Of a stretch of DNA of 34,162 bases, positions 1 through 34,162 are shown in pieces. The position numbers and the translations under genes were made by a program. The stretch's first letter is position 1; every line of letters begins with the position of its first letter. Source of the DNA: an uncultured Eubacteriales bacterium (GTDB taxonomy: Bacteria; Bacillota; Clostridia; Oscillospirales; Oscillospiraceae); the NCBI GenBank assembly GCA_949289455.1, contig CASEOA010000012.1:1-34162 (forward strand). The letters are read 5' to 3'. The notes beneath the pieces are model-generated. The model made no database searches and was not told the DNA's origin. It saw only the letters and a program-made list of their open reading frames with translations.

Positions 1-278
1 ATGGCCAGAGCGGAGTGGTGGAACCGGACTCGGAACCATTGGGTCAGCTCGGAGAGGCGGCAAACCCATTCCCCGGGATAGACCGTGTAGGAGATGCCGT
101 CCAGCCGACGGTAGGAGGTGCGGAAGTTGGCGTAGGAGCAGAGCACGGTAAAATAAAAAAGACCGGAGCTTCCGCCGGTGCGGATGCTTCGGTCTGCCAT
201 CAGGATACGGATAAAGTCTCGATAGACGCGGCAGCGTGGGTAGTCCACCAGCTGCTGTAGTTCCAGTTGGTAATTCAC
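1..278 (-). CDS. Partial gene, conjugative-element-type hypothetical protein (3' end off the window)
   Basis: An open frame of 92 codons runs without a stop from a GTG at 278 to the left edge. The GTG is chosen because GGAGG lies 7 bases upstream (290-286); the nearby ATG hits a stop after one codon. The product begins MNYQLELQQLVDYPRCRVYR and continues with an aromatic-rich, basic stretch. It resembles from memory small proteins carried in the replication/transfer regions of clostridial integrative elements, but I cannot assign a function. It has no visible membrane segment. A DNA-binding role is only a guess from its basic character and context. Confidence 0.55.
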   Translation of the reverse strand, partial: MNYQLELQQLVDYPRCRVYRDFIRILMADRSIRTGGSSGLFYFTVLCSYANFRTSYRRLDGISYTVYPGEWVCRLSELTQWFRVRFHHSALA

Positions 279-660
279 GACATAACCTCCTAATAAATTG
301 ACGTGCAAATGGATACCGGGCATCCGTATCCATATTTATGGAAAATTGAATAAAAATTCAAATTAGATGTGAGCCGCCACAAGAGGCCTGGATCACCCAA
401 ATGCAGCAAAATGGTATAGAAAATAAACAAGCCAGACAAGTGGCTGTCTGGCTTGATTAGCACATAAGTCGATTGTGTTGGGCCCATTTCTTACCATAAT
501 TCGCGCACCAATTCCGCACCAATTTGCCGTGCGAATATATGTTTTTACATGGAGATGCGTGTCATGAGATGCTTAAAAAATCCTTTATTTGCAAGGGCTT
601 GCGGGGATTTATGAACTTATGTGGAGTTATGAAAAAAGGCTAAAATATAACATTGTCTTT
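279..660. other. Gene-free stretch between mobile-type gene and catabolic cluster
   Basis: No convincing gene is present; the short minus-strand frame at 290-487 has no family resemblance. The stretch is clearly more AT-rich than the cluster to its right. It holds a perfect hairpin at 429-454 and, around 508-525, two close copies of a GCACCAATT-like word (CGCACCAATT, then CCGCACCAATT). Such repeated words can be recombinase arm sites near element ends, but this is not shown here. Confidence 0.5.
429..454 (-). terminator. Intrinsic terminator-like hairpin downstream of the catabolic operon
   Basis: Perfect 10-bp arms (429-438 and 445-454, AAGCCAGACA and its complement) enclose a 6-base loop. 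Read on the minus strand the hairpin is followed by GTTTATTTT, a fair U-rich tail. It lies about 200 bases beyond the stop of the last permease gene, so it could end the minus-strand operon. Confidence 0.5.
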
Positions 661-2049
661 TTAGCTTGCTTTCTCATCTTTCTTATCCTTCAGGATGATG
701 TTCAGAATAATGTTCAGACCGATACCAAAAATCACCGCCAGAAACACGTTGGAAGTGCACACCATGTTCAGGAAGGGCGGCAGAGAACTGGCCCACTCCG
801 CATAGGTAGAGCTGCAGTGATATGGGAGCATAACCGCCACAGAAAGCGTGGTTCCAGCAATGATCGTGTTCCTCAGTGTTCTGGGGGAGGACACGATTGT
901 GTCAATCCCGGAGAACATGATGGAAGCCGCTGTAATCAGGAAAACCGCGCCGATGATCGGCTTGGGGATTCCCGCCAGTACATACGCCATCTTGGGGCAC
1001 AGACCGTACAGCAAAAACAGGATTCCCGCAACCTGTGTCACACGTCGGGAGGCCACGCCAGTGGCAGCCACAATGCCGATATTCTGGGTATAGGAGGTGC
1101 AGGGCAGGGCGCCGAAGAAGGCGGTGATCACACAGCCCAGGCCCTCGGCCATAATACCCCGGTCGATATGCTTGACCCGATAGACCTCTTTACAGGCGGA
1201 GCAGGTGGCACCATAGTCGCCGACTGACTCAAAGATCGAGCCGATGTACCCGGAGAAGCCGCCGAGGATTGCGGCTCCGACAAACGCGACCAGCTGGCCG
1301 GACTCCCCGGACGGATTTGGCATATCCCGGAAGGGAAACAGCTGAGGCAGGGCAAACCAGGGTGCCTCCTGAACCGCTTTCCAGTCGAAGAGCCCCAAAG
1401 CAGACGCGCCGACAACCCCAACGAGAACCACACTGATGAGGATAAAGCCCTGAGAGACGATGCCTCTCCCCAAGAATTTCAGCAGCAACGCCAGAATAAA
1501 GGCGATGACGGCCAGAATCATATAGACCGGTTCTGTGTTGGAAAAGGTCCACTGCACGGCAATCCTGGCGGCCACAAACCCGATAGAGGTGACCACCGAA
1601 CCCAATACCACCGGAGGCAGAAACTTCCGGATTTTGCTGATCATACGGGTCGCGCCCAGCAGGAATTCCAGGAAGCCGCCCACCAGGATGGAGCCCCAGG
1701 TGGCCGGAAGACCGTACACACCGGCAATGCTCCCCATGGAGGACATCAGCGAGGACGACGTGCCCTGTACAATGGGGAGCCGGTTTCCAATGGTGGTCTG
1801 CAGGAAGGTGCAGATACCCATGCAGAAAAAGCAGGCACTCAGCATTGTGGCCGTAAAGCTGGCGGACTGGATACCGGCAAGGGATGCAAAACCGCTGACC
1901 CACATAAACGGCGTGAAATCCACCAGTGTGATCTGCAGCGCAAAATACCAGCTCTTCCACCAGGGTTTTGGAACATCCTCAATCCCGATGGTCACTTCAA
2001 TGTTGGATTCCGGCTGTTCATCAAAAATGGGCTGTTCTGGTTGATACAT
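661..2049 (-). CDS. NCS2-family nucleobase:cation symporter (xanthine/urate type signature)
   Basis: This is a polytopic membrane transporter of the nucleobase-ascorbate (NCS2) family, expected to have 14 membrane segments and to import a purine or pyrimidine base with H+ or Na+. The family signature is intact: QNIGIVAATG, with the Gln-Asn pair typical of xanthine/urate carriers, and FESVGD with the conserved Glu in the preceding helix. The start is placed at the ATG at 2049 (MYQPEQP) because GGGAGG lies 7 bases upstream; a frame from 2070 would leave that site inside the gene. Length 462 aa is normal. It is the last gene of the minus-strand cluster, downstream of the amidase. The substrate cannot be read from sequence; an oxidised pyrimidine is my inference from context. 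Confidence 0.9.
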   Translation of the reverse strand: MYQPEQPIFDEQPESNIEVTIGIEDVPKPWWKSWYFALQITLVDFTPFMWVSGFASLAGIQSASFTATMLSACFFCMGICTFLQTTIGNRLPIVQGTSSSLMSSMGSIAGVYGLPATWGSILVGGFLEFLLGATRMISKIRKFLPPVVLGSVVTSIGFVAARIAVQWTFSNTEPVYMILAVIAFILALLLKFLGRGIVSQGFILISVVLVGVVGASALGLFDWKAVQEAPWFALPQLFPFRDMPNPSGESGQLVAFVGAAILGGFSGYIGSIFESVGDYGATCSACKEVYRVKHIDRGIMAEGLGCVITAFFGALPCTSYTQNIGIVAATGVASRRVTQVAGILFLLYGLCPKMAYVLAGIPKPIIGAVFLITAASIMFSGIDTIVSSPRTLRNTIIAGTTLSVAVMLPYHCSSTYAEWASSLPPFLNMVCTSNVFLAVIFGIGLNIILNIILKDKKDEKAS

Positions 2050-2112
2050 GTTCTTTCCTCCCATCTGCATACCGCAGGCAGGGAGCGGCGGAGGCTCACC
2101 AAAGGCGGGAAA

Positions 2113-3591
2113 TCAGGGAAGCTCCGGTGCCGACTGCGGCGGACGGCGGAGCCGAGATACCTGCTCGAAGGAATAGGCGATGGCAATCAGGACGGGCTCG
2201 CTGAAGGGCCGGCCGATGATCTCCATGCCCACCGGTACGCCGATGGGGGCAGTTCCGCCGGGGGCAAACCCGGCGGGCACCACAACAGAGGGAAACCCGG
2301 TCACTGAGCAGAGTACGCCATTGCGCTGCTGCTGGGATTCGCCAATTTTACACACCAGCTGCTGCTGGTGGGGATACACGATGGCATCCAGCCGCAACTC
2401 TGCCATGAGACCCATCACCTGGTCCCGCACCCTGGCCTGGAGCAGCCGCTTCTGGTTGTATTCCGGTGTGTCGACCTCCTTCTCCTCTGCCTCCAGCAAG
2501 TGCTGCCGGAGGGCCGGGTGATACTTGCCGCTGGCCACCACCTCCTCCAGAGAGTAGACGGGGGCAGAATCCCCCTGCTGGGCCAGGTAGTGGTTCAGAT
2601 CGTGCTTGAAGTCGTCCAGGTGAACGCTGACATGCCCGGTCAGCCAGGCGGAGTCGATGGACTCCTGAATGGAGATCAGCTCCGCACCTCCCTCTTCAAA
2701 ATAGCGGAGGGCAGGACGGATAACCTGATTGACCGCCTCATTGGCAGGCTGGGTGCCGAAGAAGCTCTCCAGCACGCCGATGCGTTTTCCCCGCATCCCG
2801 TCCGGATCCAGGAAGGAGAGGTAGCTCTCCGGCTTACGACCCACACACCAGGCGGTCTTCGGATCCGCATGGTCATAGCCCGCGATCACATTCAGCGTCC
2901 GAACGGCGTCCTCCACCGTGCGGCAGATGGGGCCGGCGGTGTCCTGGGTCATACTGTAGGGCACGATGCCGTCCCGGCTGACCAGCCCCAGGGTGGGCCG
3001 GATGCCTACCAGGCTGTTGGCGGAGGAGGGGCTGCGGATGGAGTTGATGGTGTCGGTGCCGATGCCAATGAGGCCCATATTGGCGGCAATGGCTGCCCCG
3101 GTGCCTCCAGAGGAACCGCCTGGCGTCCGGGTCAGGTCGTAGGGATTTCGGGTCTGCCCCAGGATGGAGCTGATTGTCTCCCCCCAGATGGCGAACTCAT
3201 GCAGATTGGTCTTGGCCAGGATCAGGGCTCCGGCCTGGCGCAGACGTTTGGTGAGGAAGGCGTCTTCCCGGGGGACAAAGCCCTCTAGGGCGCGGGAGCC
3301 AGCTGTGGTGGGCATATCGCAGGTGCCCACGTTGTCCTTCAGCAGGACGGGGACGCCGTGCAGGGGGCCGGAGAGGGCCCCCGTCTCCCGGAGCACCCGA
3401 TCCAGCCGATCCGCCTCCTCCAGCGCCCGGGGGTTGACGGCGATGATGGCGTTAAGAGCGGGCCCCTGCTGATCATAGGCTTCCATGCGCGCCAGATAGG
3501 CCTCGGTCAGTTCCCGGCAGGTCAGCGTTCCCTCCAGCATTTCCTGCTGAACCTGGCGAATGGTACATTCCATGATGGGAAATGCGGTCAT
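2113..3591 (-). CDS. Amidase-signature family amidohydrolase
   Basis: A 492-aa enzyme of the amidase-signature family, which hydrolyses amides with a Ser-cisSer-Lys triad. Visible are Lys85 (in VLLKDNV), the GGSSGG loop at 158-163 holding the cis-Ser, and the nucleophile region GTDTINSIRSP with Ser184. The usual GTDTGGSIR reads TINSIR here, a variant that may change the substrate pocket. The ATG at 3591 (MTAFPIMECT) is preferred, with GGGAG 9 bases upstream inside the end of the carbamate kinase gene; a TTG at 3600 has no spacing. It follows carbamate kinase with only 5 bases between coding parts, so both are surely one transcript. In context a small amide such as malonamate or oxamate is an attractive substrate, but that is inference. 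Confidence 0.88.
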   Translation of the reverse strand: MTAFPIMECTIRQVQQEMLEGTLTCRELTEAYLARMEAYDQQGPALNAIIAVNPRALEEADRLDRVLRETGALSGPLHGVPVLLKDNVGTCDMPTTAGSRALEGFVPREDAFLTKRLRQAGALILAKTNLHEFAIWGETISSILGQTRNPYDLTRTPGGSSGGTGAAIAANMGLIGIGTDTINSIRSPSSANSLVGIRPTLGLVSRDGIVPYSMTQDTAGPICRTVEDAVRTLNVIAGYDHADPKTAWCVGRKPESYLSFLDPDGMRGKRIGVLESFFGTQPANEAVNQVIRPALRYFEEGGAELISIQESIDSAWLTGHVSVHLDDFKHDLNHYLAQQGDSAPVYSLEEVVASGKYHPALRQHLLEAEEKEVDTPEYNQKRLLQARVRDQVMGLMAELRLDAIVYPHQQQLVCKIGESQQQRNGVLCSVTGFPSVVVPAGFAPGGTAPIGVPVGMEIIGRPFSEPVLIAIAYSFEQVSRLRRPPQSAPELP

Positions 3592-3596
3592 ATCAC

Positions 3597-4538
3597 TCAA
3601 CTCCCGATTCTGGTACCGGTCTTGCCCTGGATACCGTCCTTGGCCTTCTCCAGCAGGGTGATCAGGGCGCTGCGGCCCTGGCCGGACTCGGCGAACTGGA
3701 GGGCGGCCTCCACCTTGGGCAGCATGGAGCCTGGGGCGAAGTGCCCCTCGGCGATGTAGGTTCTGGCCTCATCCGGAGTCATGGAATCCAGCCACTTCTC
3801 CTGGGGTGTGCCGAAGTGGATGGCCACTCTCTCCACCGCTGTAAGGATGACCAGGAAGTCGGCGTCCAGCTCCTGGGCCAGACGGCAGGAGGCGAAGTCC
3901 TTGTCAATGATGGCCTCCACCCCCTCCAGGTCGCCCTTCTCTGTCCGAACCACCGGGATCCCACCGCCGCCGCAGGCGATCACAATCTGCCCCGCCTGCA
4001 CCAGGTCACGGATGGCGGGCAGCTCCACAATGGAGGCGGGCTGGGGGGAGGGCACCACCCGGCGCAGGCCCCGGCCGGCGTCCTCCGCGTAGGTGAAGCC
4101 CCGCTCCGCGATGAGGCGGTCGGCCTCCTCCCGACTCACATAGGTGCCGATGGGCTTGGTGGGGTTCTGGAAAGCCGGGTCAGCCTGATCCACAACCACA
4201 TGGGTGAGCACGGTGCTGACCTCCTTGGCGATCCCCCGCCGGGTCAGCTCGTCCCGGATGGCGATCTGCAGATCGTGGCCGATGTAGCCCTGGCTCATGG
4301 CGCAGCAGATGGACAGGGGGCAGAGGGTATACTTGTCCGGCTCCTGCTTGTGCAGGGCGGTCATGGCCTTCTGGATCATGCCCACCTGGGGGCCGTTGCC
4401 GTGGGCGACGATCACCTCGTGGCCCTCCGCCGCCAGATCCACGATGGCCTTGGCGGTGTTGCGCACCGCCTCCCGCTGCTCCTGATAGTTATTCCCCAGG
4501 GCGTTGCCGCCCAGGGCGATGACAATTCGTTTTCCCAT
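3597..4538 (-). CDS. arcC: Carbamate kinase (catabolic)
   Basis: Carbamate kinase of the amino-acid-kinase fold, 313 aa, full length. It makes ATP from carbamoyl phosphate and ADP, releasing NH3 and CO2. Family blocks are all present: VIALGGNAL at the start, VAHGNGPQVG, AMSQGYIGHD, RRVVPSPQP, ACGGGGIPV, EAIIDKDFAS, and GHFAPGSMLPKVEAA near the end. There is no arginine deiminase or ornithine carbamoyltransferase nearby, so carbamoyl phosphate should come from the FdrA/DUF1116/DUF2877 enzyme of the same operon, as proposed for E. coli AllK with AllFGH. A GC-rich hairpin lies in the 102-base gap upstream. The ATG at 4538 has AGGAGG about 7 bases upstream. Confidence 0.93.
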   Translation of the reverse strand: MGKRIVIALGGNALGNNYQEQREAVRNTAKAIVDLAAEGHEVIVAHGNGPQVGMIQKAMTALHKQEPDKYTLCPLSICCAMSQGYIGHDLQIAIRDELTRRGIAKEVSTVLTHVVVDQADPAFQNPTKPIGTYVSREEADRLIAERGFTYAEDAGRGLRRVVPSPQPASIVELPAIRDLVQAGQIVIACGGGGIPVVRTEKGDLEGVEAIIDKDFASCRLAQELDADFLVILTAVERVAIHFGTPQEKWLDSMTPDEARTYIAEGHFAPGSMLPKVEAALQFAESGQGRSALITLLEKAKDGIQGKTGTRIGS

Positions 4539-4575
4539 TTTGGTTCCTCCTGTCAGAATATTGGATGATAAGCGC

Positions 4576-4620
4576 CGGCGGCCCGCCGGCGGGGACGGGC
4601 TGTTCCCGGGCGGGCCGCCG
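4576..4620. other. Strong GC hairpin between two operon genes
   Basis: Perfect 12-bp arms (4576-4587 and 4609-4620) of almost pure G/C enclose a 21-base loop between the CodA-like gene and carbamate kinase. No T-run follows on the minus strand, so a classic intrinsic terminator is unlikely. It may protect or process the mRNA, or lower downstream expression. Confidence 0.5.
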
Positions 4621-4640
4621 ATGCACGCGGTTGGATGGAA

Positions 4641-5849
4641 TCAATCTCTCAGGGTGACGTCCACGCCGTCCTTGATGACGTAGACCGGGGGACGGTGGTG
4701 CCAGATAGCGTGGTAGACGTCCTCCTCGTCCAGAACCACCAGGTCGGCGTTGCCGCCCACCTCCAGCTTGTGGCCCTGCATGCCCAGCACCTTGGCGGCG
4801 CTGGTGGTCACCATGTCGTAGAGCAGCTCCATGTCGGTAAAGGTGGTCATCCAGAGCAGGTGGCTGGCCAGGAAGGCGATCTGCAGCATGTTGCACTCAC
4901 CGAAGGGGTAGTAGGCGTCGGCTACGTCGTCCTGGCCCAGGGCCACGGGGACGCCGGCGGCCAGCAGATCCCGGACGCGGGCGTGGAGGGGGCCGGTGTG
5001 GGGGTCGGACACCAGGCCGACACCCGCCTGCTTCATGAGGGCCACCAGCTTGCGGAAGTAGTTTTCGTTGTAGAGTTCCATGGCGCGGCAGTGTTGGGCG
5101 GTCACCCGGCCCTGCCAGCCCATCTCAATGGACTTCTTGCACAGCATCTCCAGGGTGCGCTCACCGGGATCGCCCACATCGTCCAGCAGCATGGAAATGT
5201 TTTTGTCGAACTCCTTGGCGATGGCGCACATCTTGTCCACATGGGACTGCTCCAGCTCCTCGGTGTACTCCATCCAGGGGATGCCGCCGATCACGTCCAC
5301 CCCCATCTCCGCCGCCTGGCGCACCAGCTCCTCGGTGCCGGGCTCACGGATCACGCCGTCCTGGGGGAAGGCAACCACCTGCAGCTCCACCTTGCCCTTG
5401 AACTCCTCCCGGGCCTTCAGCAGGGCCTTCACACCCTCCAGCCGGGCCTTGGAGTCCACGTCGGCAAAGGCGCGGATGTGGGTGTTGCCATGCTTCAGCG
5501 CCATCCGGCACACCTTGCGGACGTTCTCGATAATCCACTTCTCGTCGTAGCAGGCCTTGAAGTCGGCGGCCCGCTCAATGGCGGTCATGGCGCCGCCCAT
5601 GCCGCCGGTGTGGTACTCGCCCAGGGCCTCCTGCCCGGCCATCTCCAGGGTGAACACCTTGTCCAGGTGCAGGTGGCCGTTGACAAAGGACTCGGTCACC
5701 AGGCAGCCCTTGGCGTCGATGGTCTGGGCCGCGTCGGTGGAGAGGTTCTTTCCGATGTCGGCGATCTTACCCGCCCGGATGCCGATGTCCACGGTCTCCT
5801 TGCCGGAGGCGCGGGTCTTGGCATTGGTAATCAGAATGTCATAGGTCAT
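4641..5849 (-). CDS. Cytosine-deaminase-like (CodA family) amidohydrolase lacking one metal-ligand histidine
   Basis: A 402-aa member of the CodA-type amidohydrolase family (cytosine, isocytosine, ammelide and creatinine deaminases belong here). Shared with E. coli CodA are the HLHLD metal motif (His59, His61), VAFPQDG (CodA Gln156 region), RVTAQH (His253, CodA His246) and GQDDVADAYYP (Asp307, CodA Asp313). The CodA segment holding the metal ligand His214 and the acid/base Glu217 aligns with ISMLLDD, so His214 is Leu221 and Glu217 is Asp224. The gene is otherwise intact and well placed in the operon. This suggests changed chemistry or substrate rather than decay. The ATG at 5849 has AAGGAGACGAG upstream. 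Plain cytosine deaminase is possible but doubtful. Confidence 0.82.
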   Translation of the reverse strand: MTYDILITNAKTRASGKETVDIGIRAGKIADIGKNLSTDAAQTIDAKGCLVTESFVNGHLHLDKVFTLEMAGQEALGEYHTGGMGGAMTAIERAADFKACYDEKWIIENVRKVCRMALKHGNTHIRAFADVDSKARLEGVKALLKAREEFKGKVELQVVAFPQDGVIREPGTEELVRQAAEMGVDVIGGIPWMEYTEELEQSHVDKMCAIAKEFDKNISMLLDDVGDPGERTLEMLCKKSIEMGWQGRVTAQHCRAMELYNENYFRKLVALMKQAGVGLVSDPHTGPLHARVRDLLAAGVPVALGQDDVADAYYPFGECNMLQIAFLASHLLWMTTFTDMELLYDMVTTSAAKVLGMQGHKLEVGGNADLVVLDEEDVYHAIWHHRPPVYVIKDGVDVTLRD

Positions 5850-5885
5850 GATCTCGTCTCCTTACTTTTTATAGTTATAGTTGAT

Positions 5886-7175
5886 TCAGTTGTCGGAGGA
5901 GGCTTTGCCGTCCTCCTCCAGCATCTCATCCCCGAATTTGGGCAGAACCAGGTTCAGCACCAAACCCACCACAGCGGCCAGGGCCACACCGCCGAAGCTG
6001 ATGGCCACCTCGCCGATGGTGAAGGACACGGCGGCTCCGCCGATACAGAGAATCAGGACGGCCGCAAAGATGATCTGGTTCCTGGAATTGCCGAAATTCA
6101 CCGGATGCAGGGTGCGCAGGCCCGTGCCCGCCACGAAGCCGAACAGAATGATGGAGATGCCGCCCACCACAGAGCCGGGCATGGTCTGGAGCAATGCGGA
6201 GACCTTGGGGCAGAAGCCCAGCAGGATGGCAAACACGGCGGCAATGCGCATCACCAGGGGATCCCATACCTTTGTAAGGGCAAGCACACCGGTGTTCTCT
6301 GAGTAGGTGGTCAGGGCGCAGCCGCCCACAGCGGCGGAGAGTGCGGTGGCAATGCCGTCGCCCAGCATGACCCGGTGGACGCCGGGATCCTTGTAGAAAT
6401 CCTTGCGCACCGTTTCACCGATGGCCGCCACATCGCCAAAGCACTCCACAATGGTGGCAATGCATACCGGCGTGACCAGGGCGATGGCGACGGGGGAGAA
6501 TTTGGGAGCCGCGAAGGACGGCAGGCCGATCCAAGCCGCCTCCTTCACCGCTGTCAGATCTACCTGCCCTGCGGCCAGAGAGACGAGATAGCCCACGATC
6601 ATGGCGATCAGCACGGGGATGACCTGCACAAAGCCCTTGAAGAACATAGTGACAATGATGACGGTCGCCATGCCCACGATGGCCAGTGCCCAGTTCTCCG
6701 ATGCCATGTCTATGGCTGTGGGTGCCAGCATCAGGCCAAGGCTTGTGATAATAGAGCCAGTGACCACTGGCGGGAACACGGCTCGCACCCGGTCAGCCCC
6801 CACGGCCATAACCAGAAGGGAGATCACAATATAAGCGATACCGACCAGGAAAACGCCGCCTCTGGCATAAGCCAGGCCGTCGGCGCCGCCGCCCATGACC
6901 TGGGCCGCCATGATGACGGGCGTGATGTAGGCAAAGGAAGATCCCAGGTAGACCGGTACCTTGCCCTTTGTGCAGAGATGGCAGATCAGGGTTCCGATGC
7001 CGCCCATCAGGAGCACTGTGGCCACATCCAGTCCGGTGGTCAGGGGGACCAGGACGGTGGAGCCGAACATGGTGAACAGGTGCTGCAGGCCCAGCAGGAG
7101 GCGCTTTGGTACGGGAAGGGTGGAAGCGTCTTCAATGGGGTCGTTCAGCCGGGGACCGGCTGGCTTGGTCGTCAT
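5886..7175 (-). CDS. NCS2-family permease, uracil-permease (UraA) type
   Basis: A 429-aa polytopic membrane carrier of the NCS2 family. The signature reads YSENTGVLALTKV, very close to the E. coli UraA block with its substrate-binding Glu290, and VECFGD supplies the other conserved Glu (UraA Glu241 region). This pair is typical of uracil carriers and separates it from the Gln-Asn type carrier at 661-2049. The ATG at 7175 is preferred, with AGGAG 11 bases upstream; a GTG at 7184 sits only 2 bases from it. The gene lies between the two deaminase-type amidohydrolases, which suggests that at least one substrate of the cluster is pyrimidine-like. The C-terminus ends in a short acidic cytoplasmic tail. 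Confidence 0.9.
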   Translation of the reverse strand: MTTKPAGPRLNDPIEDASTLPVPKRLLLGLQHLFTMFGSTVLVPLTTGLDVATVLLMGGIGTLICHLCTKGKVPVYLGSSFAYITPVIMAAQVMGGGADGLAYARGGVFLVGIAYIVISLLVMAVGADRVRAVFPPVVTGSIITSLGLMLAPTAIDMASENWALAIVGMATVIIVTMFFKGFVQVIPVLIAMIVGYLVSLAAGQVDLTAVKEAAWIGLPSFAAPKFSPVAIALVTPVCIATIVECFGDVAAIGETVRKDFYKDPGVHRVMLGDGIATALSAAVGGCALTTYSENTGVLALTKVWDPLVMRIAAVFAILLGFCPKVSALLQTMPGSVVGGISIILFGFVAGTGLRTLHPVNFGNSRNQIIFAAVLILCIGGAAVSFTIGEVAISFGGVALAAVVGLVLNLVLPKFGDEMLEEDGKASSDN

Positions 7176-7217
7176 AGGATACACGTCTCCTTTCTCTTTC
7201 TCCTCGTTCCGGGCCTG

Positions 7218-8624
7218 TCAGCAGAGATCCGCCTTCAGCCCCTCGATGCGTGCGGAGGCGCGGGTCAGCAGCTCGCGGCCCACCTGGGTGACGTACTGCC
7301 GCTTCTCCTCCTCATCAACCTTGGTCAGGTGTCCCTTATGCACCACCAGCTCACCGTTGACCACAACCTCCTCCACCATGCGGGCGTCGCCGCTGAGCAC
7401 AATGCAGTCCACCGGGTCGTTGCAGCCGCCGGCGTACTGGAGCTGGCTCCAGTTCATGAGGGTGAAGTCGGCGGCCATGCCGGGGGCCAGGTAGCCGATG
7501 TCGTCGCGGTTGAGCACCCTGGCTCCGCCGGCGGTGGCCAGATAGAGCACGTCCTCGGCGTTGGCGGAGCTGTCTCCCCAGCTCAGACGGTTGAGCAGGT
7601 AGGATACCCGGATCTCCTCCATCATGTTGGCCGAGTTGCTGCTGGCCGCACCGTCCACGCCGATGCCGAAGCGGGTGACGCCGGCCCGCAGGAAATCGGG
7701 CACCCGGCAGGAGCCGGAGCTGAGGTACATGTTGGAGATGGGGCAGGTGGAAATTCCGGTATTGGTCTTGGCCATCAGCTCCACCTCTTCGTCGTTCAGG
7801 TGGATGCAGTGGGCATAGTAGAACCGGTCGCCCAGCATGTCGTGGCGGCGGAACCACTCCACTGGCCGGCAGCCGAAGTGCTCGATGGTGTACTCCACCT
7901 CGTGCTGGCTCTCGGCCAGGTGGCCGTGTACCATGATGTCTAGCTTCTCCGCCAGATCTACCGTGGCCCGGACGATCTCCTCGGTCTCATACTGGGCGAT
8001 GCTGGGGCCGATGCCCACCTGGCACATGGAGAAGCGGGAGGGATCGTGGTATTTCTTGACCAGACGCTCGGCGTCGGCCATGACGCCCTCGGTGGTGTCC
8101 ACCACCTCGGGGGGAACAATGTCGCTGGTCACTGAGTGGTAGGCCCGCACCGGGTGGAAGCGGATACCCAGTTCCCGGGCGGCCTCAATCTCCGCGTCCA
8201 CCAGGCCGGTTACCCCCACGGGGTGGGGATACCACAGGTCGTTGGAGGTGGTCACGCCGGTTTTCAGGCCGTCGCCAAGACTGGCATAGATACCGGCCCG
8301 CGCCACATCAGTGTTGAGATCCTTGTAAATCTCGTACATGGTGGTGAGCCACGGCTCCAGCCGCAGACCCTGGGTAGCCTTGATGTTGCGGATCAGCGTC
8401 TGCCAGGTGTGGTGGTGGGTATTGACAAAGCCGGGGAGAATCACGCGCCCGCTGGCATCCACCACTTCGTCGATGTCTACCGTGCCGGCCAGGCTCTTTT
8501 CCAGATCCGTGCCGACGGCCTTGATCTGATTCCCCTCGATGAGCAGGTCACCGTGGCGATAGCGGGTACGCGCCTCGTCCATGGTGATGATCCAATCTGC
8601 GTTCTTATACAAAGTGCGTTTCAT
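7218..8624 (-). CDS. 8-oxoguanine deaminase / triazine-hydrolase (ATZ/TRZ) type amidohydrolase
   Basis: A 468-aa metal-dependent hydrolase of the cog0402 amidohydrolase group (8-oxoguanine deaminase, guanine deaminase, TrzA/AtzB, SsnA). All metal and catalytic residues are visible: NTHHH (His70, His72), HGHLAES (His235, Glu238), AHCIHL (His272) and GVDGAASSN (Asp324). The CPISNMYLSSG block before the last motif is the type seen in 8-oxoguanine deaminases. The expected reaction is hydrolytic removal of an amino group from an aromatic N-heterocycle. It is encoded between two NCS2 permeases, 38 bases from the next one, so it probably acts on the imported base in the cytoplasm. Which base it deaminates cannot be read from the sequence. 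Confidence 0.88.
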   Translation of the reverse strand: MKRTLYKNADWIITMDEARTRYRHGDLLIEGNQIKAVGTDLEKSLAGTVDIDEVVDASGRVILPGFVNTHHHTWQTLIRNIKATQGLRLEPWLTTMYEIYKDLNTDVARAGIYASLGDGLKTGVTTSNDLWYPHPVGVTGLVDAEIEAARELGIRFHPVRAYHSVTSDIVPPEVVDTTEGVMADAERLVKKYHDPSRFSMCQVGIGPSIAQYETEEIVRATVDLAEKLDIMVHGHLAESQHEVEYTIEHFGCRPVEWFRRHDMLGDRFYYAHCIHLNDEEVELMAKTNTGISTCPISNMYLSSGSCRVPDFLRAGVTRFGIGVDGAASSNSANMMEEIRVSYLLNRLSWGDSSANAEDVLYLATAGGARVLNRDDIGYLAPGMAADFTLMNWSQLQYAGGCNDPVDCIVLSGDARMVEEVVVNGELVVHKGHLTKVDEEEKRQYVTQVGRELLTRASARIEGLKADLC

Positions 8625-8662
8625 ATCTGTGTTTTTCCTCCTGTCCGCTGGCTGCGGCTGGC

Positions 8663-9985
8663 TTACTGATTGGCGGCCTCCGCCTTCTCCCCCTTGTCCT
8701 CCCGGAGGATCAGGCTGAGCACGACCGCAGTAATGGCCGTTCCAGGCACGCCGCTGAGGATGGTGGACACCCAGAAGGGGAAGGCGGCCAGGGCGTTGGC
8801 GGTCATGCTGAAGCCGATGCCCACGGCCAGGGAGGCGCCCACGATGGTGGTGGTGCGGGGAGTGAGCTTGCTGCTCATGATCACGGTCATGCCGGACACC
8901 AGAATGGTGCCGAAAGCAGTCAGGGCCACGCCGCCCAGCACGGGCTCAGGAATGGCGGAGAACACGGCACACAGCTTGGGGCACAGGCCGCACAGGGCAA
9001 CCACGACACCGGCGATAGCGGTAATATAGCGGCTGGTGACGCCGGAAACGCCGCACAGGCCGATGTTGGCGCTGCCGGAGATCACGGGCACATTGTTGAA
9101 CAGAGTGGAGAGGATGCTGCCGATGCCCTGGGCCAGAATACCGCCCCGGGTCTCTTTGCTGTTGGCCAGGCGGTTCTGTGCCAGCATGGCCGCCGTGGCC
9201 TGGTCGCCCATGAGCTCTACCAGCGCGAAGAAGCAGAGCACCGTGATGGTAACCGTGGGGCCAAGCTCAAATTCCAGGCCAAAGTGCAGAGGCTGAGGGG
9301 CGCGGAACCAGGGCTCGCTGGCAATACCAGAGAGATCCAGCTTCCCAAAGGCGGCGGCCACGCAGGACATCACCACAATGGCAATCAGGGGGGATGCCTT
9401 GGAGAGGAAATTCTTCCGGCCGTAGTGGTTCAGCACCAGCATGATGATAATCGTGCCTGCGGCCAGGAAAAGGTTGATGGGGTCGCCGTAGTCGGCGGAG
9501 CCGTCCCCGCCGGCACAATAGCCGATGCCCACGCCGCAGAGACTCAGGCCCAGAGCCGTGACCACGGAACCGGTGATATAGGGCTTGAAAATATGAGAAA
9601 GCTGCTTATGGAACACCGTCCAGAGCACGACGGTGACAATGCTGCCCACCAGGCAGGCACCGGTATAAGCCGCCAGCCCATATTGAGAGCCCAAAGCGAT
9701 GCCGGGGGCCACGAACACGAAGCTGCACTCCAGGGGGACGGGCAACCGGGCGCCCACCGGGCCGAAGCCGATCGTCTGGATAATGGTGGCAATACCGGTG
9801 ACCAGCAGACAGCCGGCCACCAGAATGGTGATCTCTGACGCGCTCAGTCCCACGCCGCTGCCAATGAGCAGGGGCACGGGCAGTACGTTGAATACCAGAA
9901 CGACAATCTGCTGGAGGCTGAGGGGGATGGACTCGCCGACGGGCGGGCACTCGTTCAGCGTGTATCCGGTTGGGATCTTTTTCAC
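8663..9985 (-). CDS. NCS2-family permease with altered substrate-binding signature
   Basis: A 440-aa NCS2-family carrier. It keeps ALVELMGD with the conserved Glu257, but the signature motif reads SGSANIGLCGVSG: where uracil carriers have Glu and xanthine/urate carriers Gln before the Asn, there is Ala306. That residue contacts the base in UraA and UapA, so this transporter should recognise a different or differently charged substrate. The rest of the protein (PLECSFVFV, RTTTIVGASLAVGIGFSM) is regular for the family. The gene follows a hairpin in the gap behind the cyclase gene and precedes the 8-oxoguanine-deaminase-like gene. GGAGG lies upstream of the ATG at 9985. Confidence 0.88.
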   Translation of the reverse strand: MKKIPTGYTLNECPPVGESIPLSLQQIVVLVFNVLPVPLLIGSGVGLSASEITILVAGCLLVTGIATIIQTIGFGPVGARLPVPLECSFVFVAPGIALGSQYGLAAYTGACLVGSIVTVVLWTVFHKQLSHIFKPYITGSVVTALGLSLCGVGIGYCAGGDGSADYGDPINLFLAAGTIIIMLVLNHYGRKNFLSKASPLIAIVVMSCVAAAFGKLDLSGIASEPWFRAPQPLHFGLEFELGPTVTITVLCFFALVELMGDQATAAMLAQNRLANSKETRGGILAQGIGSILSTLFNNVPVISGSANIGLCGVSGVTSRYITAIAGVVVALCGLCPKLCAVFSAIPEPVLGGVALTAFGTILVSGMTVIMSSKLTPRTTTIVGASLAVGIGFSMTANALAAFPFWVSTILSGVPGTAITAVVLSLILREDKGEKAEAANQ

Positions 9986-10030
9986 AGTTTTTCCTCCATT
10001 TCTCTCTAATTTCTGGCGTTTGCAATGCAG

Positions 10031-10073
10031 AAAGCCCAGGGAACAGCATTATGAAACTGTCGCCCTGGGCTTT
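10031..10073 (-). terminator. Hairpin in the gap between cyclase gene and permease gene
   Basis: Perfect 11-bp arms AAAGCCCAGGG (10031-10041) and its complement (10063-10073) enclose a loop that itself contains a short ACAG/CTGT pairing. On the minus strand it ends with only TTT, so termination is probably partial. It splits the first four genes from the permease and amidohydrolase genes. Confidence 0.5.
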
Positions 10074-10138
10074 CCTCATGCGGGATTTGGGTATGGTATT
10101 CTGGAGGTTCGGGTATTACAGTCTATCCGGATTCCGGC

Positions 10139-10939
10139 TTACACGTCGTCGAACCCGTCAAAGGCCACGATGCGGCTGATGCAGCTCTCGCCCTCCACCA
10201 GGCGCCAGGGGAAGCAGCCGATGACCACGCGCTTGTTGGACAGCTTGTCGATGTCGCCGCCCAGGCACTCGGCGTGGATGGCCTCGTAGGGCTTGCAGAA
10301 GAGCTCGATGTGCATGGCCTGGTAGTGCTCCGGCCAGGGGTAGACCTCGTTGAGGGTCTTGCCGTAACGCTCCTGGAAGATCTTGTCGCACTTCTCAGCC
10401 TCCATGGGCTCCCAGTCACGGATCTTGGTGTTCATGGGGTGGTCGGCGGAGCCGCAGTCCACGCCGATCCACTTGATCTTCTTCTCGCGGACCCACTGGA
10501 TGAAGTCCAGAGAAGGGCCGGGGTGGCGGAGCATATAGCGGCGCTCATCGGCGGTGGGGGAGTCCCAGCCGTAGATGTGATAGCCGGTGTTGATGATCAG
10601 GATGTCGCCTTCCTTGACCTCTACCCGCTTCTCGATGTCCTCGGCGGTGTAGATGCCGAAGTCCTCCATCTGATCCCGCAGATCCACCACCACGCCGGGG
10701 GCGCAGAGCTTGGTCAGCTCCAGGGAGGCGATGTCGCGGCCGGCGGTGTCAAAGTGCAGAGGGCCGTCCAGGTGGGTGCCCACGTGGTTGGAGTGCGTGA
10801 TCAGCTGGCCGTTGGCGCCGTTGGGGGCCAGGCGCTTGAAGAACTTCATCTGCAGGGGCTCATAGGTGGGCCAGGGGGGCGTATTGATGCCCAGGGGGAT
10901 GGTGAGATCGTACATTTTGATGTCAGACCACTTGCTCAT
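10139..10939 (-). CDS. Cyclase-family metal-dependent hydrolase (isatin hydrolase / kynurenine formamidase type)
   Basis: A 266-aa protein of the cyclase family (PF04199), whose members include bacterial kynurenine formamidase and isatin hydrolase, enzymes that hydrolyse an amide, in isatin hydrolase a ring amide. The diagnostic HxGTHxDxPxH metal motif is complete at residues 52-62 (His52, His56, Asp58, His62). Length matches the family. AGGT-type ribosome site lies 7-12 bases before the ATG at 10939. The gene directly follows the DUF1116 gene, so it is cotranscribed with the carbamoyltransferase proteins. There are no tryptophan-catabolism genes nearby, which argues against a kynurenine role. 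I infer it opens a cyclic imide so that a carbamoyl group becomes available to the next enzyme. Confidence 0.87.
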   Translation of the reverse strand: MSKWSDIKMYDLTIPLGINTPPWPTYEPLQMKFFKRLAPNGANGQLITHSNHVGTHLDGPLHFDTAGRDIASLELTKLCAPGVVVDLRDQMEDFGIYTAEDIEKRVEVKEGDILIINTGYHIYGWDSPTADERRYMLRHPGPSLDFIQWVREKKIKWIGVDCGSADHPMNTKIRDWEPMEAEKCDKIFQERYGKTLNEVYPWPEHYQAMHIELFCKPYEAIHAECLGGDIDKLSNKRVVIGCFPWRLVEGESCISRIVAFDGFDDV

Positions 10940-10993
10940 AAGAATACCTCCATTTGTTTTAAGCGGTTTGGTTTGTGAATGAGTGGAATATGC

Positions 10994-12418
10994 TCAACCC
11001 CAGGCCTCGGCGCAGGAGGCGATGGCCTTGGTGAAGCAGCCCTCGGGGGGATTGACCAGACCGGCGCCGATCTGTCCCACGCCGTAGTCCTTGTGGGCGA
11101 TGCCGGTGTTGATGATGGGACGGATGCCGGTCTCGATGACCTTCATAATGTCGATGCCGGTGGCGCTGCCCCGGAAGTCCAGGACGGGGATCTTGTAGGC
11201 ATTGCCCTCGCCCACGGTGATCTCATACATCTGGGAGGAGTAGTTGATGGCGTCCTGCACCTGCCCGCCCACGAACTGGACAATGGCGGGAGAGGCAGCC
11301 ATGCAGAAGCCACCGATGCCGGTAGTCTCGGTGATGCAGCTGTCGCCCACGTCCCGGTTGGCGTCCTTCTCGGTGAAGCCGGGGAAGTAGAGGCCGCGGA
11401 TGAACTCCGAGGGGGCGGTGAACCACTGATCCTTGCCCAGGCCGGCGATGCGGATGCCGAACTCCGTGCCGTTGCGGCACATGGTGGCCACCACGGTGCT
11501 GTAGGGAATGTCGAAGATGGCGTCCATGGTGCTCTTGCAGGCGGGCATGGTCAGGTTGAGGAACACGTGGTCGTTGTCGTTGAGGAACTTGAAGGCGGCC
11601 GCCTGCTGTTCCTTGGGGAAGTGGGTGTTGTAGATGTCCTGGGCGATCTCCCGCAGGAGCAGGGACGTGCCGGCCTTGTTCCGATTGTGGCCCTCGTCGC
11701 CCATCTGGAGAGCCTGCGCGATCATGACCTTCAGGTCGATCTCGCCGTGGAGCTCCAGGGCCTCCTTCAGTACGGGGTAGTACACCTCCCGCATCCGATG
11801 CAGGCGGTCAAACACCTCCTGGTCGCAGGCGCCGAAGCGGAGCACCTTGCCCAGGCCCTCGTTCATGGTGCAGTAGGCGTCAATGCCGAAGGTCTTGTTC
11901 ACCACGTGCCACACGGGCATGGAGTAGGTGACGATGCCTGCCATGGGGCCCACCGCGTTGTGGTGGTGGCAGGGGGAGAAGGTGATCTTCCCGCTGGCGG
12001 CCAGCTCCTCCGCCTCCTTCAGGTCCTTGGCCAGGCCCTCGTAGATCAGGCCGCCCATCACAGCGCCCCGGACAGGGCCGCACATGTTCTCCCAGGTCAC
12101 CGGCGGGCCGGCGTGGAGAATGGTGGTGGGGGTCATGCCGGGGATGGCCTCGCCGGCGGTGGACATGCCCACCAGCACGGGCTGGGCGGACAGGATGCGG
12201 GAGAGAGCCTCCTGGTTGGCCGCCTGGATCTTCTCATACAGCTCCGGCTGCTTCAGCTTGCGCAGATAGCCGGCAATCTTCTTGTCTCCGCCGGCGATGG
12301 GCTTCCAGTCCACGTGGACGGCGGGCTTGTCCTGCTTGACCAGATCCTGATAGAAGGACTCGATGCCGAAGTTGACTACGTTCAGTTTTTGTTCAAACAG
12401 CTCGTTAACCTTGCTCAT
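10994..12418 (-). CDS. allG: DUF1116 protein, oxamate-carbamoyltransferase subunit type (AllG/YlbE homologue)
   Basis: A 474-aa DUF1116 protein, homologous to E. coli YlbE, now called AllG, one of three proteins needed for oxamate carbamoyltransferase. Recognisable blocks are PVLVGMSTAGEAIPGM, ENMCGPVRGAVMGGLI, SPCHHHNAVGPMAG (three adjacent His at 151-153) and the AYCTMNEGLGKVLRFG segment. The start is the ATG at 12418 with GGAGG 7 bases upstream; a TTG at 12424 is too close to that site. It follows fdrA by 19 bases. Expected role is phosphorolysis of a carbamoylated amide to carbamoyl phosphate together with FdrA and the DUF2877 protein. The true substrate may differ from oxalurate because the pathway around it differs from allantoin breakdown. 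Confidence 0.88.
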   Translation of the reverse strand: MSKVNELFEQKLNVVNFGIESFYQDLVKQDKPAVHVDWKPIAGGDKKIAGYLRKLKQPELYEKIQAANQEALSRILSAQPVLVGMSTAGEAIPGMTPTTILHAGPPVTWENMCGPVRGAVMGGLIYEGLAKDLKEAEELAASGKITFSPCHHHNAVGPMAGIVTYSMPVWHVVNKTFGIDAYCTMNEGLGKVLRFGACDQEVFDRLHRMREVYYPVLKEALELHGEIDLKVMIAQALQMGDEGHNRNKAGTSLLLREIAQDIYNTHFPKEQQAAAFKFLNDNDHVFLNLTMPACKSTMDAIFDIPYSTVVATMCRNGTEFGIRIAGLGKDQWFTAPSEFIRGLYFPGFTEKDANRDVGDSCITETTGIGGFCMAASPAIVQFVGGQVQDAINYSSQMYEITVGEGNAYKIPVLDFRGSATGIDIMKVIETGIRPIINTGIAHKDYGVGQIGAGLVNPPEGCFTKAIASCAEAWG

Positions 12419-12437
12419 TTCCAAACCTCCTGACGGA

Positions 12438-13994
12438 TTACAGTCTGCGCAGGATCAGCTGCGCGAAGCGGGTGGCCTGGGCGTTGGTGGGCAGGACGAT
12501 GGCCCCGGCGTCCGCCAGCTTCATCTGGGTGGCGGAACGGCTCTGGGGGTCGCCCTCGGTGCCGCAGACAGAGGCCACCACGGCCAGATGACGGCCGTTC
12601 TTGGAGGCCTCGGCCTTGGCCGCCCGGATGGCGTCAGCCAAGTCGGCGGCGGGATCCTCATGTGAGCCGTAGCCGATCACACAGTCCACCAGAACCACAG
12701 CCGCCTCGGGGTCGGACGCCTCCTGTACCACCCGCTCGGCGCGGAGGGAGGGGTCGATCATGGGGTGGGGACGGCCCACAGTGAAGGCGTCGTCGCCGAA
12801 ATCTAAGAAGGTGTGGCGGACGGACGCAGCAGTGCGGGCGTTCTCCAGGTTGTCCTCCGGGTTCAGGGGAATGTTGGACTGGATGTGGCCCAGCTCGCCG
12901 ATGAGCAGCTTCATGGCCTCGTCGCAGAGCGTGCCGCCGGTATAGAGACCGCGAATGTACTTCTGGGTAGGAGCCATTTTGGCCACCTCGGCAGCCGCCA
13001 TCTGCTCGGCCTGCTGGACGCCCATGGAGAAGGTGTCGAAGGTCTCCGGCGTTTCGCCCTTGGAGAGGGCCACGGCCTTGTGGGCGCAGTCCTCCAGGGA
13101 GCAGGCCGCCACCAGGCCCCGCTTCTCGATCTCGGTGGGGTCGCCGCCGATGAAGCAAACCACCACAGGCTTACCGCCGGCGGCTGCCTGATCCAGGATC
13201 TGGGCCGCGATTTCAGGTGCGGGGGGCTTGGAGACCATGGCGATGACCTTGGTCTTGGGATCGTTGATGAGCGCATCCAGGCAGAGCTTCATCATGGTGC
13301 CGCCAATTTCCTTGCGCAGATCCCGGCCGCCGGTACCCAGCAGCTGGGAGATACCGCCGCCCAGTTGGTCGATGATACAGGACACCTCCTGGGCGCCGGT
13401 GCCGGAGGCGCACACCATGCCGATGTCGCCGCTCTTGACCACGTTGGCGAAGGCCAGGGGGACATGGTTGATGATGGCGGTGCCGCAGTCGGGGCCCATC
13501 ATCAGCAGCTCCTTGGCCGCGGCGTTCTCCTTGAGCTCCTTCTCCTCCTCGATGGTCACGTTGTCGCTGAACAGCATCACATTGATGTTGTGGTCCAGGC
13601 AGTTCTGCGCCACACCGGCGGCGTGACGGCCGGGCACGGAGATGATGGCCATGTTCAGATCGGGGTTGACCTTCAGCGCGCCCTCCAGCGTAGGCGGGAA
13701 GTAGTCGCTCTTGCCCTTGGACGCCTTCTTGCTGAGCAGCTCATCCACCTTGGCCACAGCGGCGGCAAAGGCCTCGTCGCTGTCGCAGTCGGCGGCCACA
13801 AAGAAGTCGTTGGCGGTGACCTCCTCAAAGCCGGGGGTTGCCAGGTGCAGGGCCTTTACCAGCTCCTGGTTCAGGTCGGTGCCCATGCCCACCAGCGCCT
13901 CGTTGACCCCGTCCACAGTCTTGACCTCCTTGGAGATGATCATCAGGGTCACCGAGTCGTAGTACGTGTTCTTGCGAACCTCAAGTTTCTTCAA
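12438..13994 (-). CDS. fdrA: FdrA (AllF) protein, succinyl-CoA-synthetase-like carbamoyltransferase subunit
   Basis: A 518-aa FdrA homologue, full length. The protein has a CoA-binding-like Rossmann part (about residues 100-270, with ISVPGRHAAG, MMGPDCGTAI and ASGTGAQEVSC) followed by ligase-type flavodoxin-like parts (VVVCFIGGDP, IRGLYTGGTLCDEAM, VLVDCVIGYGSH). In E. coli FdrA is part of oxamate carbamoyltransferase with the DUF1116 and DUF2877 proteins, all present here in one operon. The start codon is TTG at 13994, supported by GGAGGGA ending 6 bases upstream (14007-14001); the first codons overlap the end of the DUF2877 gene by 14 bases, suggesting coupled translation. A rare TTG start may hold down FdrA output. 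Cytoplasmic. Confidence 0.92.
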   Translation of the reverse strand: MKKLEVRKNTYYDSVTLMIISKEVKTVDGVNEALVGMGTDLNQELVKALHLATPGFEEVTANDFFVAADCDSDEAFAAAVAKVDELLSKKASKGKSDYFPPTLEGALKVNPDLNMAIISVPGRHAAGVAQNCLDHNINVMLFSDNVTIEEEKELKENAAAKELLMMGPDCGTAIINHVPLAFANVVKSGDIGMVCASGTGAQEVSCIIDQLGGGISQLLGTGGRDLRKEIGGTMMKLCLDALINDPKTKVIAMVSKPPAPEIAAQILDQAAAGGKPVVVCFIGGDPTEIEKRGLVAACSLEDCAHKAVALSKGETPETFDTFSMGVQQAEQMAAAEVAKMAPTQKYIRGLYTGGTLCDEAMKLLIGELGHIQSNIPLNPEDNLENARTAASVRHTFLDFGDDAFTVGRPHPMIDPSLRAERVVQEASDPEAAVVLVDCVIGYGSHEDPAADLADAIRAAKAEASKNGRHLAVVASVCGTEGDPQSRSATQMKLADAGAIVLPTNAQATRFAQLILRRL

Positions 13995-14838
13995 GTCGTT
14001 TCCCTCCAGTTAAATTGGTGTCCAGAAGTCCAAAATAGAAGCCTGTCAGAAAATCACATCCAGAGCTGCTCCCGAAGCTAGCCACCCGCTCCATCGCGGT
14101 TAACCGTTCCGCCTCCCCGCCGCCGCAGCAGAGGCAACGCTTCAACGCCAGGATGTCCTCGGAAAAATACCCTTTCCCCGCCCAGCGGAGCAGGTTTGCG
14201 CTGATGTCGTTGGTGGCTTCCGCCGCCGTTTCCGCCAGGAGAGCGGCCGTTCCATCCCTCCGAAAAGCAGACGGAAGGGCGGCCAGGTAGCCGCACAGCC
14301 AGTCGTCCGAGGAGGGGGTCAGGCCGGGCCCACAACCGGCGATCCGGCGCGCCGCCTGGCGCGCCCCGTCGGCTCCGTCAGTCCAGACCACCCGTCGGAA
14401 GGCCAGCAGCCTAGGGGACAGAAATTCGGCCCAGGGGTTATCCACCTCCTGAAAAGCCAGACAAACCAGCCCGGTGCCCCGGCGTCCGGAGAGAAAGTCC
14501 AGAACGGGTCGCTCACTCCCTGGCAGTGGAAGGGCCTCGTCGAGCCACAGTTCCAGCCTCTGCGCCTGCTGAAACGAGATCAGCTTGGCGCGATCCGCGA
14601 AAATGCCGTCCCGCCCAACGGTCAGAGAATACGCACCCAGCCGGGAGAAGTCCATCGCCCGCTCCAGCACTACTGAGCCCGGTTGCAGCCCCTTTCCGGG
14701 GGAAAGCAAGGTGAGCATCCCGGCGCCGGCAGACAGGTTGGCGGCGTGCTGAAAGGCGGAGTGGAGCGATGCGGGGCACGGCTCCTGATCCAGGGAGCGC
14801 CACAGCGACGCACAGATTTTTATCGCTCTGACCGGCAT
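13981..14838 (-). CDS. allH: DUF2877 protein, oxamate-carbamoyltransferase subunit type (AllH/YlbF homologue)
   Basis: A 285-aa DUF2877 protein, homologous to E. coli YlbF (AllH), the third member of the oxamate-carbamoyltransferase set. The family hallmark GxGPGLTPSxDD is present as GCGPGLTPSSDD, and the C-terminal SSGCDFLTGFYFG block matches the family's second conserved patch. The start is the ATG at 14838 (MPVRAIK), with GGGAGG 7 bases upstream; the frame stays open up to 14916 but has no suitable site there and the shorter form matches family length. First gene of the minus-strand operon, about 125 bases behind a likely promoter. Confidence 0.85.
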   Translation of the reverse strand: MPVRAIKICASLWRSLDQEPCPASLHSAFQHAANLSAGAGMLTLLSPGKGLQPGSVVLERAMDFSRLGAYSLTVGRDGIFADRAKLISFQQAQRLELWLDEALPLPGSERPVLDFLSGRRGTGLVCLAFQEVDNPWAEFLSPRLLAFRRVVWTDGADGARQAARRIAGCGPGLTPSSDDWLCGYLAALPSAFRRDGTAALLAETAAEATNDISANLLRWAGKGYFSEDILALKRCLCCGGGEAERLTAMERVASFGSSSGCDFLTGFYFGLLDTNLTGGKRLEET

Positions 14839-14884
14839 CCCTGCACCTCCCATTTCCCATCGTTCCGGTGTGGTTCCGACAGTC

Positions 14885-14908
14885 AAAACCCGGCGGCAGT
14901 TCCCGCCG
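14885..14908 (-). promoter_or_regulatory. Possible leader attenuator hairpin before the catabolic operon
   Basis: In the untranslated leader, arms CGGCGG/CCGCCG (14903-14908 and 14891-14896) form a 6-bp GC stem with a 6-base loop, followed on the minus strand by GGTTTT. This is a weak terminator-like structure between the promoter and the first gene. It might be a transcription attenuator, or chance in GC-rich DNA. Confidence 0.25.
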
Positions 14909-14969
14909 CACATCACCTCCGGTTGTGGTTATTTCCAGTTGAATTTTCCTTTGCCTTGTTACAATCCAC

Positions 14970-14998
14970 ATTATAGAAGCCGGTATTGGACGGTTCTA
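14970..14998 (-). promoter_or_regulatory. Likely promoter of the minus-strand catabolic operon
   Basis: On the minus strand a perfect TATAAT (14975-14970) lies 17 bases from a poor -35 (TAGAAC, 14998-14993). A weak -35 with a perfect -10 suits an activated promoter. It sits back to back with the regulator's promoter, so a PucR-type protein binding in between could act on both. Confidence 0.45.
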
Positions 14999-15000
14999 TA

Positions 15001-15029
15001 TTGACATTTTACAAATGCACTTTTATAAT
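15001..15029 (+). promoter_or_regulatory. Consensus sigma-70 promoter of the PucR-family regulator
   Basis: TTGACA at 15001-15006 and TATAAT at 15024-15029 with exactly 17 bases between: both boxes match the consensus fully. Transcription would start near 15036, about 30 bases before the regulator's ATG. Confidence 0.75.
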
Positions 15030-15065
15030 TTTGTCAGAATTTTTCCAGCGCAGGAGATGGGTATC

Positions 15066-16688
15066 ATGACAGAGATTGAGGAGATTTCATACTTTCCGGA
15101 GGTGTCCGAGGTCATCAGCCTTCCGGTGCTCCACGGCGCCAGGCTGCTGGGCGGAAGCGCAGGTCTGAACCGAACTGTGGAGGGCATCAACCTAAGCGAC
15201 ACGCCGGAGTATTACAAATGGCTCAGCAAGGGGGAACTGATGGCCACCACCTGCTATGCCATCCACGATGATCCGAAAGCGGTGCGGGCCTTCCTCCCCA
15301 ATCTGGCGGAAAAGGGGATCTCCGCCGTCTGCATCAAGCCGGCCCAGTACCTCAAGGAGATCCCGCCCTTCATGGTGGAGCAGGCCGATGCCTATGGGCT
15401 TCCACTTTTGGAATTACCCGCCGAGGTTCAGCTCTCCGAGCTGACCAAAGGCGTCTCCGACGAGCTGCTGCGCCGCCAGACCGCCCTGCTGCGCAGCACC
15501 CTCCAGGTCAATGAGATGCTCACCCGCACCATCATCGAGGGGGCGGGTCTTCCGGACATCGCCCGGATGATCTCCGAGCTGGCCGGAACCTCTGTTTTGA
15601 TCCTGGACAACATCAACCATCGCAAGGCCCTGGCTGTTGCCAAGAGAGATCAGAATGTACTGGGCGTCCTTTCCCAGGAGAAGGCAATCAGCGCGGTGGT
15701 TGCCAATGCCCGGGTACACGAGCTGGAGGTAGGCGGGCACTCTTTCGGCTATTTATACCTCTACAGCTTTGACCACAGCACCTACCTCCAGAACGACATT
15801 TTGCACCAGATCCTCCAGACCATCCCCCTGGAGATCTCCCGGGAGCGTTCCGTGCAGGAGCGCAGTGACGACGGCTTTATCGCCTATCTGCGGCACATCT
15901 TCTCCGACCCGATCACCGACGAGGGCTCCGAGCGCCTGCGGGCCGCGGAATACGGCCTGAACCTGGAGTACAGCCACATGCTGCTCCAGCTGGAGGTGGT
16001 GGAGCAGGACGCCTCCGGCGGCCACTATGCGGTGGAGTTCCAGCGCACCCTGCTGACCAGCGACCTGCTCTCCATGCTCACCAACCTGGCCCTCTCTCCC
16101 CGGCTGCTCCCCCTGGTGGACGGCTTCCTGGTGATGATGAGCGCCCCGGCCAACAGTGTGGATCTCAACCACCTCTCCGCCCGCTTCCCGGAGTATCTCC
16201 GCTCCCTGACACGGGAATATCCGGCCCTGCGCCTCACCGGCGGCTGCGGCAGGCCCCACACCGGCCTGGATGGCCTGATCCTCAGCCGGCGGGAGGCGGA
16301 GATCGCCCTGCGTGCCGCCGCCGGCCGAGACGGTGTCCTGCTGCGCTTTGAGGATCTGGGCGTGCTGCGCCTGATCTACGCCAAGGATACCGAGGCGGAG
16401 ATCGACCACTTTGTCCGGGAGAAGCTGGGGGAGCTGGTGGACGCCTCCCACCCCCGCAACGCCGAACTGCTGAGGACTCTGTCCTCCTATTTCGACAACT
16501 TCGGCAACGTCAAGCGGATGAGCGAGGAGCTGTTTACCCACTACAACACCGTGGCCTACCGGCTGAAGAACGTGCAGGAGCTCACCGGGGCCGATTTCCG
16601 CAAGGCCACGGACCGCTTCGAGGTGGAGCTGGCCCTCTATCTGTACGACTTCCAGAAGCGGCAGCGGGAGGAATTGGGCGGCAAATAA
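15066..16688 (+). CDS. PucR-family transcriptional regulator
   Basis: A 540-aa regulator of the PucR/CdaR type. The N-terminal part (about residues 15-135) is a PucR ligand-sensing domain (begins near VISLPVLHGARLLGG), the middle is a GGDEF-like regulatory region, and the C-terminus (about 475-530) carries the PucR-type helix-turn-helix, with the diagnostic order LLRTLSSYFDNFGNVK then HYNTVAYRLKNVQELTG. In Bacillus subtilis PucR controls purine catabolism. The ATG at 15066 is chosen because AGGAGATGG precedes it; an in-frame ATG at 15057 lies inside that site. It is divergent from the catabolic operon and ends before a strong terminator, so it most likely senses a pathway intermediate and controls the minus-strand operon. 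Confidence 0.9.
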   Translation: MTEIEEISYFPEVSEVISLPVLHGARLLGGSAGLNRTVEGINLSDTPEYYKWLSKGELMATTCYAIHDDPKAVRAFLPNLAEKGISAVCIKPAQYLKEIPPFMVEQADAYGLPLLELPAEVQLSELTKGVSDELLRRQTALLRSTLQVNEMLTRTIIEGAGLPDIARMISELAGTSVLILDNINHRKALAVAKRDQNVLGVLSQEKAISAVVANARVHELEVGGHSFGYLYLYSFDHSTYLQNDILHQILQTIPLEISRERSVQERSDDGFIAYLRHIFSDPITDEGSERLRAAEYGLNLEYSHMLLQLEVVEQDASGGHYAVEFQRTLLTSDLLSMLTNLALSPRLLPLVDGFLVMMSAPANSVDLNHLSARFPEYLRSLTREYPALRLTGGCGRPHTGLDGLILSRREAEIALRAAAGRDGVLLRFEDLGVLRLIYAKDTEAEIDHFVREKLGELVDASHPRNAELLRTLSSYFDNFGNVKRMSEELFTHYNTVAYRLKNVQELTGADFRKATDRFEVELALYLYDFQKRQREELGGK

Positions 16689-16705
16689 GTACATAGATAT
16701 CAGCA

Positions 16706-16752
16706 CAAACAGGGCGGGGTCCTTCCGAAACGGAAGGGCCCCGCCCTGTTTG
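16706..16752. terminator. Bidirectional terminator between convergent genes
   Basis: A very long stem: 14 bp (CAAACAGGGCGGGG and complement) plus 7 bp (CCTTCCG and complement) joined by one T-G pair, with a 3-base AAA loop. It lies between the regulator (plus) and the nitroreductase (minus) and can serve both. Confidence 0.85.
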
Positions 16753-16759
16753 CGCCATT

Positions 16760-17278
16760 TTAAAGCTTGACGATATAGTTCTGCTTCCTGGGGGCCGCCT
16801 CGGCCGGCTCCTGGGCGGCATAGCCCAGCGCCACGGCGCCCACGCCCCGCAGCGTCTCCGGGAGTCCCCACTCCCGTAGCAGTGCTTTCCCCTTCTCACT
16901 GTCAAACATCTCCCGCTCCCGGTGGACCCACACGGTGGCCAGCCCCATGGCGTGGGCGGCCAGCATCAGGTTTTCCAGAACGCAGGTGCCGTCCTCCACG
17001 AAGGTGTTCCCCTCGGCCAGAACCAGCACCACCACCGGCGCGCCGTAGTAGGGGTCGGAATCCCCTCCCATGATCTCCGCATTCATGGCGGAAAGCGCGC
17101 TCCGCAGCCTGGGATCCCGCACCGCGATGATTACCGGGGACTGGCGTCCGCCGCCGGTGGGGGCATAGGTGCCCGCCTCCAGCACCTTGTCCAGCACGTC
17201 CTCCGGCACGGCGTCTGGCCGGTAGGAGCGGTAGCTACGGCGGGTTTTGATCAGGGTCAGCATTTCCTCGTGGTTCAT
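16760..17278 (-). CDS. Nitroreductase-family FMN oxidoreductase
   Basis: A 172-aa nitroreductase-family protein, a flavin (FMN) enzyme that uses NAD(P)H to reduce nitro groups, quinones or other electron acceptors. Typical marks are the N-terminal IKTRRSYRSYRPDAV with its basic FMN-binding residues, AGTYAPTGGGRQSP, and LENLMLAAHAMGLATVWVH. The protein is short, as in the small clostridial members. The ATG at 17278 (MNHEEMLTLI) has AGGAGG about 11 bases upstream; the longer frame to 17410 overlaps the HAD gene and is unlikely. It lies 34 bases behind the HAD phosphatase gene. No link to the flanking catabolic genes can be seen. Confidence 0.88.
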   Translation of the reverse strand: MNHEEMLTLIKTRRSYRSYRPDAVPEDVLDKVLEAGTYAPTGGGRQSPVIIAVRDPRLRSALSAMNAEIMGGDSDPYYGAPVVVLVLAEGNTFVEDGTCVLENLMLAAHAMGLATVWVHREREMFDSEKGKALLREWGLPETLRGVGAVALGYAAQEPAEAAPRKQNYIVKL

Positions 17279-17312
17279 AGTTATGAATTCCTCCTGTTCC
17301 GTATTTCGGTAT

Positions 17313-17969
17313 TCAGTATGTAGATAAAAGTATTTGCTCCAGCTCCGCCACGGAGTGGGCGATGGCCGGGGCTCCGGCGGAGAGAAGCTCCTGCTCGCTT
17401 CCATAGCCAAAGGTGACGCCGACAGCGTCGATGCCGGCCTGCCGTGCCCCCTCCACGTCGTGCCAACGGTCTCCCACCAGGACGGCCCTTCCGCCGGCGG
17501 GCAGCGGGCACTGAGAGAGGGCGTAGGCGACGACCTCGTGCTTTTTGCTGCGGCTGCCGTCCAGCTCGCTGCCGGCGATCACCTGGAAATCATTGTCCAG
17601 CCCATAGTGACGCAGAATCTGGCGGGCGAACACCTCCGGCTTGGAGGTGGCCACGGCCAGGATCTTCCCAACCTGCCGCAGGCGGGACAGCAGCTCCGGA
17701 ATCCCGTCGTAGACCCGGTTTTCCAGCATGCCCTTCTCCCGATAATATTCTCGGTAGTGCTCCACCGCCTCGGCGGCCTGACCGACAGAAAATCCGCAGA
17801 ACTTCTGGAAGCCCTCCGCCAGAGGCGGGCCGATAAAGCGGTTCAGCTCCGCCGTGCTCATCTGGATCCCATAATAGCGCAGGGCGTGGGCCACGGAATT
17901 CCGGATTCCCTCCCCAGGGTCCGTCAGGGTGCCGTCCAAGTCAAACAGAATCGGATTGTATGATTTCAC
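17313..17969 (-). CDS. HAD-superfamily hydrolase, phosphoglycolate-phosphatase type
   Basis: A 218-aa HAD phosphatase of the Gph/PGP subgroup. The four motifs are present in order: FDLDGTLTD (nucleophile Asp and acid/base Asp), AVATSKPEV (Thr/Ser motif), the Lys in SRSKKHEV, and LVGDRWHDVEGARQAG (Mg2+ Asp). The cap domain lies between motifs one and two. Likely substrates are phosphoglycolate, other small phosphoesters or nucleotides; none can be chosen from sequence. It is the first gene of a two-gene minus-strand unit with the nitroreductase and is divergent from the HutP homologue. Confidence 0.9.
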   Translation of the reverse strand: MKSYNPILFDLDGTLTDPGEGIRNSVAHALRYYGIQMSTAELNRFIGPPLAEGFQKFCGFSVGQAAEAVEHYREYYREKGMLENRVYDGIPELLSRLRQVGKILAVATSKPEVFARQILRHYGLDNDFQVIAGSELDGSRSKKHEVVAYALSQCPLPAGGRAVLVGDRWHDVEGARQAGIDAVGVTFGYGSEQELLSAGAPAIAHSVAELEQILLSTY

Positions 17970-18109
17970 AGATTACCTCCCAAGCAGAGATCTCCGGCGG
18001 CCCTTCCTTGGATGCCCGCACCAGATCTACTTTTACATACAGGATTGTAGCACCAGCGGGGCGGAAAGTGTCCCTAAAAAGCCGGATCGGTTTTTGTGGA
18101 GATTTGTGA

Positions 18110-18138
18110 TTGTTTTGCCCTCCCCATTCGACTATCGT
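18110..18138 (+). promoter_or_regulatory. Possible promoter before the HutP homologue
   Basis: TTGTTT (18110-18115) and TATCGT (18133-18138) are 17 bases apart, about 37 bases before the HutP start codon. Each box keeps four of six consensus bases, so this is a plausible but weak sigma-70 promoter for hutP and perhaps the malonate genes behind it. Confidence 0.35.
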
Positions 18139-18174
18139 AATAAGCGTCCAAGACAGCAGCGGGAGGTGAGGCAC

Positions 18175-18624
18175 ATGCCGGAGGACATCTTTACGGACGA
18201 GGCGTTGCCCCTCAGCCAGAACGGGGTGGGCTTCAATGCTCTGCGCCTGGCCATGACACGGACGCTGGCGGAGGAGGAGGAGTTAAAGCGGCGCTATGCG
18301 CAGGCAGGGCTCCGATTTGTGGTGACTGAGGTGGGCGGCAATACTAAGCGGGACTTTCAGGAGAAGGTCAGCCGGGCGGTATTCGGCGCCGCGCTAAACG
18401 TGGGGGTGATTGAGAAGGAGCCCCATGAGGTCCATGCCCTGATCCACGCTGCGGAGGAGGCCAAGCACGGCACCATTGTGAACACCTCCTCCGAGTCCAA
18501 TCTGGCGGTGAAGATCGCCATCGTCCGGGAGCACCACTGGATCGCGGTGGCCATGTTCGGGGAGTCGGCCATCCACCCCATCACCAGCCACCAGCGCTGC
18601 GGCCTGGGCGTCATGAACATCTGA
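18175..18624 (+). CDS. hutP: HutP-family RNA-binding antiterminator
   Basis: A 149-aa HutP homologue. In B. subtilis HutP hexamers bind NAG-repeat RNA together with L-histidine and Mg2+ and stop termination ahead of the histidine-use operon. The Mg2+/histidine ligands His73, His77 and His138 of B. subtilis HutP match His87 and His91 (in HALIH) and His139 (in TSHQRCG). The HWIAVAMFG core and GLGVMNI end are conserved. The ATG at 18175 has GGGAGGTGAG just upstream. No histidine-use genes are present; the next genes downstream are the malonate decarboxylase set, behind a terminator-like repeat that begins in the HutP stop codon. So I infer that it controls this operon, with an unknown or histidine effector. 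Confidence 0.85.
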   Translation: MPEDIFTDEALPLSQNGVGFNALRLAMTRTLAEEEELKRRYAQAGLRFVVTEVGGNTKRDFQEKVSRAVFGAALNVGVIEKEPHEVHALIHAAEEAKHGTIVNTSSESNLAVKIAIVREHHWIAVAMFGESAIHPITSHQRCGLGVMNI

Positions 18625-18647
18625 AAAAAGGCTCTGTCCTTTTTTCA
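18622..18647 (+). terminator. Terminator-like inverted repeat at the end of hutP (possible antitermination target)
   Basis: TGAAAAAAGG (18622-18631) and its exact complement (18638-18647) enclose a 6-base loop; the second arm holds a run of six T. The repeat includes the hutP stop codon. Its stem is AT-rich, so it would be a weak, easily controlled terminator. Confidence 0.5.
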
Positions 18648-18719
18648 TAGAGAGATCGAGAGTATGTTGGAACACACGGGAGACACGAAGCCATATGAGT
18701 TCGTCGAGTGTGAGAGAAG

Positions 18720-18740
18720 CCGCCGGAATGTCTCCGGCGG
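18720..18740 (+). other. GC-rich hairpin in the malonate operon leader
   Basis: Arms CCGCCGGA (18720-18727) and TCCGGCGG (18733-18740) form a perfect 8-bp stem with a 5-base loop, about 65 bases before the 46-aa gene. Upstream lies a purine-rich stretch with several NAG triplets (18649-18718), which is of note next to a HutP gene, though the exact B. subtilis spacing is not seen. Confidence 0.4.
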
Positions 18741-18805
18741 GGCTGCGGCTCCCTCCGCGGCAGGCCCGTTCCTGCTGCAGACAGAATGGAGGTAAGAGAT
18801 CAATC

Positions 18806-18946
18806 ATGAGTCCCATCACCTATTCCCTGTTCGCATACGGATTAACCGCAGTGATCTCGTATGTGGTGATTGCCATCATTGTGGCCATCAATGCGTTTAT
18901 GAGCCGTTCCCATAAGAAGGGTACCGGCGGCAGGAAGGAGGGCTGA
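18806..18946 (+). CDS. 46-aa single-span membrane protein, possible small subunit of the Na+ decarboxylase pump
   Basis: A 46-aa protein: about residues 8-31 form one hydrophobic membrane helix (AYGLTAVISYVVIAIIVAI), followed by a basic tail rich in Lys, Arg, Ser and Gly. GGAGG stands 12 bases before the ATG. It lies two bases ahead of madB, and the madB ribosome site is inside its last codons. Size, topology and position recall the OadG/gamma subunits of Na+-translocating decarboxylases, which hold the beta subunit and the soluble part together, but it is much shorter and lacks the His-rich end of OadG. I regard it as a real gene of uncertain function. Confidence 0.7.
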   Translation: MSPITYSLFAYGLTAVISYVVIAIIVAINAFMSRSHKKGTGGRKEG

Positions 18947-18948
18947 CC

Positions 18949-20154
18949 ATGGAACTGCTGACAACCCTCTTCCCGGGCATCGGCACGATGCTGGCCCAGG
19001 AGCCGGCCATCGCCATCGCCCGCATCGTTCTGATCGTGGCAGGCTTTATTCTGGCCTACATGGGCTTCACACGCAAGCTGGAGCCCCTCATCATGGTCCC
19101 CATGGGGCTGGGCATGATCTGCGTCAACGCCGGCGTGCTCTTCCTCAGTGACGGCTCCATCGGCACCCTGCTGCTGGATCCCCTGGTCAGCGATCCTACG
19201 GAGCTGATGAACATCCTGCAGGTCAACTGCTTCCAGCCCATCTATAACTTCATGTTCTCCAACGGGCTCATCGCCTGCCTGGTGTTCATGGGTATCGGCG
19301 CCCAGAGTGAGATCAGCTTCCTGCTGGCCAAGCCCTGGACCAGCATCACCATTGCCCTGTTTGCCGAGCTGGGTACCTTCGTCACCCTGGCGGTGGGCAT
19401 GGGCTTCGGTCTGGAGCCTGGGCAGGCGGCTGCGGTAGCCACTATCGGCGGCGCCGACGGCCCCATGGTGCTGTTCACCTCCCTGATCCAGGCCCCGGAG
19501 CTGTTCGTCCCCATCTCCATCATCGCGTACCTATATCTGAGCCTTACTTACGGCGGCTACCCTTACCTGATCCGCCTGCTGGTGCCCAAGAAGTACCGCG
19601 GCATTGACGTGGAAGTCTATCCCCCCGAGGTACCTCAGAAGACCAAGTTCATCTTCTGCGTGGTGGTGTGCGGCGTGCTCTGCCTGCTGCTGCCCATGGC
19701 CGCTCCCCTGATCCTCTCCTTCTTCATCGGCGTGGCTGTCAAAGAGGCGGAAATTCTCCCCTTCCAGGAGCTGTTGGAAAAGGGCATCCTGTACTTCTCC
19801 ACCTTCTTCCTGGGCCTCACCCTGGGCATCCTGTGCGAGGCATCCACCCTGCTGGACACCGCCGTCATCAAGATCCTGATCCTGGGCATCCTGGCCCTGG
19901 CCATCTCCGGTGTGGGCGGCCTGGTAGGCGGCTGGGTGATGTACCTGATCAAGAAAAAGAACTTCAACCCGGTCATCGGCATCGCCGGCGTGTCCTGTGT
20001 GCCCACCACCGCCAAGCTGGCCCAGCACGCGGCTCAGGATGAGAACCCCTTCGCCATCATCCTGCCTGTGGCCATGGGTGCCAACATCTGCGGTGTGATT
20101 ACCAGCGCCATTGCGGCAGGCGTGTTCGTCACCACCATCGGCATGGTGGGCTGA
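18949..20154 (+). CDS. madB: Malonate decarboxylase Na+-pump membrane subunit (carboxybiotin decarboxylase)
   Basis: A 401-aa integral membrane protein of the OadB/GcdB/MmdB/MadB family. It decarboxylates carboxybiotin and uses the energy to export Na+. The Na+-site motif GGADGPM is at residues 167-173 with Asp170 (OadB Asp203), and the second functional region reads NPVIGIAGVSCVPTTAK (from Asn340), followed by PVAMGANICGVITSAIAAGV with Asn379. GGADGPM with Met rather than Thr and the neighbouring genes mark it as the malonate type. It is followed 32 bases later by madA, and the order B-A-E-C-D-H, holo-ACP gene, F matches what I recall of the Malonomonas rubra mad cluster. Confidence 0.93.
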   Translation: MELLTTLFPGIGTMLAQEPAIAIARIVLIVAGFILAYMGFTRKLEPLIMVPMGLGMICVNAGVLFLSDGSIGTLLLDPLVSDPTELMNILQVNCFQPIYNFMFSNGLIACLVFMGIGAQSEISFLLAKPWTSITIALFAELGTFVTLAVGMGFGLEPGQAAAVATIGGADGPMVLFTSLIQAPELFVPISIIAYLYLSLTYGGYPYLIRLLVPKKYRGIDVEVYPPEVPQKTKFIFCVVVCGVLCLLLPMAAPLILSFFIGVAVKEAEILPFQELLEKGILYFSTFFLGLTLGILCEASTLLDTAVIKILILGILALAISGVGGLVGGWVMYLIKKKNFNPVIGIAGVSCVPTTAKLAQHAAQDENPFAIILPVAMGANICGVITSAIAAGVFVTTIGMVG

Positions 20155-20186
20155 CCCGCAGCGGCGCATAGAGAGGAGTCATTGCA

Positions 20187-21857
20187 ATGCAAGAGACACA
20201 ACAGCGTCAATGGGACACCCTGCGGCAGGATACCGCCCAGCGTCTGGCTGCCGCAGAGGAAATCGTAGGCCCTGGCAAGCTTGTGCGCGCCAAGGACGTG
20301 GTAAAGCTGTTAGAGGCCGTCATCCGTCCCGGCGACAAGATCAACCTTGAGGGAAACAACCAGAAGCAGGCCGATTTTCTGGCCGAGCGGCTGTGCCGGG
20401 TAGATCCTAAGAAGGTACACGGACTGCATATGGTACAGTCCTCCATCGCCCTAGACAGCCACACCAAGCTCTTTGAGAAGGGCATTGCGGAGAAGATCGA
20501 CTTCTCCTACTCCGGCGCCCAGGCCGGAAAACTGGCCCAGGCCGTGCAGGAGGGCAAGGTAAAGCTGGGGGACATCCACACCTATCTGGAGCTCTTCGGC
20601 CGGTATTTCATCGATCTGATCCCCCGGGTGGCCCTGGTGGCTGCCTATCAGGCGGACAAGGACGGCAACCTCTACACTGGCTCCAACACGGAGGACACCC
20701 CCGTCATCGTGGAGGCCACCAAGTTCAAGCAGGGCATTGTGATCGCCCAGGTCAATGAGGTGGTTGACCATCTTCCCCGGGTGGACATCCCGGGGGACTG
20801 GGTGGACTTCGTGGTACAGTCGCCCCGCCCCTTCTACCTGGAGCCCCTGTTTACCCGGGATCCCGCGCTGATCACCGACGCCCAGATCCTCCGGGCCATG
20901 ATGGCCATTAAGGGCATCTACGCCGAGTACGGCGTCCAGACCGTCAACCACGGCATCGGCTTCGACACGGCGGCGATTGAGCTGCTGCTGCCCACCTACG
21001 GCGAGGAGCTGGGGCTGAAGGGGAAAATCTGCACCTCCTTCGCCCTCAATCCCCACCCCACCCTGATCCCCGCCATCGAGAGCGGCTGGGTCAAGAATAT
21101 CCACTGCTTCGGCGGTGAGCTGGGCATGGAGGAGTATGTGAAGGCCCGGCCCGACGTGTTCTTCGTGGGCCCGGACGGCAGCCCCCGTTCCAACCGCACC
21201 TACGCCCAGATCGCCGGCCACTACGCCGTGGATCTGTTCATCGGCGGCACCCTGCAGATCGACGAGGACGGCAACAGCTCCACCGCCACCGCCAGCCGTA
21301 TCGCCGGCTTCGGCGGGGCGCCCAACATGGGCTGTGACCCCCATGGCCGCCGGCACGCCAGCGGGGCGTGGCTCAAGTGCGGCGCGGAGTCCGGCATGGC
21401 GGCGGCCACCCTGGGCGGCATGCCCCGGGGCAAGCGCCTGGTGGTGCAGCTCCAGGAGACCTTCCGGGAGAAGATGGCCCCCGGCTTTGTGGAGCGGCTG
21501 GACGCCTGGGAGCTGAAGGAGAAGGCCGGTCTGGCCCTTCCCCCGGTGATGATCTACGGCGACGATCTGACCCACATCGTCACAGAGGAGGGCATCGCCT
21601 ATCTGCACAAGTGCCGCAGCCTGGAGGAGCGCCGGGCGGCCATCCGGGCGGTGGCCGGCTATACCAAGGTTGGCCTCAAGGCCGATCCCGAGGAGACCCG
21701 GGCCCTGCGGGCCGACGGGATCGTCAAAACCCCGGAGGATTTGGGCATCGACCCGGCCAGGGCCAACCGGAGCCTGCTGGCGGCAAAGAACGTCAGGGAT
21801 CTGGTCAAGTGGTCCGGCGGGCTGTATCAGCCCCCGGGTAAATTCAAAAATTGGTAA
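20187..21857 (+). CDS. madA: Malonate decarboxylase alpha subunit (acetyl-ACP:malonate ACP transferase)
   Basis: A 556-aa homologue of MdcA/MadA, the CoA-transferase-like subunit that swaps the acetyl group on the acyl-carrier protein for malonate, giving malonyl-ACP and free acetate. Characteristic blocks are WDTLRQD at the start, VIRPGDKINLEGNNQKQADF, HTYLELFGRYFIDL, TGSNTEDTP, IVIAQVNEVVDHLPRVDIPG, ASRIAGFGGAPNMGCDPHGR and DLVKWSGGLYQPP at the end, all in the usual order and at full length. AGAGGAG precedes the ATG at 20187. It is a cytoplasmic part of the complex and shows no sign of damage. Confidence 0.95.
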   Translation: MQETQQRQWDTLRQDTAQRLAAAEEIVGPGKLVRAKDVVKLLEAVIRPGDKINLEGNNQKQADFLAERLCRVDPKKVHGLHMVQSSIALDSHTKLFEKGIAEKIDFSYSGAQAGKLAQAVQEGKVKLGDIHTYLELFGRYFIDLIPRVALVAAYQADKDGNLYTGSNTEDTPVIVEATKFKQGIVIAQVNEVVDHLPRVDIPGDWVDFVVQSPRPFYLEPLFTRDPALITDAQILRAMMAIKGIYAEYGVQTVNHGIGFDTAAIELLLPTYGEELGLKGKICTSFALNPHPTLIPAIESGWVKNIHCFGGELGMEEYVKARPDVFFVGPDGSPRSNRTYAQIAGHYAVDLFIGGTLQIDEDGNSSTATASRIAGFGGAPNMGCDPHGRRHASGAWLKCGAESGMAAATLGGMPRGKRLVVQLQETFREKMAPGFVERLDAWELKEKAGLALPPVMIYGDDLTHIVTEEGIAYLHKCRSLEERRAAIRAVAGYTKVGLKADPEETRALRADGIVKTPEDLGIDPARANRSLLAAKNVRDLVKWSGGLYQPPGKFKNW

Positions 21858-21872
21858 GGAGGGGGATGTACC

Positions 21873-22199
21873 ATGGCATTACAGCATTTGGAATTCTCCT
21901 ATGAAGGAACGCCGGGTGCCACTATCCCGATGGAGTGGTTCCACAGCGGCGTGGTGGGCTCCGGCGACATGGAAGTGCTCCTGACCCGAAGGGAGCAGCA
22001 GGGCAAAGTCACCGTCAAGGTCTGCACCCCGGTGCGCGGCTTTGACCAGGTGTGGGACAAGGTGCTGGCCCGTTTTGTCCAGGAGAGCGGCTGCGGGGAT
22101 CTGGAACTGGAGATCAACGACAACAACGCCACTCCGTTTATCGTCAGCCTCCGCCTGAAGCAGGCCCTGCAGGAGGCCAGAGGAGGCGAGCCAGCATGA
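21873..22199 (+). CDS. madE: Malonate decarboxylase acyl-carrier protein
   Basis: A 108-aa carrier protein homologous to MdcC/MadE. It carries the 2'-(5''-phosphoribosyl)-3'-dephospho-CoA thiol arm on a serine; the family context SGVVGSGDMEV puts this at Ser30. The C-terminal half shows the matching EINDNNATPFIVSLRLKQAL block. A strong AAGGAGG precedes the ATG at 21873, 15 bases after madA. Its stop overlaps the start of madC in an ATGA, so the two are translationally coupled. The acetyl form is regenerated by each turnover after first loading by MadH. Confidence 0.92.
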   Translation: MALQHLEFSYEGTPGATIPMEWFHSGVVGSGDMEVLLTRREQQGKVTVKVCTPVRGFDQVWDKVLARFVQESGCGDLELEINDNNATPFIVSLRLKQALQEARGGEPA

Positions 22200-23158
22200 G
22201 CTATGGAAATGGACAGAAGATGAGCTTTCTGGAGGCCAATGCCAGACAACGGGCCAACTGGCTGGTGGACGAGGGGAGCTTTACAGAGCTTCTTGGCCCC
22301 CAGGATCGCATGACCAGCCCTCACCTCCCTGCCCTGGGCGAGGCGGTGAGCTTCGACGACGGCGTGGTCACCGGTGTGGGACGCATCGGAACCCGTCCGG
22401 TCTTTGTAATCTCCCAGGAGGGACGCTTCATCGGCGGCGCGGTCGGTGAAGTTCACGGAGCCAAAATGGTTGGCATTTTCCGCCTGGCCCTGGATGCCTA
22501 CAAGGCCGCTGCAGAAAAGCACCCGGACGATCTGGATGCATACCGCCCGGCGGTGGTGATCTCCTTCGAGACCGGCGGCGTCCGCCTGCATGAGGCTAAT
22601 GCCGGCCTGCTGGCCCATGCGGAAGTGATGGATATGATCCAGGACACCAAGGGCAAACTGCCGGTGATCTCCCTCATCGGCAGCAAGGTAGGGTGCTTCG
22701 GCGGTATGGGCTTTGTAGCTGCCGCTACAGACGCCATCATCATGAGCCCCCTGGGACGTCTGGGCTTGACCGGCCCGGAGGTGATCGAGCAGGAGATGGG
22801 CAAGGAGGAATTTGACGCCTCTGATAAGTCCCTGGTCTCCCGCACCACCGGTGGCAAGCACAAATACATCATGCAGGACTGCAATATTTTGGTAGAGGAC
22901 ACGATAATGGGTTTTCGGCGGGCCCTGTGTGACTTGCTGGCCCAGCCTTATGAAAAGGTGTGCGCCTGCCGCCGCATTGGCTCCTATCAGCTGGTAAAGG
23001 AGCAGATGGATCTGGTGGCCCTGGCCGTGGAGCTGAACCCCGGCGATGCCAAAGACGTGTGGCGCTACTACGGAAACGAGCATCCGGAGCAGCTGCCCGA
23101 ACTGGAGACAGCGGAGTTCCTGCGCGTGGTACACCGCCGCCCCAAGGAGGTACGTTGA
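22196..23158 (+). CDS. madC: Malonate decarboxylase carboxyltransferase beta-type subunit
   Basis: A 320-aa subunit of the crotonase/carboxyltransferase fold, homologous to MdcD/MadC. With MadD it moves the carboxyl group of malonyl-ACP to biotin on MadF, leaving acetyl-ACP. Marks include FLEANARQRANWLVD at the start, FVISQEGRFIGGAVGEVHGAK, the oxyanion-hole region LIGSKVGCFGGMGFVAAATD and GLTGPEVIEQEMG. Start ATG at 22196 overlaps the madE stop by four bases, with AGGAGG upstream. In biotin-free (MdcA-E only) enzymes the homologous pair decarboxylates directly; here the presence of MadB and MadF shows the biotin-dependent version. Confidence 0.93.
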   Translation: MSYGNGQKMSFLEANARQRANWLVDEGSFTELLGPQDRMTSPHLPALGEAVSFDDGVVTGVGRIGTRPVFVISQEGRFIGGAVGEVHGAKMVGIFRLALDAYKAAAEKHPDDLDAYRPAVVISFETGGVRLHEANAGLLAHAEVMDMIQDTKGKLPVISLIGSKVGCFGGMGFVAAATDAIIMSPLGRLGLTGPEVIEQEMGKEEFDASDKSLVSRTTGGKHKYIMQDCNILVEDTIMGFRRALCDLLAQPYEKVCACRRIGSYQLVKEQMDLVALAVELNPGDAKDVWRYYGNEHPEQLPELETAEFLRVVHRRPKEVR

Positions 23159-23159
23159 C

Positions 23160-24035
23160 ATGGAATCAATGATCGGTCGCGGCCGGGATGCAATCTCCAT
23201 GATTGTGGATCCCGACAGTTTTGCGGAAAACCAAGTGGGCAACGTCCAGGTGCCGGAGGGCTACGGCCCCGGCGCCGTGGTGGGCACCGCCAGCCTCAAC
23301 GGCAGACCCGTCACCATCCTGGCCAATGACGCCCAGGCCGTCAACCCCCGTTTCCCAGTGGTCTATTTCGGCGTCATCGGTATGGAGGAAGCCTATAAGA
23401 TGGCCTCCGCCGTCTACGAATCCATTCTGGCAGACCGGGACAAACCCGTGGGAGAAAAGCGGCCCCTGCTGCTGATTGTGGACACCCCGGGCAACGGTCC
23501 CGGCAAGGTGGAGGAGATCTTCGGCATGAACAAGGCCACCGGCGCCTATCAGCTGGCCCTGGCGGAGGCGCGGAAGGCGGGCCATGCGGTGATCGCCATG
23601 GTCATCGGCCGGGCCATCAGCGGCGCGTTCCTGTGCCACGGCCTTCAGGCGGATCACATCCTGGCCTTGCCCAAGGAGTGCGGCACCATGATCCATGTGA
23701 TGCCCCTGACCAGCATCTCCCGCATCACCAAAATGGACATCGAGCGGCTGGAGGAGCTCTCCCAGGAGAGCCCGGTGTTCGCCGCCGGCGTGGATTTCTT
23801 CTACCGCCTGGGCGGCGTGGAGGAGATCGTCCCCGCCCCGGAGGGCATGCGGGACGCCCTGGCCCGGCATGTGGAGCTGGTGGAGGCCCTGAAGCGCGAG
23901 GGGCACTATGAGCAGACCGGCCCCTGGAGCCGGGGCGCTCTGGGCGCGGAGCGGGGCGGGCGGACAACCCGTCCGGAGGTGCTCCGCCGGATGGCGGAGG
24001 AGTTTGCCGCGGTATCCTCCTCCTATCTCGCCTGA
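23160..24035 (+). CDS. madD: Malonate decarboxylase carboxyltransferase gamma-type subunit
   Basis: A 291-aa partner of MadC, homologous to MdcE/MadD and to the C-terminal half of acyl-CoA carboxyltransferases. Diagnostic stretches are AVVGTASLNGRPVTILAND, VDTPGNGPGKVEEIFGMN, and AMVIGRAISGAFLCHGLQAD, where backbone amides form the second oxyanion hole. It starts one base after the madC stop, with AAGGAGG inside the end of madC. The last 30 residues are basic and disordered-looking, which is usual variation. The stop is one base before the next start, so madC, madD and madH are tightly coupled. Confidence 0.92.
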   Translation: MESMIGRGRDAISMIVDPDSFAENQVGNVQVPEGYGPGAVVGTASLNGRPVTILANDAQAVNPRFPVVYFGVIGMEEAYKMASAVYESILADRDKPVGEKRPLLLIVDTPGNGPGKVEEIFGMNKATGAYQLALAEARKAGHAVIAMVIGRAISGAFLCHGLQADHILALPKECGTMIHVMPLTSISRITKMDIERLEELSQESPVFAAGVDFFYRLGGVEEIVPAPEGMRDALARHVELVEALKREGHYEQTGPWSRGALGAERGGRTTRPEVLRRMAEEFAAVSSSYLA

Positions 24036-24036
24036 C

Positions 24037-25110
24037 ATGGGTGCCGGAGCGGAGCTGCGCCGGGCCCTGCTGGAGTTCGGCACGGGCCCGCTCCTGGCCG
24101 AGATGCCCCGCCGCACCCTGGCGGACAAGGGCATCGCCGGCCCCACGGCGGCTCATGTGATCGAGGAACTCCACACCCCGCTGAACCTGGCCTATACGAC
24201 CTTTACCACAGGTACCACCGCATTCCAGACCCCAGTGGGCGTCACCTGGCAGGAGCTTCCTGACCGCGCGGCGGCAGGTGTCCGAGCCTTGGAGCGGTGC
24301 GGTGTCCCCCGGGGCGCGGAGCTGCTGGTGACCTACCCGCCGCTGGTCAATGTATTCAGCCGGCAGGCCCTGGAGGAGTATGGCTCGAAGGCCCGCTTCA
24401 TCCTGCGCCCCTCCCGGGATGCGCTGCTGGCCGAGCTGTGCAGCGGTGCCCGCTTTGTGGTGGGGGAATCCTCCTTCCTGCGGGCAGCTCTGCAGGACGC
24501 ACGTCGGCTGGGCCTGTCCCGTGAGCTGCCGGAGAACCTGGTGCTCATTGCCGCCGGCACCCCGCTGGATCCGGAGCTGGCTGATGAGGCCGCTAGGCTA
24601 CCCGGCGCGCGGGTTCACGATCTGTACGGCTGCCAGGAGTTTGGCTGGCTGGTATTGGACGGAGCCCCCCTGCGGTCAGATATCACCCTGTGCTGGGATC
24701 CGGAGGATGCGGACAGGCACCACCTGCTGGTGGGCGGACTCCCCACGGGAGACTGTTTCCGACTGGGGGCGCACCCACTGAACCCGGAGGGCGCCATCTG
24801 CACCAACACCAAGGTTCGTTCCTCCCTGGAGCTGGAGACCACCCTGCTGGCAGGGAATGTCTCCAGCCGGGAGACGGCGCTCCGCACAGCCCGCACCATC
24901 CTTCGCATCAAGTCCCGCATCGTCCGGGTATCCCCAGATTATATCTGTGGGGCGGAGCGGACGCGGCTGACGGTGGGGCCGCCCGGCGGCCCGCCCCTGC
25001 TGGAGCTGGAGGGCCCGGAGGCCACCCGCATGCTGGACACGCTGGCACAGGCCCAGCGGCAGTACCAGCGGCAGGCCAAGACCGATCCGGTCTGGAGGAA
25101 GAAATGCTGA
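24037..25110 (+). CDS. madH: Adenylate-forming acetate:holo-ACP ligase (MadH type)
   Basis: A 357-aa protein with two marks of adenylate-forming acyl ligases: a Thr/Gly-rich AMP-loop TTFTTGTTAFQ at about 53-63 and YGCQEFGW at 197-204, matching the usual YGxTE block. In Malonomonas rubra MadH loads acetate onto the free thiol of the carrier protein to make the active acetyl form. The position directly after madD is the same as I recall there. It starts at the ATG at 24037, one base after the madD stop, and has no good ribosome site, so it probably depends on translational coupling. It is shorter than common acyl-CoA synthetases and lacks their C-terminal lid domain, as far as can be seen. Confidence 0.75.
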   Translation: MGAGAELRRALLEFGTGPLLAEMPRRTLADKGIAGPTAAHVIEELHTPLNLAYTTFTTGTTAFQTPVGVTWQELPDRAAAGVRALERCGVPRGAELLVTYPPLVNVFSRQALEEYGSKARFILRPSRDALLAELCSGARFVVGESSFLRAALQDARRLGLSRELPENLVLIAAGTPLDPELADEAARLPGARVHDLYGCQEFGWLVLDGAPLRSDITLCWDPEDADRHHLLVGGLPTGDCFRLGAHPLNPEGAICTNTKVRSSLELETTLLAGNVSSRETALRTARTILRIKSRIVRVSPDYICGAERTRLTVGPPGGPPLLELEGPEATRMLDTLAQAQRQYQRQAKTDPVWRKKC

Positions 25111-25799
25111 CAGAAATTCCGCGCCGCCATACGCTGCTCCGCCTCTCCAGAGCCGGGGAGGAGTCCCTCTGGCTCCGCAGAGAGACCGTCTACCCCGATC
25201 CCGCCGCCTGGGAGGCGGTTTGGGAGCGATTCCGCGGCATCCCTGTGATCACCCGGCGGCGGGCCGCCCCCGGGGAACTGATTCCTGTGGGGGTATCTCT
25301 CCCCATCCGGCGGGACGGCGGGCGATGGCGCATGGCCTCACAGGTGCCTTTGGACGGGGTAACGCAGGCCATTTCCGCCGTACAGGCGGCGGAAATGTGC
25401 GCAGAAGGCTCTTTGCCCTTCAGCCGCCTGATGGCGCACTTGCTCCGTCAGGCACCCCGGTATGGGGCCGCGGCGGGCCTGTTCGGCTCCGCCGCCCTGG
25501 AGACGGTTACGGGTCTGCCCTACTGCCACGCCGGTTCCGATCTAGACGTACTGCTCCTGCCCCAAGAGGACGCAGATCTCCCGGCTCTGGGCGGTTTGCT
25601 GCGCCGGCTGGAGGAGAAATGGGGCCTGCGCATAGACGCGGAGGTGGCCCTGGGCAGTGAGCGGTATGGAAAGCTGGCGGAGCTGCTGTCCGGCTCTGGC
25701 ACCATCCTGGTCAAAGGCGGTTCAGCCCCTGTTTTGTGTTCCACCCGCGCTGTCCTGGCATCTCTGGGCAGCGGCGGTAAATCAATTTTGAAAAAGTGA
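25104..25799 (+). CDS. mdcG: Malonate decarboxylase holo-ACP synthase (phosphoribosyl-dephospho-CoA transferase, MdcG)
   Basis: A 231-aa MdcG-family nucleotidyltransferase. It transfers the 2'-(5''-phosphoribosyl)-3'-dephospho-CoA arm from its triphosphate precursor to the serine of MadE. The catalytic pattern is seen as GLFGSAALETVTGL followed by GSDLDVLL with the two metal-binding Asp, then a further acidic stretch RIDAEVAL. The N-terminal part with IPRRHTLLRL and IPVITRRR matches the family. The ATG at 25104 lies within madH, overlapping its end by 7 bases, with GGAGGAAG upstream. It corresponds to the gene called madK in M. rubra, by position. Confidence 0.88.
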   Translation: MLTEIPRRHTLLRLSRAGEESLWLRRETVYPDPAAWEAVWERFRGIPVITRRRAAPGELIPVGVSLPIRRDGGRWRMASQVPLDGVTQAISAVQAAEMCAEGSLPFSRLMAHLLRQAPRYGAAAGLFGSAALETVTGLPYCHAGSDLDVLLLPQEDADLPALGGLLRRLEEKWGLRIDAEVALGSERYGKLAELLSGSGTILVKGGSAPVLCSTRAVLASLGSGGKSILKK

Positions 25800-25810
25800 G
25801 GTTATCAGTT

Positions 25811-26020
25811 ATGGAAATCAAGGCACGTGTTCCCGGTATGATCGTGGATGTGAAAGTCAATGAGGGTGACCATGTGGAGGTCAAGGACGTCTTGATGGTT
25901 ATGGAGGCCATGAAGATGGAGCAGCCCATCCCCTGCCCTATGTCCGGCGAGGTTGTAGAGCTGCGTGTGGAGAAAGGCGACCGGGTTCGTAGCGGCGACG
26001 TGCTGGCTGTCGTCGAGTAA
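25811..26020 (+). CDS. madF: Biotin carrier protein of malonate decarboxylase
   Basis: A 69-aa biotinyl/lipoyl domain and nothing else. The biotinylation motif EAMKM is complete, with biotin on Lys35, and the mirror-image half (SGEVVELRVEKGDRVRSGD) follows as usual. It shuttles the carboxyl group from MadC/MadD to MadB in the membrane. There is no N-terminal Pro/Ala linker, so it moves as a free small protein. The ATG at 25811 is chosen because GAGG at 25797-25800 has fitting distance; a GTG at 25796 overlaps the end of mdcG. Needs a biotin ligase encoded elsewhere. Confidence 0.94.
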   Translation: MEIKARVPGMIVDVKVNEGDHVEVKDVLMVMEAMKMEQPIPCPMSGEVVELRVEKGDRVRSGDVLAVVE

Positions 26021-26038
26021 ATCTGATCACCGCAGGCT

Positions 26039-26076
26039 GGGCCGCACCGCGCATCATTCGCCGGTGCGGCCCTTTT
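26039..26076 (+). terminator. Intrinsic terminator between madF and the CitG/MdcB gene
   Basis: A perfect 11-bp GC-rich stem (26039-26049 and 26062-26072, GGGCCGCACCG and complement) with a 12-base loop is followed by TTTT. The next gene begins 20 bases later with its own strong ribosome site, so this probably lets only part of the transcripts through. Confidence 0.75.
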
Positions 26077-26095
26077 AGATAGGAGGTAGTTGGCC

Positions 26096-27016
26096 ATGAC
26101 TGCAAATGCGCAATCTGCGGTTCTGGAACAGGAGGCGGCCTTTGCGGCACAGCAGGCCACCCGTAGCCTGCTCTATGAGGTGAGTGTATCCCCCAAGCCG
26201 GGTCTGGTGGATCGCTTTGACAGCGGAGCCCATGCTGATATGGATTTTTTCACCTATTTGGACAGTTCGGTAGCCTTAACCGAATATTTCCGCTTGTCCT
26301 ATCTGGAAGGAGCCTCATCCTCCTGTCTTGCTCCGCCAGCGCTCTTTCCCCATCTGAGGCGGCTAGGTATCCAGGCAGAACAGCAGATGTATACCGCCAC
26401 CAGGGGCGTCAACACCCACAAAGGGATTATTTTTACCCTGGGGTTATTCTGCGGCGGGCTGGGCTGGCTTTCCGGGCGTGGTGAACCTGTGGATGAGGTT
26501 GGGCTGTTGCGTTTGTGCAGCCAGATTGTGACGCCGGAATTTGAACGAGAACTGGGAAAGATTCCTCTCACATCGGCCAGAAGCGGCGGCGAACGTTTTT
26601 ATGCTGCCACCGGCCATTCCGGTATTCGTGGCGAGGCGGCCGCTGGGTACCCCAGCATTGCTTACTGTGGACTTCCTGTCCTTCGGAGCGCTCTGCAACA
26701 AGGATATTCCATCAACGATGCCGGTATCATTGTCCTGCTGGAACTGTTGTGTTGCGTCCACGATTCCAATCTCTTTGTGCGCTGTGGGGAGAAGAAGCAG
26801 CATGAACTGGCTCAGGCGGCCAGAGAAATCCTAGATGCGGAGCAGCTGGATCTTGGGCGGGTAGCACGGCTGAACCAGCGGTGCGTCCGTGACTGGGCCA
26901 GTCCTGGAGGCTGCGCAGACCTGCTTGCTGCAACGCTTTTTTTGCATTTTTATTTTATGAAGCCTGAGAAAATTGGAGAGAACATTTCATCCGAGAAAGG
27001 TAGTTTGGAAAGTTGA
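26096..27016 (+). CDS. mdcB: Triphosphoribosyl-dephospho-CoA synthase (CitG/MdcB family)
   Basis: A 306-aa CitG/MdcB-family enzyme that joins ATP and dephospho-CoA to make the precursor of the carrier-protein arm, which MdcG then attaches. All family blocks are present: EVSVSPKPGLVDRFDSGAHADMD, GVNTHKGIIFTLG, SGIRGEAAAGYPS and the C-terminal SPGGCADLLAATLFL. The ATG at 26096 has AGGAGG 9 bases upstream. Base composition is visibly less GC-rich than the mad genes before it, and it lies behind a terminator, so it may have joined the cluster separately or need only low expression. It completes the set needed for a self-contained malonate decarboxylase. Confidence 0.93.
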   Translation: MTANAQSAVLEQEAAFAAQQATRSLLYEVSVSPKPGLVDRFDSGAHADMDFFTYLDSSVALTEYFRLSYLEGASSSCLAPPALFPHLRRLGIQAEQQMYTATRGVNTHKGIIFTLGLFCGGLGWLSGRGEPVDEVGLLRLCSQIVTPEFERELGKIPLTSARSGGERFYAATGHSGIRGEAAAGYPSIAYCGLPVLRSALQQGYSINDAGIIVLLELLCCVHDSNLFVRCGEKKQHELAQAAREILDAEQLDLGRVARLNQRCVRDWASPGGCADLLAATLFLHFYFMKPEKIGENISSEKGSLES

Positions 27017-27055
27017 ATTCCTTCTACGTAACTGTTTTTCATCAAGTCGGAATCG

Positions 27056-27099
27056 TCCACGCTGTATTGCCTGCCCAGGTACCACAGCGTGGATTTTTT
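27056..27099 (+). terminator. Intrinsic terminator ending the malonate operon
   Basis: Perfect 10-bp arms TCCACGCTGT (27056-27065) and complement (27084-27093) with an 18-base loop are followed by six T. It is a textbook terminator 40 bases after the last mad gene. Confidence 0.85.
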
Positions 27100-27132
27100 G
27101 TAGCCACCTTCCTTGTATACTCACATTCTTGA

Positions 27133-28059
27133 GAGGAAAGGGAATATCATATCCTGACCAACGAGAAATACTGCGGGGACGTCCTGCTCCAGAAAACATT
27201 TATCGCCGACTGCATCAGCAAGAAGGTCATTCCCAACACCGGGCAGCTCCCCAAATACCTGATTCAGAACCATCATGAGGGTATTATCAGCCGGGAGACC
27301 TTCGACGCCGTTCAGTTGGAGATGGCCCGGCGGAACGCCAAAGCGGGCGCCACGAGAAAGAGCACCCCCACCGGCCGGGGCAAGTACAGCGGCAAGTATG
27401 TGTTGAGCAACCTGCTGTTCTGCGGAGAGTGCGGGACAGCCTACCGGCGGTGCGTGTGGACCCAGCACGGGGTCAAGCGCCCGGTGTGGCGGTGCGTCAG
27501 CCGGCTGGACTACGGGAAGAAGTTCTGCACCCAGTCCCCCACCCTGGACGAGGAACCGCTCCAGCAGGCCGTCCTGGCCGCCGTCAACGCCGTCATGCTG
27601 GACCGCGACACCCTGGCCCGGCAGCTCGCCGCCGTCATGGAGTGGGAGCTGGCCCCGGTGCTGGGGGAGAGCATGAGCCTTGCGGACATCGACCGTGCCC
27701 TGGAGGAATTGAGCGGCCAGTTCAACAGCCTGCTGGCGGAGGCGTCCGACACCCCCGGTGCGGACTACACGGATCGGTTCCGGGAGCTGTCCGAGTCCAC
27801 CGCCCGGCTCAAAGAGAAAAAGGCCCGGATGGAGGATATCTACCAGGAACAGGGGCAGGTGCAGAAACGCCTGTTGGCGGTGTCCGCCGCTATGGGGCAC
27901 ATGTCGGCGGCGCTGACAGAGTGGGACGAGGAGGTCATCCACCAGCTGCTGGAGAAAGTAACGGTGCTCTCCCGGGAGAAGATCCGGGTGACCTTCCGGG
28001 ATGGCCGAGAGATCGAGCAGTCAGTCAATCAGCCCAAAAGGAGATGTATCACGGCATGA
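27133..28059 (+). pseudogene. 5'-truncated large serine recombinase (resolvase/TnpX type)
   Basis: The C-terminal 308 residues of a large serine recombinase. An in-frame TGA at 27130 bounds the open part. The fragment begins in the Recombinase domain (LTNEKYCGDVLLQKTFIADC, HHEGIISRETFDAVQLEMARR), continues with the zinc-ribbon (LLFCGECGTAYRR with the later Cys residues) and a long coiled coil (about 27700-27900). The catalytic N-terminal resolvase domain with the active serine is absent; the DNA upstream is the malonate operon and its terminator. So it cannot recombine on its own. The first possible internal ATG is at 27316. It marks the remains of an integrative element whose cargo follows, sharing an ATGA overlap with the next gene. 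Confidence 0.9.
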
Positions 28060-28805
28060 AGATCTTCGCTACAGGCGACACCCACGGAAACTTCGAGCGG
28101 TTCCGCCCGGAATACTTCCCGGAGGGCCGGGAGCTCACCAAGGAGGATGTGGTGCTCCAGCTGGGAGACTTTGGAGGCGTATGGTTCGGGGATGAACGGG
28201 ATCATGAGGCCCTGGACTGGCTGGAGGGGCTGCCCTTCACCGTGGCCTTCGTCTCGGGGAACAACGAAAACTACGACGCCTTGGCCCAATTCCCGGTGGA
28301 GCTCTGGCAGGTTGGCAGGGTGCAGTCCGTCCGGCCCCATGTGCTCCACCTGATGCGGGGACAGGTCTATGAACTGGCTGGGTTTACCTTCTTCACCATG
28401 GGCGGGGCGGCCTCCCACGATATCGAGGATGGGATCCTCAGCCTGGACGACCCCAACTTCGAGCGGAAATACCGGATACTGCAGCGAAAAGAGCGGGCCC
28501 GGTTCCGCATCGACCATCTGTCCTGGTGGAAAGAGGAACTGCCCTCAGAGGGGGAATACGCGGAGGCCAGACGAAACCTGTACGCCCATGGCTGGGCGGT
28601 GGACTACGTCCTCACCCACTGCGCCCCCACCGGCATTGCCCTCCAGTTCTCCCGGCACAACGCGGCGGACCACCTGACGGACTTCCTCCAGGAGATCAAA
28701 GACAATGCCCAATACAACTACTGGCTGTTTGGACACTACCATGACAACAAAGCCATTGATGCCAAGCACATTCTCATGTGGGAACAGATTGTGCAGATTT
28801 TATAG
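28056..28805 (+). CDS. Calcineurin-like metallophosphoesterase
   Basis: A 249-aa metallophosphoesterase with all metal motifs: GDTHGN (Asp8, His10), QLGDFGGVW, SGNNEN, LTHCAPTG and FGHYHDN. Such enzymes hydrolyse phosphomonoesters or diesters, sometimes nucleotides. The start at 28056 overlaps the recombinase stop (ATGA) and has AAAAGGAG 12 bases upstream; an ATG at 28044 touches that site and is less likely. It is frequently found as cargo in clostridial integrative elements, to my memory. Its target here is unknown. A big terminator hairpin follows directly. Confidence 0.88.
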   Translation: MKIFATGDTHGNFERFRPEYFPEGRELTKEDVVLQLGDFGGVWFGDERDHEALDWLEGLPFTVAFVSGNNENYDALAQFPVELWQVGRVQSVRPHVLHLMRGQVYELAGFTFFTMGGAASHDIEDGILSLDDPNFERKYRILQRKERARFRIDHLSWWKEELPSEGEYAEARRNLYAHGWAVDYVLTHCAPTGIALQFSRHNAADHLTDFLQEIKDNAQYNYWLFGHYHDNKAIDAKHILMWEQIVQIL

Positions 28806-28807
28806 CA

Positions 28808-28861
28808 GAAGGCCGCAAGGGAAAGGGCGGCGGTTCCGCCGCCCTTTCCTTTGCGGCCTTC
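28808..28861. terminator. Long terminator hairpin after the metallophosphoesterase gene
   Basis: An almost perfect stem of about 26 bp covers the whole interval, starting GAAGGCCGCAA and ending TTGCGGCCTTC, with a very short loop near TTCC. It lies 3 bases behind the stop codon. Confidence 0.8.
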
Positions 28862-28930
28862 CACCTGAATGGGTGCTTCTGTCATAGCACAAAATGAAGA
28901 TGGTGACCTCAGTAGAACTCGATAAATGTA

Positions 28931-28982
28931 TTGCTTTTGTGCGTACGTTCGAGTATACTTATAACTAGTAAGGTATAAGTAT
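28931..28982 (+). promoter_or_regulatory. Promoter and probable operator of the toxin-antitoxin pair
   Basis: TTGCTT (28931-28936) and TATACT (28954-28959) are 17 bases apart. An inverted repeat with 9-bp arms (ATACTTATA at 28955-28963, TATAAGTAT at 28974-28982) overlaps the -10 box and the start of transcription, as expected of an operator bound by the RelB-type antitoxin. Confidence 0.6.
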
Positions 28983-29013
28983 TACTGAGCTGATCTCGAA
29001 AGGAGTCTTTCAT

Positions 29014-29316
29014 ATGGCAAAGTCTGCAAATCTGTATGCACGCATTGAACCGGAGGTGAAGGAGCAGGCAGAGGCGATCCTGAACGCTCTGGGTATTCCG
29101 GCGTCCAACGCTATCACCATGTTCTACAAGCAGGTTATCCTGCAGCGGGGCTTGCCTTTCGAGGTGAAGCTGCCTGAACATCCGCTGGATGTCAGCCGTA
29201 TGACTGTGGAGCAGATTGACAGCGAACTGGAAAAAGGCTATTCCAAAATGAATGCGGGTCAGTCTATTCCGGCGAAACAGGCCTTTGACGATATCCGTGG
29301 AGAACTCGCTGTATGA
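29014..29316 (+). CDS. relB: RelB/DinJ-family antitoxin
   Basis: A 100-aa antitoxin of the RelB/DinJ family. The N-terminal ribbon-helix-helix is evident (AKSANLYARIEPEVKEQAEAIL, then GIPASNAITMFYKQVI), and serves DNA binding and autoregulation. The C-terminal part with AKQAFDDIRGEL would wrap the toxin. AAAGGAG lies 12 bases before the ATG. Its stop overlaps the toxin start by four bases, a normal arrangement for a toxin-antitoxin operon. The region is less GC-rich than its surroundings, in keeping with horizontal arrival. Confidence 0.9.
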   Translation: MAKSANLYARIEPEVKEQAEAILNALGIPASNAITMFYKQVILQRGLPFEVKLPEHPLDVSRMTVEQIDSELEKGYSKMNAGQSIPAKQAFDDIRGELAV

Positions 29317-29639
29317 TTTATCAGATAACCCTGACGCCAGAAGCACAGCGTGACTTGCGGACGATTTACCGTTATATCGCGGTGAGCTTACAGTCGGTAC
29401 AGAACGCAACAGGGCAGCTTAACCGGTTAGAGGAGAACATCCTCAGTCTGTCCAAGATGCCGGAGCGGTTCCGCGTATACGACCGGGAGCCATGGCACAG
29501 CCGAAACCTGCGGGTAATGCCGGTAGACAACTACCTTGTGTTCTACATTCCAAACCATCAAGAGAAAACTGTCACGGTGATCCGAATTATGTACGGCGGT
29601 CGGGATGTTGATACCCAGCTTTACGGATCTTCAATGTGA
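29313..29639 (+). CDS. relE: RelE/ParE-superfamily toxin
   Basis: A 108-aa toxin of the RelE/ParE superfamily, full length, translated from an ATG overlapping the antitoxin stop. Family marks: YQITLTPEAQRDLRTIYRYI at the start, the LEENILSLSKMPERFRVYD middle and the end NYLVFYIPNHQEKTVTVIRIMYGGRD. RelE-type members cut mRNA in the ribosome, ParE-type members poison gyrase; the GGRD ending and helix pattern do not settle which. It stabilises the surrounding mobile DNA in the likely case. Confidence 0.88.
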   Translation: MIYQITLTPEAQRDLRTIYRYIAVSLQSVQNATGQLNRLEENILSLSKMPERFRVYDREPWHSRNLRVMPVDNYLVFYIPNHQEKTVTVIRIMYGGRDVDTQLYGSSM

Positions 29640-29678
29640 GAAGTTTGTCGCCAAAACGCAGAAGGGGGTGACCGGGGC

Positions 29679-31199
29679 GTGAAGGAAAAGTGCTATGTCT
29701 GCTGTGATCTCAAGAGCTTTTATGCCTCGGTAGAGTGCGTGGAGCGGGGGCTGGACCCCATGACCACCAACCTGGTGGTAGCGGACAAACGGCGGACGGA
29801 AAAGACTATCTGCCTGGCCGTGACCCCCTCCCTGAAAGCCTACGGCATCTCCGGCCGGGCCCGGCTCTTCGAGGTGGTGCAGAAGGTAAAAGAAGTCAAC
29901 CTCCGGCGGCAGCGGCAGGCCCCGGGCCGGCAACTCACCGGCGCCTCCTGGCACGACCCGGATGTGCGGAGCAACCCCTCCCTGGCGCTGGACTACCTGG
30001 TGGCCCCGCCCCGGATGGCCCACTACATCGACTGGAGCACCAAAATTTACAGCGTCTATCTGAAATACATCGCGCCGGAGGACATCTTCCCCTACAGCAT
30101 CGACGAGGTATTCATGGACGTGACCAACTACCTGGACACCTACCACATGACGGCCCGGGAGCTGACCCGGACGATCATCCTGGATATTCTCAAGACCACC
30201 GGCATCACCGCCGCAGCGGGCATGGGTACCAACCTGTACCTGGCCAAGGTGGCCATGGACATCGGGGCCAAGCACGTGCCGGCGGACGAGTACGGCGTGC
30301 GTATCGCGGAGCTGGACGAGGGGAGCTACCGGCAGCTGCTGTGGGGCCACCGCCCCATCACCGACTTCTGGCGGGTGGGCAGGGGCTACGCCGCAAAACT
30401 GGAGGCCCACCGGCTATACACCATGGGGGACATCGCCCGGTGCTCCATCGGCAAGCCCACGGACTACCACAACGAGGAACTGCTGTACAAGCTGTTCGGG
30501 GTCAACGCGGAGATTTTGATCGACCACGCCTGGGGCTGGGAGCCCTGCACCATCGCGGACGTGAAGGCCTACAAGCCGGAGCACAAGAGCATCGTCTCCG
30601 GCCAGGTGCTCCAGTGCCCCTATGACTTTGACAAGGCCCGGCTGGTGGTGCGGGAGATGGCGGACGCCCTGGCGCTGGAGCTGGTGGACAAGGGTCTGGT
30701 GACCAATCAACTGGTGCTCACTGTGGGCTACGACCGGGAGAACCTGGACGATCCGCGCCGCCGCCAGAGCTACTACGGCCCGGTGACCACCGACCGTTAC
30801 GGGCGGAGCATCCCCAAGCACGCGGTAGGGACGGAGAACTTCCCCTACACCTCGTCCGCCAATGACCTGCAAAAGGCAGCGGCCACCCTCTATGACCGAA
30901 TTGTGGACAAGAACCTGCTGATCCGCCGTCTGAGCATCAGCGCCAACAAGCTGCTGGACGAGGGGGAGGCCCCCAAAGGACACGAGGCGGAACAGCTGAA
31001 CCTGTTCACCGACTACGCCGCCAGAGAGGCGCGGGAACAGGCGGACAAGGCCGCCCACACCCGGGAGCGGAAGCTCCAGGAGGCCATGCTGGGCATCAAG
31101 AAACGGTATGGCAAGAACGCCATCCTCAAGGGGATGAACCTGGAGGAGGGCGCCACGGCCAAAGAGCGCAATCAGACGATTGGAGGGCATCAGGCGTGA
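29679..31199 (+). CDS. Y-family (UmuC/DinB-type) DNA polymerase of mobile elements
   Basis: A 506-aa Y-family lesion-bypass polymerase of the UmuC/ImpB/MucB group. Catalytic motifs are intact: CDLKSFYASVE (first Asp) and PYSIDEVFMDV (Asp-Glu pair), followed by the GITAAAGMGTNLYLAKVAMDIGAK palm/finger part and a C-terminal little-finger domain with INKHAVGTENFPYT-like features. The start is a GTG at 29679 with AAGGGGG upstream. Copies of this size are common on clostridial plasmids and integrative elements, paired with a YolD-like gene, as here. The last 80 residues are Lys/Glu-rich and may bind a partner. Confidence 0.9.
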   Translation: MKEKCYVCCDLKSFYASVECVERGLDPMTTNLVVADKRRTEKTICLAVTPSLKAYGISGRARLFEVVQKVKEVNLRRQRQAPGRQLTGASWHDPDVRSNPSLALDYLVAPPRMAHYIDWSTKIYSVYLKYIAPEDIFPYSIDEVFMDVTNYLDTYHMTARELTRTIILDILKTTGITAAAGMGTNLYLAKVAMDIGAKHVPADEYGVRIAELDEGSYRQLLWGHRPITDFWRVGRGYAAKLEAHRLYTMGDIARCSIGKPTDYHNEELLYKLFGVNAEILIDHAWGWEPCTIADVKAYKPEHKSIVSGQVLQCPYDFDKARLVVREMADALALELVDKGLVTNQLVLTVGYDRENLDDPRRRQSYYGPVTTDRYGRSIPKHAVGTENFPYTSSANDLQKAAATLYDRIVDKNLLIRRLSISANKLLDEGEAPKGHEAEQLNLFTDYAAREAREQADKAAHTRERKLQEAMLGIKKRYGKNAILKGMNLEEGATAKERNQTIGGHQA

Positions 31200-31618
31200 G
31201 CGGGCCATACGACGACATCATAAACCTTCCGCATCCCACCTCTCAGCGGCACCCCCGGATGCCCATCCGCGACCGGGCCGCCATCTTCAGCCCCTTCGCC
31301 GCCCTGAGCGGCCACGGGGCTGCCATCGCGGAGACCGCCCGGCTGACGGAGCGGCGGATCGAGCTGGACGAGGACACCAGGGCGGAGCTGGATCGGCGGC
31401 AGGCCATCCTGCTGGGGCACATAGACGAGCAGCCGGAGGTCACAATTACCTGGTTCCAGCCGGATGAGCGAAAAGACGGTGGGGCCTACCTCACCGCCAC
31501 CGGCCGGCTGAAGAAGCTCCGGGAACTGGAACGGCTCTTGGTTTTGGCAGACGGGACAGAGATCCCGCTGGAGGATGTGGTGGCCCTGGAGAGCGGCATC
31601 TTCCAAACACTCATATAG
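31196..31618 (+). CDS. YolD-like protein
   Basis: A 140-aa protein of YolD-like type. Marks are the N-terminal YDDIINLPHPTSQRHPRM followed by RAAIFSPFAALSGHGAAIAETARLT, the typical opening of YolD proteins that accompany UvrX/UmuC-type polymerases. It starts with a GTG at 31196, overlapping the polymerase stop by four bases (GTGA), so it is translated together with it. YolD proteins are thought to act as UmuD-like partners. A hairpin terminator lies just behind. Confidence 0.85.
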   Translation: MSGPYDDIINLPHPTSQRHPRMPIRDRAAIFSPFAALSGHGAAIAETARLTERRIELDEDTRAELDRRQAILLGHIDEQPEVTITWFQPDERKDGGAYLTATGRLKKLRELERLLVLADGTEIPLEDVVALESGIFQTLI

Positions 31619-31620
31619 TT

Positions 31621-31671
31621 GACCGCAAAAGGGAGCACAGCGCAGTAAGCGTTGTGCTCCCTTTCGCGGTC
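31621..31671 (+). terminator. Hairpin terminator after the YolD-like gene
   Basis: An extended stem (GACCGC plus AAAGGGAGCACA paired with their complements, one mismatch) spans the interval with a 12-base loop. A TTT run lies within the descending arm and only a weak T-tail follows, so efficiency is uncertain. Confidence 0.65.
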
Positions 31672-31710
31672 AGGTCAAATCAGGCGCGGGGCGCCGGAAA
31701 GGAGAACCCA

Positions 31711-32682
31711 ATGAACATCAGAAAACCAACCGATTACAGCGCCATGTACAGGGCGCTGGATCAGCTCATGGGGGCGGAGCTTCCGCAGATGGAGCTGTAC
31801 TTCGAGATTGGCAGGGCCGTCTGCTCCCGCCCGGAGAAGGGCGCGGCGGTGATGGCCGCTGAGTACCTCCAGGCAAACTACCCCGGGGGCAGGGGCTTCT
31901 CCCCCCGCAACCTGCGCCGGATGCGGGAGTTCTACCGCGCCTATGCCGACAATCCTGAGCTGAGGGAACTGGCCCTGAAGCTGGGCTGGACGCAGAATGT
32001 GGCCATCCTGGAGGGCTGTGAGAGCTTCGACGAGCGCACATGGTATCTCCGGGCTGCGCTGGAGCACCGCTGGACCAAGGCGGAGCTGTTGGGGCAGATC
32101 CAGGCCGGAGTTTGGCTGCAATCCACACTCGACGAACAGCCGGATTCCTGCTATACTGAGGGAAATACAGTGTGTGTGGAGTGTCTGGAGCATGAAGAAG
32201 ATCCTTTTTGTGTGTCATGGAAATATTTGTCGGAGCCCGATGGCCGAGTATGTGATGAAGGATTTGGTGCAGAAGGCGGGGCTGGAGAACCAATTCCAGA
32301 TTGCCTCGGCGGCCACCAGCCGGGAGGAGATCGGCAATCCGGTCTACCCGCCGGCCCGGCGGAAGCTGGCGGAGCACGGCATCTCCTGCGGCGGCCACGC
32401 CGCCCGCCAGCTCCGCAACAGCGACTACGAGGAATACGACCTGCTTATTGGGATGGACAGGGCCAACCTCCGCAAAATGTACCACATCTGCGGCGGCGAC
32501 TTCAACGACAAGATGCACCTCCTGATGGAATACGCCGGCCACCCGGAGCAGGAGGTGGCCGATCCCTGGTATACCGACGACTTCGATGCTGCTTGGCGGG
32601 ATGTGCTGGCGGGCTGTCAGGGACTGTTGGATCAAATCATCGCACAAGGAGGGTGAGCGCATGGCGTCAAAGAAGCCCATGA
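31711..32682 (+). pseudogene. Truncated DUF1016 (YhcG-type) gene running into the phosphatase gene
   Basis: From the ATG at 31711 (AAAGGAGAA upstream) about 150 codons encode a DUF1016 N-terminal domain: YEIGRAVCSRPEKG-like start, SPRNLRRMREFYRAY, LGWTQNVAIL and WYLRAALEHRWTKAELLGQI. A full protein would continue with a PD-(D/E)XK nuclease domain, but from about 32190 the frame is an out-of-frame reading of the overlapping phosphatase gene until a stop at 32682. So the gene seems cut off by a deletion, with an accidental tail. A short functional DUF1016 N-domain protein with a random tail remains possible. Confidence 0.65.
32192..32656 (+). CDS. Low-molecular-weight protein tyrosine phosphatase
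   Basis: A 154-aa LMW-PTP with the N-terminal P-loop CHGNICRSPMAEYVM (nucleophile Cys8, Arg14 by count) and the C-terminal DPWYTDDF holding the general acid Asp. These enzymes dephosphorylate tyrosine or, in some bacteria, protein arginine. The ATG at 32192 lies inside the frame of the truncated DUF1016 gene; a GGAG stands 10-15 bases upstream. Full length and undamaged. It ends 4 bases before the KilA-N gene, so both probably share a transcript. Confidence 0.92.
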   Translation: MKKILFVCHGNICRSPMAEYVMKDLVQKAGLENQFQIASAATSREEIGNPVYPPARRKLAEHGISCGGHAARQLRNSDYEEYDLLIGMDRANLRKMYHICGGDFNDKMHLLMEYAGHPEQEVADPWYTDDFDAAWRDVLAGCQGLLDQIIAQGG

Positions 32683-33530
32683 AAGATCATATTCACGCCA
32701 AAGGGACAGATATTGCCGTCGTTTCCAGCGGCGATGAGAACGACTACATCTCCCTGACAGATATTGCACGCTATAAGAGCGATGCCCCGGATGATGTGAT
32801 CAAGAATTGGATGCGGAACCGGGACACAATTGAATTCCTGGGGTTATGGGAGCAGCTCAACAATCCGGAATTCAAACCCGTCGAATTCGACGGGTTTAAA
32901 ATCCAGGCCGGTTCCAACGCATTTACCATGTCTCCGAAAAAGTGGGTTGACGCAACCGGCGCGATTGGGATCTTCTCCAAGGCCGGAAGATATGGCGGTA
33001 CATTTGCACACAGGGATATTGCGTTCGAGTTTGCCTCCTGGATTTCCGCTGAGTTCAAGCTATACATCATCAAGGACTACCAACGGCTAAAGGCGGATGA
33101 AAACAGCCGGCTTGCCCTTGGCTGGAATCTCAACCGGACACTGGCTAAAATCAATTACCGGATCCATACCGATGCAATCAAGGACATGCTGATCCCTCCG
33201 GACATCACTCCACAGAGACAGAGCTTTACCTATGCCAGCGAGGCTGATGTCCTGAATGTAGCCCTGTTTGGCATCACCGCAAAAGAATGGAGGCAGGCAC
33301 ACCCTGACAGCCCAGGTAATATCCGCGATGAGGCAAGCCTTCAGCAGTTGATTGTTCTGGCAAATCTGGAGAGCATCAATGCAGAGCTGATCCGGCAGGG
33401 CGTTTCCCAAAGTGAGCGACTGCTGCGGCTCAATGCAAGCGCAAAACAAATGATGAAGTCCTTGGTGGGAGACCACAGGATTGAAATGCTGGAGGGTCAG
33501 GCAGATGCAGGACATGGACAAGATCATTGA
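32661..33530 (+). CDS. KilA-N domain protein
   Basis: A 289-aa protein with a KilA-N domain, a DNA-binding module of phage and mobile-element proteins. The segment ISLTDIARYKSDAPDDVIKNWMRNRDTIEFLGLWEQL and later GTFAHRDIAFEFASWISAEFKLYII are characteristic; the C-terminal part (from about residue 165) is an all-helical region with SYTYASEADVLN-like start. AAGGAGGG precedes the ATG at 32661. The function of such chromosomal KilA-N proteins is not known; they often lie near toxin-antitoxin or phage-derived genes. The base composition is lower in GC than the phosphatase gene before it. Confidence 0.88.
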   Translation: MASKKPMKDHIHAKGTDIAVVSSGDENDYISLTDIARYKSDAPDDVIKNWMRNRDTIEFLGLWEQLNNPEFKPVEFDGFKIQAGSNAFTMSPKKWVDATGAIGIFSKAGRYGGTFAHRDIAFEFASWISAEFKLYIIKDYQRLKADENSRLALGWNLNRTLAKINYRIHTDAIKDMLIPPDITPQRQSFTYASEADVLNVALFGITAKEWRQAHPDSPGNIRDEASLQQLIVLANLESINAELIRQGVSQSERLLRLNASAKQMMKSLVGDHRIEMLEGQADAGHGQDH

Positions 33531-33813
33531 TGAACTGACTTTGATGCTTTTGTATCTGACCTCTTGGCAGGAATACCCCACCGAAGGGATTCGGCATAAA
33601 CCGATCCGAACCGCCGAGAAGCTCCGCCTGACCTGGAAGGGCCACGACCGCAGCGCGCTGAGCCGGTTGGATGCGGCGGGGCTGGTGCTTAATGACTGTG
33701 GAAAAGCTCCTATCCGAATTACCCAAGACGGGGAGGCGCGGGCGCGAGATTTGCTCCGGCAGTATGGCATTTCCTGCGCGGGCGGTTCCACCACCCAGCC
33801 GGAGGAACGCTGA
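33505..33813 (+). CDS. DUF6429-like small protein
   Basis: A 102-aa protein beginning MQDMDKIIDELTLMLLYLTSW, which resembles DUF6429 proteins often met near insertion sequences. The middle KAEKLRLTWKGHD-like part and ALSRLDAAGLVLND suggest a winged-helix-like fold. The ATG at 33505 has GGAGGG 8 bases upstream, overlapping the end of the KilA-N gene by 26 bases in another frame. Its role is unknown. Confidence 0.75.
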   Translation: MQDMDKIIDELTLMLLYLTSWQEYPTEGIRHKPIRTAEKLRLTWKGHDRSALSRLDAAGLVLNDCGKAPIRITQDGEARARDLLRQYGISCAGGSTTQPEER

Positions 33814-34010
33814 TGAGCAGTAAACGGGTCTGCCCCAATAGTGGCCGGAAGATGAAGCAGCAGTTTATCGGCCTGTGCCACTGCAAATGCGGGCTCAGTT
33901 GGAAAAGAGATATTGGCTTTTTTGAGCGAACTCCAGACATGGTGTTTGCATTGGAAAGAAGACAGATAGGCAAAAAGGTAAAGCAGGTACCTGTTATCGG
34001 ATACAAATAG
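33813..34010 (+). CDS. Small zinc-ribbon-like hypothetical protein
   Basis: A 65-aa protein whose start overlaps the previous stop by one base (TGATG). It is basic and has the cysteine pattern CP-x-SGRKMKQQFIGLCHCKCG, which could bind zinc, though the second cysteine of the first pair is Ser. The translation coupling and small size make it likely to be a real gene. No function can be given. Confidence 0.6.
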   Translation: MSSKRVCPNSGRKMKQQFIGLCHCKCGLSWKRDIGFFERTPDMVFALERRQIGKKVKQVPVIGYK

Positions 34011-34042
34011 CCGATTAAGGGGAGGCTATCCCAAGTTTTGTG

Positions 34043-34089
34043 TAAACCTCCTGAGTGGTGTAGAATAGAAGCACCGCACAGGAGGTTTA
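34043..34089 (+). promoter_or_regulatory. Inverted repeat covering the transposase ribosome-binding site
   Basis: TAAACCTCCTG (34043-34053) is the exact reverse complement of CAGGAGGTTTA (34079-34089), which holds the AGGAGG of the transposase gene. In an mRNA that enters from outside the element the two arms could pair and hide the ribosome site. Confidence 0.6.
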
Positions 34090-34093
34090 CCAT

Positions 34094-34162
34094 ATGGCCA
34101 GAAAGAATCGCACACCGGAAGAAAATGCCCGTCGAGAGAAGATCCGTGAGCTGCTGCAGATG
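34094..34162 (+). CDS. IS256-family transposase, N-terminal start only
   Basis: An open frame of 23 codons from the ATG at 34094 to the right edge, with AGGAGG 8 bases upstream. The product starts MARKNRTPEENARREKIREL, like the N-terminus of clostridial IS256-family (MULE-type, DDE) transposases. Too little is present to check the catalytic residues. Confidence 0.65.
   Translation, partial: MARKNRTPEENARREKIRELLQM

What the first reader, a model, noticed from the sequence alone, without database searches (positions are those of the whole stretch)
661..27016. Candidate anaerobic, ATP- and Na+-gradient-yielding pathway for barbiturate-type pyrimidines ending in malonate decarboxylation
Seen: one island holds three NCS2 nucleobase carriers, two deaminase-type amidohydrolases, a cyclase-family amide hydrolase, FdrA/DUF1116/DUF2877, carbamate kinase, an amidase, a PucR regulator and a full biotin-dependent malonate decarboxylase. 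Known: FdrA-type enzymes interconvert oxalurate and oxamate plus carbamoyl phosphate; barbiturate opens to ureidomalonate, which gives malonate. Inference: ureidomalonate is oxalurate with one extra CH2, so the same enzyme type could make carbamoyl phosphate plus malonamate, the amidase would give malonate, and MadA-H would give acetate, CO2 and a Na+ gradient. The known aerobic route hydrolyses ureidomalonate to urea and malonate and saves no energy. I know of no description of the version proposed here.
Basis: partly seen in the sequence, partly recalled or inferred. Interest (0 to 1): 0.88.

Follow-up and report, generated by a model that had tools for sequence, protein, structure and literature searches.

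The report
Anaerobic pyrimidine fermentation island ending in malonate
A gut bacterium carries, side by side, genes that look able to open a barbiturate-type pyrimidine ring, gain ATP from its carbamoyl end and pump sodium by decarboxylating the malonate left over; a bacterium of another genus has the two halves side by side too, but no enzyme has been assayed.

Summary
The genes are as described: three NCS2 carriers, two amidohydrolases, a PF04199 cyclase, AllF/AllG/AllH, carbamate kinase, amidase, PucR, and a malonate decarboxylase with pump subunit MadB and biotin carrier MadF. In the best 80 AllG loci AllF is beside AllG in 78 and the cyclase in 39 of 40 well-flanked ones; AllC, AllD, AllE and oxalyl-CoA decarboxylase find nothing there. 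Around the core lie uracil-type carriers, Mo-hydroxylases and alternative tails: amidase with malonate decarboxylase; amidase/nitrilase with a CoA-transferase, in a few loci an MmdA-type decarboxylase; or thiolase-DUF35-GNAT without amidase. G177, another genus, links cyclase, amidase and mad genes within about 20 kb, though without MadB/MadF. Limits: nothing assayed; MadA is in only 4 of 79 core genomes; linkage in two genera; one 'deaminase' lacks a metal histidine; the barbiturate source is open; an oxalurate/parabanate reading is not excluded. No prior description in the listings seen.

The parts
661..2070 (-). NCS2 nucleobase carrier 1
   Evidence: PF00860 207 bits
2113..3600 (-). Amidase-signature amidase; proposed malonamate amidohydrolase
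   Evidence: PF01425 326 bits; Lys and Ser motifs present; nearest solved relative a peptide amidase (327 bits), malonamidase E2 more distant (87 bits and less)
3597..4538 (-). Catabolic carbamate kinase
   Evidence: TIGR00746 374 bits, over cut-off 358; 40% to E. coli AllK
4641..5849 (-). Cytosine-deaminase/AtzC-like amidohydrolase with altered metal site
   Evidence: PF07969 133 bits; best solved relatives AtzC entries, closely followed by cytosine deaminase; His and Glu of E. coli CodA replaced by Leu and Asp
5886..7184 (-). NCS2 carrier 2, uracil-permease-like
   Evidence: PF00860 288 bits; NF007995 341 bits, below cut-off 477
7218..8624 (-). SsnA / 8-oxoguanine deaminase / AtzB-like amidohydrolase
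   Evidence: NF006055 428 bits, below cut-off 532; best solved relative 7ww2; metal-ligand-type motifs present (roles recalled)
8663..9985 (-). NCS2 carrier 3, PbuX-like
   Evidence: PF00860 240 bits
10139..10939 (-). PF04199 cyclase-family metallohydrolase; proposed barbiturate ring-opener
   Evidence: PF04199 123.5 bits; metal-type motif invariant in 36 of 36 aligned; nearest by sequence kynurenine formamidase, by fold isatin hydrolase
10994..12424 (-). AllG (DUF1116), transcarbamylase subunit
   Evidence: PF06545 317 bits; 46% to E. coli AllG
12438..13994 (-). AllF (FdrA), transcarbamylase subunit
   Evidence: NF004760 495.5 bits, over cut-off 433; 39% to E. coli AllF
13981..14916 (-). AllH (DUF2877), transcarbamylase subunit
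   Evidence: PF11392 82 bits; 30% to E. coli AllH
15015..16688 (+). PucR-type regulator (true start probably further down)
   Evidence: PF07905, PF13556
16760..17410 (-). Nitroreductase family protein (true start nearer 17280 by eye), also beside the core in other loci
   Evidence: PF00881; hits in L006, L008, L010, L011, L020 besides L005
18175..18624 (+). HutP-family protein (RNA-binding antiterminator family) in front of the mad operon
   Evidence: PF09021 117 bits
18806..18946 (+). 46-residue membrane-type ORF directly before madB (place of an OadG subunit)
   Evidence: no Pfam match
18949..20154 (+). MadB, carboxybiotin decarboxylase Na+ pump subunit
   Evidence: PF03977 358 bits
20187..21857 (+). 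MadA, acetyl-ACP:malonate transferase
   Evidence: PF16957 952 bits
21873..22199 (+). MadE, acyl carrier protein
   Evidence: PF06857 80 bits
22196..23158 (+). MadC, carboxyltransferase beta
   Evidence: TIGR03133 355 bits, over cut-off 278
23160..24035 (+). MadD, carboxyltransferase gamma
   Evidence: TIGR03134 291 bits, over cut-off 237
24037..25110 (+). MadH-like acetate:ACP ligase
   Evidence: PF00501 20 bits, below cut-off 29.9; 47-55% relatives at the same place in other mad sets
25104..25799 (+). MdcG (MadK), prosthetic-group transferase
   Evidence: PF10620, PF20866
25811..26020 (+). MadF, biotin carrier protein
   Evidence: PF00364 64 bits; EAMKME
26096..27016 (+). MdcB/CitG, triphosphoribosyl-dephospho-CoA synthase
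   Evidence: PF01874 233 bits

Best explanation
A redox-neutral anaerobic fermentation of barbiturate-level pyrimidines. NCS2 carriers import the base. The cyclase-family metallohydrolase opens barbiturate to ureidomalonate (inferred). AllFGH phosphorolyses this acylurea to malonamate plus carbamoyl phosphate (inferred from the E. coli oxalurate reaction). Carbamate kinase makes ATP, CO2 and NH3 (by homology). The amidase hydrolyses malonamate to malonate (inferred). MadA-MadE-MadCD-MadF-MadB decarboxylates malonate to acetate and CO2 with Na+ export (by homology). Overall barbiturate + 3 H2O gives acetate + 2 CO2 + 2 NH3, without net oxidation. In the window group two amidohydrolases stand where a Mo-hydroxylase stands beside the core elsewhere, so barbiturate may come from amino-substituted pyrimidines by deamination (weak inference). 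In Mo-hydroxylase loci it would come from uracil by oxidation (inferred).
For: Gene content and operon spacing. Core: AllF beside AllG in 78 of 80 loci, cyclase in 39 of the 40 with at least 6 kb on each side, uracil-type NCS2 in 27 of 40, Mo-hydroxylase in 24 of 40. Cyclase model closest in fold to isatin hydrolase, an amide-ring opener, E 8e-12, TM 0.61. E. coli AllFGH is an assayed oxalurate/oxamate transcarbamylase with its own carbamate kinase (PMC11326118). Tails fit malonate: amidase or nitrilase goes with the CoA-transferase (13 of 17 against 6 of 23, p 0.003) and never with the thiolase set (0 of 17, p 1e-4; p-values not corrected for kinship); the CoA-transferase is 42% identical to E. 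coli acetyl-CoA:oxalate CoA-transferase YfdE; MmdA-type subunit in L016, L018, L043, L076 and in the second G177 module. G177 links core, amidase and mad genes. In 400 family genomes cyclase (at least 70% identity) and full-length MadA (E below 1e-200) each occur in 8 and together in 4 (p 4.5e-6 by genome, 0.017 by genus). Importer subunit MadM: absent in 4 of 4 linked genomes, present in 3 of 3 unlinked ones whose mad set has MadB and MadF.
Against: No reaction was assayed. 75 of 79 genomes with the core lack MadA, so malonate decarboxylase is at most one optional ending. Linkage with mad is seen in two genera only. G177 has no OAD_beta gene and no MadF in its mad set, so Na+ pumping there is doubtful. 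MadM is also absent from the four other MadA genomes tested (G417, G318, G119, G023): set against all 7 unlinked, the contrast is 0 of 4 to 3 of 7, p 0.24. The CoA-transferase passes no NCBIfam cut-off and scores slightly higher on a succinate-glutarate model (375 bits) than on the oxalate one (369). The amidase is nearest to peptide amidases. The CodA-like protein lacks the His and Glu of E. coli CodA. The cyclase model is weakest (pLDDT 53-63 over residues 41-70) just at the metal motif. A 1965 title reports oxamate transcarbamylase induced by parabanic acid in a Streptococcus (reference seen), which speaks for oxalurate.
Confidence: 0.57

Rival explanations
1. The halves are separate: the pyrimidine/ureide half makes some other product, and the mad operon serves malonate from outside or from other metabolism; adjacency is accidental.
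For: They are divergent operons with their own regulator genes (PucR, HutP), separated by a nitroreductase and a phosphatase gene. In G401 and G402 mad is on another contig than the cyclase and carries MadM and a MadL-like gene. 75 of 79 core genomes have no MadA.
Against: Adjacency again in G177 with a different arrangement; MadM absent in 4 of 4 linked genomes; amidase goes with MadA in genomes of the window's CodA-like type (5 of 5 against 0 of 3, L024 left out; 5 of 6 against 0 of 3 with it, p 0.048).
Confidence: 0.2
2. The core works on a five-membered ring: parabanate is opened to oxalurate, AllFGH makes oxamate plus carbamoyl phosphate, amidase gives oxalate.
For: Oxalurate is the assayed AllFGH substrate; isatin hydrolase, the closest fold, opens a five-membered ring (chemistry recalled); the CoA-transferase resembles an oxalate one; a 1965 title reports oxamate transcarbamylase induced by parabanic acid in a Streptococcus (reference list of PMC3364942).
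Against: No oxalyl-CoA decarboxylase, AllC, AllD or AllE homologue in 80 loci; core AllG separates from E. coli YlbE; decarboxylases seen near the core are of malonate or MmdA type.
Confidence: 0.14
3. The amidase is a ureidomalonase that gives urea plus malonate as in the aerobic route, and AllFGH has another role.
For: The aerobic ureidomalonase is, from memory, an amidase-family enzyme; the amidase here fits the family.
Against: AllF and the cyclase go with AllG nearly always (78 of 80; 39 of 40), amidase-type genes only in 17 of 40 (AllG itself is in all by selection); the carbamate kinase and amidase genes overlap by 4 nt in the window.
Confidence: 0.08

Closest known systems
E. coli anaerobic allantoin pathway: oxamic transcarbamylase AllFGH with carbamate kinase AllK (PMC11326118)
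   Same: AllF, AllG, AllH and a carbamate kinase in one operon-like set; acylurea phosphorolysis to ATP
   Different: No AllC, AllD or AllE homologues by the core (0 of 80; weak AllB hits in 2); a cyclase is added; AllG separates from YlbE; C3 (malonyl) instead of C2 (oxalyl) acid proposed
Aerobic oxidative pyrimidine pathway (uracil dehydrogenase, barbiturase, ureidomalonase; recalled; an oxidative route is named in PMC12507026 passages)
   Same: Barbiturate, ureidomalonate and malonate as intermediates
   Different: No barbiturase (PF09663) match in the 20 window proteins scanned; cyclase family and AllFGH in its place; ATP conserved
Biotin-dependent malonate decarboxylase of Malonomonas rubra (gene order recalled)
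   Same: B-A-E-C-D-H-K-F order, MadB pump and biotin carrier
   Different: No MadM importer found in the genome (genome 84% complete); HutP-type regulator; next to a pyrimidine set
s-Triazine pathway AtzB/AtzC to cyanuric acid (chemistry recalled)
   Same: The two amidohydrolases have hydroxy-triazine aminohydrolases among their best solved relatives; barbiturate is the carbon analogue of cyanuric acid
   Different: Distant relatives only; ring opener, AllFGH and malonate ending differ; metal site of the CodA-like protein altered
Isatin hydrolase / kynurenine formamidase family (PF04199)
   Same: Fold and HxxxHxD motif
   Different: About 20% identity; a group of its own beside AllFG
allFGH-allK sets of nitrifiers assigned to oxalurate use (PMC12625717, passages)
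   Same: AllFGH plus carbamate kinase without known upstream purine genes
   Different: There beside triuret/biuret genes; no cyclase-barbiturate or malonate link is told in the passages seen

Membership tests
AllFGH-type transcarbamylase | AllF, AllG and AllH subunits all present | tested here: met
   NF004760 495.5 bits (cut-off 433), PF06545 317 (27), PF11392 82 (25)
AllFGH-type transcarbamylase | Carbamate kinase partner | tested here: met
   TIGR00746 374 bits, cut-off 358
AllFGH-type transcarbamylase | Carbamoyl transfer activity, and its substrate | not testable with these tools
   needs enzyme assay
E. coli allantoin (oxalurate) pathway | AllC, AllD, AllE neighbours | tested here: not met
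   0 of 80 loci at E 1e-8 with E. coli AllC, AllD or AllE as queries; many loci have short flanks
Biotin-dependent malonate decarboxylase | MadA, ACP, MadC, MadD | tested here: met
   PF16957 952, PF06857 80, TIGR03133 355, TIGR03134 291 bits; the NCBIfam names of the last two say biotin-independent
Biotin-dependent malonate decarboxylase | Carboxybiotin decarboxylase and biotin carrier | tested here: met
   PF03977 358 bits; PF00364 64 bits with MKM
Biotin-dependent malonate decarboxylase | MadH acetate:ACP ligase | tested here: inconclusive
   AMP-binding 20 bits, below cut-off 29.9; no NCBIfam match; position fits
Biotin-dependent malonate decarboxylase | Na+ pumping | not testable with these tools
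   needs vesicle assay
Barbiturase / cyanuric acid hydrolase | PF09663 ring-opening amidase | tested here: not met
   no match in the 20 window proteins scanned; the rest of the genome was not searched for it
PF04199 cyclase family | Family model and metal-type motif | tested here: met
   123.5 bits, cut-off 23.1; H52, H56, D58, H62, H222, E224 invariant in 36 of 36 (ligand roles recalled)
Cytosine deaminase (CodA) | Metal His and catalytic Glu of the 'DVHCDE' stretch (roles recalled) | tested here: not met
   'SMLLDD' in the window and close relatives; NF005748 284 bits, below cut-off 438
8-oxoguanine deaminase (NF006055) | Score over the curated cut-off | tested here: not met
   428 bits, cut-off 532; family-level relative only

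The most novel reading that the evidence does not exclude
AllFGH plus cyclase is the core of an undescribed, widespread anaerobic pyrimidine fermentation in Clostridia and Spirochaetes: uracil (by Mo-hydroxylase) or aminopyrimidines (by amidohydrolases) become barbiturate, then ureidomalonate, malonamate and carbamoyl phosphate, and the C3 acid ends in one of four ways (malonate decarboxylase; CoA-transferase plus malonyl-CoA decarboxylase; thiolase-DUF35-GNAT; export). The second module of G177, with an MmdA-type decarboxylase, would serve thymine via methylmalonyl-CoA.
Probability: 0.43. Interest if true: 0.88.

Novelty: new variant of a known kind. Interest (0 to 1): 0.75.

Why it matters
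It would give anaerobes a way to live on pyrimidine rings that saves energy twice (ATP from carbamoyl phosphate, Na+ gradient from malonate), where the known aerobic route through barbiturate saves none (recalled). It would give a substrate to a large group of AllFG homologues now filed as oxamate carbamoyltransferase or acyl-CoA synthetase, a function to a cyclase-family group, and a reason for malonate decarboxylase without an importer in gut bacteria. Each step can be tested with a few purified enzymes.

Tried and rejected
Allantoin/oxalurate reading: AllC, AllD, AllE and oxalyl-CoA decarboxylase of E. coli gave 0 of 80 loci, AllB weak hits in 2; this lowers but does not exclude an oxalurate substrate (see the 1965 title). 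Barbiturase in the window: no match in 20 proteins scanned. Oxidation of uracil by the host's own Mo-hydroxylases: three exist, but they are 30-33% identical to the Mo-hydroxylase beside the core and no AllF, AllG or cyclase stands in the 17-19 kb taken around each; possible, unsupported. RNA families: none at gathering score. A special fold before madB: not significant (z -1.2, 27 of 200 shuffles as good). Terminators at 14900-19000: 0 found. Wider survey in the genus of G177: cyclase in 1 of 4 genomes, G177 itself.

Rows dropped and limits: the 80 loci are the best 80 of 469 AllG relatives, so they lean to window-like AllG, and AllG is in all by selection; neighbour counts use 40 of 80, those with at least 6 kb held on each side of the AllG match. 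AllH is found in only 14 of these 40 with the window protein as query (17 of 80); other AllH-like clusters were seen by eye but not counted. The 5-to-3 table of amidase against MadA left out L024, which has the same CodA-like type, a nitrilase and no MadA; with it the table is 5,1 / 0,3, p 0.048. G400 (L005) and G307 give the same match place and score and are counted once. In one search, 37 of 400 genomes match PF16957 at E 0.001 and 25 pass its cut-off; I counted the 8 with E below 1e-200, the rest being short matches of 1e-9 and weaker. Of the MadA genomes without cyclase only G297 showed a mad set; in G119 MadA stands without mad neighbours, in G318 and G023 the contig ends close by. (0 of 30) warns that nothing rang in its controls; the same model rang. 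The tree (96 rows, quick, no bootstrap) holds the main core AllG as 83 rows with SH-aLRT 94, not starred; E. coli YlbE, L171, L174 and L130 (G035, which has the cyclase) are long branches, the last falling outside the 83; L170 did not enter. Literature: 30 of 751 listings were seen, 30 of 62, 20 of 456, 15 of 52; (malonate decarboxylase) showed listings only.

Full report
WHAT IS THERE. The window is contig 12 of a 2.25 Mb, 84% complete genome, very close to Flavonifractor sp. An10 (99% over AllG). The minus strand carries, in operon-like spacing, AllH, AllF, AllG, a PF04199 cyclase, three NCS2 carriers, two amidohydrolases, carbamate kinase and an amidase; a PucR gene is divergent from it. 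The plus strand carries HutP, a 46-residue membrane-type ORF and the mad genes B, A, E, C, D, H, mdcG, F, mdcB, biotin carrier included.

THE CORE IS A RECURRENT UNIT. I fetched the best 80 of 469 AllG relatives from the genome collection. AllF is beside AllG in 78 of 80. Among the 40 loci with at least 6 kb on both sides, the cyclase is present in 39, an NCS2 carrier of the uracil type in 27, a Mo-hydroxylase large subunit in 24, a class III CoA-transferase in 19, an amidase or nitrilase in 17, a thiolase-DUF35-c10 set in 13, AllH in 14 and carbamate kinase in 10 with the window proteins as queries. The hosts are mostly Clostridia and Spirochaetes by record title. In a quick tree the core AllG separates from E. 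coli YlbE (83 rows, SH-aLRT 94, no bootstrap; long branches). E. coli AllC, AllD, AllE and oxalyl-CoA decarboxylase find nothing in the 80 loci. So the unit is not the E. coli allantoin pathway.

WHAT THE CORE PROBABLY DOES. AllFGH of E. coli interconverts oxalurate, an acylurea, with oxamate and carbamoyl phosphate (PMC11326118; abstract and Discussion read). An acylurea one carbon longer, ureidomalonate, arises when barbiturate is opened hydrolytically (recalled chemistry). The cyclase is a metallohydrolase of the isatin hydrolase/kynurenine formamidase family: by sequence kynurenine formamidase is nearest (E 1e-9); motif residues are invariant in 36 of 36 aligned; the AlphaFold2 model (mean pLDDT 82, but 53-63 over residues 41-70, where the motif lies) matches isatin hydrolase best (E 8e-12, TM 0.61). 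Uracil-type carriers and a Mo-hydroxylase beside it suggest that uracil is oxidised to barbiturate in many hosts. These steps are inferred.

WHY MALONATE. The endings are the best evidence. (a) Amidase or nitrilase genes go with the CoA-transferase (13 of 17, against 6 of 23 without; p 0.003) and never with the thiolase set (0 of 17, p 1e-4); the CoA-transferase never goes with it either (0 of 19, p 2e-5); only L008, L010, L011 and L032 of the 40 have none of the three. These p-values ignore kinship. (b) The CoA-transferase is 42% identical to E. coli YfdE, acetyl-CoA:oxalate CoA-transferase, and 31% to Frc, though it passes no NCBIfam cut-off and scores best on a succinate-glutarate model. 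(c) MmdA-type subunits stand near the core in L016, L018, L043 and L076 (4 of 80); in L076 an OadG-like ORF (by eye), a biotin carrier and OadB are there too. (d) In the window and its kin G022 and G307 the ending is amidase plus malonate decarboxylase. (e) In G177, another genus, mad genes (MdcG, MadH, D, C, E, A) stand divergent from an MdcB homologue, AllF, AllG, cyclase (75%), amidase, AllH and a three-subunit Mo-hydroxylase, within about 20 kb; MadA and cyclase are 5.9 kb apart. (f) In 400 genomes of the family the cyclase (at least 70% identity) is in 8, full-length MadA in 8, both in 4 (p 4.5e-6 by genome, inflated by kinship; by genus 5 and 5 with 2 shared of 106, p 0.017). (g) MadM, a malonate importer subunit, is absent from the four genomes with linked halves and present in the three unlinked ones whose mad set has MadB and MadF (G297, G401, G402); it is also absent from G417, G318, G119 and G023, where MadA is in other settings, so against all seven unlinked genomes the contrast is weak (p 0.24). 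(h) In genomes with the window's CodA-like type, amidase goes with MadA (5 of 5), and the three without amidase in the held flank have no MadA (L008, L010, L011, which carry an AtoE-like transporter); L024, with nitrilase and no MadA, does not fit.

RESULTS AGAINST. MadA is found in only 4 of 79 genomes that carry the core (4 of 49, 0 of 30); in G401 and G402 it is on another contig than the cyclase, and in G417 (Clostridium magnum) also, in a set without MadB beside it. Within held flanks MadA is near the core in 1 of 80 loci, L005, a genome of the window's own kin. G177 has no OAD_beta gene. The three other genomes of its genus lack the cyclase. The amidase is nearest to peptide amidases. 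A 1965 title (reference in PMC3364942) reports oxamate transcarbamylase induced by parabanic acid in a Streptococcus, and PMC12625717 (passages) assigns allFGH-allK sets of nitrifiers to oxalurate; both keep an oxalurate reading open for AllFGH in general.

WHERE BARBITURATE WOULD COME FROM HERE. The window island has no Mo-hydroxylase. The SsnA-like protein keeps metal-type motifs and its best solved relative is listed as 8-oxoguanine deaminase/hydroxydechloroatrazine ethylaminohydrolase; the CodA-like protein is nearest to AtzC entries. In the triazine pathway such a pair leads to cyanuric acid, the nitrogen analogue of barbiturate (recalled). By analogy the pair would make barbiturate from amino-substituted pyrimidines, which keeps the whole fermentation redox-neutral: barbiturate + 3 H2O to acetate + 2 CO2 + 2 NH3. 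This is the weakest link, because of the altered site and because the genome also has three unlinked Mo-hydroxylases.

NOVELTY. Searches for barbiturase/ureidomalonase, oxamate carbamoyltransferase and FdrA, ureidomalonate/malonamate/uracil dehydrogenase, and combinations with anaerobic, malonate decarboxylase and carbamoyl phosphate showed no description of this route in the listings seen, which were capped. Read beyond listings: PMC11326118 (abstract, Discussion), and passages of PMC12507026, PMC3364942 and PMC12625717. The library lacks most subscription journals. The parts are known kinds; their combination and the inferred intermediate chemistry look new, hence 'new variant of a known kind'.

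VERDICT.

Noticed in passing
G177 C33, L145:2216-14608: A second, divergent module in the same genome: Mo-hydroxylase (3 subunits), AllG, cyclase (44%), nitrilase, AllF, CoA-transferase III, MmdA-type carboxyltransferase and a biotin carrier; could be a thymine/methylmalonyl version. AllG with a 44-46% cyclase also in L169, L178, L180; these four AllG group together.
   Followed up: partly
L012:5109-7444 and 13 of the 40 well-flanked loci: A three-gene set (220-aa protein c10, thiolase, DUF35/ChsH2-type zinc ribbon) excludes amidase and CoA-transferase beside the core. c10 has no Pfam match but its model has a GNAT fold; GNAT-type malonyl-CoA decarboxylases are known (recalled).
   Followed up: partly
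4641-5849: CodA-like type with 'SMLLDD' in place of 'DVHCDE', kept in window kin ('SMLIDD' in L024), tied to the core; a second CodA-like gene with the His stands beside it in L136, L158 and L159.
   Followed up: partly
18175-18810: HutP-family gene in front of the mad operon with a 181-nt leader; antitermination by HutP of a malonate operon would be unusual. A HutP-like gene (27%) is also beside the mad set of G297 (L138).
   Followed up: partly
18806-18946: 46-residue membrane-type ORF 2 nt before madB, in the place of an OadG gamma subunit.
   Followed up: no
16760-17410: Nitroreductase-family gene recurs beside the core in L006, L008, L010, L011 and L020 (42-69%), besides L005; role unknown.
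   Followed up: no
L008, L010, L011 (c36): AtoE-like transporter (named by eye) beside carbamate kinase in three loci without amidase and in genomes without MadA; perhaps exports malonamate, as E. coli excretes oxamate (last point recalled).
   Followed up: partly
L129:6443-8020: PYC_OADA/HMGL-like protein next to the G177 island, whose genome lacks OAD_beta; a malonate:pyruvate carboxyl transfer is conceivable.
   Followed up: no
15001-15029: 12-of-12 sigma-70-type promoter match (17-nt spacer) before pucR, overlapping the first listed start.
   Followed up: no
27429-33530: Right end of the window: phosphoesterase, Y-family polymerase-like (IMS), DUF1016_N and KilA-N genes; looks like a mobile or phage-derived neighbourhood.
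   Followed up: no
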